Assembly: GCA_029964075.1 (NCBI GenBank)
Contig: CM057133.1
Coordinates: forward strand, 11,990,699-12,054,698
From: Patiria pectinifera
Lineage: Eukaryota > Echinodermata > Asteroidea > Valvatida > Asterinidae
Length of the DNA stretch: 64,000 nt
Direction: 5' to 3'
Shown here: positions 1 to 64,000 of the stretch, one piece after another
How positions within the stretch are numbered: the first letter of the stretch is position 1
How the letters are laid out: each line of letters opens with the position of its first letter
Program-made: the position numbers and the translations under genes
The notes under the pieces: generated by a model
What the model was told of the DNA's origin: nothing
Databases searched by the model: none
What the model saw: the letters and a program-made list of their open reading frames with translations, nothing else

Positions 1-61
1 GGTGGGGCAGTTTATGGCCCGCAACTTGCCGTATGAGACCCCCGAAAATCCAGAGATGAGG
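1..61 (+). CDS. Tudor gene exon, partial at window edge
   Basis: The frame starting at base 2 is open and reads GQFMARNLPYETPENPEMR up to AGG|GTACGG, ending in phase 0. That matches the phase-0 start of the next exon, and the peptide runs naturally into the VLVTEVVDPSELWVQL opening of Tudor unit 1. The donor is non-consensus after GTA. A second donor four bases on (GTAAAC) would end in another phase. Confidence 0.5.
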
Positions 62-3000
62 GTACGGTAAACCATAGCTTAAAGGCCCATTTCAGCTTGG
101 TGTTGTAGGGTTATGACAAACCAAATTATTTCAAAGATAGGGCTTCACAATTCTGAATAATTTAGTATTCGATTAATCCAACTTTGCCTTGATCGAGTAT
201 TCAAATATGTGACCTGCCATGGCAAAATGAGGAGTAACTTCCACCCTGACTTTTTTTGAGATTTATATACCATGTAAAAAAAGCAACTCTGTAGCTTTCT
301 AATGATACCTAATTTATTTCTGTAGCTCAATTAATTCCAAAGATATGCCGCAAGAAAGTCGGTAGTGCATCGCATGAACATACTTCAGAAACAGTCAGGT
401 TTTTTCTTTTTGGAGGGGGGGGGGGATTTTTCACAACCAAAATGCAAAGTGTGAATCTTAGATACCTTGGCTACTCAAAAAAAAAATTTTGATTTAGACA
501 TGATTTTTCATGTATGTGCAACTTCGGGCATCGATTACTTAAAACAAGGTTTTGGGGGACATTCCACATTTAGCCTCAGTAGGTCACATATTTGAAATGC
601 TCTGATAAGTTTTGAGTCATGAAAACTTTGACATTTGAAACAATTAATAGTTCTCATCATTTTCAAGTGTACTTTTTGTTGGCTGTTTTTTATTTGTAGG
701 TTCTTGTGACTGAAGTTGTTGACCCCAGTGAACTCTGGGTTCAGCTAGTGCAGGAACGCAGCATGGAAGGCTTCTCTAACATTGTTGAAATGCTTCACAG
801 CGTCTACACAGACCCTGCCCAGGCCGCACAGCTCAGTTACAAAGCAATGGTGAATCAACGATTTTGTCTAAACCTTGTGAAAATTGTTCTGAAAAAATCA
901 ATGTTTAAACCTCGTCAATTTGGCTCTAAAAAAAAAAATCTTTCAAAACTTTCTGAAGTATCTGATAAATCAACTGAATTCTTTAAAGTTTCAGTTACAA
1001 AGCAATGGTGAATCAACATTTTAAGCTTGTCAACTTGGCTCTGAAAAAAAATCTTTCAAAACTTTCTGAAGTATCTGATAAATCAACTGAATTATTTTAA
1101 GTTTATTTTCCACATATCAACTTCATTTTCACCACAAGTATTGTCAACTCAAGTTTATCTTGAGTGAGTTTAGATTCATTTTCTTTTCAGCAGTTTGAAA
1201 AAGAGAAGTAAAGTGTTTATGAAGAGTTTTATAATGTGAGCATTGGTGACAATTACTTTTGTGTAGAATGTTAAACAAAGTAAGCAAACAAAGTAAGAAA
1301 AACAATTAAGAACTCAACTGCTCTGCTATTGACAATCATTGTTTCTTTATGTGACTTTTTTGGAAAAAATTCCATACAAGGCCACCACTCAGACCTCCTG
1401 CACAAAGTCTATGGGCCATAACAGAAAAATTTTGCACTCCTGAAATAGTGTTTCTTGATCAGATTTACAACTTTGGGTACTTTTCAGGTCATATTAAGGA
1501 ATATGACTGTTGGCTTTGTATGGAATTCTTTCCCTTCTTTTCTCTTCGTAGTCTTTCCTTCACATTCTTCTTGCAAATTCCTTTATCCTAAATTTTCTGT
1601 GTATCCACTATTTTTTATTCTGTTTTTCGATTGTATCTAGGTTGGCGGCGTTTGTGCCGTCCCGTACTCGCAAGACGGCCACTGGTACCGTGCCGAGGTG
1701 GTGTCCGTCAGCGATGCCATGTGCACCGTCCGTCTGATTGATTTCGGGAACATGGACGTCGTGTCTGTCGGCAGCCTGCGAAGGCTACAGGATGCCATGC
1801 TCAAGTTGCCCAAACAGGTGTGAAGAAAGAGAATTCAAAGTAGTTGCTCTCCCTTCTACAAAATCTTTGACGTAATTACTGTGACTCCACTCGGCATTTT
1901 GCATAGTGCATACCAGTGCATAGAAGAATAGACGAATCCGAATACACACACAAGGCTTGTGCATTGCTATACCCCGTGACAAATTATCTGAACTATAGCT
2001 AGCACAAGCCTTTTGCCATTGAATGGGACCTCTGTCGTGGAAGGGACATCTTGCCTAGATTGGTCTATGAGAATAGTGCACAATACACTGAATGACGGCA
2101 CTTACCAGAGTTTTACAAGTGTCCTGCATTGTCCATGCGGCCCTACCTGACAAAATGCCTTTGGTAGTGTCGCAAATAAATTTACTACTCGGACACAAAC
2201 ATTTTACTTTCGCAAGCAATCCAAAGAAAAAAAACGACAAAATACATTACTCTTGTCATTGTTTGTCCCCTGTTTATTTGAAACCTGACTTATGTTGTGA
2301 TTTGACTTGTTATTTAGATTGAGACGGACTTGTGATTTGATTTGCCATGGATTTGATAACAATTCACAACAGTTCCTGCAGGGAGACTTGAAATTCCCGC
2401 TGACAATATTGTCACTTTTATCCAGGCCCTGAAGTGCTTCCTGAGTGACATCAAGCCCCCGCAGGGAACGTGGTCCCCTGAAGCCACCCAGATGCTCAAG
2501 TCACTGATCAACAAGGACGAGGACTGCACCAGGGCAAAGTTCAGAGGTCAGGGTACGAAAGGTCAAGAGATTGAGCTGTACAGTGCGGAGGATGACAGTA
2601 AGTACTTGCACCAGTGCGATCTTTCCTTGCCAAGTTGGTCGGGATAATCAGGCCAGATCACATCAATGGTTTAATGGCAATGAAATTTATTCCTTTGAAC
2701 AGGACTCCAGTCTGTGATAGGTTACTCCCTGGATCCTAACTCATTCTTTCACCTGGATAGGATGAAGTCCCTCCTGTGCTCAGTGACAATCTGTAAAACG
2801 TTACCCTAAATGTCAAAGACAATCAGGTGTCATATTTCACCAAATCTGCAAACTGCCCTCATATTGGTACAATTGACCACTTTAAAATGGCTGCTACACA
2901 AGCTGTACCTGTATTAGTGGGCGTGTTCATCTTTTCAAACCGTGGACGAAATATACCGGAGAATAAAAGAGAACAATATCGTTTACGATTCCCAGCATAC

Positions 3001-6000
3001 GTCCGCGATTGGGGTCGTGTGCAAAACCTATGGGAGTCTTCAAACAACAGAGTACAAACAACAGAGGGACAATAGGACGTCAAACCACCCAATTAGGCTC
3101 TGACGGTTGAACAGTTAAATCCATAGGGATTTGTGGCAGTTGGAGAGCAGCATGGACACAAACTTTCAAGAGCGGTGGGGGTTAGAGTTTGTAACAGTTT
3201 GTGCTAGTTATAAGTATAGGAGGGTTTTAAAGAATAGAATATCATTAAAGTACCTCATAGTACATTGAGTACCTAATAGTTGGTAGACACGTGCGCTATA
3301 TAAGATCCGATATTATTATTATTATTATTATTAGGGCAATTCCACACCAAAGTGGACATGACACCAAAAAATTCAAATACATGTGACTTAAACAAATTTG
3401 GCATCAAATGAAAGCTAAAAGTCTATATTTTCAAGATTTGAAGTCGGAATTTAATTTTTTATACATTTCGGTACCAAAAACAAGGATTATGTAATAATCC
3501 TGTTTTAATCCTAAAAATGTGATTAATAGTGATATGAAAGTATTCTACCAATAGACACACAAAAATATGTACTAATGCCATCAGTTTCTGTCATGAGAAA
3601 GTATTGGTCTTGAAAAACCGACTAAAACTTGTTTTTAACATTTTGCATAATTTGTTTCGCTTCGGTGACTTCTAATATTTCAGCCTTCGAAAATGTCCTT
3701 CCAAAATACATATTTTTAATTTATTTTTAAAACTTGCAGTATGAGTGAATTGAAAGTTATTGTGCAAGGCAAGTTTAGGTAGGCCTTCAATATGACATTA
3801 TAACTGACACTGCTGTACTTGTTGTTTTTTAATTAGAATTAATTAAATCACGTCCTTCCGTTACCAAATTGGTAACGGAAGGACAAATCGTATTTTTATC
3901 AAATGTTACGACATTTGCGCTCATGTTTGAAAAATGAAAATCACTGCAAATACATGCATGTATAATGAGCATTGAAAGGACATTCATGTGACCCACCTTC
4001 ACAAAAGCGGGATAAGCAGGGCAAGGTGTTTATTACAATTTGAAGGCACAGGCATGTACAACATGTACAATGTACATGTACATATATGCCGATGTACCAG
4101 TACTTGTACATGTATGGAGTTGTTGCAGAAAATCAAATCATAAAGTTGCTGCCATCAGCATTCATGGACAATAGAGAAAGATACGAATTCTGTGAAGCCA
4201 TTCCAGAAGCAAATTAAGTCAAAAATGCGATGGCAGAAAGTACCGGTACTTTGGGGCACTTTCATTCAATTTACATGTGTAAGACATGTGAGGTGCAGTC
4301 TTTGACAAATTATGCCCAAGTTAACAACTTCAGTTTAGATGTTTATAAAATAATTGTTACTACTCTAAATCATTGTAATTTGATTTCAAACATTGATTTT
4401 AGAGTTCAATTAAAAGCAACACCTAACTGAAGCCATCAGTTCTACCGGTAGATGTTTTTACCTTAAATGTACATGTAGGCTGGTCGTCCCCCCACCCTTT
4501 AGGTAAACCTTTGAACCTACCGGTATTATTATTAAAAGTTGTTGGTGAACATGTAACCAATATACTCAAGAGTTCAAATACTTTGTATTTAAACTTTTAA
4601 GGATTGAGGTGATGGGTTTGAAATCTATTTCTGTAGTAGTCCTGTGTTCGTGAATTATGTGTTTTGGCTTGTTTTCTTTTGTTATCATTAATTAGCAGGC
4701 TTCTATCTGTATCTCAATAGTTTCTTGGGTATAATTATTTATGCCAGGTCTGCATATTGTTGATTTCACATTCAGTTACACATTTAAGCAATTTGTTTCA
4801 CTTGTATAATTAGTGTAAATTCACTTTTTGTTCATGCTATAATTGAGTAAACCTTTTGTCCTTCCGTTACCGTCCTTCCGTTACCAAATTGTAATCTGCT
4901 TAAAACGTTGTAATTATATAACCGAAACACTTAAAGTCAAATGAAAGGTGGTATAGTATAGATAAAGCTTCAGGGATTCCATTTCCTACCTTTAAAATAT
5001 AATTGCCCCATAAAATTCACAGAGTTTTTGCAAAACACATGTGAGTTGGAAAACCCTTGTCCGTTTTACCGTCCTTCCGTTACCGACCTCATTAATATTC
5101 ATAATTCATAAACGGGAGGCATTCATGCCCCCCAAAAGTGTGGAAAATGAAAGTAGCATTATAGCAATACAATTGTGACATTTGCTTGCTGTAAGTAATA
5201 ACAGTGTCTGTGATAGGCACATTTGAAATTTTGTTTAATGAGTGAAAACGTCCTTCCGTTACCGTGGAATTGCCCTCTATTACCATTTATGGTGGTACCT
5301 GGCAAAACGGGGAGATCTTAAGCCATCTGGCAATTTTGTTAAGAACTTTCTTATTTAAAGGTTTTTTTTTTTCCTGATACTCCCCCCAGCCAAGACTCTT
5401 TCATCGATCCTGATCTCGGCTGGTCTAGCGGAAGCAATCGGCAGCGCCGTCCCGAGCAAACCAACCAGTGACCCCGTGACGGTGACCCCTGACCCCTCCC
5501 CTAGCCTGGGCTGGGTCTTGGATGGCCTAGCAGTAGGCAGTCACCTGGATGTCATCGTGAGTCATGTGGACAGCCCAGGCTGCTTCTGTGCCTACCTGTT
5601 TGAGAGCGCTCTGGCCTTGCTGGAACTGCAGCAGAAGATGAATGCGCACTATGCTGGGGTGCCACCGAAAGTTGGATTCAGGTAGGCGTGGATGGGAAAG
5701 GCGGCATAGCATTTGCACGAACTCTTTACAGTTGAACTTGCATTGGAAAAGTACAGATGCAGTAAGATACTGAAAATGGGAAAGTTAGAACATTTTACAG
5801 GGACTTCTTGAACTGTTGAGTTAAAGTGGGACTCTTTTTGTTGTCAAAATTAGCAGTTATTGGTTGTCCATTTCCAGAATAAGAGGCTCATGAAGCCTGT
5901 TTTCTTGACTTGAATTATTATCACTGTTAAATTTTCCCCGTTTTTTTTTTCAGACCTGGTAAAGATGTACTCTGTGCTGCTAAGTACAATGTAGATGATA

Positions 6001-9000
6001 ACTGGTATAGAGCAATCATCGTCGAACCAGCTAGTCCTCAACTCAACACATTGCAGATTACTTTCATTGATCACGGCAACAGCGAGACGATCAACCTGGA
6101 TGACTGCCGCCCTCTAGAGGCGCAATTTACCGCTCTCCCCAGACAGGCTATCCCGTGCTGCCTGGCTGGCATCCAGCCCAACAAGTCCGATTGGCCGGAA
6201 GAGATGACGGCCGCTTTCAAGGAATGGTTGGCAGATGGCCAGGCCAGGGTCGGGATCAAGGCTAAAAGCAGCCGCCAACTCCAAGTAGAGATCTTCCTGC
6301 CGCATCGGGAAGACGACCCAGGTACGGGCATCTCATTCAATGCCTTGCTGCAGCATTCCGGCTTCGGCACCGACGAGGAGGCGGGCGTGGACATGAAGTC
6401 AGACGATCCAGTCTCGGCCAATCAGATGCCTACCTCAGTCAAGGAAGCAGTCGCTGACGAAACGAGGAGGTGCTTGCCCGTCACCAAGCCTCCACAGGGC
6501 GAGGTCCATGGGTTTGTGACCGTTGTGAACGACCCCGGCGATTTCTACCTGCAGGTTGACGGTGACGAGAACAGGGAGGCTTTCCAGTCTCTGTCGGAGC
6601 ACCTCAACACAAGATACGCGTTGCAGGACTTCGCTCCGTACAAACCAAGCATTGGGGAATACTGTGCCGTCATTTATTCCGATGATGCATGGTACAGGGC
6701 CCTGGTTGTGGATAAGGTGGCCCCGGAATCAGCATTCAAAATCTTACTGGTCGACTACGGAGAAGTGGGGGTTCTCCCGGCCGACAAAATCAGACAACTC
6801 GAGGACAGATTCTACAAGCAGCCAGCGATGGCCCTACATTGTAGTTTGACGTGTGTGATGGCGCCCTCTAGTAACGCCGGAACGTGGAACGAAGCAGCAA
6901 CAAAACATTTCAGAGAGAAGGTACACTTACTCAAAATTAAGCACGTGCATTCATCTCTTGCACTTCCCAGGGGATTAATATTTGTTGAATGTAATGACTT
7001 TCTACAAAAAAATGATAAGTTATTATGTTTTATACTTGACCAGTTCATGCCGGGATTATTTTGACAAAACAGAAGAAGGCGCGGGGTTCCTTTACACTCA
7101 ACCAAGCCAGGCGGGTTGAAGCCATCACCCTTGGGCAGCACACTCGTATTTCCGGCCTCGTTCGCTGCAAGTAGGTCACTGACAGATATTTCCGGCCTCG
7201 CCCCCTGGATGTTTATCTGTCATCCGTTCCGAGTAACAAAACCTTTGCGGGTATACAAGTCATCCAACGTGAACTGGTTCATAGCCCTTGTACATGTTAC
7301 GTTTTTACCATTGCACATTTTAACCATGCTCAATCGTTTATCTTTCAGTTTCAAATAAATTGATCAAATCTTGTTATTTTAGGCGTTGAACCAGTTGTGC
7401 CAAGTCATTGTTGTGAAATGCGAGGATGGCAAGTGTGACGTCGAGCTCCTGTATCCTGGCAAAAACATGAATGAGCTGCCATCGGTCAAGAGAGATCTTA
7501 TCCAAAAGGGTTGGGCAGTGCCTAAGGGCGCCCCATCATCCAGTCAGGTCCATGTAAGTGGATCAGGTGATCGCCAGGTAGCCAATCAAAATGCTGCAAC
7601 CAAGGCGAGTCCTGGAGTGGGTAGGTCTCCCACTCCGCCACCAACCATGCCCACCGTGCCTCACTCGCCGTCGACCAATCAGAGTGTCTGTCCTTTGCCG
7701 GCGCCAAAAGTACCCGCAGAAGACTTCTTCGGGTTGGTCACCGTGGTAAGTGATCGCGGCGACGTGTACATTCAGGTTATGAGTAAGGAAAACGCAGAGG
7801 CCATGGAGTCGTTAAATCTCAACCTGTGCGAACATTATAGTCAGGCGCCGCAGCGCCCTCTCAAGGCCAATATCGGCGAGTTCTGCGCGGTCAAATACAG
7901 AGTGGACGACTCGTGGTGCAGGGGGAAAGTTGTGGGCTGCTCGCCCCAGGATGCTACCTTGGAGGTCCTGTTTGTGGATTATGGCAACACGGAAATTGTT
8001 TCCTCGGAAGATGTCATGAAACTTCAGGAGAAGTTCTTGGTGATTCCCATATGTGCCCTCCGATGCCGCTTAAATGGTGTAACAGCGCCCTCTACAGGTG
8101 TCGTATGGCCGAGCGAGGCAGTAGATTTTCTCAAAAACGAGGTGAGTGTCTTTTAACATCTGTACCAAAATTTGGAATAAAAGGCTCTGTGTACAAGATT
8201 TTAAGGCTGGAGTCGGTTGTGTTTGGCCTTGGTTCGAACCTCACCAGGACCGAAATGTGGATCTGGTTGTCGGTCCATGTTCGACACCAAAACTTTTCTG
8301 TGATATTCAAAAATGTGTTTGGAATTTCTTTCCTAAATTGAAATTGTATTTTTTTTTAATAACAGATCCTTGAGAAAGCCTGCAAGGTTCATGTTTGCAA
8401 GAACGATGGGAAGGTTTGTCAGGTGGAGCTTCAGTACTCCAACGATGATGTCAGCTGGTTCTCCGTCAACAAGGAGCTAATCGACAAGGGATTGGCTAAG
8501 CCAATCACAACCCAGAGCCACTCCCCTGGACCGTCAGGTGATCACCCCTCGACCAATCAGGAGCAGCTTAACAAAAGCCATCCCGTGTTGACCAATGAGA
8601 GTGTGCCCCAGCTGCAAGCACAAGCAGCTCAAAACCCAACCAGTGGTGTCCAAGAAGCGTCGGCCAATCAGAGAGCAGATGTGGGGTCAGGTGGTCAAGT
8701 AGAGGCGGCACCAGCCAATAAGCTCCTTGATAGCGAGCCACCCCCGGCAGAGTTCACGGGAGTCCTGACCAGCGTGAACCACCCCTGCGACTTCTACCTG
8801 CAGATCAAGAACGAGGACTACATCCAACTCAGCCAGCTGCTGCGACAGGAACTCAACCAGCACTACCCACGCAAGGACGAGCCCCCTCACGTGCCGAGAG
8901 TCGGGAAGCTGTGCGCGGCCATGTACAGCGCCGACGAGGAGTGGTACCGGGCCCTGGCCCTGGTGGAGGTGGCCCCCAAACAAGCGTTCAAGGTCATGTT

Positions 9001-12000
9001 TGTGGACTACGGCAATTGCGAGGTGGTGCCCGTGGACCGACTGCAGAAGTTGGAGGGCATCTTTCTTGAAGTGCCACGCCTCTCGCACCACTGCTGTTTG
9101 AGCGGTGTAATGGCGCCCTCTGGGGATGACCACAGGCAACAGTCGGCAGAGGCAGCGCTGTTCATTGTAACCGAGGTTTGTATGAAGAATTTCATCCGAG
9201 TACGCCTAGACTTAGAATTAACAGAACTAAATACAGACATATTCAGTTTTTTAGTTGAACGGCCATCTTTGAATCACAGGAGGTTTGGAATGATTTAAAA
9301 CATTCTCAACATCAACAAAATTAAGAATAATTGGTTAAAATCATTGGCACGGGATTGGCTTTCATAAAAATTGTGTGTACATCTAATCGTGACCATGGGA
9401 AAATTTAATATGTAAAGGTTTTTATTACAGATGTTTTTACACTGTGGAAGGACTTGTTCTTTTTCAAATTTTTTTTCTGAAATAGCTGATCGAGAAAGGC
9501 AAGGATTGCCGGGTCAAGTTGATGAAACACGATGCGAAAATGTGTGAGGTGGAGCTTCATTACTCCAGTGATGACGGCACGCAGAGCTACAATCTGAAGG
9601 AGGAGTTAATCCGACGGGGATTGGCCAGGCCCGTTGCTATGGCAACTGCTCAAAACAAAGGTAATTTGGAAATTGAACTAGCCTCATCGCAAGTTTGTAG
9701 AATTTCAGTCTTCATTACAAGTGACCTCTTTATTCCTGACATCTTTATTTATGTTGTGAAAGTTGTGAATTGAAAAAGCCGTTTAAGATCAGGACCCTTT
9801 AACTTACGATTTGCACTGAGACAGTGCTACCTTTCAATGGGATTTTATGCTTGTAGATTGTGTCCTTCTCAGGCATGAGAATCTTCCTATTTAAACAGAA
9901 ATTCTTGTTTTTTGTTGCCCAAAATTTCCACGTTTTTATTTGTTTTGAGCCTGTTTGGGGGCTTTTTTTGCCTGATTTCACATCTTTTTTCCTGTTTTTG
10001 GCACAAGTTTCCTGGGTTTTTTTTCCACTGAAATATATTCTCTTGCCTGCTTTGTCCAAGTTGGAATAACAATGTACGCATCATGTTTGGAGTATTTTAA
10101 CCGACGCTACCGTTGAAAATGTTAAAGAGGTTGTGGAATGCTCGAGGACATTTCTGTCATTTTTCGGGTATATGTACCTAAGGTGTGATGAAATAAAAAC
10201 GACTATTGTTTCTGTCATAAAATGAGTACAAAAGGTACTTTTGAGAGCTGTTTTTCAAGTCCTGTCATGCCTGTTTCGACCAGTATTTGTGTAGTGTTGT
10301 AGAAGCGTTTGCCGCAAACAAAAAAAAAACAAAAAATCGTGACGTAATAAAATAAACAGGACTCCGATAAGTCTAAAACAATCAGTCTTATTTTACGTCA
10401 CGTGTTGTGTGTTTTTTTGCATGCTTGTTACTAGCTTAAACGTTACTTTACGCTGAACCTGAAAAATAGCTCTCATGTTGTTCTTGTACTCATGTACTCA
10501 TTCATTTCATAACATCAAAAAAAATGTTTATTTTTACACAATCTCATTACAATATACCCCACAAAATGTCTTTGTCTCATTCCACAACCTCTTTAAATCA
10601 CGATGGTTGAAATTATTTGGCCCTGAATTTACCGAGGAGAAACTTGGCCAAGTAAGAATACTATGTATTTGACGAAAATTAAGGCCATCCCAACATGGGC
10701 ATTAGCCTTAACTTGGTGGTAAATAGATCCCGTAAACATGAACTAAATTAAGTAATAAAATCCCATGTATAAGGATGAAATTAAGGCAGTCCCAACATGG
10801 GCAGCAGTCCCAACATGGTCCAGTATTTAAAAAAAAAATGTTTTTTTAATGTATTGATCTATACCTTTTTAAGCAGGCTTTTTAATTCATAGGTTATGGT
10901 ATTTAATAGCTGGGTTTATAATGTATGTTTAAAAAAATGGTTTTTAATAGCTAAATGCTAAAAGAAAAAGTATGGTTTTTTTAATGGCTAATTTTTCCTC
11001 ACTGGACTTAAAATGTAATTGTTTGCATTGATCTACACGTTTACCTTTTAAAAAATATTTATATTGTAGTTCTTTATCTTTTTAATGTGTACAGCGCCTA
11101 AGAGCATATTATGGATTTCGGGCGCTATATAAATGTTAATTATTATTATTATTATTAAAAGTTGGAGTTTGTTGGGGTATTTTTTCACTGAATTCACTGT
11201 TACCTTAAAAATTAATTGCAAATATGACTTAACATTTTTCAGTCTTTTTTCCTTCTTGACTTTAGAGTCTGCCCAACCAAATGTTGTTTGCTGACTTTTT
11301 GTTCTGCCTCGTTACAGAGAGCCGCCTGCTTGCAAGAACTCTGCAGAAGGCAACCCTGCCAACTGACGCCAGCGTTGCCGTCACAGTGACAGATGTAGTG
11401 AGCCCTCAAGAGTTCTACTGTCAGATGATCATTAGAGAAGAAAGTAAGAAATGTGCACAGGTCCATTTTTTTGTGAACGCTCTCCGAGTTTCGTGACAAC
11501 TGTTTTAAACAAACTGGATCAGGGGCGTAAATCCATGGGGGGGTGGTATTTATCCCCCTCCCACTTTTAGGCCAGGGGGATGGGCTATTGAATCACCCCC
11601 CCCCACCACACACAGACTTTTTCGTGATGAGAAAAACGAAATGCGGATTTTGAGGTATTTTTTCGAACGTCCCAACAACCCAAATGTATATAATAGCACT
11701 GAAAAGTGGACAAATGCACTGTTTTGATGCAAGCACGAGTATATATGTTGATATACATCTATATCCTGAAGAACGCCCCCTAGTGTAATGTGGTGTCTAG
11801 CCCCCCCCCCCTCCTGCTTTTCGAATTTCCAATAACAACAAGAAATCAATAGACCTAAAACATAATGACATCATGTTTTGTTTACATGTGCGCTTTCCTA
11901 TGGAAGCCAGGTGGGGCAGAGATCCACCAAGCTCCCCTAGGAAAGCGCACATGTAAACAAAACGTGACATCATTATGTCTTACGTCTATTGGTAACGCAA

Positions 12001-13982
12001 GATTTGAATATTCATAGCCGAGCAGTCAATCTGTCGGAGGATAGGTTATTGAACCATTGCATCCATGCTGGAGTCAAGACCCCGTCTTCAGGTTTTGGGA
12101 AACAAAATCTTGAGAAACGTGTTGGGATTGCCAACAATTTTACAATTTAGGAGAGCAGTATGTTTTTGACCCCCCCAAAAAAGTTTTAGATGTTTGCAAA
12201 AAGTTGCACAAAAATGATTTTGTTTCTTGCTAGTTGACAAGCTGAAGGGTCTGATGGAAGACATCGCGGCGGCAGCCGGGAATCTACGCCTGGTGGCCCC
12301 TCCTGCCATCGGCGATCTGTGCTTGGCCAAGTTCACAGGTAAGAGCTCCGCGACATTTGTGCTGGTCCCAGAGAGCTGGTCTAGTGTCCTCTTTCTGTCT
12401 ATCTCGTTGACTCACTATCACTTGAGAGCCGTGCAGTGCTATCGTGTAGGATTACCCCGTAATGCCAATGAATGGGCTAAAATAGCCTGTTGTGTAGACC
12501 AGATTTTTTTTTTTCAAACTTTTTGTCTAAAATCCTTATGCATCTCTGATTTAGAAACAACTTTATTTTTTTGGTGGGGGGGGGGGGAGGTATGGGGGGG
12601 GGGTGAAACTCCTAAAAATCATGAACGTTACATGTTTAACCATTTTTTATTTTTAATAGAAGATGATGTTTGGTACCGGGCTGAAATCCTCAAGATCAAC
12701 CAGGCCAAGCAGCGAGCTCTTGTTTATTACGTCGACTTCGGTAACAAGGAGCCGTTGCCCTGGTCGCGACTTTTGACCGTCGACAGCAAATTTGCCGAGC
12801 TGCCCATGCAGGCAGTGCGATGCGGATTGCAAGGTAATGTATACCTTAAAAAGGCTATATTGGTGAGTGAATGGAGCAAGTATTATTGTAAGGTTGCAGC
12901 TTTACTTTGATTTAAATTTAAACACTGTACAAAGTTAATTTCTGAAATGTACTGGCATATCTACTCACATATATAAACTGGAATTCACGTCTTTTCATTC
13001 CCTCAAATTGGTGTCATTACGGTCTGCTGATCGCTTATAAAAATATGTTGTTTTAGAGCATTATATTCCAACAATTTAATTAGGCTTTTATGAATAGTTT
13101 TTGTCATGCAGCACCGAAAAACATTTTTTTCTCCGTTCCTCATGACAAGGTGTGTCACCTGACATGGCGGCTGATGAGAAGACTAGATTGGCCCTGCGGG
13201 ATCTGATGACAGACCACACGAATGCCAAGCGCATGCTAACAAGGATGTTTGGTATGTCAGCGGACGGGACGACGTGCCTGGTCACGTTGGTCGACGAAGA
13301 AAGCGGCACGGACATTGCTCAGGTAAATCCCATTCTGGAATCAGTTGTTACTGTTCTCTGCTGCAAAACTGAGCTCAATACAGAGCAGATGCAAAATGTT
13401 TCTGCTTACTGTGTTAAAGTCAAGATCCGTCCAAGAGACTTATTATTTTCTATTCATAAATACCCGAGACAGTTTACGCATTCCTATTGGTCGAGGGCCC
13501 ATCATATGAGTGGTTTTAAACTGCCAATGAGACACCGGTCAGTTTTTAAACAGTGATTAACCCAAAATAATCTCAAATTTTGATGCTCTGATTTTCCCGT
13601 GAATTATGTTATTACCACATATGCAATCCTAGGTTTTGGCACTTGTTCAACGTTTATAATTGACAGCATTCATGAAAATCTCTGCTATGGTTTTTTACAT
13701 CTGGTTTCTGGACTTCTGCATTTGTTTCAGCTTGTTATAGATCATGCCACGACAGGGGCCAGCCCCGGCCCGACAACCAAGAGCCCACAACCCGTCTCTG
13801 CCACGTCCCCCGCTGGCCCAGTGGTATCACCCAAGGCCGCGACCTCTGACCCTGCCAAGCGGGAAGCCCTGAAACGAGAGATGGAGTTGAAGAAGAGGCA
13901 GTTGGAGGAACAGATCGAAGCCCAGCGACGCGAGCTGGCGGAGGTTGAAGAATTGAGGGCTAGTCTAGAGCAGGGACTCTGA
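1..13982 (+). CDS. Multi-Tudor domain protein (TDRD1/TDRD6/TDRD15 type), 3' part of gene, 14 exons
   Basis: Tudor-repeat proteins of this class bind symmetrically dimethylated arginines on PIWI proteins and scaffold germ granules in the piRNA pathway (family knowledge). The sequence shows six extended Tudor units. Each has a D..WYRA strand followed by a V-D-Y/F-G-N type strand, and several also show the SN-like half, for example CEDGKCDVELLYPG. Exons: 1-61, 700-849, 1641-1817, 2426-2597, 5390-5681, 5954-6920, 7383-8141, 8366-9175, 9486-9660, 11318-11443, 12234-12338, 12660-12833, 13150-13322, 13731-13982. Joined phases are consistent throughout, giving about 1,460 residues. The C-terminus is a charged coiled coil (KREMELKKRQLEEQ) before TGA. 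The 5' end, and any MYND, RING or further Tudor domain, lie outside the window, so I cannot assign one vertebrate orthologue. Two units have altered cage residues (see findings). Confidence 0.9.
700..849 (+). CDS. Tudor gene exon, start of eTud unit 1
   Basis: The exon follows TTTGTAG and encodes VLVTEVVDPSELWVQL and an amphipathic helix ending YKAM, 50 codons in phase 0/0. It is the N-terminal strand and helix of an extended Tudor unit. The donor is ATG|GTGAAT. The last 18 bases and this donor are repeated about 160 bases downstream in the intron (see findings). Only the first donor keeps the reading frame into the next exon. Confidence 0.75.
850..1640 (+). repeat. Intron with tandem copy of the exon end
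   Basis: Bases about 832-980 recur, degenerate, at about 992-1090. Both copies start with CAGTTACAAAGCAATGGTGA and share the run CTTTCTGAAGTATCTGATAA. The rest of the intron is AT-rich and I see nothing else in it. Confidence 0.8.
1641..1817 (+). CDS. Tudor gene exon, core of eTud unit 1
   Basis: Fifty-nine codons in phase 0/0 after TTGTATCTAG. The peptide carries CAVPYSQDGHWYRAEVV and LIDFGN, then the LRRLQDAMLKLPKQ helix. This is the canonical Tudor barrel, with aromatic, Asp and Asn cage positions retained (W-Y, D-F-G-N). The donor is CAG|GTGTGA. Confidence 0.9.
1818..2425 (+). other. Intron, no further feature seen
   Basis: AT-rich intronic sequence. I see no coding segment, inverted repeat or tandem repeat that I can support. 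Confidence 0.6.
2426..2597 (+). CDS. Tudor gene exon, end of eTud unit 1
   Basis: It opens with ALKCFLSDIKPPQGTW, the C-L/F-x-G/D-I-P strand that follows a Tudor barrel, and continues into the SN-like half (GQEIELYSAEDD). Donor ACA|GTAAGT, end phase 1. The next exon, at 5390, restores the frame across a 2.8 kb intron. Confidence 0.85.
3190..3332 (+). repeat. SINE-like 3' tail
   Basis: The segment ends GTGCGCTATATAAG followed by a (TTA)n run. This is a common 3' end of tRNA-derived SINEs in marine invertebrates. A similar tail occurs at 11,090-11,157. The 5' boundary is not visible to me. Confidence 0.5.
3333..5276. mobile_element. 1.94 kb DNA transposon-like element with 13-bp terminal inverted repeats
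   Basis: The left end AGGGCAATTCCAC (3333-3345) is exactly inverted at the right end, GTGGAATTGCCCT (5264-5276). The element sits in the (TTA)n tail of the upstream SINE, inside a Tudor-gene intron. It has no long reading frame, so it is non-autonomous. The motif GTCCTTCCGTTACC occurs at 3852, 4858, 4872, 5071 and 5250. The 3852 copy is followed by its inverse (3871-3884), giving a 33-base palindrome. An ACATGTAC-rich patch lies at about 4030-4110. I could not define a target-site duplication. Confidence 0.75.
5390..5681 (+). CDS. Tudor gene exon, linker and start of eTud unit 2
   Basis: The frame enters in phase 1 after a pyrimidine tract and CCCCCCAG. A Pro/Ser/Thr-rich linker is followed by the strand LDVIVSHVDSPGCFCAYL and a helix (ALLELQQKMNAHY), the usual start of an extended Tudor unit. 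Donor CAG|GTAGGC, end phase 2, completed by the next exon. Confidence 0.85.
5954..6920 (+). CDS. Tudor gene exon, core of eTud unit 2 and most of unit 3
   Basis: Just over 322 codons. Unit 2 has CAAKYNVDDNWYRAIIV and FIDHGN, so His stands where Tyr or Phe is usual. Unit 3 has GFVTVVNDPGDFYLQV, CAVIYSDDAWYRALVV and LVDYGE, so Glu replaces the cage Asn. The exon ends at the helix HFREK in phase 0, the junction also used by the next two exons. It follows a T-rich tract and CAG. Confidence 0.95.
6921..7382 (+). other. Intron, no further feature seen
   Basis: The first part stays open in the exon frame to 7064, but it lacks Tudor signature and the GTACAC donor at 6921 is in register with the homologous junctions, so I treat it as intron. 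I see no repeat in it. Confidence 0.6.
7383..8141 (+). CDS. Tudor gene exon, SN-like half of unit 3 and eTud unit 4
   Basis: It comprises 253 codons in phase 0/0. It starts ALNQLCQVIVVKC, the SN-like strand of unit 3, then a Ser/Pro-rich linker. Unit 4 follows: GLVTVVSDRGDVYIQV, CAVKYRVDDSWCRGKVV (Cys in place of the Tyr of WYRA) and FVDYGN. It ends VDFLKNE|GTGAGT. Acceptor TTATTTTAG. Confidence 0.95.
8366..9175 (+). CDS. Tudor gene exon, SN-like half of unit 4 and eTud unit 5
   Basis: It comprises 270 codons in phase 0/0. It begins ILEKACKVHVCKN, has a Gln/Ser-rich linker, then GVLTSVNHPCDFYLQI, CAAMYSADEEWYRALAL and FVDYGN, all canonical. It ends LFIVTE|GTTTGT, the same unit position as the two previous junctions. 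The linker is low-complexity and probably disordered. Confidence 0.95.
9176..9485 (+). other. Intron, no further feature seen
   Basis: The frame stays open past the donor to 9298, but the homologous junction in the neighbouring exons and loss of Tudor signature place the boundary at 9175. I see nothing else in the intron. Confidence 0.6.
9486..9660 (+). CDS. Tudor gene exon, SN-like half of unit 5
   Basis: After GAAATAG it reads LIEKGKDCRVKLMKHD and CEVELHYSSDDG, then KEELIRRGLARP, closely parallel to the starts of the two previous exons. Donor AAG|GTAATT, end phase 1. Confidence 0.9.
10122..10596. mobile_element. 475-bp TTAA-bounded element with 19-bp terminal inverted repeats
   Basis: The left end TTAAAGAGGTTGTGGAATG (10122-10140) is inverted at the right end, CATTCCACAACCTCTTTAA (10578-10596). 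TTAA at both tips is the footprint of piggyBac-type insertion (family knowledge). An inner inverted pair built on CGTGACGTAATAAAAT lies at about 10339-10402. It has no coding potential and sits in the intron between exons 9486-9660 and 11318-11443. Confidence 0.75.
11090..11157 (+). repeat. SINE-like 3' tail
   Basis: Contains GGGCGCTATATAAATG followed by a (TTA)n run, the same tail type as at 3290-3332. Confidence 0.5.
11318..11443 (+). CDS. Tudor gene exon, start of eTud unit 6
   Basis: Enters in phase 1 after GTTACAG. The peptide SRLLARTLQKATLP leads into VAVTVTDVVSPQEFYCQM, the opening strand of an extended Tudor unit. Donor AAA|GTAAGA, end phase 1. Confidence 0.8.
11530..11830. repeat. 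C-run and low-complexity intronic segment
   Basis: Several runs of eight to ten C or G bases lie near 11533, 11597 and 11800. I see no coding or transposon signature. Confidence 0.4.
11848..11990. mobile_element. Hairpin element, about 53-bp inverted arms
   Basis: The left arm 11848-11900 and right arm 11938-11990 are near-perfect inverted copies around a 37-base loop. The stem includes CATGTGCGCTTTCCTA and its complement. The element is about 143 bp and resembles a foldback MITE. It lies in the intron before exon 12234-12338. Confidence 0.75.
12234..12338 (+). CDS. Tudor gene exon, middle of eTud unit 6
   Basis: Phase 1 in and out. It encodes IDKLKGLMEDIAAAAG and IGDLCLAKF, the helix and first barrel strand of unit 6. 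It follows TTGCTAG; donor CAG|GTAAGA. Confidence 0.85.
12560..12604 (+). repeat. G-run tract on the coding strand
   Basis: Two runs of ten or more G bases, separated by AGGTAT, lie about 60 bases upstream of the next exon. They could form G-quadruplex structure in the pre-mRNA (inference). Confidence 0.5.
12660..12833 (+). CDS. Tudor gene exon, core of eTud unit 6
   Basis: Reads EDDVWYRAEILKINQ, YYVDFGNKEPLP and ELPMQAVRCGLQ, a full Tudor barrel with canonical cage residues. Phase 1 in and out; acceptor TTTTTAATAG, donor AAG|GTAATG. Confidence 0.92.
13150..13322 (+). CDS. Tudor gene exon, end of eTud unit 6
   Basis: After GACAAG it reads GVSPDMAADEKTRLALRDL and the SN-like strand TCLVTLVDEESGTDIAQ. 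Phase 1 in, 0 out; donor CAG|GTAAAT. Confidence 0.85.
13323..13730 (+). other. Intron, no further feature seen
   Basis: AT-rich. The last part is open in the frame of the final exon, but it has no Tudor or coiled-coil character and ends in a good TTTGTTTCAG acceptor. Confidence 0.6.
13731..13982 (+). CDS. Tudor gene last exon, coiled-coil C-terminus
   Basis: Eighty-three codons and TGA after TTTGTTTCAG. A Pro/Ser/Thr/Ala-rich segment precedes a highly charged helix (REALKREMELKKRQ, then EEQIEAQRRELAEVEELR) predicted as a coiled coil. It may mediate oligomerisation (inference). Confidence 0.88.
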   Translation, partial: LVIDHATTGASPGPTTKSPQPVSATSPAGPVVSPKAATSDPAKREALKREMELKKRQLEEQIEAQRRELAEVEELRASLEQGL

Positions 13983-14269
13983 AAAAACCAACATGTCTTC
14001 TCCAGGGTCAGTTGAGTGTTAAAAAGTTGAATCCCAGAAAATTGCTGCATTTGTTTTTCTCAGTTAGTTGGAATGTTGAAACTAGTTGTAGGAGAAATCA
14101 GAGATTCCAAGATTTTGTTATCTTTTTTTTTTTAAAGAACAAAAAAAAACCTAAACGAGAGCTATAATTGGGTTCATACCAAATTGAATTTGAAAAATAA
14201 TACAAATAATACAAGAAAACAAGTTTTCATATTTTTTTTCTTCCAATTATTACAAGAAGCTGTAGTTTG

Positions 14270-14275
14270 AATAAA
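14270..14275 (+). promoter_or_regulatory. Candidate polyadenylation signal of the Tudor gene
   Basis: AATAAA about 290 bases after the stop codon, in an AT-rich 3' UTR-like region. It is the first canonical hexamer I noticed after the stop. No transcript evidence. Confidence 0.4.
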
Positions 14276-14299
14276 AATCAGTGAATTGTTTTTCAAATT

Positions 14300-15430
14300 G
14301 TTGATTTCAGAAGAAAGAGTTGAATTTCTGATAACTTTTCGTTCACATTCTTTCAGGACATCCCTCAAATCTTTTTTTTTGGCATGGATGTTCGTAGCCT
14401 TTTAGAAAAAAACAACATTTGACTCAAAGATCTGTTTTTATTGGCTAAAGGCTAGCCAATCATATAGAATTTCAAAACTACGAACTATCAAAAGATCAAT
14501 ATTTCATTTCAGTTCTTTTTTTGTGTGTGTATTAGTTCTCAGGGTTTGAGAGACTTACAAAGGGAATTTTTTTTTTGATTCCTGTGTTGAGCTCCAACTT
14601 TGAAAAATAGTGTAATGCAGTAGCTGATCTTGTAGACATTTATAAAAATTAGTATGTAGCTTTTTTGTAACTGACTTCTTTTTTTTCTGGTTGAAGTAGA
14701 TCAGGCCAAGATAAAATTACTTCTGCTTCCGGTTCATACCTGAACGGCCCTATATTTTTTGTTGGGCAGTTTCTCTTCAAAACTAACAACACCAGCATTA
14801 TGCATTTAATGGTGTGCACAACTTAAATTCTCCATTGTTTTGGTCCACAAAATGAGTTTTACAAATCCACAATTTTGAAAAAATTTACCGATAGTCTTAC
14901 TTTTTTCTCATTGTCTTACTGTCTTGTACTGAAACAACAATGAATCACTGAAAGCAGAGAAGTAAACCAAAGCACCCCCCCCCAAAAAAACCCCCAAACA
15001 AACAACAAATTCTGGAGATTTTTTGTGCTTCCTTCCTTGTACTCGGAAACAGAAGTATTGTTTTTCTTGGCCTTAAAAAAAAGTAGCAAAACTAGAGTTC
15101 TTTGTTCGGCCAATTAATTGCCATGAGTTAAAATTAACAATGTATAACAATATATCTATTGGATTGTATGATATGTTAAGAATAAGACAGCACTGCAGTG
15201 GAAAGTGAAGGAAAAGACGAATTGTCCCCCCCCCCCCACAAGCCCACCGACAACAAAAGGGGAAAAATTGTGAATAACAAATATGAAAGCAACCAAAGTC
15301 ATTGTTTAAACTCTGATGTAACATGAAACATGCCATGGGCTCCGGGCGCGAACAAGAGAGGGCGCTGTTTGGATGCGTATTTTTTTTTGCAGCATTCATT
15401 GTATTTTAACCAGACACATCAAGCACCCTA
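14300..15430. other. Intergenic sequence, nothing recognised
   Basis: AT-rich with A, T and C homopolymer runs (for example C-runs near 14,976 and 15,228). I see no exon or structured repeat. Confidence 0.5.
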
Positions 15431-15622
15431 ATATGAATAATTTATCATGCTGTGTGGATGGAAGACACTTAGGATCTGCGTGTTCTCGTACTAAGTGTTT
15501 TCCCTTCAATTAAACTGATCCCAACCAACAAAAACATTTGGTGAAAATGGACATGGGTTCGAACCACAGATCTTGCGATCCTTAGCCCATTCCACTTTTC
15601 CACTAGGCCACTGTGGCAGCTC
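15430..15622 (-). repeat. tRNA-derived SINE
   Basis: On the minus strand, 15622 down to 15550 has a tRNA-like head: an A-box-like TGGCCTAGTGG, a variable-arm-like GATCGCAAGATC and a B-box GGTTCGAACCC. Non-tRNA sequence with a short hairpin (ACACTTAGTACGAG) follows. It does not fold into a clean tRNA and is a SINE rather than a gene. Confidence 0.6.
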
Positions 15623-15821
15623 GACGAAAGACGTTCTTTGAAATGCTTTAATGCTCATGCATGACTGAGTGATGTGACGTAATTTTTTTTTATCAATAAA
15701 CATCGCACTAGCTGAATAATCATGATCCATTGACGGTTTGTGCTGCAGATAAAAACACTGCCAACGGGACACAGTGCGTTGGCGTACTGGTTTGCGTTCG
15801 TATAGCGCAAAGTACGAACAA

Positions 15822-16261
15822 TTAACCCTAACCCCCTAGGCCCTTGTTGCTTACAACCATCCTCAATCCTCCAAAATCCTCCAAAATTTTGCAACTCCGC
15901 CTAAATTTTTCCAAATTGCCAGACAGTCCTGCCTCAAAATGCATTCATCCTCAATCCTCCAAAATCCTCCTCATCCCAAAACTTTGCACTCGTGTTTAAA
16001 TGAAGGATAACCAACGCCAAATCCTTCAAAATCATCAGACAGTCCTGCCTCAAAATGCATTCATCCTCAATCCTCCAAAATCCTCTTGTGCTTCAATCAC
16101 TATACATCCTCAATCCTCCAAAATCCTCATGTGCTTCAATCACCATTCATCCTCAATCCTCCAGAATCCTCATTTGATTCAATCACCATTCATCCTCAAT
16201 CCTCTAGAATCCTCCAAAACCGCCAGGAGGATTTTGGAGGAGTGAGGTGGGTTAGGGTTAA
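15822..16261. mobile_element. TTAA-bounded element carrying a minisatellite
   Basis: Ends are TTAACCCTAACC (15822-) and GGTTAGGGTTAA (-16261), inverted, with TTAA at each tip. The inside is a degenerate minisatellite of ATCCTCAATCCTCCAAAATC units of about 40 bases, closing with the inverse GGAGGATTTTGGAGGA near 16227. The tips contain two telomere-type CCCTAA units. Confidence 0.65.
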
Positions 16262-18047
16262 TTAATGTTTTTCTGATGCACACAGCCATAGTGTCTTCGC
16301 AGGAGCGTCAGGCGTCGTCGGCAATGCGTTCGAATGTCTCTCCCAGTGGTCTCCCCCAACTCTCCCTTTCTTACCGTTGAGGGGGTGCTTGTGCACAAAG
16401 CACGGAAAGAATGTTGCATCCTGACGCCACTGTTTTCATCATATATTATCTCAGTGAAGGTGGTGGAATTGTTGAAAAGATATGAATCTGCTGGAACTAA
16501 GAGTGAGCATGCAACTTTTCCTCGGATCCGCTGATTTCCTCGTTTTTTTTAAACTTCTCATGAATGCCATTACAAATTGAAAAATACTGTACAAAAGCTT
16601 GTGTGGTCTGGAATGTCCTTGTTTTTGTTTCTCAATTCCCAGTTGCATGCCTGTTAGAGACATATTCGAATTTTGTTAGAAAATACACTCAACTCTCCAA
16701 AGACTTTGTAGGCAACCAAAGAAGTGGCGTCTGGATACCTCATTCTTTCCCTCAGTTCATGTGTTGTGGAAAAGAAAATCATTTACAAAAATTACAATAA
16801 TAAAACTTGTTTATTGTTTATCTAGTCTTAAATTTTAGGCAAAATCAGCCAAATTTGAAACGCGAGTCCATGGAGAATGGTGAAGCAAAAAAATTGGTTT
16901 TATTGAGACATGTGTGAGATTTTATTTTGGTTTTTCTATTTTTCTATTTTTCTACATTGCCCCAGCATAAATTGCCTCTGATGATAATGGAAATTTGTGT
17001 GTAGTTTTGATAGCATTATTAGAAAACCGTTTCAAGAGAAATAGTTTGCATTGAATTCTGCTTAAAAAAAGACATTGCATGTAATCATGGATCGAAAATC
17101 AAAACCTTTGACAGAATATCAGACATCGAATAAACTTTCCTTGAAACTGTTTACGATCGTTCAAGTACATTGAGACTGACAGTTTCGCCACATCATAAGG
17201 CTCTGTGTCACACCTTAAACTAAAAGCCCCTTGTAATACGTAGTTATTCAGCGAGGCCTTTTGTCAGAGGCTTTTCATCAATTTAACACATGGTATGTCA
17301 TTGTTTCCCCACTTCACAGTGTACAGGCAGCCTTCACATTACTTTTATTCTTTAAATTTGTTCTTTCAAATATTGAAACAGACGGTGTTTCTTCTTATTT
17401 GTATTTATGTGGAATTATTTTGTGAGATACAATGTATGACTTTTTTTTATACCTCTCATTATGTTTATTTTCTGTAGTCCCCGAGATTGGCCATAAGACT
17501 AATAAATTGCAGGGGCTTAACACTTCTAGCATGCACACACAAAGAGCAGGAAATTAGAATAGAAATTGTTCATAATTTTGATCAGGGTTTTTTTTTTTTG
17601 GCTATCATTAGCCAAATTTTAGTGTTGTCTTCATATGTTCCAACTTTGATGACGTTTTTTGCATTTAAAAACAAAAAGACATAAAAAATATTAGTTGATT
17701 GTAAGCACATGTATTCTTAAAACTATGTTTTGCTAAAATGTATTATTAGATATTTTATTAACTCGTTAAAATGACAGTTGCAGTTTAAGAGCAAAGAAAT
17801 AAAAGTTCATTATGTTGTCTTGTTCACTTGGAGAGGTAGCGTTTGTCTGCTTCCGTTTTCAACGCTTCTAACATCACCTCTTTGTTTCAGTTGCGCAATA
17901 CTTCAACTTCTTGTACCATGGCAGGGGCATACATATCTTGCTATTTTTAAACTTGTGCAGCAGACTATGTTACATTTACTGAGGTAAGGCAGTATTTTTA
18001 AGTTCAGAAAACAATTCAGGAGAATTAATTCGTTATTTGTCTTGTAG
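16262..18047. other. Intergenic or 5' POLN intron sequence, no exon confirmed
   Basis: AT-rich. A short open stretch at 16334-16534 (LTVEGVLVHKARKECC) and one ending at 17983 next to GTAAGG look weakly exon-like, but I recognise neither. Upstream POLN exons would be expected in this direction. Confidence 0.4.
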
Positions 18048-18074
18048 ATGCCACACACAGAATCCTCTTCACAG
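18048..18074 (+). CDS. POLN: Tentative POLN micro-exon
   Basis: Twenty-seven bases between CTTGTAG and CAG|GTTTGT, phase 0/0, reading MPHTESSSQ. It joins in frame to the VLFEGL exon, where POLN proteins have a Ser/Asn-rich turn before the helix. Too short to be sure. Confidence 0.25.
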
Positions 18075-21000
18075 GTTTGTTATACTTTCACAAACATTGG
18101 AATTTTAGAAGCAAAGCATGTTTTTTTCTAAAACATTTTAACAACTTTAAGAGCTGAGAGTGAGAATTTGCCGATGGAGCTAATAATCACAACTAATATG
18201 AGCACGAAGCTCCAACGTTGTTTGGTTCGGAGCCCTACATTTTGGAAGCTAGACGCTCTGTGGTGCAATCTGGGGCAATTTCTGACCACTTTAACCAATT
18301 TCTCTTGAGCAAAAGATCGTCATTTGAACCTCATTTTCGATTTTGGAGTTGATTATTTTGTATGTATTGTGCATAATGGCAATGATGTTATATGTATGTG
18401 CCAGACATTTAAGGAGATGTAAATTTCTGTCTAGGTTTTATTTGAGGGGCTTCGTCTTGACAAGAAGCATCAGGGTCGGAAACTTGCCCGGACGAATGTG
18501 CTGAACCTGAGATCAATATCTGAAAAAGTGGTAAGTACTGGATCTTTGTTATTCTCATTACGTTCTTTACAGTCAAAATTACTGTAATTGATTAAGTGCT
18601 TATTAATCGTTTCAAAATTGTTATTGTTTTTATGGCCATTTTTGTAGACTTTCATCATCATAACACCCCTGTCATTATTGACTTCATGGTTACTGTGATA
18701 TTGTCAATAGTCAGTCGTCAGATTTCAATCTCGTCAATCTTCAATCCTTGGTCAAATCATCAATTGTCAATTGTCATTCTTGCTGTGACCATACTTAACA
18801 TTGTTATTGTTATTGCCGTTGTCATTGTCATTACCATTGTCGTTATTTTTGTCATCGATGTTGTCATTGCCATTGCAACTGCCATTGTCATTGTAATTGC
18901 ATTGTCATGTCATTACCATAGCCCGCTATTGCCATTGTCATTGTAATCACCATGGTCATTTTCATGGTGACTATCATTGTCATTTCCCTTGTCACCATTG
19001 TCACCACACCATCACAAAAAATACCTTTCTCTTTCTGCTTTGCTCTTATATCATTTATTCCTCATTCTAGTTGCTCAAGCTGCAAGACTTTCACCCCTTG
19101 CCCAAATTAGTGCTACAGTACAGACAGGTAAGATCTTTGCTTGTCCATCATTTGTCCTCTTGTCTGCGTGTCTGATTTCTTTTTCATTCTCACTAACTGA
19201 ACCAACCTGAAGTAGACCTCACCAAAGCAACTTTGAAACTTTTCTGTACAAATAATTTCAGCATATTTTTGTTCTGAATCAGTTGTTTATGTTATTAACC
19301 CCATGGGCCCGGGAAGCTGTCATGGCCGCGGCCGCTAATCCTCATGCAGTTGCCAGCTGTGGTATGCCGTGGCACACGGCTAGTGGGTAGTTCCACAGCT
19401 GCTGCTTTTGTGCTGTCCCGCTACCACACAAAGGCTGTGCAGTCATGCGGGCCACTTGCTCTATGTGTGGAGGAATGTCCCCATTATAACCCGTGCTTAA
19501 GGGGTTAATAATGCACATTTAATTCATGGTAACAAAAATATGCTGAGTAGCCATATTTAGTGTCTTTTAAATTCCTGCAAATTTGAGTTAACATATGATT
19601 TTGAGTTGACATATGATCTTTAACATATGACAAAACGAAGTACATTTTGCACTATTCAGTGTCTTTTCAATTCCTGCAAATTTGAGTAAACATATGATTT
19701 TGAGTTAACATTTGATCTTTAACATATAACAAAACGAGGTACATTTGGCACTATTTTAAAAAAAAAATTTGATTGCAGTAATCATTAAAACCTGTTATTT
19801 ATATATATATACATAACAAAACTCAGAATTGTAAATTTGGTTCTTTTTTTGTTTATATTTTCACATTTAAACAAATTTGACACTCCAATGATAAAGATTT
19901 GTCTTGAGTAAAATTTTGTTTTACAAGGTGTACAATCAACAGCAACAGTATTCTCAAAAAAATCCTTTTTCACCTTTCAAAGGTTATTTTAAAGATGCAT
20001 AACTAAAATCAAATGGCTATAAAATTGAATTTTGCGAAAAAACACGCAAACTTCTTTAAGGCTGTAATAATTTCAAACGTGAAATTTTACAAAATGACTT
20101 TTTTTCACAGTGATCAGACAAATCCAGAGCTAGACTTACAATAACTACAGATAACTACAATATACATATTCTAATAATACTATCAAGCATACACCCAAAA
20201 GTGACCATGGCAACACAGCAACAACGACTTTAAAATTCTGTTTGAAAGATAACATTTAGAAATAATATACACTTAAAGGGAAAATACAACATTTTCAAAC
20301 ATCAAAAAATTAAACTACCAAATTATTTTGAAATACCTTACTGAACTGTTGATGAATGACAGTCTAAAGCATCCTGTAAAACCATGGCACCTGGTGTGCT
20401 GACATTTTCAAGAAAAATGGTATTTTCGTATCAATTTCCAACGCTGGTCAGCCGACCAGCGTTGGAATAAACTGGCTTTTTTTTCAGTACTTGCCACAAT
20501 TGACCATATTTAGTTAGTCCACATTAGTTTGCAATTGATTACACACCTATGAACGCGTGCAAACCTGCTAGACTGGTTCCCTGACCTTACAATATCCCAG
20601 TGTCTATAAATTGCTCTGTTTCATCTTATATGTAGTCAGGGAACCAGACTACATGAAAATGATTGCTTTTCTTCGTTTTCATAGCATCTACGAATCCAAA
20701 ACGTTAAACAGTCATTGAAACAATATTTATTTGCTACATATTACCAACCCCCCAAATCCATCCATTTCTGAAAAATACAGCAAAAGCAAATGATGTATAT
20801 TCCCTTTAAGAATGTCAAGCTGCTGGAAAATATAAGGAGAATAACAAATTGTAAGAGTTTGAATTTCACCATGAAATATGTGTACATCACATACATTTTT
20901 TGAAGCGTTTACATGTCCACACTGGCACTTGTAGTCTCCATGCATTTTATGACAAGTGGTCATTTTCTTAGCCTTATTGTAATACCTTTAATAAAGGGCC

Positions 21001-24000
21001 CATAAGTAGGTGACATAGCATCAGAGTTGTAACGAGTCACTGATTTTTGTGACTCGAGTCGAGTCGAGTCATTTTAAAGTAGTGACTCAAGTTGAGTCAT
21101 TTTAAAGAAGTTACTCGAGTTGAGTTAAGTCATTAGGTCAAGAAGATTGAGTCGAGTCGAGTCAAATATATAGCTTGAGTCAATTTGAGTCAAATATATA
21201 GCTTGAGTCAATTCGAGTCACGAATATGTGAACACTATATACCAAAACTTCTAAAAGGAGGGCATAAATTTAGCTGTCGTTCAAATCCAAGAGCTTTATA
21301 AGAAATCGCTCAAAGCCTAGGTCCGGTTCCTGGATAGTATTTTGTGCATTCTAGAACCATGAGGTGGGAGTCTGTGACACGTTGTATGTATGTACATGAC
21401 AAGTGGCTGCTGTACCGTACTGTATTTGCAAAGCACCATAAGTCATTGCAAATACTTTTCGCAAAGTTTTGCTTTTATTTTTTGGACTCGAGTCTTATTA
21501 GCCTTCGCTCAAGCTGAGTCAAGTCTTCTGATGAGAGACTCGAGTCGAGTCAAGTCATTTGCTTGCAGTGACTCGAGTCGAGGTCATTTACCTATAGGGA
21601 CTCGAGTCGAGTCGAGTCACCTAAAATTGTGACTCGAGTCGAGTCATTGACTTGAGTCATTACAACTCTGCATAGCACACCATAAATTTTTGCATTTACG
21701 TCATTCACAGGTTTTTTAAACTGAGAAAGCATTGCTCATTGTATGAGACTTTCAGCTATTGACACTTCAGTTTGTTCACGACACTTTGGTAGGCATTACG
21801 CAGGACCAATCTATGCTCCTTTTGTGTGTACGTCAGAAACACTGCCCCAGCAACCGTTTGAAATAGGGCAAAACCACTCAGAATATAAAAGGTCGTGAAA
21901 TGCGCTTGTGTTGGTTGTGCAAAAAATACAACAACGTTGAGATGGATAATGGTTGGTAACCAGGCTATAATAATAGTGGCAAAATAGGTGCAAGAATACC
22001 GATTTGATTTTGACGAGCACTGTTTGGGGCGTCGCACTGGATTTTGATTTTCATTGGTTGCAATCTTTCCAAGGTTGATGGTTTCCGCTACGATTTTGCG
22101 CTGTTGATTTCTGGCAATGCGAGCCAGCGCAACCACAAATACTGTGAGTGCAATTAAACAGGGAAAAGATGTAATGTCTAACAGCAGAAAAAGTTTAAGC
22201 ATGAATGTCTTATTTGAAAGCATGTCATTAAGTGAAATGTAGTCATTTTCAAAATCACCTAGGGTGCCTACGAATAAACTAATACAAGTTACAACTAAGA
22301 AAACCCACACGGCCAGAATAATGCCACCCGCAACTTTGTTACTCATCAGACGCAGGTACTGCATCGGTCTAGAAATTTTGAAATATCTGTCGGCAGCAAT
22401 GACGGCGGAATTAAGAAAGTATCCAAGCGTAAACACAATAGTCAGACATGTCAGCAGTACTTGCAGAGATTTCGAATGTTCAGATGAAAAGCCTAAAAGG
22501 CCTGTGAGAGCTATCAATACGATGTTGATAAATTCATCGACGAGAACGCTCACCAAGAAATAATTGGATTGGCTGTGCAGCGTAGGACAGAAAGCCACAG
22601 AGGAGATGATCCAGAGATAAATAGGACAGACAATTGTGGCAATGACAGTAATTGCCATGATCTTAATAACGGGTGACTCAGGCTCGATGGCTGGAGCTTG
22701 GGTACTAAACGAGTCATTGAGCTCCATGGTTGCTCTGCTATAAATTGTAGGAAAATTAAACTCTGTATATGGTTCTCTGTTTTCTGACAGAGTTGCAGCT
22801 CCCCTTGTCCCTTTTCTTTGTCCTTGACTTAACTGCTTGCTTAGACACTACAGTATCGCATCAACAGTATTGCAATATTTGCATTCACAGAGAAACAGGT
22901 TTGCATACTTGTTGTGAAGTCTCTTCTACTTGTCCTTCCAGTCTGTCAGGCAGGACTGATAAATTCCACCTCCTGGCCCCAAATCCTCCTGATGTTGCTG
23001 TGCATATATGTAGGATTCACTGAGTTTCTGTAGACATAATCTTTTTTTGAACCAATGAAATGGACAAGTTCATTTTACCAAAGGGTTTGGCGTTTTACAG
23101 TGGTACAAGTTGATACAACTTGTTGTCCACGTAACTCCGGGAACATGTCCTTTACTCGGAATGTATCAAGACTTGTATCCAATCACGTACATAACACAAC
23201 CCTTCAATGTTTTTAAATGTTTCATATGAACAGTAGTTTTTTTGTTTTGTTTTTACTTTTGAGTTATACGATTCCGGTGTTGCACAACTTGTCATACACT
23301 GCCTTATTTACACCAACAATGAGAGTGGCTTTTGTTTTAGTCCCAAATATCCCTGCCACAGTCTCTGTTCAGTTCCAGAGGACCAAACTAATGTCGCTAT
23401 CATGTGTTGAGGTCCTGAGCTCAAGATGCAGCGATATCTGGATTAAGTCAAAGATCCTTCTCCTTCAGTATTGACTTCAGCAGTGACAAGGGCCTCACTG
23501 TGAGTGGTGTGTTTAATAAGTTTTGCAGGATGTTGTCCAATCATGCCACTCCCTGCAGTTTTGCAGGAGGTTGTCCAATCATGCCGTCAATCATGATCAG
23601 TGATGTTATTTGGTTGTCTACCCGCAGGCAATATTGGGAGTAAACACAAATCATAGATGTCTTGACAGATATTAAAGTCCGGAATTATAACTGATGGATC
23701 ACATATTGGTGCTTTGAGTGTTAGTAGGAATAATTGCTTAGGCATTGATTGCTATCAGTGCTGGCAGTCAATGCTTGGAGAGATACTAAAGTTTGGACTC
23801 TATAATTGATGGATAATAAATTGGTGTCCTAATTACTGCAGATGAAATACGTGGGCTGTGGTTGGGACTTTTTTTGGTGGGAAAACTTGTGGTTCGCCTT
23901 TGTCCAAAAGTGAACATGGGTGAATTTACAGACTTCACTTTGTGGTACATTCTGTGGAAGTAGGCGTGGTTTCACCGAAACATGTCTCAAGGTTTTTACT

Positions 24001-27000
24001 TTCATCTGTAATGAAAAAAAAATGTCATTTTTGTGGTATTATAGGTGTTAGGTAGTTCCACCATGTACAAAGCGTGAAGTCTTAACTAGAATCATCAGGT
24101 TATTTACATTTTCCGTCACAAGACTCCAATAAACTGTTGTAAACTTGCTAGTTATCTATGTCATCTAGTGCACTTCATTGCACTTTAAACTGTCATGAAG
24201 TTGCAAATATGCAAACAAAATCATGCACACACATGTCTTTGGTTGACTGTACAGTAAACTCTGTTGTATCCGGATGTGAGAACCACTCTAAGGAGGTTGT
24301 ACATGTACCGCTTATGTAAAATTAAGAAACTCACTTTGAATGTTGTCATGTAGAAAGTAGAACAGGTCGGAATAAGCGAGATTCGGTCTGCTGATTCAGT
24401 CTCCTTACTTGAGGAGCTAGTTGAACCACGACGAAGGGAATGAGATGGATTTCTTGAAAACCATTTTAAGGTGCAAGCTCACAATATGTAGGCCCATCAA
24501 TGGTTTGCTGCAGTATATTCCAGTGGCTCAAAGACTTGTGACAGCCGAAAATGAGTTTTCAATCCACAAGGAGATCTGTTGACTAACCTCCGTTTTATGT
24601 ACAAAAATCACTTAGACATCCAACGCTGATGTTTGGAAGTTTGTAGTCATAGCAGTCCATGAATCTTGTTCCCATGTACTTCACAAAGAGGATAATAAAC
24701 AGTCTTGTAGCATGTACATCATCAGATCCTCATACACAAATTGTCTCTTTTTTTGGATCAGAAAATGTTGCCCTGAAGGTTTTTCGGCAGGTTCAGTTGA
24801 GCAACGGACTCATCAAGCAAGATGTTGTTTTTCTGAATGTGAAGTTGCCTCATGACGCAGTTGCTGTTAAATGAACACAGGCACAGCCTACATCTCGCCT
24901 ATTTGTACCTGCCCCTCATCAAGCTGAGCTGTAATTACCGCCTGGCCTGAAACCCATTATAAAATCATGTCATTATTGCTTGTCGATCCACTCCGCAATG
25001 AGCTTAATGTCCACCCACTACCTCATGCCTGTCTACTTGACAGCAGATAAAACGATGTCAGGAAATTGGTTTGCGGGTGATGAGAAGAGTACTGCAAACA
25101 ATCACACTCATGTGATATCCACATTAAAAGCTTATTGTTTTTTTCCCCCCAATATCCAACTCTTTGTCTCAATATAAACTTCGGATGAATTGTTGCTCTT
25201 GTTCCAACTGAGTCAACAATGGGGAGAGATGTGTTCTTTCTCATCCGCCCATATAATGTTATCGGTAAAGTGTCCAATACTGCAATTTGTTTTCACTGTA
25301 TTGTGCTACAACTTTTCTTTAAAAAATAATAATAAAGAAGATTGAGTCGAGTCGAGTCAAATATATAGCTGGAGTCAATTTGAGTCAAATATATAGCTTG
25401 AGTGAATTCGAGTCACAAATATGTGAACACTATATACCAAAACTTCTAAAAGGAGGGCATAAATTTAGCTGCCGTTCAAATCCAAGAGCTTTATAAGAAA
25501 TCGCCCAAAGCCTAAGTCCGGTTCCTGGATAGTATTTTGTGCATTCTAGAACCATGAGGTGGGAGCCTGTGACATGTTGTATGTTTGTACATGACAAGCG
25601 ACTGCTGTACCGTACTGTATTCGCAAAGTACCATAAGTCATTGCAAATACTTTTCTCAAAGTTTTGCTTTTATTTTTGGGACTCGAGTCTCATTAGCCTT
25701 CGCTCAAGTTGAGTCAAGTCTTCTGATGAGGGACTCGAGTCGACTCGAGTCATTTTCTTGCAGTGACTCGAGACATTTACCCTTAGGGACTCGAGTCGAG
25801 TCGAGTCACCTAAAATTGTGACTCGAGTCGAGTCATTCACTCAAGTCATTACAACTCTGCATAGCACACCAAACTTTTTACATTTACATCATTAACAGGT
25901 TTTTTAAACTAAGAAAGCATTTCTCATTGTAATGATGTATGAGACTTTCAGCTATTGACACTTCAGTTTGCTCACGACACTTTGGTAGGCATTACGCAGG
26001 ACCAATCTATGCTCCTTTTGTGTGTACGTCAGAAACACTGCCCCAGCAATTGTTTGAAATAGGGCAACACCACCCAGAATATAAAAGGTCGTGAAATGCG
26101 CTTGTGTTGGTTGTGCAAAAAATACAACAACAGTGAGATAGATAACAGTTGGTAACCAGGCTATAATAATAGTGGCAAAATATGTGCAAGAATACCGATT
26201 TGATTTTGACGAGCACTGTTTGGGACGTCGCACTGGATTTTGATTTTCATTGGTTGCAATCTTTCCAAGGTTGATGGTTTCTGCTACGATTTTGCGCTGT
26301 TGATTTCTGGCAATGCGAGCCAGCGCAACCACAAATACTGTGAGTGCAATTAAACAGGGAAAAGATGTAATGTCTAACAGCAGAAAAAGTTTAAGCATGA
26401 ATGTCTTATTTGAAAGCATGTCATTAAGTGAAATGTAGTCATTTTCAAAATCACCTAGGGTACCTACGAATACACTAATACAAGTTACAACTAAGAAAAC
26501 CCACACGGCCACGATAATGCCACCCGCAACTTTGTTACTCATCAGACGCATGTACTGCATCGGCCTAAAAATTTTGAAATACCTGTCAGCCGCAATGATG
26601 GCGGAATTAAGAAAGTATCCAATTGTTAACATAGTAGGCATGCATGCCAACAGCACTTGCAGAGATTTAGAATGTTCAGATGAAAAGCCAATATAAAGGC
26701 CTGTGAGAGCTATCATTACGATGTTGATAAATTCATCGACGAGTACGCTCACCAAGAAATAATTAGATTGGCTGTGCAGCGTAGGACAGAAAGCCACAGA
26801 GGAGATGATCCAGAGATAAATAGGACAGACAATTGTGGCAATGACAGTCATTACCGTGATCATAATAACGGGTGAAGCAGGCATGATGACAGGAGCTTGG
26901 GTACTAAACGAGTCATTGAGCTCCATGGTTGCTCTGCTATAGATTGTAGGAAAATTACTCTGTGAACAGTTCTCTGTTTTCTGACAAAGTTTCAGCTCCC

Positions 27001-30000
27001 CTTGTCCGGTTTCTTTGTCCTTGACTTAACTGCTTGCTTAGACACTACAGTATCGCATAGACAGCATTGCAGTATTTATATTCATAGAGAAAAGGGTTTG
27101 CAGCCTTGTTGTATAGTCTCTTCTACTTGTCCTTCCAGTCTGTCAGGCAGGACTGATAAATTCCACCTGCTGGCCCCAAATCCTCCTGATGTTGCTGTGC
27201 ATATATGTAGGATTCACTGAGTTTCTGTAGACATAATCTTGTTTGAACCAATGAAATGGACAAGTTTATTTCACCAAAGGGTTTGGCGTTTTACAGTGGT
27301 ACTAGTTGAAACAACTTGTTGTTCAGGTAACTCCTGCAACAAGTCCTTTACGCAGAAGTTATCAAGACCTGCCTCCAATCACGTACATAACACATCCCTT
27401 CAATGTTTTTAACGTTTCCTTTGAACAGAAGTGTATTTTTTTTTCACTCTTCAGTTTAGACGATTCCAATGTTGCACAACTTGTCACACACTACCTTATT
27501 TACACTGACAATAAGAGTGGCTTTTGTTTTAGTCATAAAGATTTCTGCCACTGTCTCTGTTCAGTTCCACAGGACCAAACTAAGACTTCTATCAGTTGTT
27601 GAGGTACTGAGCTCAAGATGCAGCGATATCTGCATTCAGTCAACGATCCTTCTCCTTCAGCATTGACTTCAGTAGTGACAACTGACAAGGGCCTCACTGT
27701 GAGTGGTGTGTTTAATAAGTTTTGCAGGATGTTGTCCAATCATGCCACTCCCTGCAGTTTTGCAGGAGGTTGTCCAATCATGCCATCAATCATGATCAGT
27801 GATGTTAATGGGTTGTCTACCCGCAGGCAATATTGGGAGTCAACACAAATCATAGATGTCTTGACAGATATTAAAGTCTGGAATTATAACTGATGGATCA
27901 CATATTGGTGCTTTAATTATTGGTAGGAATAATTGCTTGGGCATTGATTGCTGTCAGTGCTGGCAGTCAATGCTCAGAGAGATACTAATGTTTGAACTTT
28001 ATAATTGATTGGTGTCCTAATTATTGCAGATGAAATATGTGAGCTGTGGTTAGGACTTTTTGGCGGGGAAAACCCGAGGTCCGCCTTTGTCCAGTTGGTG
28101 AACTTGCCGACTTCACTTTGTGGTACGTTCTGTGGAAGTACGGTAGGTGTGATTCCACCAAAACATCTCTTAAGATTTTTTAACCTCATCTGTAATAGAA
28201 ACAATGTCATTTTTGTGGTATTATAGGTGTTGGGTTTATCGCCATAGGTGCCTCTGTTCTTGTGTGCTCAAGTCGAAGTTAGATGCAATTCAGTTTGGTA
28301 ATAATTATTTTGCACGCATCACGCAGGACCTGTCTGTGCTCATATTGTGTAAAGGTAAGAAACAGCGCCCCAAAAATCACTTGCAGCATCGAAAGACCAG
28401 TGAAAATATACGCCAAGGTTCTTAAAGCATGTGAAGTGAAACTTACTTGTAAAACAGTGATGTTAAGAACAATGATGGTTGGCACCATTGCAAGGATAAT
28501 TGTGGTAAAGTAAATGCATGAGTACCATGTTGATTTGGATGGTCGCGCATGCCGGGGTCCCACGGCCTGGTTATTGTCGTTGGTTGGGTTGTTGGTGGCA
28601 ATGTTTCCGAGGTTAATTCTCTCAGCTTTGATCTGACGCTGCTGCTTTCTTGCTATGCTCACCAGTCCATAAAGACAAGCGGTCATCATCAATATACTTG
28701 GTACTGAATGTATATCCAACAACACAACTCCCCGAGTCCAGAAATTAAGACTCTGGATCACTTCACTGGGTGAAACATGATCGTTGCTGAAGTCACTCAG
28801 ACTAGCAACAAATAAGCCAATGTAAGTCACCAACAACAGAACCCACTCAGCCAGAATGAGGCAGCCACATAATTTGTTGGACATCAAACGCATGTACTGC
28901 ATGGGCCTGGCAATTTTGAAAAATCTATCGGCTGCCACTGTGGCTGAGGCCCCAAAATAGCCATAGCATGCTACAAGCGGGAACAACTGTATTGCCAAAA
29001 CTAATGCTTTGGGGTGACAAGTATCAGTTCTTATTGAAATATAGATGATTGTTGTTAAAATCCCTATCAATTCAGTGACAAATAAACTGACCAGAAGATA
29101 ATTGGACTCACTTCGGAGTCTGCGACTGAAAGCCACAGAGAAAATGACCCAGAGGTAAATAAGACAGATGATGACACCAGCTACTGATAGGCAGACTTGA
29201 GCAGTAAATGTAAATGTAAAAGAATCTACAGTGCAATTTGTCGTCATATTGTTGGCATGAACGTAAACTTGCACAGTCCCATTCAAACAAAAAATTCCTT
29301 AGATCTAGATTTTTCGTTTGCTACATCACAACCAACATTTGTCAACTGGTTGTTGGCAAAATGTTGCCAGCCACAGTCTCCAAATAATCCGACAAAAATA
29401 TTGAAAATACAGAATATTCAAGAGACTCTTCCAGGAACTAAATGGATTTGTCTCTTTCATAAATACTAAGGATGTAAATGTGTATTTAGTCAAAATCCGT
29501 TTCCAACCACAGTTGAAAATTATGCCCATTGATTGCCACACAAACAAAATGGTGCTAGTGTTTTGCAAAGATAAGTCTGAATTGTGCTTTTAGCAAGTGA
29601 TCTCCTACATGAATTACACGGTGTCCTTACTTCACTGATATTTTATCACGTTCTTTACATCAGTTAGTTTGTATTAATATTACCCTTAAATACACAGTCT
29701 TGCTATGCCGGGAAATGCTGTTAGACATCTCCAGTATAAGATTTGGTTATATCCATGTAATGTGCTGTTCTTTGTGAAGTCGAGTGGACTTTTAAATTCT
29801 GTAGGTTTACCTCCACACTGTCAGTCCAAGACAGCACTGAATGACTGAGTGGATGCCATTAGCTGCTCTTGCATTTACAAATGTTTCCTTCTTTACGGGA
29901 AAAGAAGAAAAGACTCTTTCCTTGGTAGTTCCACCATGCACGTAGCCTCAAGTTGTATCTGGATTTGAGAACAGTTTTGAGGAGGGAGCTGTACATGTAC

Positions 30001-33000
30001 TGCCACTCACATAAAATACGAATCTCACTTTGAATATGGTCGCGGACTTCGGAGAAAGGGAAGATATTCACAACAAAAGTAGATGATCAGGATGCATGCA
30101 CTATGTCGTAACTTCACACAGGTCGACAGCTAGTAGCTCAGGCACAGCTTGATCCTCTAAAGTCAGTCGCTGACTGTGCTGTGTCATCACAAGGTCGACC
30201 CGACGGCGGCTTTAGAATCATCTGTTTGTTTCTACGTTCCGTCACATGACTCCTGTAAACTGTTGTTGTAAACTTGCTAATTATTTGAAGTCATCCAGTG
30301 CACATAAAAGTGTGATGAAGTTGTAGATGTGAAAAAAATGATGCACTCACTTCTGTGTTATTAACTGTACCGTTGATCCTGTTGTATCTGGATTTGAGAT
30401 CAATTGTGAGGAGGAAGTTGTAAATGTTCCGCTCACGTAAAATTAAGAACCTCGCATTGAATGTGATCAGGTAGAGAGTGGAACAGGCCAGGATAAACAA
30501 GATTCTGCAGAGTTAGTCTGTTTACTTGAGCTAGTTGAACCATGACGAAGGGAATGAGATGGCTTTCTTGAAAACCATAAGGTGCAAGCTCACAATATGT
30601 AGGTCCATCAATGGTCTGGTGCAGTATATTCCAGTGGCTCAAAGACTTGCAGCAGATAAAATTGAACTTTTCAATTCACATGGAGATCTGTTGACTGGCC
30701 TCATTTATATGTACAAAAAGCACCACGCTTGTATCTCCGATGTTTAGAAGTGTGTATCATCGCAGATTTTGTGTCTTTGTACTTGACAAAGAAGAATAAC
30801 TAGTTTGTAGCAGGTACATTATCGAATGCCCGTCTGCAAAATTTGCCAATTGTTTGGATCAGAAAATGCTCTGAAGTCATTTCGCAGGTGCAGTTACAAG
30901 CATCAGACTCATCAAGCACGATGTTGTTTTTCTGAATGTGAAGTTGCCTCACGTAGCGATTGCTGTTAAATGAACACAGGCACAGCCTACATCTCGCCTA
31001 TTTGTACCTGCTTCTCATGAGCTGTAATCACTGCCTGGCTCCAAAACGCATTATAAAATCATGCCATCGTCTTTCATCAGCCCTCCACACAATCAGCTTA
31101 ATTTCCAGCCGCTGTCCCTTGCCTGCGCACTTGACAGCAGGTAATTGATGGCCCCCTAATTGGCTTGCAAATAGTGTGCAGAGTATTGGAAACAAACTGT
31201 CAGTCCTAATTAATCTGATATTAATACTGGAAACAGAACTTTTGGCTTTTCGGTTACCCACTTTTTTTGTCACTTGCTGCATCTTTGATGAATTTTGTTA
31301 TTGTGTCAACTGAGTCATATCCAAAGGATGTGTTGGTTTTCAGTCTGCCAACTATTTTGTATCATCATTGTCACTTTAACATGATATATATACTCTTGCA
31401 TGTCTTTCTTAGGACTTTCAACAAATTAATGCTATAAGTCAGCTGGCTGTGATGAATGTGTGTACATGTTTAGTGCCTTGCCTCGGAATTGCATTTTAGG
31501 GGAGCTTGGATGTTTAGGAGATCTTTGAACCAAGTTTCTGGGACTCCCACAACAATTTTGGTCACCACAACTACAGAGCGAGTATGTGTGTGTATTTGTG
31601 AGTTCATCAGTTGCTCAGTTTCTTCTGAACATGTTCTTTGGATTCACTTGAGACTTGAAACAAGCCTCAACCCTGATCCCGAGTTGTGCTAATGACCATA
31701 ATGTCACGATGACATCTGAAAGTATCAAAATACAAACACTTTTAGGAGACTACTTAACCGTGTTCATTAATTTTGATAAACTGATGAAAATCCTCTGCTA
31801 TGTTAAGTATAAGTACAAAAGTCCAAAACATTTTTGTATACAGTGTATGTTCCAACCCACATGCATGAACTAAAGTGGCCATCTATTTGATATTGCTTGC
31901 AAATTGGCAGATTCAGTCCTTCTAAATTTGAGGCGTGCGATCACACCCCCACACCATCGCACGCCTAAAAGCTTCCCGAGAAGTGTGAATAATTGCACGC
32001 CTGAATTTCCTTGGACCACAGAATCACACACCTAGAAAATCACACTCCTAGAAAAACCACACGCCTAAAAAAATCCAGGTGTGCCTTTTTCCACACGCCT
32101 GTGATTTTCAAATCAGAAGGACTGCAGATTGCAGACAGCATTACTCCAATCATTGTCGTCATCAGGCTAAAGTTCATCCATTATTTAGATAAAGCCCACA
32201 TGAATACACCATTTTTTTGCAGCCATTCCCATATGTTGTGATGTCATCTCTCCATTGTCTCCCATAGACTTGTGTATATAAATGTATCTGCTGCATAAAC
32301 ATGTATTCTATAGCAAAAACCGTTGAAGTTACCACCATTTCAGTTTGGTAATAATTATTTTGCATGCATCACGCAGGACCTGTCTGTGCTCATTTTGTGT
32401 AAAGGTAAGAAACAGTGCCCCAAAAATCATTTGCAGCACCGAAAGACCAGACAAAATATACGCCAAGGTTCTTAAAGCATGTGAAGTGAAACTTACTTGA
32501 AAAACAGTGATGTTAAGAACAATGATGCATGGCATCCACGCAAGGATGATTGTGGTAAAGTGTATGCATGAGTACCATGTTGATTTGGATGGTCGCGCAT
32601 GCCGGGGTCGTATGGCCTGGTTATTGTCATTTGTTGGGTTGTTGGTGGCAATGTTTCCGAGGTTAATTCTTTCGGCTTTGATCTGACGCTGCTGCTTTCT
32701 TGCTATGCTCACCAGTCCATAAAGACAAGCGGTCATCATCAATATACTTGGTACTGAATGTATATCGACCAACATAAGTGCCCGAGTCAAAAAGTTAACA
32801 TTGAGGAGTACTTCGTTGAGTGAAATGTGATCTTTGCTGAAGTCACTCAAACTAGGAACAAACACGCCAATGAAGGTCACCAACAACAGAACCCACTCAG
32901 CCAGAATGAGGCAGCCACATAATTTGTTGGACATCAAACGCATGTACTGCATGGGCCTGGCAATTTTGAAAAACCGATCGGCTGCCACTGTGGCTGAGGC

Positions 33001-36000
33001 CCCAAAATAGCCACAGCATGCTACAAGCGGGATCAAATGTATTGCCAAAACTAATGCTTTGGGGTGACAAGTATCAGTTCTTATTGAACTATAGATGATT
33101 GTTGTTAAAATCCCTATCACTTCAGTGACAAATAAACTGACCAGAAGATAATTGGACTCACTTCGGAGTCTGCGACTGAAAGCCACAGAGAAAATGACCC
33201 AGAGGTAAATAAGACAGATGATGACACCACCTACTGATGCGCAGACTTGTGCAGGAAATGGAATTGTAAAAGAATCTGCAGTGCAGTTTGTCGTCATATT
33301 GTTGGCATGAACGTAAACTTACATAGTCCCATTCAAACAAAAAAATCCTTAGTTCTAGATTTTTCGTTTGCTACATCACAACCAACATTTTGTCAACTGG
33401 TTGTTGGCAAACTATTGCCGGCCACAGTCTCCAAATAATCCGACAAAAATATTGAGTTTTGAAACCCTTCAATATTGAAAATACAGAATATTCAAGAGAC
33501 ACTTCCAGGAACTAAATGGATATATGTTTCTTTCATAAATACTAAGGATGTAAATGTGTATTTAGTCAAAATCCGTTTCCAACCACAGTTGAAAATTATG
33601 CCCATTGATTGCCACACAAACAAAATGGTGCTAGTGTTTTGCAAAGATAAGTCTGAATTGTGCTTTTAGCAAGTGATCTCCTACATGAATTACACGGTGT
33701 CCTTACTTCACTGATATTTTATCACGTTCTTTACATCAGTTAGTTTGTATTAATATTACCCTTAAATACACAGTCTTGCTATGGAAATGCTGTTAGACAT
33801 CTCCAGTATAAGATTTGGTTATATCCATGTAATGTGCTGTTCTTTGTGAAGTCAAGTGGACTTTTAAATTCTGTAGGTTTACCTCCACACTGTCAGTCCA
33901 AGACAGCACTGAATGACTGAGTGGATTCCATTAGCTGCTCTTGCATTTACAAATGTTTCCTTCTTTACGGAAAAAAAAAGACTCTCTCCTTGGTAGTTCC
34001 ACCATGCACGTAGCCTCAAGTTGTATCTGGATTTGAGAACAGTTTTGAGGAGGAAGCTGTACATGTACTGCCACTCACATAAAATACGAATCTCACTTTG
34101 AATATGGTCGCGGACTTCGGAGAAAGGGAAGATATTCACAACAAAAGTAGATGATCAGGATGCATGCACTACGTCGTAACTTCACACAGGTCGACAGCTA
34201 GTAGCTCAGGCACAGCTTGATCCTCTAAAGTCAGTCGCTGACTGTGCTGTGTCATCACAAGGTTGACCCGACGGCGGCTTTAGAATCATCTGTTTGTTTC
34301 TACGTTCCGTCACATGACTCCTGTAAACTGTTGTTGTAAACTTGCTAATTATTTGAAGTCATCCAGTGCACATAAAAGTGTGATGAAGTTGTAGATGTGA
34401 AAAAAATGATGCACTCACTTCTGTGTTATTAACTGTACCGTTGATCCTGTTGTATCTGGATTTGAGATCAATTGTGAGGAGGAAGTTGTAAATGTTCCGC
34501 TCACGTAAAATTAAGAACCTCGCATTGAATGTGATCAAGTAGAGAGTGGAACAGGCCAGGATAAACAAGATTCTGACGAGTTAGTCTGTTTACTTGAGCT
34601 AGTTGAACCATGACGAAGGGAATGAGATGGCTTTCTTGAAAACCATAAGGTGCAAGCTCACAATATGTTGGTCCATCAATGATCTGGTGCAGTTTATTCC
34701 AGTGGCTCAAAGACTTGCAGCAGATAAAATTGAACTTTTCAATTCACATGGAGATCTGTTGACTGGCCTCATTTATATGTACAAAAAGCACCACGCTTGT
34801 ATCTCCGATGTTTAGAAGTGTGTATCATCGCAGATTTTGTGTCTTTGTACTTGACTAAGAAGAAGAACTAGTTTGTAGCAAGTACATTATCGAATCCCCA
34901 TCTGCAAAATTCGCCAATTGTTTGGATCAGAAAATGCTCTGAAGTCATTTCGCAGGTGCAGTTACAAGCATCAGACTCATCAAGCACGATGTTGTTTTTC
35001 TGAATTTGAAGTTGCCTTACGTAGCGATTGCTGTTAAATGAACACAGGCACAGCCTACATCTCGCCTATTTGTACCTGCTTCTCATGAGCTGTAATCACT
35101 GCCTGGCTCCAGAACGCATTATAAAATCATGCCATCGTCTTTCATCAGTCCTCTCCACGATGAGCTTAATTTCCAGCCGCTGTCCCTCGCCTGTCTACTT
35201 TACAGCAGGTAATTGATGGCCCCATAATTGGCTTGCAAATGGTGTGCAGATTATTGGAAACAAACTGTCAGTCCTAATTAATCTGATATGAATATTGGAA
35301 ACAGCACTTTTGGCTCTTTCGGTTACCCACTTTTTTCGTCACATGCTGCATCTTTGATGAATTTTGTTTTTGTGTCAACTGAGTCATACAAAATGTATAT
35401 CCATTTTTTTCAGCGGGGAAAGGATGTGTTGATTTTCAATCTGCCAACTATTTTGTATCATCATTGTCACTTTAACATGATATATATACTCTTGCATGTC
35501 TTTCCTAGGACTTTCAACAAATTAATGCTATAAGTCAGCTGGCTGTGATGAATGTGTGTACATGTATACGTGCCTTGCCCCGAAATTGCATTTTGGGAGA
35601 GTTTGGATGTTTAGGAGATCTTTGAACCAAGTTTCTGGGACTCCCACAACAATTTTGGTCACCACAACTACAGAGCGAGTATGTGTGTGTATTTGTGAGT
35701 TCATCAGTTGCTCAGTTTCTTCTGAACATGTTCTTTAGATTCACTTGAGACTTGAAACAAGCCTCAACCCTGATCCTGAGGTGTGCTTATGACCATAATG
35801 TCACAATGACATCTGAAAGTATCAAAATACAAACACTTTTAGGAGACTACTTAACCGTGTTCATTAATTTTGATAAACTGATGAAAATCCTCTGCTATGT
35901 TAAGTATAAGTACAAAAGTCCAAAACATTTTTGTATACAGTGTATGTTCCAACCCACATGCATGAACTAAAGTGGCCATCTATTTGATATTGCTTGAAAA

Positions 36001-39000
36001 TTGGCAGATTCAGTCCTTCTAAATTTGAGGCGTGCGATCACACCCCCACGCCATCGCACGCCTAAAAGCTTCCCGAGAAGTGTGAATAATTGCACGCCTG
36101 AATTTCCTTGGACCACAGAATCACACACCTAGAAAATCACACACCTAGAAAAACCACACGCCTAGAAAAATCCAGGTGTGCCTTTTTCCACACGCCTGTG
36201 ATTTTCAAATCAGAAGGACTGCAGATTGCAGACAGCATTACTCCAATCATTGTCGTCATCAGGCTAAAGTTCATCCATTATTTAGATAAAGCCCACATGA
36301 ATACACCATTTTTTTGCAGCCATTCCCATATGTTGTGATGTCATCTCTCCATTGTCTCCCGTAGACTTGTGTATATAAATGTATCTGCTGCATAAACATG
36401 TATTCTATAGCAAAAACCGTTGAAGTTACCACCATTTCAGTTTGTTAAAAATCATTTTGCACGCATCGCGCAGGACCTGTCTGTGCTCTTTTTGTGTAAA
36501 GGTCAGAAACAGCGCCCCCAAAATCATTTGCAGCACCGACAGAACAGACAAAATGTACATCCAGCGTTTTACAGCATGTGAATCGAAACTTACTTGAAAA
36601 ACAGTGATGTTAAGAACAATTATGCATGGCACCATTGCAAGGATGATTGTGGTAAAGTAAATGCATGAGTACCATGTTGATTTGGATGGTCGCGCATGCC
36701 GGGGTCGCACGGCCTGGTTATTGTCGTTGGTTGGGTTGTTGGTGGCAATGTTTCCGAGGTTAATTCTCTCGGCTTTGATCTGACGCTGCTGCTTTCTTGC
36801 TATGCTCACCAGTCCATAAAGACAAGCGGTCATCATCAATATACTTGGTACTGAATGTATATCAACCCACATAAGTGCCCGAGTAAAAAAGTTAACATTG
36901 AGGAGTACTTCGTTGAGTGAAATGTGATCATTGCTGAAATCACTCAAACTAGGAACAAACACGCCAATGAAGGTCACCAACAACAGAACCCACTCAGCCA
37001 GAATGAGGCAGCCACATAATTTGTTGGACATCAAACGCATGTACTGCATGGGCCTGGCAATTTTGAAAAATCTATCGGCTGCCACTGTGGCTGAGGCCCC
37101 AAAATAGCCACAGCATGCTACAAGCGGGATTAAATGTATTGCCAAAACTAATGCTTTGGGGTGACAAGTATCAGTTCTTATTGAAATTAAGATGATTGTT
37201 GTTAAAATCCCCATCAATTCAGTGACAAATAAACTGACCAGAAGATAATTGGACTCACTTCGGAGTCTGCGACTGAAAGCCACAGAGAAAATGACCCAGA
37301 GGTAAATAAGACAGATGATGACACCAGCTACTGATGCGCAGACTTGTGCAGAAAATGGAATTGTAAAAGAATCTGCAGTGCAGTTTGTCGTCATATTGTT
37401 GGCATGAACGTAAACTTACATAGTCCCATTCAAACAAAAAATTCCTTAGTTCCAGATTTTTCGTTTGCTACATCACAACCAACATTTGTCAACTGGTTGT
37501 TGGCAAACTATTGCCGGCCACAGTCTCCAAATAATCCGACAAAAATATTGAGTTTTGAAACCCTTCAATATTGAAAATACAGAATATTCAAGAGATACTT
37601 CCAGGAACTAAATGGATATATATGTTTCTTTCATAAATACTAAGGATGTAAATGTGTATTTAGTCAAAATCCGTTTCCAACCACAGTTGAAAATTATGCC
37701 CATTGATTGCCACACAAACAAAATGGTGCTAGTGTTTTGCAAAGATAAGTCTAAATTGTGCTTTTAGCAAGTGATCTCCTACATGAATTACACGGTGTCC
37801 TTACTTCACTGATATTTTATCACGTTCTTTACATCAGTTAGTTTGTATTAATATTACCCTTAAATACACAGTCTTGCTATGGAAATGCTGTTAGACATCT
37901 CCAGTATAAGATTTGGTTATATCCATGTAATGTGCTGTTCTTTGTGAAGTCGAGTGGACTTTTAAATTCTGTAGGTTTACCTCCACACTGTCAGTCCAAG
38001 ACAGCACTGAATGACTGAGTGGATGCCATTAGCTGCTCTTGCATTTACAAATGTTTCCTTCTTTACGGGAAAAAAAGAAAAGACTCTTTCCTTGGTAGTT
38101 CCACCATGCACGTAGCCTCAAGTTGTATCTGGATTTGAGAACAGTTTTGAGGAGGGAGCTGTACATGTACTGCCACTCACATAAAATACGAATCTCACTT
38201 TGAATATGGTCGCGGACTTCGGAGAAAGGGAAGATATTCACAACAAAAGTAGATGATCAGGATGCATGCACTATGTCGTAACTTCACACAGGTCGACAGC
38301 TAGTAGCTCAGGCACAGCTTGATCCTCTAAAGTCAGTCGCTGACTGTGCTGTGTCATCACAAGGTTGACCCGACGGCGGCTTTAGAATCATCTGTTTGTT
38401 TCTACGTTCCGTCACATGACTCCTGTAAACTGTTGTTGTAAACTTGCTAATTATTTGAAGTCATCTAGTGCACATAAAAGTGTGATGAAGTTGTAGATGT
38501 GAAAAAAATGATGCACTCACTTCTGTGTTATTAACTGTACCGTTGATCCTGTTGTATCTGGATTTGAGATCAATTGTGAGGAGGAAGTTGTAAATGTTCC
38601 GCTCACGTAAAATTAAGAACCTCGCATTGAATGTGATCAGGTAGAGAGTGGAACAGGCCAGGATAAACAAGATTCTGACGAGTTAGTCGGTTTACTTGAG
38701 CTAGTTGAACCATGACGAAGGGAATGAGATGGCTTTCTTGAAAACCATAAGGTGCAAGCTCACAATATGTTGGTCCATCAATGATCTGGTGCAGTTTATT
38801 CCAGTGGCTCAAAGACTTGCAGCAGATAAAATTGAACTTTTCAATTCACATGGAGATCTGTTGACTGGCCTCATTTATATGTACAAAAAGCACCACGCTT
38901 GTATCTCCGATGTTTAGAAGTGTGTATCATCGCAGATTTTGTGTCTTTGTACTTGACTAAGAAGAAGAACTAGTTTGTAGCAAGTACATTATCGAATCCC

Positions 39001-42000
39001 CGTCTGCAAAATTCGCCAATTGTTTGGATCAGAAAATGCTCTGAAGTCATTTCGCAGGTGCAGTTACAAGCATCAGACTCATCAAGCACGACGTTGTTTT
39101 TCTGAATTTGAAGTTGCCTCACGTAGCGATTGCTGTTAAATGAACACAGGCACAGCCTACATCTCGCCTATTTGTACCTGCTTCTCATGAGCTGTAATCA
39201 CTGCCTGGCTCCAAAACGCATTATAAAATCATGCCATCGTCTTTCATCAGTCCTCTCCACGATGAGCTTAATTTCCACCCGCTGTCCCTCGCCTGTCTAC
39301 TTTACAGCAGGTAATTGATGGCCCCATAATTGGCTTGCAAATGGTGTGCAGATTATTGGAAACAAACTGTCAGTCCTAATTAATCTGATATGAATATTGG
39401 AAACAGAACTTTTGGCTCTTTCGGTTACCCACTTTTTTCGTCACATGCTGCATCTTTGATGATTTTCGTTTTTGTGTCAACTGAGTCATACAAAATGTAT
39501 ATCCATTTTTTTCAGCGGGGAAAGGATGTGTTGATTTTCAATCTGCCAACTATTTTGTATCATCATTGTCACTTTAACATGATATATATACTCTTGCATG
39601 TCTTTCCTAGGACTTTCAACAAATTAATGCTATAAGTCAGCTGGCTGTGATGAATGTGTGTACATGTATACGTGCCTTGCCCCGAAATTGCATTTTGGGA
39701 GAGTTTGGATGTTTAGGAGATCTTTGAACCAAGTTTCTGGGACTCCCACAACAATTTTGGTCACCACAACTACAGAGCGAGTATGTGTGTGTATTTGTGA
39801 GTTCATCAGTTGCTCAGTTTCTTCTGAACATGTTCTTTAGATTCACTTGAGACTTGAAACAAGCCTCAACCCTGATCCTGAGGTGTGCTTATGACCATAA
39901 TGTCACAATGACATCTGAAAGTATCAAAATACAAACACTTTTAGGAGACTACTTAACCGTGTTCATTAATTTTGATAAACTGATGAAAATCCTCTGCTAT
40001 GTTAAGTATAAGTACAAAAGTCCAAAACATTTTTGTATACAGTGTATGTTCCAACCCACATGCATGAACTAAAGTGGCCATCTATTTGATATTGCTTGCA
40101 AATTGGCAGATTCAGTCCTTCTAAATTTGAGGCGTGCGATCACACCCCCACACCATTGCACGCCTAAAAGCTTCCCGAGAAGTGTGAATAATTGCACGCC
40201 TGAATTTCCTTGGACCACAGAATCACACACCTAGAAAATCACACTCCTAGAAAAACCACACGCCTAGAAAAATCCAGGTGTGCCTTTTTCCACACGCCTG
40301 TGATTTTCAAATCAGAAGGACTGCAGATTGCATACAGCATTACTCCAATCATTGTCATCATCAGGCTAAAGTTCATCCATTATTTGCATAAAGCCCTCAT
40401 GAATACACCATTTTTTTGCAGCCATTCCCATATGTTGTGATGTCATCTCTCCATTCCATTGGCTCCCATAGACTTGTGTATATAAATGTATCTGCTGCAT
40501 AAACATGTATTCTATAGCAAAAACCGTTGAAGTTACCACCATTTCAGTTTGTTAATAATCATTTTGCACGCATCGCGCAGGACCTGTCTGTGCTCTTTTT
40601 GTGTAAAGGTCAGAAACAGCGCCCCAAAAATCAGTTGCAGCACCGACAGAACAGACAAAATGTACATCCAGCGTTGTACAGCATGTGAATCGAGACTTTG
40701 TTGAAAAGTACCGATGTTAAAAACAATTATGCTTGGCACCCACGCAAGGATGATTGTGGTAAAGTATATGCATGAGTACCATGTTGATTTGGATGGTCGC
40801 GCATGCTGGGGTCGTATGGCCTGATTATTGTCGTTGGTTGGGTTGTTGGTGGCAATGTTTCCGAGGTTAATTCTCTCAGCTTTGATCTGACGCTGCTGCT
40901 TTCTTGCTATGTTCACCAGTCCATAAAGACAAGCGGTCATCATCAATATACTCGATACCGAATAGACATCCAGCATCATAATTGCCCGTGTCACGAAATC
41001 AAGATTGAGGAGCATTTCATTAAATGAAATCTGATTGTTGCTGAAATCGCTCAAACCAGCAATAAATAAGCCAATGTAAGTCACCATTAATATACCCCAC
41101 TCAGCCAGAATGAGGCAGCCGCATAATTTGTTGGACATCAAACGCATGTACTGCATGGGCCTGGCAATTTTGAAAAATCGATCTGCTGCCACTGTGGTTG
41201 AGGCTGGAAAATAACCATAGATTGCTACAACTGTGAACAACTGTATTGCCAAAAGTAATGCTTTGGGGTGACAAGAATTAGTCCCAAGTAAAATAACAAC
41301 AGTTGTCATGAAGACCCAAATAAATTCAATGCCAAATAAACTGACCAGAAAATAATTGGACTCACTTCGGAGTCTGCGACTGAAAGCCACAGAAAAAATG
41401 AGCCAGAGGTAAATAAGACAGATGATTACATCAGCTACTGATACGCAGACTTTTACAGGAAATGGAATTATAAAAGAATCTACAGTGTAGTTTGTTGTCA
41501 TATTGTTTGCACATCTGCACAGTCCCATTTAATTGAAAACAATTCCTTTTCTTTTTACCACTTTGTACCTCTGACATAAAAATGAAGAACCTTACTTTGA
41601 ATGTAGTGGTTTAGAAAGTGGAACAGGTCAGGATAAACAAGATTCTGTGGATTCAGTCTCCTTACTTCAGGATAGGAGCGGAGCTAGTTGAACTATGAAG
41701 AAGGGAATGAGATGGCTTTCTTGCAAACCAAACCATAAGGTGCAAGCTCACAATGTGTAGGCCCATCGATGGTTGGTGCAATATTCCAAAGACTTGCAGC
41801 AGATAAAAATGAACTTATCAATTCACAAGGAGATCTGTTGACTGACCTTGTTTGTATGTACAGAAAGTACTAAGCTTGCATCTTAGATGTTAAAGAGGCT
41901 TGTAGTCATTGCAGTCAGTAAATCTTGTTCCTATGTACTTGACAAAGTGGTAAATAACCAGTTTTGTAGCAAGTACATCATCAAATCCTCGTATGGAAAT

Positions 42001-45000
42001 CTTGCCAATTTTTCAGATCAGAAAATGTTGCTCTAAAGTCCTTTGGCAGGTACACTGCATTAGACTCATCAAGCCAGATGCTGGATTTTTTTAAAGGTGA
42101 AATTGCCTTATGACGCAATTGCTCTTAAATGAACACAGGCACAGCCTACATCTCGCCTATTTGTACCTGCCCCTCATCAAGCTGAACTGTAATTAAACGC
42201 TTTACAAAATCATACCATCGTCTTCAGTAGTCCTCTCCACAGTAAAGCATAGATGACCACCCGATATCTCGTGCATGTCTACTTGACAGCAGTTATGATG
42301 ATGTCCTCATAATTTCTGCACCTTCCTTTTCACTTCTGCTTTTCGAATCATGCCCAGAAAGTCAGCTGAGATCATTTACAAAGTAAGCCTGGAAAGTCAG
42401 TGTTCATCAGTAGTCACATACTGCTAGCTCTGTGCTGTACGGTTGGGGTGTCTTCCTGTTGTCTGACCACTGGCAATTTGGAGATGCTGATTCTAGCCTC
42501 TTGGAGAAACTAAAGCAATTTCTGCTGTATTTCGAGTGTCTCTTTCTGCTTACTATGGTCCAAATTCCGTGTACTCAACTGAACAAGCTTCCATCTGGTA
42601 ATGTTTTGCTGAACAAACACATCTTTTTCCCTGGAGAATAGTGGCCTTTTTGGCCACTATATATCTTACAATTTTTCCAATTCAAATTTTTATGAAAACT
42701 GCTGGTTTTCTCTCAGAATTACGCATGGTTTTACAGTTGTTGGCGGCATGTATGCTATATCCTGCAGTCACAGCTGTCAAAATTTGAGACTGAAAACTCG
42801 CTCGGAGTATTCAGAGGAATAGGCCTCACCAATCCAAAGTCATCTCCTGCTGCGGTACGTCTCGTGTCAACAGAGACACTCTTTAATTTGAAAGTTAAGA
42901 GTGAGGAGCAGCTGTAATAAAGTAAAATCTAGAGCCGATATTGATATAAAATGTCTTTGTTACTCGATGCACAGTTCTCTCATATTTTCCTCTGTTCGTG
43001 TCAACAAGTGTCTTTTGTTAGCAGGCCAGTCACTAGGCAACGAATGTACATCAGGATCCCTCGAATGTTTTGGTTGGCCTTCAATTTTGTAATTACAGAA
43101 GTTTCTTTTGATGAAATTATTAGCTTTATGTTGGTTCAACCTACAGGCACTTGTGAGCTTGGTATTTTAAATGACCAACTTGGTTAAATTTTGAAAACTG
43201 CTTGACTAACTGAAGCACAGCCGTGGATCTTATGGGCTTTCGTTGTTACTGAATTGAATAACATGTACATCAAAGATGGCGGCTGAATTCAACAAGTCTG
43301 TTGCCAATTTGTTCATCCCACCACTTGTTTTCTATAATGACGGATTGTTAACCAAACCTCTTTTCTCTTACATTGTCAACTTTTTAAATCCATCGACGTG
43401 TACAGTTCTAGAAACTTTTCACGTGTACCACCATTAATTTTTACAAGCTAGTTTGTTCATGATCATTTTGAAAGAGTCACATAGGACTTTTCTGTGTTCA
43501 CTCTGTGCGTAGGTCAGATACAATGCCCCAAAGATCATCTGAAATAGGGAAATGCAGGCCAGGATGAAAGCAATCTTTAAAAATAGGTAGTTATTTGATT
43601 GACCCATTCGGAAAGCAGTAATGTTGACTGCCATGGTAAATGGGACCCATGCGCCAATAATTGTGGCAAAGTAAATACATGAATATTTTATCGATTTACG
43701 AGAGTGTACTCCCTTGGGTCTTACTGCCTGATTATTTTTGTTGGTGGGGTCGTTGGTGGCAATGTTTCCCAAGTTAAATCTCTCAGCTTCTATTTTACGC
43801 TGTTGATTTCTGGCAATGACTACAAGTGCAATCACAAAAAACGTCAGCATTAGTACGTTAGGCAGCGAGTACATATCTAAGATCACAGTCAATCTAATCA
43901 GAAAAGATGCATTGCTTGAAAGATCATTGAATGAAATGTAATCAGCTTGGAAGTCGTTCAAGCCAGAAAATAAGAGACCAAGGTTAGTAACGACCAACAA
44001 GCCCCACACAACCAGAATGATGCAGGCGCATACTTTGTTGGACAGCAGTCGCATGTACTGCATGGGTTTGGCAATTTTGAAATACCTGTCAGCAGCCACA
44101 ATGGTCGTATTAAAAAAATAGCCGTAAAGAGTTGTAAATGTGGTGACGATCACTGTCAGCCTTGGTGTTTTGAGGTGAACAGAATTGAAATCATTTTGTG
44201 GGAAAATAGAAATTAATATTATTATTGACACATTACAGAGTAATTCATTGAGAAATAAACTCGCCAGAAAATAATTGGATGGATTTCTGAGTCTACGAGA
44301 GAAAAGGACAGAGAAAATGATCCAGAGGTAAATCAGAGAAACGATTATTGCACCTGTAATGAAACACGCTCTGGCAAATGTTGGAATGGTCCAAGGATTC
44401 GTAGAAGATGAAGTGCTGTTCAGCTCCATTGCGACTCTGCTGCTGGTTCAAAGAATTTAAAAAAAAAAAACAGCAAGTAGCATTCACAAGAGTAGAAGTC
44501 CCGTGAACTCCCGTAAAGGTGTCCGTTGCCTAGGTACGGGTATACGTTTCTTACTTGAAATGGTAAGATGTGCTGCACCTTCCTTTTCTCATTGATCTTC
44601 TTGTCAATGTCAATGTCTCGAATCACACGGGAACATTCTTAGCATAGAAGTCACTTGGAGGTGTTGATTGCATCTGTTTCCTTGATGGTATCCACGGTAA
44701 CATTCTTATTTCATATAAAAATCATCTCAGGAGAAGGTGTGAGATACATCACATCGTGTTCTACGTTTCTCACTGAGTTTTGTCGTTGAGATGTTCTGCA
44801 CCTTCCTTCTTCTATGTTGTTCTGCTTTGGTTCTGGATCAGATAGCCTGCTGAAATCGTTCCAAAGGAGCCTTGAATTTGATTCTCAGTTTGAACATTGT
44901 TGCTCCTCTACAGTTGGATTACGTACAGTTTATGTCACATTTTGATGAAATACCTCTGGTTGTGTGATCACAATGCAAACTCGGACCCTGTAGCTGTTTG

Positions 45001-47328
45001 GAGAAATTAACCTGATGTCTGCTGTATCCAAAGTTTCTCTCTCTCTGTTGATTCTTGTCCATTTTCTGTTTGATCAAGTGAACTGACTTTAATCCCATTG
45101 TTGATGTTTGATGTATTAAAGGTTTTTTTTTCTCAAAAATAGAGTGTCGCTCCACTAGCTGTCATAGTTCCATTCAAAGAATGTTTTAACTGCTTGAACT
45201 AGTATCTACTGCACTGCGAAACTTGATGGCGTGCGCACTGCATCTACAATAGGGTCCAATCGTATGACGTCAAAGTACCATGTGACCATCTGGTTCCCCT
45301 GTGATTGGCCACCATTGCAGTAGTCAAGCGTTGGGTTTATAGCAATCAAGTTATGTGCTTAATCTAGGCCTTCTTTTCACGTAAAAACACCAGGCTGTTT
45401 AATCAAATGGCATAAAAGTCACTTTTTGTGCCATGTACGGATTTCATAATTGCGCGACCCAGCACTGGGTGTTGGCTCTGCATGTTTTCTGACAGTTTTC
45501 GCAGTCCATAGCAGCTGTGAAGGCTTGCCCACTACATACTCAGATGTAGGCCGGGTTGGTGGCTTTTACAGTTGAGTTTGAAAAACGAAATCCCCAAATT
45601 CAGAGGCAAGCTCCTCATCCTTCCAAGTTCATCCCAAGCTCCGTCACAGTGTCTCACGTAGCTCCTCAGAGTCATTCATTATTGTGCAACATCTGCCCGT
45701 AGAGCAATTGTAATCAAATGAAATCTGGAGCAGATATTGACATATTGCAAGGTTCCCTTGGTTTTCTGGCTTTGTGTCAACAAGTTTCTATTGTTTGGAG
45801 GCCAGTCACTAGGCAACACAAAGGCCAGTATTGCAAGTGCGTTTTGGTTGCTAAGTGACCCAAACTTTCAGAAAACATGTCGGTGTTCCTGGTCTTGTTC
45901 TTGGCATCATTTGATATTTTTGTTTGAGTCAGGTCAATTAATCTTGGACAAATATTGAGTCTGTAAGCAGCTGTGATTGTGGCATTTTCCCCTAACTTTA
46001 TCTATTTTTGAAAACTGCCTAGTTAAATTTTAGCATACACTGACATGTAGCCAATGCAGCATTCACGATTGTGGTGAATCTTGTCACGACCTGAACTCTC
46101 CAAATACGGAAAATCAGACTCGTACCATCTGCATGTGCCCAAGGAGAATGAAATCTGTGTTTGAGCGTCAAATTTGGTCCAACGGATGGCCCCAAATTGT
46201 CTTCTCACTCTCAAACAAATAACTGATTGTCACTACCAGACAGAGCTTTTGTTTGTCATTTATTTCATCTCAAGAGACCTATGTGTACTAATCATAAACT
46301 TTTAAGCGCAAATTTGAAGAAAAAAAAGGTTCTTTGGTTTTTAAAAATTTTTTTTCACTGTTGGATTTCTGTGCAGCTTAGCATCTTTACTTTCACACAA
46401 ATTTAGAGTTAACACATTATAAAAGACAAAACAATTAACAATGCCACTAACTTTTATTCTCTTCCATTTGTGCAAGTGTTTGAGAGGGTTTTCTTAGTTC
46501 TCACATGTTTACATCTTTATGCTGTCCATATAGTTGTCAACAAGAATTATTTTCTGTTATCCTCAGCTTTGTGCAGAGTATCAGTTTTCCTACGATTTTT
46601 TACATACATTCGCTTTTGTCCATAAAGCTGGGGGAAAAATAACATGCTCAAAATCATGTGTAAGAAACTTTAGTATGCAAAATAAATTATTGTGGTAGAT
46701 AATATGCAAATTATGCCATGGTATAGTTTTTGAATCCGTCATCTTGTTCATTCAGTTCAATAGACTTCACTTCTCATATGTTCCTTTATTGAATTTTTCA
46801 CGTCAGGTTGTTAGTGCAAAATTTTGAAAAGTGTTTAGGCTGATTCATATTTCACATTTACACGGGACCAGTCTGTTAGCACTCGGTGGATAAGCTGTAA
46901 ATATGAGAGCTAAGGGTACTTTTCGATAATCATTATTTTCCGAAGGTTTTTTTTTGTGACAAATCCAATAAGAAATTTGCAAAGATGTTACAAATTAGTG
47001 ACGTTTCACTGCTATGATAGCAGTTTCATAGCAGTGAAATGTCACTAATTTGTGAGTAACATCTTCGCAAATTTCTTATTGGATTCGTCAAAAAGAACCT
47101 TCAGTAATATTTTGACAAACAATCCAGACGAACTTATTCAAAGAATCATTATTTTCGGCTATTGTTGCCATTCACGCGCATGGCTTGATCTACCTGTTCC
47201 TTGACTTATAGCTTACATTATCTCATGTATCTGTATATCCTGTAGGCTCGGTGCACCCACGGCTAGTGTCACCAGTGCAGGGAGGGAGAAGACTAAGAGG
47301 ATTGTGTACTCCGTCATCTATGGAGTTG
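18048..47328 (+). CDS. POLN: DNA polymerase nu-like family-A polymerase, partial, scattered exons
   Basis: Family-A polymerase of the POLN/POLQ group, which acts in DNA repair and translesion synthesis in the nucleus (family knowledge). Three exons are visible on the + strand: 18435-18530 (VLFEGLRLDKKHQGRK), 19071-19127 (HPLPKLVLQYRQ) and 47246-47328 (REKTKRIVYSVIYG). The first two form the segment before the palm; HPLP..LEYRQ is a POLN hallmark. The third is the fingers O-helix, with the R...K...Y..YG pattern that binds incoming nucleotide. The exon order is right. However, the second exon ends in phase 0 and the third starts in phase 2, so the 130 or so residues between them, including catalytic motif A, must lie on exons I cannot see, or are lost. 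A tentative 27-base exon is at 18048-18074. Seven antisense receptor genes sit between the second and third exons. The gene could be broken. Confidence 0.7.
18435..18530 (+). CDS. POLN: POLN exon before the palm domain
   Basis: Thirty-two codons in phase 0/0 between CTGTCTAG and GTG|GTAAGT. VLFEGLRLDKK followed by NLRSISEKV corresponds to the family pattern VLF.KL.L followed by STSE.VL (family knowledge). Good splice sites on both sides. Confidence 0.75.
18660..19015 (+). repeat. ATTGTCATT microsatellite in a POLN intron
   Basis: Degenerate ATTGTC/ATTACC hexamer array between the two POLN exons. Translated it gives a false hydrophobic peptide of Val and Ile. Confidence 0.75.
19071..19127 (+). 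CDS. POLN: POLN exon with the HPLP motif
   Basis: Nineteen codons in phase 0/0, LLKLQDFHPLPKLVLQYRQ, between CATTCTAG and CAG|GTAAGA. HPLPK and the E/Q-YRQ end are highly characteristic of POLN. Confidence 0.8.
19295..19508. mobile_element. GC-rich TTAA-bounded element
   Basis: TTAACCCC at the left and GGGGTTAA at the right enclose about 200 GC-rich bases in otherwise AT-rich DNA. The inverted match beyond those eight bases is weak. Possibly a piggyBac-type MITE. Confidence 0.5.
19509..21030. other. Intronic or intergenic AT-rich sequence, nothing recognised
   Basis: Contains a local duplication (TTCCTGCAAATTTGAGT near 19572 and 19671) and no exon I can support. The missing POLN exons were looked for here and not seen. 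Confidence 0.5.
21037..21662. repeat. GAGTC pentamer arrays at the 3' side of receptor 1
   Basis: Two blocks (about 21037-21237 and 21484-21662) of degenerate GACTCGAGTCGAGTC repeats, separated by unique sequence. The same arrangement recurs at 25340-25857 beside receptor 2, so it belongs to the duplicated unit. Confidence 0.8.
21756..22727 (-). CDS. Rhodopsin-like 7TM receptor 1 (GPCR), single exon, 323 aa
   Basis: Class-A G-protein-coupled receptor in the plasma membrane; ligand unknown. Seven hydrophobic segments lie at about residues 21-46, 54-79, 86-113, 131-154, 176-205, 246-270 and 278-300. DRY is at 113-115, Trp at 141 (TM4), Pro at 189 (TM5) and AWLP at 255-258 (TM6). Unusual features: Glu65 where Asp2.50 is expected, GAVFL at 294-298 instead of NPxxY, and no Cys at 3.25 or in loop 2. 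N4 is an N-terminal glycosylation sequon. ATG at 22727 has a strong context (CAACCATGG). It is intact and intronless, and pairs with receptor 2 as the more divergent subgroup of the cluster. Confidence 0.88.
   Translation of the reverse strand: MELNDSFSTQAPAIEPESPVIKIMAITVIATIVCPIYLWIISSVAFCPTLHSQSNYFLVSVLVDEFINIVLIALTGLLGFSSEHSKSLQVLLTCLTIVFTLGYFLNSAVIAADRYFKISRPMQYLRLMSNKVAGGIILAVWVFLVVTCISLFVGTLGDFENDYISLNDMLSNKTFMLKLFLLLDITSFPCLIALTVFVVALARIARNQQRKIVAETINLGKIATNENQNPVRRPKQCSSKSNRYSCTYFATIIIAWLPTIIHLNVVVFFAQPTQAHFTTFYILSGFALFQTVAGAVFLTYTQKEHRLVLRNAYQSVVNKLKCQ
22728..25330. other. Spacer upstream of receptor 1
   Basis: The part up to about 24,040 is a diverged copy of 26,927-28,225. The part 24,400-25,300 matches blocks at 30,500-31,300, 34,600-35,340, 38,700-39,450 and 41,690-42,290, including the conserved block at 24,872-24,915. 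No exon recognised. Confidence 0.6.
24872..24915 (-). promoter_or_regulatory. Block conserved upstream of five receptors
   Basis: A stretch containing CACAGCCTACATCTCGCCTA, nearly unchanged at about 30972, 35040, 39142 and 42132. On the receptor strand it reads GGGGCAG|GTACAAA, a possible splice donor of a 5' untranslated exon. Function inferred from conservation only. Confidence 0.35.
25340..25857. repeat. GAGTC pentamer arrays at the 3' side of receptor 2
   Basis: Second copy of the paired arrays seen at 21037-21662, shorter in its first block. Confidence 0.75.
25952..26926 (-). CDS. Rhodopsin-like 7TM receptor 2 (GPCR), single exon, 324 aa
   Basis: Close paralogue of receptor 1, lying about 4.2 kb away. 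The main differences are in the N-terminus, the first extracellular loop (one extra residue, GLYIGF) and TM3. The second half is almost identical. It keeps DRY at 114-116, Glu65 at 2.50 and AWLP in TM6, and the GAVFL end of TM7. The start has the same CAACCATGG context. Intact. Confidence 0.88.
   Translation of the reverse strand: MELNDSFSTQAPVIMPASPVIMITVMTVIATIVCPIYLWIISSVAFCPTLHSQSNYFLVSVLVDEFINIVMIALTGLYIGFSSEHSKSLQVLLACMPTMLTIGYFLNSAIIAADRYFKIFRPMQYMRLMSNKVAGGIIVAVWVFLVVTCISVFVGTLGDFENDYISLNDMLSNKTFMLKLFLLLDITSFPCLIALTVFVVALARIARNQQRKIVAETINLGKIATNENQNPVRRPKQCSSKSNRYSCTYFATIIIAWLPTVIYLTVVVFFAQPTQAHFTTFYILGGVALFQTIAGAVFLTYTQKEHRLVLRNAYQSVVSKLKCQ
26927..28278. other. Spacer upstream of receptor 2
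   Basis: Diverged copy of 22,728-24,040. I see only short chance reading frames and no exon. Confidence 0.55.
28279..29286 (-). CDS. Rhodopsin-like 7TM receptor 3 (GPCR), single exon, 335 aa
   Basis: Member of the second receptor subgroup (receptors 3-6). It has DRF at 120-122, Glu72 at 2.50, Pro196 in TM5 and GALFL at 306-310 in place of NPxxY. TM6 has AMVP, so the toggle Trp6.48 is replaced by Met267. The third loop carries the cluster signature INLGNIATNNPTND. The N-terminus (MNGTVQVYVHANNM) is longer than in receptors 4 and 5; the downstream Met14 aligns with their start. The NGT and NCT sequons suggest N-glycosylation. Confidence 0.87.
   Translation of the reverse strand: MNGTVQVYVHANNMTTNCTVDSFTFTFTAQVCLSVAGVIICLIYLWVIFSVAFSRRLRSESNYLLVSLFVTELIGILTTIIYISIRTDTCHPKALVLAIQLFPLVACYGYFGASATVAADRFFKIARPMQYMRLMSNKLCGCLILAEWVLLLVTYIGLFVASLSDFSNDHVSPSEVIQSLNFWTRGVVLLDIHSVPSILMMTACLYGLVSIARKQQRQIKAERINLGNIATNNPTNDNNQAVGPRHARPSKSTWYSCIYFTTIILAMVPTIIVLNITVLQVSFTSHALRTLAYIFTGLSMLQVIFGALFLTFTQYEHRQVLRDACKIIITKLNCI
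29287..32328. repeat. Tandem-unit spacer A (between receptors 3 and 4)
   Basis: First of three spacers that are close copies (29287-32328, 33298-36425, 37395-40532). Its landmarks are the conserved block at about 30972 and a CACACGCCT motif array at 31,938-32,110. Small reading frames in it, such as 30291-30500, are shared by all copies but overlap on both strands and look non-coding. Confidence 0.75.
31938..32110. promoter_or_regulatory. CACACGCCT / AGGTGTG motif array
   Basis: Opens with the inverted pair AGGCGTGCGAT and ATCGCACGCCT, then repeats CACACNCCTAGAAAA-type units about every 16-20 bases, ending with AGGTGTGCC and CACACGCCTGTG. The same array occurs at about 36,035-36,190 and 40,127-40,310. 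It resembles clustered T-box half sites (AGGTGTG); function is inference. Confidence 0.4.
32329..33297 (-). CDS. Rhodopsin-like 7TM receptor 4 (GPCR), single exon, 322 aa
   Basis: Seven-TM protein of the second subgroup with DRF at 107-109, Glu59 at 2.50, AWMP in TM6 (Trp254) and GALFL at the TM7 end. I use the ATG at 33297 (MTTNCTADS). The upstream codons used by receptor 3 are cut off here by a stop (ACT ATG TAA). The TM7 region matches receptor 3 better than receptor 5, while the rest is closest to receptor 5. Intact. Confidence 0.87.
   Translation of the reverse strand: MTTNCTADSFTIPFPAQVCASVGGVIICLIYLWVIFSVAFSRRLRSESNYLLVSLFVTEVIGILTTIIYSSIRTDTCHPKALVLAIHLIPLVACCGYFGASATVAADRFFKIARPMQYMRLMSNKLCGCLILAEWVLLLVTFIGVFVPSLSDFSKDHISLNEVLLNVNFLTRALMLVDIHSVPSILMMTACLYGLVSIARKQQRQIKAERINLGNIATNNPTNDNNQAIRPRHARPSKSTWYSCIHFTTIILAWMPCIIVLNITVFQVSFTSHALRTLAYILSGLSVLQMIFGALFLTFTQNEHRQVLRDACKIIITKLKWW
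33298..36425. repeat. Tandem-unit spacer B (between receptors 4 and 5)
   Basis: Near-identical to spacer C over most of its length. It has the conserved block at about 35040 and the CACACGCCT array at about 36,035-36,190. No exon recognised. Confidence 0.75.
36426..37394 (-). CDS. Rhodopsin-like 7TM receptor 5 (GPCR), single exon, 322 aa
   Basis: Very close to receptor 4 over the first two thirds. Its third extracellular loop and TM7 (SHAVKRWMYILSVLSVLQ) match receptor 6. TM6 has AMVP like receptor 3, so Trp6.48 is Met254. DRF, Glu59 at 2.50 and the GALFL ending are kept. The same upstream stop as in receptor 4 sets the start at 37394. Confidence 0.87.
   Translation of the reverse strand: MTTNCTADSFTIPFSAQVCASVAGVIICLIYLWVIFSVAFSRRLRSESNYLLVSLFVTELMGILTTIILISIRTDTCHPKALVLAIHLIPLVACCGYFGASATVAADRFFKIARPMQYMRLMSNKLCGCLILAEWVLLLVTFIGVFVPSLSDFSNDHISLNEVLLNVNFFTRALMWVDIHSVPSILMMTACLYGLVSIARKQQRQIKAERINLGNIATNNPTNDNNQAVRPRHARPSKSTWYSCIYFTTIILAMVPCIIVLNITVFQVSFDSHAVKRWMYILSVLSVLQMILGALFLTFTQKEHRQVLRDACKMIFNKLKWW
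37395..40532. repeat. Tandem-unit spacer C (between receptors 5 and 6)
   Basis: Third spacer copy, with the conserved block at about 39142 and the CACACGCCT array at 40,127-40,310. No exon recognised. Confidence 0.75.
40533..41528 (-). CDS. Rhodopsin-like 7TM receptor 6 (GPCR), single exon, 331 aa
   Basis: The most diverged member of the second subgroup. DRF at 116-118, Glu68 at 2.50, AWVP in TM6 (Trp263) and GALFL at the end of TM7. TM2, the first loop and TM3 differ strongly from receptors 3-5, whereas the DRF-TM4 boundary and third loop are nearly identical. The start at 41528 gives MGLCRCANNM. Met10 aligns with the start of receptors 4 and 5 and is an alternative. The NYT sequon suggests glycosylation. 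Confidence 0.86.
   Translation of the reverse strand: MGLCRCANNMTTNYTVDSFIIPFPVKVCVSVADVIICLIYLWLIFSVAFSRRLRSESNYFLVSLFGIEFIWVFMTTVVILLGTNSCHPKALLLAIQLFTVVAIYGYFPASTTVAADRFFKIARPMQYMRLMSNKLCGCLILAEWGILMVTYIGLFIAGLSDFSNNQISFNEMLLNLDFVTRAIMMLDVYSVSSILMMTACLYGLVNIARKQQRQIKAERINLGNIATNNPTNDNNQAIRPQHARPSKSTWYSCIYFTTIILAWVPSIIVFNIGTFQQSLDSHAVQRWMYILSVLSVLQLIFGALFLTFTQKEHRQVLRDACKMIINKLKWW
41529..43433. other. Spacer upstream of receptor 6
   Basis: The first 800 bases are a diverged copy of the unit spacers, including the conserved block at about 42132. The stretch 42,900-43,110 has a weaker copy at 45,710-45,880 (shared AGGCCAGTCACTAGGCAAC). A 53-codon frame at 43276-43437 (+) starts in an AAGATGGCGGC context but has no recognisable similarity. 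Confidence 0.5.
43434..44429 (-). CDS. Rhodopsin-like 7TM receptor 7 (GPCR), single exon, 331 aa
   Basis: The most separate member of the cluster, sharing features with both subgroups. DRY at 114-116, Glu62 at 2.50, Pro190 in TM5, AWVP in TM6 (Trp261) and GALYL at 301-305 instead of NPxxY. The third loop keeps the signature NLGNIATNDPTN. The start is at 44429 (MELNSTSSS), with the NST sequon. The MELN start resembles receptors 1 and 2. Intact. Confidence 0.87.
   Translation of the reverse strand: MELNSTSSSTNPWTIPTFARACFITGAIIVSLIYLWIIFSVLFSRRLRNPSNYFLASLFLNELLCNVSIIILISIFPQNDFNSVHLKTPRLTVIVTTFTTLYGYFFNTTIVAADRYFKIAKPMQYMRLLSNKVCACIILVVWGLLVVTNLGLLFSGLNDFQADYISFNDLSSNASFLIRLTVILDMYSLPNVLMLTFFVIALVVIARNQQRKIEAERFNLGNIATNDPTNKNNQAVRPKGVHSRKSIKYSCIYFATIIGAWVPFTMAVNITAFRMGQSNNYLFLKIAFILACISLFQMIFGALYLTYAQSEHRKVLCDSFKMIMNKLACKN
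44430..46940. other. Sequence upstream of receptor 7, nothing recognised
   Basis: AT-rich, with weak copies of the 42.4-43.1 kb spacer near 44,930-45,070 and 45,710-45,880. I looked for POLN motif-A exons here and saw none. Confidence 0.5.
46943..47102. mobile_element. 160-bp hairpin element
   Basis: Arms 46943-47017 and 47026-47102 are inverted copies with a short loop; the stem includes TCCAATAAGAAATTTGC and its complement. It ends about 140 bases before the POLN O-helix exon. Confidence 0.75.
47246..47328 (+). CDS. POLN: POLN exon encoding the fingers O-helix
   Basis: After ATATCCTGTAG, in phase 2, it reads APTASVTSAG then REKTKRIVYSVIYGV and ends with one base of the following Gly codon at G|GTAAGT. 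R...K...Y..YG is the family-A motif-B helix (family knowledge). VT...RE.TK..VY..YG.G is closest to POLN among family members I know. No later POLN exon was seen before 58 kb. Confidence 0.8.
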
Positions 47329-47449
47329 GTAAGTCAGCAGCTGGACAGAATGAAGGGCATGGCAATGTTATCTTGCTCACCCATTCTCTTTTCAAGTCTT
47401 CAGTACAAAAATGCTGATGCAATGTGTGTTCTAGTTTACAGACAGTATT

Positions 47450-47832
47450 ATAACACCTCACCCACAGATTCTGTGTCTTGATTGGCCGAGAGCGAGTCAC
47501 GTGTTACTTTCTAATTTTGCTATCTTTCTGTGCACGGCCAAAAGTACTATACCCGTAGCAACCAAAGTACTGTACCATTGGCAACCAAAGTACTATTTCC
47601 ACGGCGCAGTATTTGTGTGCAAATGCATGCTTGTGTGAGCGTTGTGCGTAGCGCGTATTGTTCCAAAGAGAGCGCGCCGCAGACTTGGGTTCAAACATTG
47701 CGTGAAGGGGTAGTTTGGAAGAGAGAAATACATTTTCCACCAATTTTGTATTGAAATTGAAGTTTATTTCCACTGTGTTCAGATTATTTAAAATATTAAA
47801 ATCAAGCAGAATCTGTGGGTGAAGTGTTATAA
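47450..47832. mobile_element. About 383-bp inverted-repeat element
   Basis: The left end TTATAACACCTCACCCACAG is inverted at the right end, CTGTGGGTGAAGTGTTATAA, with one mismatch. TATA-like tips suggest a TA-targeting family. The inside is non-coding and contains two CAACCAAAGTACT repeats. Confidence 0.65.
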
Positions 47833-47835
47833 AAC

Positions 47836-47999
47836 AAATATTGAATGCTTTATCTCATGGTGAAGTAAAACTAGCCTCCCTCGATAATCCATGGACCATT
47901 CTATTTTCCCTCGGCTTCGCCTCGGGAAAATAGAATGTCCATGGATCACCTCGGGAGGCTAGTTTTACTGCACCACTCGAAGCATTCAATATTTGTATA
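47836..47999. mobile_element. Hairpin element, arms about 75 bp
   Basis: Arms 47836-47910 and 47924-47999 are inverted copies around TCGGCTTCGCCTC. The stem includes GTAAAACTAGCCTCC and TCTATTTTCCC. It directly abuts the preceding element. Confidence 0.75.
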
Positions 48000-49050
48000 C
48001 TATCCTCCCCAATTTTTATGTCTCGTAGCATGCCCATTTGATGCACACATCTTTCATGTGTTTGATACACAGAAACCAAATATAGCTGCCTTTAATAAGT
48101 CCTCTTTCCTTTTGGCAAATTCATCATTCCATAAAGCAACTTTTCATTCACAGTTGTCACTGTACCATTTAGTAGCCAAATGGCCTGAACAATGTAATTG
48201 TTGCGAATATTGTAACAAATGCATGCTTTTTCTCTCTGCCATGTAATACAAGAGAGGATTCACCTGTAGACATACAAAAGAATTGATACATATAGTGATT
48301 TATCTTGGGTACACATACAACTAACATTGCAAAAAAGTTTCAAAACTTGTACACAAATGCCAAGTATTTTCTCCATGTTCTTAGGTTAACTGAACTCTCT
48401 AAAATTGACCGATTTAACCAATTTTTTTTCCAGTAAGTGGAACTGTGCATCAATGATATGACTGTTATTATAAATATGAAATTTCATGTGAGTCACTTGA
48501 CATATATCCATGTTATGTCTCTTGTGTTTTTTCCCCTTTCAATTCGATGTCGAAACTTATATATATTAATGTCTCACATAAATGGACTGTTGATAATTTA
48601 ACTGTGTATAAGAAGTTTTTTTAAACTAGTGATGTTCTTGCCGTTATCACCATTAGCTCAGTAGGGGTGCCATTTATTCACGTATTTTAATGCTTGTCTG
48701 ACATGTTCTGCCAAATTATTTAACATGTTAAAGGTAATTCTTTGTATTTTGTTCTTCAAAATTGGAAGACATTTTATGCCAAGTACAAAAAATGCAGTTT
48801 CTCGTGTGTGCCACTGCTTTTTTTTTTCACCCCCTGCCTGGTAATTCATACATTTGCAATATATATTATGCAATTTTTTCAATACTTATATATTTTTTTT
48901 CAAACAATATTGTAGCTATGAATGACGTCAAGAAATAGAAGAATTCCGCCATCTTGGAAAATAGGCTTTAACGGTTCCTTTTCAAATGGTAGCATTTATA
49001 TTGTAGGATTAGTCTGTTTCTCTTGATGCATAAAGTTGAATCCTTCCTGA
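48000..49050. other. Intronic or intergenic sequence, nothing recognised
   Basis: AT-rich unique-looking sequence between the hairpin and the satellite. No exon seen. Confidence 0.5.
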
Positions 49051-49059
49051 GTGTCGTAC

Positions 49060-52000
49060 CAATCAGTATTCAAACACCCAAATTTTGGCAGATTTAGCAA
49101 AAAAGCATCAATTTTTGGTGAGGAAATGAATAAAAAAGAATTTTTGACTGTTTGTACCCTAAATTCTCGGCCAGAATTTCTTTTCAAAGACACATCTGTT
49201 CCCAAATCGAATTGGAATGTGTTCAGGGTTACCTCAGGCATCTTTTCTGGAAGTTTCAAAGAATTCCATTTTTTTTGGCCAAAATTTAAAAAAATGCAAG
49301 GGGTTAGCCTTACATTTCCAACCAAATTTTGCCAAAAATTGATTTTTTTTCCAAACAACGCAGAAATTCCTCTAAAGACAAGTGGAGCACCAATCAATAT
49401 TCAAACACCCAAATTTTGGCAGATTTAGCCAAAAAGCATCAATTTTTGGTGAGGAAATGAATAAAAAAGAATTTTTGACTGTTTGTACCCTAAATTCTCG
49501 GCCAAAATTTCTTTTCAAAGGCATGTCTGTTCCCAAATCCAATTGGAATGTGTACAGGGTTACCTCATGCATCTTTCCTGCAAGTTTCAAGGAATTTCAT
49601 TTTTTGGCCAAAATTGAAAAAAAGAGCAAGGGGTTAGCCTTATATTTTGAACAAAATTTGGCCAAAAATTGATTTTTCTTCAAACAACGCAGAAATTCCT
49701 CTGGAGACGAGTGGAGCACCAATCAGTATTCAAATCGAATTGGAATGTGTTCAGGGTTACCTAAGGCATCTTTCCTGCAAGTTTCAAGGAATTTAAATTT
49801 TTGGCCAAAATTAAAAAAAAACCAAGGGGTTAGCCTTACATTTTGAACAAAATTTGGCCAAAAATTGATTATTTTTCAAACAACGCAGAAATTCCGCTGG
49901 AGACGAATGGAGCACCTATCAATATCCAAATCCAATTGGAATGTGTTCAGGGTTACCTTAGGCATCTTTTCTGCAAGTTTGAAGGAATTTCATTTTTTGG
50001 CCAAAATTGAAAAAAAACCAAGGGGTTAGCCTTACATTTTGAACAAAATTTGGCCAAAAATTGATTTTTCTTCAAACAACGTAGAAGTTCCTCTGGAGAT
50101 GAGTGGAGCATCAATCAATATTCAAATCGTATTGGAATGTGTACAGGGTTACCTTAGGCATCTTTCCTGCAAGTTTCAAGGAATTTCAATTTTTGGCCAA
50201 AATTAAAAAAAAACCAAGGGGTTAGCCTTACATTTTGAACAAAATTTGGCCAAAAATTGATTATTTTTCAAACAACGCAGAAATTCCGCTGGAGACGAAT
50301 GGAGCACCTATCAATATCCAAATCCAATTGGAATGTGTTCAGGGTTACCTTAGGCATCTTTCCTGCAAGTTTCAAGGAATTTCAATTTTTGGCCAAAATT
50401 GAAAAAAATACAAGGGGTTAGCCTTACATTTTGAACAAAATTTGGCCAAAAATTGATTTTTCTCCAAACGACGCAGAAATTCCTCTGGAGACGAGTGGAG
50501 CACCAATCAGTATTCAAATCGAATTGGAATGTGTTCAGGGTTACCTTAGGCATCTTTCCTGCAAGTTTCAAGGAATTTCATTTTTTGGCCAAAATTGGAA
50601 AAAAAAGCAAGGGGTTAGCCTTACATTTTTAACAAAATTTGGCCAAAAATTGATTTTTCTCCAAACAACGCAGAAATTCCTCTGGAGACGAGTGGAGCAC
50701 CAATCAGTATTCAAATCGAATTGGAATGTGTTCAGGGTTACCTTAGGCATCTTTCCTGCAAGTTTCAAGGAATTCAAATTTTTGGCCAAAATTGAAAAAA
50801 GGAAGGGGTTAGCCTTACATTTTGAACAAAATTTGGCCAAAAATTGATTATTTTTCAAACAACGCAGAAATTCCGCTGGAGACGAATGGAGCACCTATCA
50901 ATATTCAAATCGAATTGGAATGTGTTCAGGGTTACCTAAGGCATCTTTCCTGCAAGTTTCAAGGAATTTCAATTTTTGGCCAAAATTGAAAAAAAAGCAA
51001 GGGGTTAGCCTTACATTTTGAACAAAATTTGGCCCAAAATTGATTTTTCTCCAAACAACGCAGAAATTCTTCTGGAGACGAGTGGAGCACCAATTAGTAT
51101 TCAAATCGAATTGGAATGTGTTCAGGGTTACCTTGGGCATCTTCCCTGCAAGTTTCAAGGAATTTTATTTTTTGGCCAAAATAAAAAAAAAGCAAGGGGT
51201 TAGCCTTACATTTTGAACAAAATTTGGCCAAAAATTGATTTTTCTCCAAACAACGCAGAAATTCCTCTGGAGACGAGTGGAGCACCAATCAATATTCAAA
51301 TCGAATTGGAATGTGTTCAGGGTTACCTTAGGCATCTTTCCTGCAAGTTTCAAGGAATTTTATTTTTTGGCCAAAATTGAAAAAAAAACAAGGGGTTAGC
51401 CTTACATTTTGAACAAAATTTGGCCAAAAATTGATTTTTCTTCAAACAACGGAGAAATTCCTCTGGAGACGAGTGGAGCACCAATCGGTATTCAAATCGA
51501 ATTGGAATGTGTTCGGGGTTACCTTAGGCATCTTTCCTGCAAGTTTCAAGGAATTTCATTTTTTGGCCAAAATTGAAAAAAAGCAAGGGGTTAGCCTTAC
51601 ATTTTTAAAAAAATTGACCCAAAACTGATTTTTCTTCAAAAATGCAGAAATTCCTCTGGAGACGAGTGGAGCACCAATCAGTATTCAAATCGAATTGGAA
51701 TGTGTTCAGGGTTACTTTAGGCATCTTTTCTGCAAGTTTCAAAGAATTTCATTTTTTGGCCAAAATTGGAAAAAAAAGCAAGGGGTTAGCCTTACATTTT
51801 GAACAAAAATTGATTTTTCTTCAAACAACGTAGAAATTCCTCTGGAGACGAATGGAGCACCAATCAATATCCAAATCCAATTGGAATGTGTTCAGGGTTA
51901 CCTAAGGCATCTTTCCTGCAAGTTTGAAGGAATTTCAATTTTTGGCCAAAATTGAAAAAAATACAAGGGGTTAGCCTTACATTTTGAACAAAATTTGGCC

Positions 52001-55000
52001 AAAAATTGATTTTTCTCCAAACAACGCAGAAATTCCTCTGGAGACGAGTGGAGCACCAATCAGTATTCAAATCGAATTGGAATGTGTTCAGGGTTACCTT
52101 AGGCATCTTTCCTGCAAGTTTCAAGGAATTTCATTTTTTGGCCAAAATTGAAAAAAAAACAAGGGGTTAGCCTTACATTTTTAACAAAATTTGGCCAAAA
52201 ATTGATTTTTCTCCAAACGACGCAGAAATTCCTCTGGAGACGAGTGGAGCACCAATCAATATTCAAATCGAATTGGAATGTGTTCAGGGTTACCTTAGGC
52301 ATCTTTCCTGCAAGTTTCAAGGAATTCAAATTTTTGGCCAAAATTGAAAAAAGGAAGGGGTTAGCCTTACATTTTGAACAAAATTTGGCCAAAAATTGAT
52401 TATTTTTCAAACAACGCAGAAATTCCGCTGGAGACGAATGGAGCACCTATCAATATCCAAATCCAATTGGAATGTGTTCAGGGTTACCTTAGGCATCTTT
52501 CCTGCAAGTTTCAAGGAATTTCAATTTTTGGCCAAAATTGAAAAAAATACAAGGGGTTAGCCTTACATTTTGAACAAAATTTGGCCAAAAATTGATTTTT
52601 CTCCAAACGACGCAGAAATTCCTCTGGAGACGAGTGGAGCACCAATCAGTATTCAAATCAAATTGGAATGTGTTCAGGGTTACCTTAGGCATCTTTCCTG
52701 CAAGTTTGAAGGAATTTCATTTTTTGGCCAAAATTGAAAAAAAGCAAGGGGTTAGCCTTACATTTTGAACAAAATTTGGCCAAAAATAGATTTTTCTCCA
52801 AACGACGCAGAAATTCCTCTGGAGACGAGTGGAGCACCAATCAATATTCAAATCGAATTGGAATGTGTTCAGGGTTACCTTAGGCATCTTTCCTGCAAGT
52901 TTCAAGGAATTCAAATTTTTGGCCAAAATTGAAAAAAAAACAAGGGGTTAGCCTTACATTTTGAACAAAATTTGGCCAAAAATTGATTATTCTTCAAACA
53001 ATGCAGAAATTCCTCTGGAGACGAATGGAGCACCAATCAATATCCAAATCCAATTGGAATGTGTTCAGGGTTACCTAAGGCATCTTTCCTGCAAGTTTCA
53101 AGGAATTTCATTTTTTGGCCAAAATTGAAAAAAAAACAAGGGGTTAGCCTTACATTTTGAACAAAATTTGGCCAAAAATTGATTTTTCTTCAAACAACGC
53201 AGAAATTCCTCTGGAGACGAGTGGAGCACCAATCAGTATTCTAATCCAATTGGAATGTGTTCAGGATTACCTTAGGCATCTTTTCTGCAAGTTTCAAGGA
53301 ATTTCAATTTTTGGCCAAAATTGAAAAAAAAACAAGGGGTTAGCCTTACATTTTGAACAAATTTTGGCCAAAAATTGATTTTTCTCCAAACGACGCAGAA
53401 ATTCCTCTGGAGACGAATGGAGCACCAATCAATATCCAAATCCAATTGGAATGTGTTCAGGGTTACCTAAGGCATCTTTCCTGCAAGTTTGAAGGAATTT
53501 CAATTTTTGGCCAAAATTGAAAAAAAGCAAGGGGTTAGCCTTACATTTTTAACAAAATTTGGCCAACAATTGATTTTCTTCAAACGACACAGATATTCCT
53601 CTGGAGACGAGTGGAGCACCACTCAATATTCAAATCCAATTGGAATGTGTTCAGGGTAACCTTAGGCATCTTTCCTGCAAGTTTCAAGGAATTTCATTTT
53701 TTGGCCAAAATTGAAAAAAAGCAAGGGGTTAGCCTTACATTTTTAACAAAATTTGGTCAAAAATTGATTTTTCTTCAAACAACGTAGAAATTTCTCTGGA
53801 GACGAGTGGAGCATCAATCAATATTCAAATCGAATTGGAATGTGTTCAGGGTTACCTTAGGCATCTTTCCTGCAAGTTTCAAGGAATTTCATTTTTTGGC
53901 CAAAATTGAAAAAAAGCAAGGGGTTAGCCTGACATTTTTAACAAAATTTGGTCAAAAATTGATTTTTCTTCAAACAACGTAGAAATTCCTCTGGAAACGA
54001 GTGGAGCATCAGTCCATATTCAAATCGAATTGGAATGTGTTCAGGATTACCTTAGGCATCTTTCCTGCAAGTTTCAAGGAATTTCATTTTTTGGCCAAAA
54101 TTGAAAAAAAGCAAGGGGTTAGCCTTACATTTTTAACAAAATTTGGCAAAAAATTGATTTTTCTCCAAACGACGCAGAAATTCCTCTGGAGACGAGTGGA
54201 GCATCAGTCAATATTCAAATCAAATTGGAATGTGTTCAGGGTTACCTGATGCATCTTTCCTGCAAGTTTCAAGGAATTTCATTTTTTGGCCAAAATTGAA
54301 AAAAAGCAAGGGGTTAGCCTTACATTTTTAACAAAATTTGGCCAAAAATTGATTTTTCTCCAAACGACGCAGAAATTCCTCTGGAGACGAGTGGAGCATC
54401 AGTCAATATTCAAATCAAATTGGAATGTGTTCAGGGTTACCTGATGCATCTTTCCTGCAAGTTTCAAGGAATTTCATTTTTTGGCCAAAATTGAAAAAAA
54501 ACAAGGGGTTAGCCTTACATTTTTAACAAAATTTGGCCAAAAATTGATTTTTCTTCAAACAACGCAGAAATTCCTCTGGAGATGAGTGGAGCATCAATCA
54601 ATATTCAAATCGAATTGGAATGTGTTCAGGGTTACCTTAGGCATCTTTCCTGCAAGTTTCAAGGAATTTCATTTTTTGGCCAAAATTGGAAAAAAGCAAG
54701 GGGTTAGCCTTACATTTTGAACAAAATTTGGCCAAAAATAGATTTTTCTCCAAACAACGCAACAATTCCTCTGGAGATGAGTGGAGCACCAATCAATATT
54801 CAAATTAAATTGGAATGTGTTCAGGGTTACCTTAGGCATCTTTCCTGCAAGTTTCAAGGAATTTCATTTTTTTGGCCAAAATTGAAAAAAAAGCAAGGGG
54901 TTAGCCTTACATTTTGAACAAAATTTGGCCAAAAATTGATTTTTCTTCAAACAACGCAGAAATTCCTCTGGAGACGAGTGGAGCACCAATCAATATTCAA

Positions 55001-55122
55001 ATCGAATTGGAATGTGTTCAGGGTTACCTTAGGCATCTTTCCTGCAAGTTTCAAGGAATTTCATTTTTTGGCCAAAATTGAAAAAAAATGCAAGGGGTTA
55101 GCCTTACATTTTTGATTAAATT
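49060..55122. repeat. Satellite array, about 195-bp unit, about 30 copies
   Basis: Head-to-tail copies marked by GGGGTTAGCCTTACATTTT, from about 49,300 to 55,095 (29 in register from 49,630, mean spacing 195 bases). The copies are about 90-97 percent alike by eye. The two leftmost units carry 132 extra bases (49075-49206 and 49406-49537), making a period of 328-331. A block of eight units is itself duplicated (about 50,400-50,895 and 51,953-52,448). Reading frames in the array are by-products of the repeat. Confidence 0.95.
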
Positions 55123-55660
55123 GCGCCATTTGGTTTCCACGAACATGTTTTAAACAATAAAACCTTGAATGAATACAGCTTCTTTTTAAAAGCAGTTCGC
55201 TAAATTGAGAGTTTTAGCAAGTTTTACTCAAATTTCCTTCCGTTTTGAAATACACAGCAACAGTTTTGATACAGCAAATTAAGAAAAAACAATCATGCAC
55301 ACTCTTAAAATAAAGCGTTGTCTCTTATGAAATTGATCCTTTAGTCTTATTTTTAAATACACTGGTAAACTTTAAACAGCTTTTCAAGAAACGCTTTAAA
55401 ATTTCAGTTTTTTACTGATTACATGACAATAAGTGACGTGTAATCTTTTTTTTATATATCATCACAAAGGCACTTAAATATTCATCAAAAATAGACGCAG
55501 ATTTGCATATCAGTTTGTAAAGATTTTCAAAACGAAAAAAAAAAGAATCATGGACACAATGCCTCATACTGAGAATACACTGCATTCAACTAGTTTTCTC
55601 TGAAAAAAAAAAAAAAAAACTTCTCTTGAGGCTTTACATATACTCTAACGGGGTTTGGTC
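55123..55660. other. AT-rich sequence flanking the satellite
   Basis: Homopolymer-rich and unique by eye. I see nothing that I can name. Confidence 0.5.
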
Positions 55661-55667
55661 AAACAAA

Positions 55668-55739
55668 AACAAAGCTGGATTCGAACCCGCCACCTACAAC
55701 ATACCTTATCAGTGTTCTGCCAACTGAACTATCTAGCTT
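55668..55739 (-). repeat. tRNA-like SINE head
   Basis: On the minus strand it has an A-box-like TAGTTCAGTTGG and a B-box GGTTCGAATCC at tRNA spacing. The anticodon arm does not pair well, so I read it as a SINE fragment rather than a functional tRNA. Confidence 0.5.
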
Positions 55740-55791
55740 CATAGTCAACTGTTTCTGTTCTGATTTTCAGAATTAAGCTTTTTTACTCAAT

Positions 55792-56182
55792 AAGCCAGTT
55801 CAGTATTTCAATGACCCGAGGTAATTCGGGATAACGTTGCTGACATTATGTTACGTGATGTTATGCGCGAGCCCATTCTGCTGGTAATGGACCGATCCAG
55901 TAAGCCCCGCCCAGTGCGCACGTGGGCAAATTAACACGTGCTCCTCTCCAATGCCACACTGCGTTTTCCTGCCGCTCGCATACGCGCGCGTGCACGCATG
56001 TCGGACATAAATCACGGCTGTGATTGGTCAGAATACCATGGGGCGGTGCTTACTGGATCGGTCCATTGACACGCAAGCGTCGTGCACCCGCGCGTTCATG
56101 CACCTTCGATCGTTCGAGTATCCGGAATGACCCGTAACCCATATCGTTGTGCACATGCGCAGTTGAAATACCGAACTGGCTG
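55792..56182. mobile_element. Nested inverted-repeat elements
   Basis: The outer ends, AAGCCAGTTCAGTATTTCAA (55792-) and TTGAAATACCGAACTGGCT (-56182), are inverted with one mismatch. Inside, a second pair, AATGGACCGATCCAGTAAGC at 55886 and its complement ending at 56067, bounds a GC-rich element of 182 bases. This looks like one MITE inserted in another. Confidence 0.7.
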
Positions 56183-56793
56183 ACTGCTATCCACGGGCCC
56201 AGGAACACGTGAAATGTCTGTGAAAACACGGCGAGAAACTTGTGCTGTCACTTAACTGGATTCAGATTTTGCAAGGCATGCACACACATCGTGCATTGGT
56301 TGTTACGTCAAACACGTTTACTTGGGCCAGTGAAAGCTTCACGAGGTCTATAAGATGCAGCTGCTACTTCTAGGCAATCTCAAGTGTGGGTGCTGGATGC
56401 CAAGACGTCATCACTGTTCAATCTGCTGTATCCGTAAAGAGCCCTCCTGTGTGGCTAAGGTGCTGGTTGCTGCCAGAAGCTCCTGACATCTACCAGAAAA
56501 TGAAAAATGAACAAACAAACAAAAATATTGAATCAATTAATTTGTGTGCAAATAATCCCACAAATAGAAAATACTGTGGAAAGTGCAAAACAGGGTTGCA
56601 GAAAAAGAAATACGAATGTTCACAGAAAAGTCTGATCAGCCACTCCACCCCAGCCTAAATTGTTTTTGAGAAACCAAACATTTTTGGTTTTGCATTTATA
56701 AAAATCACACAGTAAAAAGTAAGAGTACCGATGATTGTTTTCATCACATTAGATACAAAGAGACAATAATAATGGGTAGTTGAGCATTGGAGA
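56183..56793. other. Unassigned segment with a Cys-rich short frame
   Basis: A + strand frame after CTTCTAG at about 56,373 reads CGCWMPRRHHCSICCIRK, and another frame is open at 56386-56658. Neither matches a family I know, and splice context is weak. Confidence 0.3.
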
Positions 56794-57711
56794 TGTCACG
56801 CCCCAACTATCGCATTGGTCCCAACTATAGTTGGGACTGTCCCAACTATAGTGCGGCAGTTGGGTCGGCCCAACTATAGTTAGGACTGGAGTTGCGCCGG
56901 ATGCTTCATGCTAGCTTGATAGATCTTGTTGGATTAAATGTTCCGCGGCGCTGGCACCGTGTATTCGTCGTGCATGCATGCCGCAAGGCTGGCCGGTCAC
57001 GTGGTACTGCCTAGTTGGATGACTTGTCCAGCTGCTGGGTTTTATTATCCAGCAACATTTTGCAAATTCAAAGATTGCCATGGCCGGCCAACTATAGATG
57101 GGCCCCACCCATAGCTAATGTCAAAGGTCCCAAGTAAAGTCGGACATGTAACAGAGCTGTAGGGAATGTTTTATAGTCGTACATCAATGTAAACTATAGT
57201 TGGGACCGCCAAATAAAAATATTGCGGTGGCCCAACTACAGATGGTCCCCACCCATATATCATTTCATTGGTCCCCAGTAAAGTCAGATGTGTATTAGAG
57301 TTGTAGGGAATGTTTTCTTATTCCTCCATGGTACAACAATGTACACTATAGTTGGGACCGCAAAATAAAAAGATTGGGCTGGCCCAACTATAGATTCGCC
57401 CCATCAATAGCTAATTTCAGTGGTCCCCAGTAAAGTCAGACGTGTATCAGAGCTGTAGGGAACGTTTTATGGTTGTACATTAATGTAAACTATAGTTGGG
57501 ACACCGCAAAATAAAAAGATCGGAGTGGCCCAACTATAGATGGGCCAGCCCAACAATGGAACTTACAGTTGGGACCGTCCCAACTATAGTTGGGACAGGC
57601 CCAACTATAGTTGGGCCAGCCCAACTGTGGAACTACAGTTGGGACAGGCCCAACTATAGTTGGGACAGGCCCAACTATAGTTGGGACCGATGCGATAGTT
57701 GGGGCGTGACA
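56794..57711. mobile_element. 918-bp element made of CCCAACTATAGTTGGG palindromes
   Basis: The ends TGTCACGCCCCAACTATCGC and its inverse GCGATAGTTGGGGCGTGACA form the terminal repeats. The palindrome CCCAACTATAGTTGGG, or half of it, occurs more than a dozen times, densest near both ends. The middle (about 57,085-57,545) has three tandem copies of a 140-150-base module containing CAGTAAAGTCAGA and GAGCTGTAGGGAA. No coding potential. Confidence 0.85.
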
Positions 57712-57759
57712 GAGACAATTAAGGAGAAAGTTTACGTCTTTGATGTATGCCCATTCGTA

Positions 57760-58095
57760 AATTCCTTGTCTTAGCTTACAATACATCCAGTAAAAGGAGA
57801 AATTGACAGAAATGAAAACTACACACAATTTGAGGAGGAACGTTATCTCCTTTTGACGCATAGTTTATTTTCCTTTATTTTAATACCTTACACCACATCC
57901 AGTATAAGGAGACAATGATAGAAATGAACACTACAGACAATGGATGGAGGAATATTATCCCCTTTTGATGCATGGAGTATATTTCCGTATAACTATTTAA
58001 TATCTTATACCACATCCAGTATAAGGAGATACTGATAGAAATGAACACTACAAACAATGGAAGGAGGGATGTCACCTTCTTTTGTTGCATATGGC
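57760..58095. repeat. Three tandem copies of a unit of about 120 bp
   Basis: Copies start near 57,775, 57,890 and 58,010, sharing CACATCCAGTATAAGGAGA and AGAAATGAACACTACA. The array directly adjoins the splice donor of the HAUS8 exon at 58100. Confidence 0.75.
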
Positions 58096-58099
58096 TTAC

Positions 58100-58301
58100 C
58101 TCTTGAGTTCCTTGTCTTCGTTGTCCACTGCTTTCTGCAAGGCCTGTATGGCGGTAGCGAAGGAGGTGATTTTAGGTTGGTGAGTCCGTGTAGCTGCACT
58201 GATCTCCCCCAGGAGATTCTCGCTCTCGGCTAAGGCACTGATCAGCGACTCTGACGAGAAATAGTTAACCGGTTTTAAATCAAACATTTTCTGGGTTGCA
58301 A
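58100..58301 (-). CDS. HAUS8: HAUS8 exon, C-terminal helices
   Basis: Reads VATQKMFDLKPVNYF then SLISALAESENLLGEIS and ends with a helix (KAVDNEDKELKR) at AG|GTAAGC. Two acceptors lie five bases apart (TTGCAG|GCGAG|TT). Only the second, with exon start 58301, continues the frame of the previous exon; the first would start at 58306. Confidence 0.7.
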
Positions 58302-61300
58302 CTCGCCTGCAATTACAAGACTTCCTGCCGTTTTAAATGCAGATAACATTTTTTTTTTTAACTCCATTCACTTTTCTTGTAAACCTACTAAAATTTCCTG
58401 CAAATATGCCAGAGCCAATTTAATAATAATAAGAATAATAATTAAAAAAATTACATTTTTGATTTGTGATTCTGTTCAATTTCACCTTTTTTTTTTAAAG
58501 CATACTTATTTTTGGGCAAAACCTAATCTTGTTATTTGCAACTTTTGTGTTTACGGGACTTTTGATTTTCCTGGAATGTTTTATATTTTATTTTAAAGTT
58601 TGTTGCTTGTAATATTTGGGTATCACTTGTCAATGACTTTATTCAATAACAATACTACCTGCTCTCAAACAGCAATGAGCATACAGTGCTTTTCAGTAAA
58701 GTGAATATTAGTGAAGGGTAACTGACAAACGAAATAATAAAATTGTATCATTCCATCATGCCCTGCTGGACCTAGACATCGATGTTCTTGTAGAAACCGC
58801 ACTAAGTTCTCACCATGATAACCGTCTTCATCTTGAGGAACATGGATACCCACGGTTCCCAGTTGATGTCTGGTAGTATCCAAGGCATGGGCCAAGGTGC
58901 TGTACTGCTTCTTCAACTCATCCAGATGGGTCACAACTGGGCCAAGACCCGAAATCTAAGCAAAAAAAAAGACCTTTTAATTAAAATGCATCGGAACTGT
59001 CATTACTTTATTGACTCTTAACATTGTCAAATTCTGATAAAATGTGAAAGCTGTCAAAGGTGACACAATCCAGAAAGTGCAATACAAACGAATGGAGTAT
59101 GTGCGCGTGTTGGTTCACGGGCTGAATCACGCGCTAATGTCTTTCACACACATTTTGTGCGCGTAACGTATTCACTTCGGTACTCCATACTAATTCATTT
59201 GTCGTACACCTTATACAATTTTGGATCATCCATTCCAAAAATGACTGTAAAATGTGACTGATGACCTTTTGAGAAACTAATCAGCATTTAGGTTTTGACA
59301 TAAAAAAGTAAAGATTACTCATATTTTGTTTAATATTTTTTGCAAGCTTCAATGTGAAATCTCCATTTGCAACTCAGCAGTTGAGTAACTTTGATGTAAT
59401 TCTTCTTGAGTGACTGGCATGCCTACCTGTACATCCAGCTGCTGATCGAGGTGGTTGGCATGCCGACCACTCGCCAACTCCAGCTCCAAGTCTCGCTTCT
59501 TGTTTCTCAGCCTCTCGTTCTCGTGCCACAGACCGTACATCTCAGACTAGAGAGAGTCAGAACAAAGCAAGACTTATGTCTGAATGACCTGGCAATGGCT
59601 GGCAATAATAACACATGGCTAATGGAATCGTGTAAGTCACTACCCATAGATGCGTGTGTTACTATGAGCCGTAGCCATAGGCACCGTCGATATCAGAATT
59701 TTCAGTAATTGAGCCTTCGGAAATATCGAGAATATTCGATACATCAATTATCCCACGTAAAAGTTAAAGACCATAAAGAGGACACTTTGGATAATAAAAA
59801 AAATACAATGTTATGTCCCCATTTTCCACTGCTTTTTCTGAAGCATTAATGTTCAAATGCTCAAATGTTTTAAAGCAAATCTCAGCACTGCGAGTTTGTC
59901 CAGAACGGGCGGTTTCTTTTGAGGTTTTACATTGGGCGAGACCGCGAATTCCAGCGAACGCAGAGCCTTGCCTTTCACCTCTCTGGACTGGGTTCGAAGC
60001 CTACTCAGACCAACTTTTTAATTGGATTTTCAGTTTGTCTGTTTTTGTGGTTCACCCAGAGTTTATAATCCTAGGGTTTCCCTCCCATTTCTAGATTTAA
60101 AACATTTCTTAATTTCTAAAGATGCCTGTTTTTTGTGGGCTCCCTCAAGAATATAATTCCGAAGTTTTCCCATCCATTTCTGAACATTTCTTTGTCTACA
60201 CCTTCAGTTTTCTGTGCTCGGTGCCTGTTCACGTTTTGAGGAACAGTTGTATTCATTATCAGAAAAGTTAAATCAAAATACATAATGTACATCTGACAGA
60301 AAACATAATTATGTATGCAGGGAACGGAGGGCACTACTCACCATTGCTTCTTTCTCTTGTTCCTTTAAAGCTTTCTCCAGCTAGAGTGAAAAAAAACCCA
60401 ATTAAGACACTGTAATTCAGCTTGTTTAATTCGGCACCTTGAAAAGAAATTGACAGCAGCTTTTGCTTTTTAGGGGCCACATCTTTATATGTTATTGTTA
60501 AATAATAACCGACATTCCATTAATTTTGTACTTTAAGTGGACGATAATGTGAATTGAAGTAAAAGTGAAATAGGATTGAATATTATGGGGCTGTTATGAA
60601 AAAAAAATTCCAAAGCACATTTATGAATAGCTTCCCCTCCTGGAAAAAATTTAGAACACAATTTTTTTTTATTCTTGGAAAACTGGCCCGTGCTTTGACT
60701 ACCCATATGGCTCAAGACAACCCCCCACCGGATTTGTTTCTTGTATTATTTCTCATGTATTTGTTTCCCCTTTACCTTGGAGTCAAGAAAGAGAGCCTGC
60801 GTGTAGCGAGCATACACCCGATCCAGGTAATCCTGGGTAATAACAGCTGCTCGTTTCTTCTGTGAAACCAAAAAAAAACAACCAAATAGTCCTGTATTAT
60901 TGTTTGTATGCACCATTCCCTACACAGACCCAACTCGTGTTTTACTTTAAAAAAAGAGAGTGCTTTTAGCACTGCCGTACACAACATTTCTGTTGACAGC
61001 AACATTTCTTGATGCCTTCTAAGCTAAGAAAGAGAATTTTCAATCCATTTAACCGTTTTCCATCATTTTTCTTTCACGTTTTATGCTTTAGAGTAGTAGT
61101 TTTGTTGAAAGACAATCAACAAATAATTAAGGAGTGTTAACTTGAGGGTCCTTCGCAGCGAATAAATCCAGAAAGTTAAGGAGACAGTCGGCGGTTTATA
61201 CGTGCCTTGTGTGTGGTTGGTAATGAGACGTAAGCTGAGTCCTGCCCTGCTGAGGTTGACATACCAGACTGGAAGACAGACGTATCTGCGAAAACACCAA

Positions 61301-63553
61301 AAAACTAACGTCAAACGAGTTCCGATAGGATTGTACGCATTGTCTTTCACCCCTGTTAATTATAAATTTGCCCTTTTTTATGAAAATTATAAATCAACTT
61401 AGGTGTTTTTAGATTTCTCAATACCTTAAGTTCTGAAGGTCAACATCGGCAGTGAAAAAATGAAAAATGTAATGATGCATTAAGCCCGGTTCATACTCCA
61501 CGCGAATGCGAAGCGAATTTGACGTCATGAAACGTTCGCTGCGAAATTCGCCCCAGTTGAAATATGTTCAACTTTTACGAATTCGCAACGCGAATACTTG
61601 CCATCACGTCACAAATCCGCGTTCGCGTTCGCTTTCGCTTTCGCGCCGAGTATGAACCAGGCTTTATATTGACAGGGGGTAATTTTCCTTGGGGGAGGGT
61701 GGGGGGGAGGGTGGGGTGGAGGTGGAATGGACACAGTCAATAATCTTAGAGAAGATCGTGCTTATAAATACATGTAGCACTAAAGTCTGACAATGTCTTG
61801 TCTGAACATTTCAATACCTGCGGCAGATGACTCTTGGTGGGACGCACTCTTTGTGCTGTCCAGTCTACCGGCTAATGACATAGCAATGCCTGTAAGATAG
61901 AAGAAGGGTACCAACCGATTTCAAATTACAGACACTATCAGTGACGAAATTAGGGAGTTTGAGAATTTTGGATACAGACATGAAAAAAAATAGTTAAGGT
62001 ATAAGGCTGTATACAACTGAAGCAAAGTGTATGAGTGTGGCTATATGTAAATGTAGTACAAGACACGTAACATGACAAATGTCTTTTGCTGAAAAACCTT
62101 GTGATGCCCTACTAGAAATATGGCATCACTTTCGTGAAGAAACTGAACTTACCTTTTTCTTTGAAGACACTGCTACTGTGAATTGGCACTGAGTACCTAA
62201 GATGAAAAATCTAAACACCATATGGGATATTCCAAGGATCAAGCCTTCTATATTCGTGGGCAGTGGACATTTCTTGGCTGATATTGATCCAAATATAGTG
62301 GTGGTTCATCTTTAAGCAGGACCATATTAACCTGATACCGGGGCCATCGCCATGGATACATCATGGCCCTGTATCATGGACAAACCGATGTCAGACTATC
62401 TTTAAGTGACCATAGGACCATATTCTAACCTGATGCCGGGGCCATCGTCATGGATACATCATGGCCCTGTATCATGGATGAACCGATGCCTGACGATACA
62501 TCTTTAAGTGACCACAGAACCATATACTAACCTGATGCCGGGGCCATCGCCATGGATACATCAGGGCCCTTGTATCATGGATGAACCGATGGCTGATACA
62601 TCTGTAAGTAAGTGACCATAGGACCATATACTAACCTGATGTCGGGGCCATCGCCATGGATACATCAGGGCCCTGTATCATGGATGAACCGATGGCCGAT
62701 GCATCCAAGCTACCAGCCGGAGGGAGTATGGAGGCATTCATGGCTGGCGTTGAGGTGACCCCGCCCCCTCTGTGCATCCCACGAGGCATTGGGGTGTAGC
62801 TGTACTGTGATTGGTTGGTGGATCGGCTGCGCTGGCTGCCTATTGGTCGCTTGGCGGCAGACGAACTGACTGTTCTCTTTGTATGCGATGGTTGCTGTGA
62901 ATCATGTAAATATTTTAGAGAAAATCACAAGTCTGATAATTTATTAGTCTATTTTTATGAAGAAACACCCTTTTGGGGAACTCTATATAAAACTTCTGAT
63001 ACTTCTGTTTTTTCTGGGTTTTTTTGCCAAAATAAATAAATAAAAATAAATAAATAAACAAGAGCTCGGATGGTAATTAAATGTCCAAAAACGTGAATTA
63101 TACTGCCATGTTATCAATGTAGTAAATATTGAAACATGGCTCCCTTGAAACATACACCGGTACAAAGAGCCTTAAGTCTTAAATTTTAGGGTTGGGAAAA
63201 GAAAAAAAAAATTGAAAATTAAGAACTTGGAAAATTTCTAAGTCACAGTTCAACTCTTCAATTTTGAAAAGTTTTGCTGACTTCAACCCATATCTTGTGG
63301 ACGCAAATTTCCAAAACAGAGAATTTTAAAGGAGAAAACGTATCATGGTAAAAGAGCAACAAAACCTCTATCAAATCCTCTTAATGACATGTGACCTTGT
63401 TAACCACCTTTTTGGTTGCGCCTGCTCTAGGGTGCTGGGTGGCTGAGCTGTATCTTGGGCGCGGTGGGACCGTGGTTGCCTCCCCCATAGAACTGGATCC
63501 AACGGACACGGGCTTGGTAGCAGCTTGCATGTACCGTGATGGTACAAACGTGG
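58100..63553 (-). CDS. HAUS8: HAUS augmin-like complex subunit 8, partial, 9 exons
   Basis: HAUS8 (Hice1) is the microtubule-binding subunit of augmin, which recruits gamma-tubulin to spindle microtubules (family knowledge). Exons in transcript order: 63553-63408, 62894-62636, 62196-62153, 61871-61818, 60859-60776, 60380-60342, 59546-59427, 58955-58814 and about 58301-58100; all phases agree. Evidence: LKKQYSTLAHALDTTRHQL closely matches the HAUS8 signature FKEQY.TFATALDTTRHEL. FVPSRYMQ matches the N-terminal .ESRYLQ motif. A long Ser/Arg/Pro-rich basic segment (microtubule-binding type) precedes coiled-coil helices. About 364 residues are covered; human HAUS8 has about 410. The first exon(s) and the C-terminus are not identified. 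The gene converges with POLN. Confidence 0.85.
58302..58813 (-). other. HAUS8 intron, nothing recognised
   Basis: AT-rich with T and A homopolymers. If the first of the two acceptors were used, a further small exon would be needed here; I see none. Confidence 0.5.
58814..58955 (-). CDS. HAUS8: HAUS8 exon with the ALDTTRHQL signature
   Basis: Phase 0 in, 1 out. Reads ISGLGPVVTHLDELKKQY, then STLAHALDTTRHQL and GIHVPQDEDGYH. This is the best-conserved block of HAUS8 and the main basis of the assignment. Acceptor TTTGCTTAG, donor ATG|GTGAGA. Confidence 0.9.
58956..59426 (-). other. HAUS8 intron, nothing recognised
   Basis: AT-rich; a short GCGCGTGTTGG-containing patch near 59,100 and a loosely inverted partner near 59,155 may be a small hairpin. 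No exon seen. Confidence 0.45.
59427..59546 (-). CDS. HAUS8: HAUS8 exon, coiled coil
   Basis: Forty codons in phase 0/0: SEMYGLWHENERLRNKKRDL and ELELASGRHANHLDQQL. It is strongly heptad-like and lies at the position of the KEKEKLQKKAHELKRR helix of human HAUS8. Acceptor TCTCTCTAG, donor CAG|GTAGGC. Confidence 0.88.
59547..60341 (-). other. HAUS8 intron, nothing recognised
   Basis: A GGGTTCGAAGCC at about 59,990 resembles a tRNA B box but has no A box at the right distance. No exon seen. Confidence 0.45.
60342..60380 (-). CDS. HAUS8: HAUS8 micro-exon, coiled coil
   Basis: Thirteen codons, LEKALKEQEKEAM, phase 0/0, between CACTCTAG and ATG|GTGAGT. It continues the helix of both neighbours in frame. 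Confidence 0.85.
60776..60859 (-). CDS. HAUS8: HAUS8 exon, start of helical region
   Basis: Twenty-eight codons in phase 0/0, KKRAAVITQDYLDRVYARYT then QALFLDSK. Acceptor GTTTCACAG, donor AAG|GTAAAG. It corresponds to the TLLLTLLSVKMENNLAEF helix region of human HAUS8 by position. Confidence 0.85.
61482..61665. mobile_element. 184-bp MITE with AAGCCCGGTTCATACTC ends
   Basis: AAGCCCGGTTCATACTC at the left is inverted as GAGTATGAACCAGGCTT at the right, with one mismatch. The core is CpG-rich and made of CGCGAATGCGAAGCGAA-like and inverse repeats. It lies in a HAUS8 intron. Confidence 0.75.
61690..61725 (+). repeat. G-run tract in HAUS8 intron
   Basis: Consecutive runs of three to seven G bases separated by single A or T bases, a potential G-quadruplex on the + strand (inference). 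Confidence 0.6.
61818..61871 (-). CDS. HAUS8: HAUS8 exon, basic linker
   Basis: Eighteen codons, PVDWTAQRVRPTKSHLPQ, phase 0/0, between CATTAG and CAG|GTATTG. Basic and probably disordered. The frame is forced by both neighbours. Confidence 0.7.
62153..62196 (-). CDS. HAUS8: HAUS8 exon, basic linker
   Basis: Phase 1 in and 0 out; reads TQCQFTVAVSSKKK. Acceptor TTCATCTTAG, donor AAG|GTAAGT. Weak composition evidence, but splice sites and phases fit. Confidence 0.65.
62310..62705 (-). repeat. Tandem repeat of a HAUS8 exon end and its donor
   Basis: Four copies of a unit of about 100 bases, with donor positions near 62331, 62429, 62531 and 62635. The last copy is the real exon end (62636-62705). 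The three others lie in the following intron and keep the ATCAG|GTTA donor and the CCATCGCCATGGATACATCA core. Confidence 0.85.
62636..62894 (-). CDS. HAUS8: HAUS8 exon, Ser/Arg-rich N-terminal region
   Basis: Phase 0 in, 1 out. Reads QPSHTKRTVSSSAAKRPIGS, SRSTNQSQYSYTPMPRGMHR and a Met/Ala/Ser/Pro-rich end. It matches the basic disordered N-terminal region that binds microtubules in HAUS8 (family knowledge). The donor is followed at once by an in-frame TAG, so this donor must be used for a full product. Confidence 0.78.
62895..63407 (-). other. HAUS8 intron, nothing recognised
   Basis: AT-rich with an (AAAT)n run near 63,035. No exon seen. Confidence 0.5.
63408..63553 (-). CDS. HAUS8: HAUS8 exon with the SRYMQ motif
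   Basis: Reads TFVPSRYMQAATKPVSVGSS and then a Pro/Ser/Thr-rich stretch ending GATKK at AAG|GTGGTT. SRYMQ corresponds to the conserved SRYLQ near the HAUS8 N-terminus. The acceptor CTCCTAG has a branch-point-like TTCTAAT 25-30 bases upstream. Alternatively this is the first coding exon, starting at the ATG at 63572. Confidence 0.75.
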
Positions 63554-63597
63554 CTAGGAGACGATACGTCATAAATAATTAGAACTGCTATAAACAT

Positions 63598-63695
63598 GGA
63601 TGGGGAGGGGGGAAGGAGCATGGGCGGGCGGGGGCGGGGGTGGGGGGGGGGGCTTGGGGGAGGGAGGGGGGGGGTGCATGGGCAGGAGGGGGAAG
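63598..63695 (+). repeat. G-rich tract upstream of HAUS8 exon
   Basis: About 95 bases that are nearly all G with scattered C, A and T, including a run of ten G. Strong potential for G-quadruplex on the + strand, which is the template strand for HAUS8. Confidence 0.7.
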
Positions 63696-64000
63696 TGGCC
63701 CTATCTAAGGGTGCGGGAGCTCTCTGGCTATTCGCTTTCTCAACAATTTTGGACATATTGTCGACAACTGATCACCGTGACCAATGAAAGTGGTTTTTAT
63801 GTTATACATTTTTAAAAGCGTTAACACCAGTTTAGACAAACTCTGTCCAATGAAAACTGGAAGGCCCTTGCTGTCACCACCTAAGATAGAATTTTTTTTT
63901 AACTTGAAATAAAACAGAACAGTGGCTGTGGAGCCCTGAATCAGTGGGTAAAGCTCAAACTCCCATTGTTGATTTTGACAGGTTTTTATAAGTTGATGAT
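63696..64000. other. Window end, nothing recognised
   Basis: The remaining HAUS8 5' exon or promoter is expected in or beyond this stretch, but I see no supported feature. Confidence 0.4.

Follow-up and report, generated by a model that had tools for sequence, protein, structure and literature searches.

In a stretch of the Patiria pectinifera genome, pieces of a gene for DNA polymerase nu (POLN) stand on either side of seven receptor genes that are read from the opposite strand. Are these receptors guests in one giant intron of a living polymerase gene, or has their multiplication broken the host? We analyzed the window, i.e. the whole stretch of 64,000 nucleotides, which is without any N. 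The answer that we tentatively favour is that the locus holds a recently broken POLN copy, situated between a Tudor-protein gene and HAUS8, with the receptor array where the middle of the polymerase gene stood. The features on which this answer is built are collected in Table 1.

Table 1. Genes, exons and repeats recognised in the 64-kb window.
Feature	Position	Strand	Remarks
Tudor-domain gene, exons	5931..12910	+	PF00567 in four ORFs, E 2e-16 to 2e-40; extent approximate
POLN exon E1 (VLFEGLRLDKKHQGRKLARTNVLNLRSISEKV)	18435..18530	+	phase 0/0; open frame; AG before, GT after
POLN exon E2 (LLKLQDFHPLPKLVLQYRQ), 57 bp	19071..19127	+	phase 0/0; open frame; AG/GT
Two older units with R1 and R2	21140-24053, 25335-28235 (21140..28235)		90.8% identical
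Receptor R1, 323 aa	21756..22727	-	open ORF; 7tm_1 E 2.3e-14
Receptor R2, 324 aa	25952..26926	-	open ORF; 91% identical to R1
Three tandem units, about 4.1 kb, each receptor + spacer	28272-32321, 32322-36418, 36419-40525 (28272..40525)		self-blastn
Receptor R3, 322 aa	28279..29247	-	open ORF; 7tm_1 E 3e-15
Receptor R4, 322 aa	32329..33297	-	open ORF
Receptor R5, 322 aa	36426..37394	-	open ORF; R4-like (first 808 nt)/R6-like chimera
Receptor R6, 331 aa	40533..41528	-	open ORF; 322 aa from the Met aligned with R3-R5; 7tm_1 E 8.6e-15
Receptor R7, 331 aa	43434..44429	-	open ORF; most divergent; 7tm_1 E 4.4e-18
POLN exon E3 ((W)LGAPTASVTSAGREKTKRIVYSVIYGV), O-helix, 83 bp	47246..47328	+	open frame; AG/GT
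196-bp satellite array, 28.6 copies	49534..55112		about 93% match; directly downstream of E3
HAUS8 gene, 3' part	56411..60859	-	exons read by eye; faces the POLN remnant

POLN exons and missing blocks

The initial annotation had placed two POLN segments on the plus strand, in the right order, at 19.1 and 47.2 kb, and both were borne out. The peptide HPLPKLVLQYRQ is coded at 19092-19127, within E2, and REKTKRIVYSVIYG is the reading of E3. In a tblastn search with the human POLN core (664 of its 666 residues being confirmed by PDB 4xvi_A), E3 scored 37.7 bits (57.7% identity over 26 aa) and E2 36.2 bits. Both scores are above the best matches of the same query in 40 Markov-1 random sequences of 64 kb (median 23.5, maximum 29.6 bits), and both exons are bordered by AG and GT. 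A third exon, E1, scored 20.8 bits at 35% identity to human, which taken alone is chance level. It was assigned because of its place, its contiguity with E2, its phase and its splice sites, and not because of its score. In the protein E1 runs directly on into E2, with a phase-0 junction, and E1 aligns with residues 294-325 of the human POLN chain 4xvi_A, as part of a larger match. E3 starts on the last base of a codon and stops on the first base of another; its start fits the final W of human ...SQW and its end is the Gly codon at the end of the O-helix. The three exons follow one another in POLN order along the plus strand. Traits described for recognising POLN orthologs are (K/R)xxY in motif 4 (the O-helix), where Pol I has (A/T)xxF, and three POLN sequence inserts (PMC5472330). 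The RIVY of E3 aligns with KVVY of human POLN, and POLQ reads QICY (QxxY) at this position. A mini-exon at about 18051, just 5' of E1, had been seen by eye; it bears no likeness to POLN and was rejected as a POLN exon.

E2 ends at ...EYRQ and E3 resumes after ...SQW, and these points are 124 residues apart in human POLN (4xvi). The block between them holds the TGRLSAKHPNIQ and DFSQIELR motifs, including catalytic motif A. In mouse, the polymerase and pseudo-exonuclease domain is described as encoded by 22 exons, 4-25 (PMC5472330), so that about four exons would be expected between E2 and E3. The middle block was found on neither strand of the 64-kb window, by tblastn or by a three-sequence HMM. 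When compared with 2961 ORF fragments from both strands, this HMM recovered E2 and E3 and no middle (next match E 3.5). Between E2 and E3, the top match to the block reached 20.8 bits, versus a median of 20.2 and a maximum of 23.5 bits in 30 random intervals. The power of the search was checked with simulated middle blocks, randomly diverged to 35, 45 or 55% identity and divided into 2-5 exons (12 settings of 40 sets). The simulated block beat the best window match in every setting, with a lowest best score of 21.6 bits overall, 26.9 bits at 45% identity and 37.0 bits at 55%; for five exons at 35% identity, 95% of the sets exceeded 24 bits. These values apply to exons set in short random DNA with evenly spread changes, unlike real exons. 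A cluster nested in one intron has flanking exons that are adjacent in the host mRNA. Judged from the protein alignment E2 and E3 are not neighbours, and the proposal of a single giant intron is not supported.

Other parts of the polymerase are also unseen in the window. The C-terminal 172 residues, with the C-terminal motifs, gave at best 20.8 bits, versus a simulated minimum of 28.1 bits. For the 69 residues preceding E1, likewise unseen in the window, the search had little power (at 35% identity, 45-88% of the simulated sets exceeded 24 bits), and an HMM for the region upstream of E1 returned only E1 and E2 at E <0.1; these searches lend weak support to an absence of exons upstream of E1. 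A three-frame Pfam scan from 14.0 to 24.0 kb gave no matches and also missed E1 and E2, which lie inside this interval, so it is too insensitive to count. Motif-pattern searches serve as supporting evidence only; the O-helix pattern missed E3. Two further candidates were rejected. The first, at 31642-31686 (IHLRLETSLNPDPEL, 20.4 bits), was considered as a motif-A remnant, but it sits in a repeat spacer and scores within the random range, and its copies at 35739 and 39841 carry an in-frame stop just ahead of the matching stretch. A possible exon after E3, at 55478-55600 (HMM 4.1 bits, E 3.5), is A-rich and unconvincing.

Build and recombination of the receptor array

The seven minus-strand receptors previously counted between the POLN pieces are all present. 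Each of the 7 ORFs is open, and together they extend from 21756 to 44429 (21.7-44.4 kb), between E2 and E3, with lengths of 322-331 aa from the first Met. All four receptors scanned (R1, R3, R6 and R7) matched Pfam 7tm_1, at 54.0-66.1 bits (E 2.3e-14 to 4.4e-18) for a curated cut-off of 30.5 bits; R2, R4 and R5, left out of the scan, are 86-91% identical to a scanned receptor. The solved chains nearest to R7 are melatonin receptors (E 4.9e-11), a match that indicates class A only. From these similarities, the seven genes are predicted to encode class-A (rhodopsin-like) GPCRs.

R3, R4 and R5 each lie in one 4.1-kb unit and R6 continues the series; in self-blastn, 28272-37404 aligns with 32322-41511 at 95.5% identity. 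A spacer of the older units (24087-25101) is 76% identical to the R3-R5 spacers over about 1 kb, and R1 to R6 therefore derive from one kind of unit. The region upstream of R7 showed no such spacer match in self-blastn. Between receptor subfamilies dS is 1.0-2.1, so the receptor family is old, this being the age of the family and not of the array at this locus.

The three youngest units differ more in their ORFs than in their spacers. Pairwise differences among R3, R4 and R5 amount to 71, 80 and 48 of 969 sites in the ORFs (5.0-8.3%), versus 74/3073, 75/3077 and 32/3127 in the spacers (1.0-2.4%; Fisher p 2.9e-11 or less). The ordinary contrast, the reverse of this one, is seen for R1 and R2, with 50/972 differences in the ORF and 164/1905 outside. 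The excess in the R3-R5 ORFs suggests exchange within the ORFs or homogenised spacers. Up to nt 808, R5 agrees with R4 at 97 of 109 informative sites; beyond this point it agrees with R6 at 19 of 21. In addition, 5 of 12 three-way recombination tests were at the permutation floor of 0.0005. The R5 chimera and the three-way tests thus indicate that the receptor units exchange sequence. The array was rearranged recently, because its youngest spacers are so little diverged and R5 is recombinant.

Origin of the gap between the POLN pieces

A broken POLN copy could have arisen as follows. The locus would originally have held a plus-strand POLN gene between the Tudor-protein gene and HAUS8. A minus-strand class-A receptor family would have multiplied inside this gene via tandem duplication and unequal recombination, and exons coding for about 124 residues, motif A among them, would have been lost where the receptor array now stands. 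As assembled, this copy is predicted to encode no working polymerase, because the motif-A middle exons are gone. We infer that the loss is a real deletion and that it is recent, since the three remaining exons keep open frames and all six splice sites. Under neutrality, a divergence of 1% would leave E1-E3 and the six splice sites all intact with a probability of 0.69; this falls to 0.16 at 5%, 0.026 at 10% and 0.0007 at 20%. The model behind these values takes one indel for every ten substitutions and lets two thirds of the indels shift the frame. E1-E3 are thus either still in use or recently released from constraint. What counts against a broken copy is that no exon was seen upstream of E1 or downstream of E3 either; at least two losses, or a gene that extends past the window, would have to be assumed. 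Neither decayed remnants of the missing exons nor a deletion junction were identified in the window. Very diverged POLN exons might conceivably have escaped the search, an exon such as E1, at 35% identity, being one that would be missed alone.

The initial annotation had also raised the idea that receptor amplification split the polymerase gene. This idea fits better than the single intron, as the catalytic middle is absent and the array fills most of the gap; its causal part goes further than these observations. Recombination between receptor units is a plausible agent for the removal of the POLN exons, because it demonstrably occurs in this array. In the strongest form of the idea, the nested receptors would have destroyed their host, unequal recombination having excised the catalytic exons of POLN, and the locus would have been caught just afterwards with its flanks intact. 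We regard this as unlikely. The main rival to a broken copy is an assembly error or haplotype misjoin: the animal would carry an entire POLN, whose middle exons dropped out when the near-identical receptor units on both sides of them were collapsed. It would explain why the remaining POLN exons look live and why the blocks that are missing adjoin tandem arrays or fall inside them (the 4.1-kb units and the 196-bp satellite), and the youngest units are only 1.0-2.4% apart over about 3.1 kb of spacer. However, the window runs through without N or gap, its units can still be told apart, and R1, R2, R6 and R7 differ clearly, so that we consider such an error somewhat unlikely.

E1-E2 and E3 share a strand, follow the POLN order, have compatible borders and keep their splice sites. 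This fits poorly with separate POLN fragments (partial duplicates or transposed pieces) that never formed one gene here, an intact POLN being elsewhere. Such fragments could account for the pre-E1, middle and C-terminal blocks being all unseen in the window, and for the other genes that adjoin on both sides, but we find this origin distinctly doubtful. A live and very long POLN, with receptors nested in its introns and with middle exons that escape recognition because of their divergence or small size, has a precedent in the vertebrate gene, which is described as hosting HAUS3 in its first intron (PMC4591814); the low identity of E1 to human (35%, 20.8 bits) also speaks for it. The middle block, however, has conserved catalytic motifs, and even five-exon sets at 35% identity were mostly found in the simulations (95% above 24 bits). 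The downstream exons would also need to sit beyond HAUS8, and a gene of this kind appears highly improbable. The last alternative, a truly split gene with its middle exons at a different locus and trans-joined to the rest, has in its favour solely that E1-E3 look live although the middle is missing. It calls for an exceptional mechanism, with nothing positive for it, and is scarcely credible.

Known systems and neighbourhood of the locus

Tandem class-A receptor arrays are found in invertebrates as chemoreceptor-like GPCR expansions. The present array resembles them in its single-exon 7tm_1 genes and head-to-tail repeats; unlike them, it is placed between pieces of another gene. Genes nested in host introns have also been described, with guests between host exons and on the opposite strand (PMC8467205). 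The same holds here, except that the host exons on the two flanks code for non-neighbouring parts of the protein. That POLN can host guest genes is already known, since the first intron of vertebrate POLN is described as hosting the coding exons of HAUS3 (PMC4591814). At both loci the coding exons of another gene lie inside POLN. The vertebrate case is described as one guest gene in the first intron, the arrangement being conserved and the first exon shared (PMC4591814), whereas this locus has seven antisense receptors in the polymerase-domain region and lacks the intervening exons. Among the papers listed in literature searches, no title describes receptors nested in POLN.

Loss of POLN would not be surprising, because mice without POLN are reported to be viable, the gene being dispensable in this species, and because its distribution is described as patchy, with presence only in some metazoan groups (PMC5472330). 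Nested genes, receptor arrays and the absence of POLN from lineages are ordinary in kind, and the locus adds one more case to kinds already known. What makes it interesting is the possible breaking of a host by a nested family, the ORF-versus-spacer contrast of R3-R5 being a modest extra. POLN is patchy in animals and has no vital role in mice, and a broken copy, if true, would illustrate one concrete route of its loss, in which a nested tandem family breaks its host, leaving the flanks fresh and the middle replaced by a recombining array. If the assembly has collapsed instead, the locus warns against claims of gene loss near tandem arrays.

The PDB matches of the Tudor gene are to TDRD1/TDRKH-type Tudor proteins. 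On the other side, the joined exon translation of HAUS8 matches PDB 7sqk_H (E 3e-13). HAUS3, which stands beside POLN in vertebrates, was considered and rejected: a human HAUS3 query gave a best E of 0.82, and the neighbour is HAUS8. ARAGORN found no tRNA in the window. Palindromic inverted repeats flank E3, at 46950-47097 and 47858-47975, which we take to be MITE-like. A 102-bp tandem repeat (3.9 copies, 62318-62705) lies upstream of the recognised HAUS8 exons, partly in open frame.
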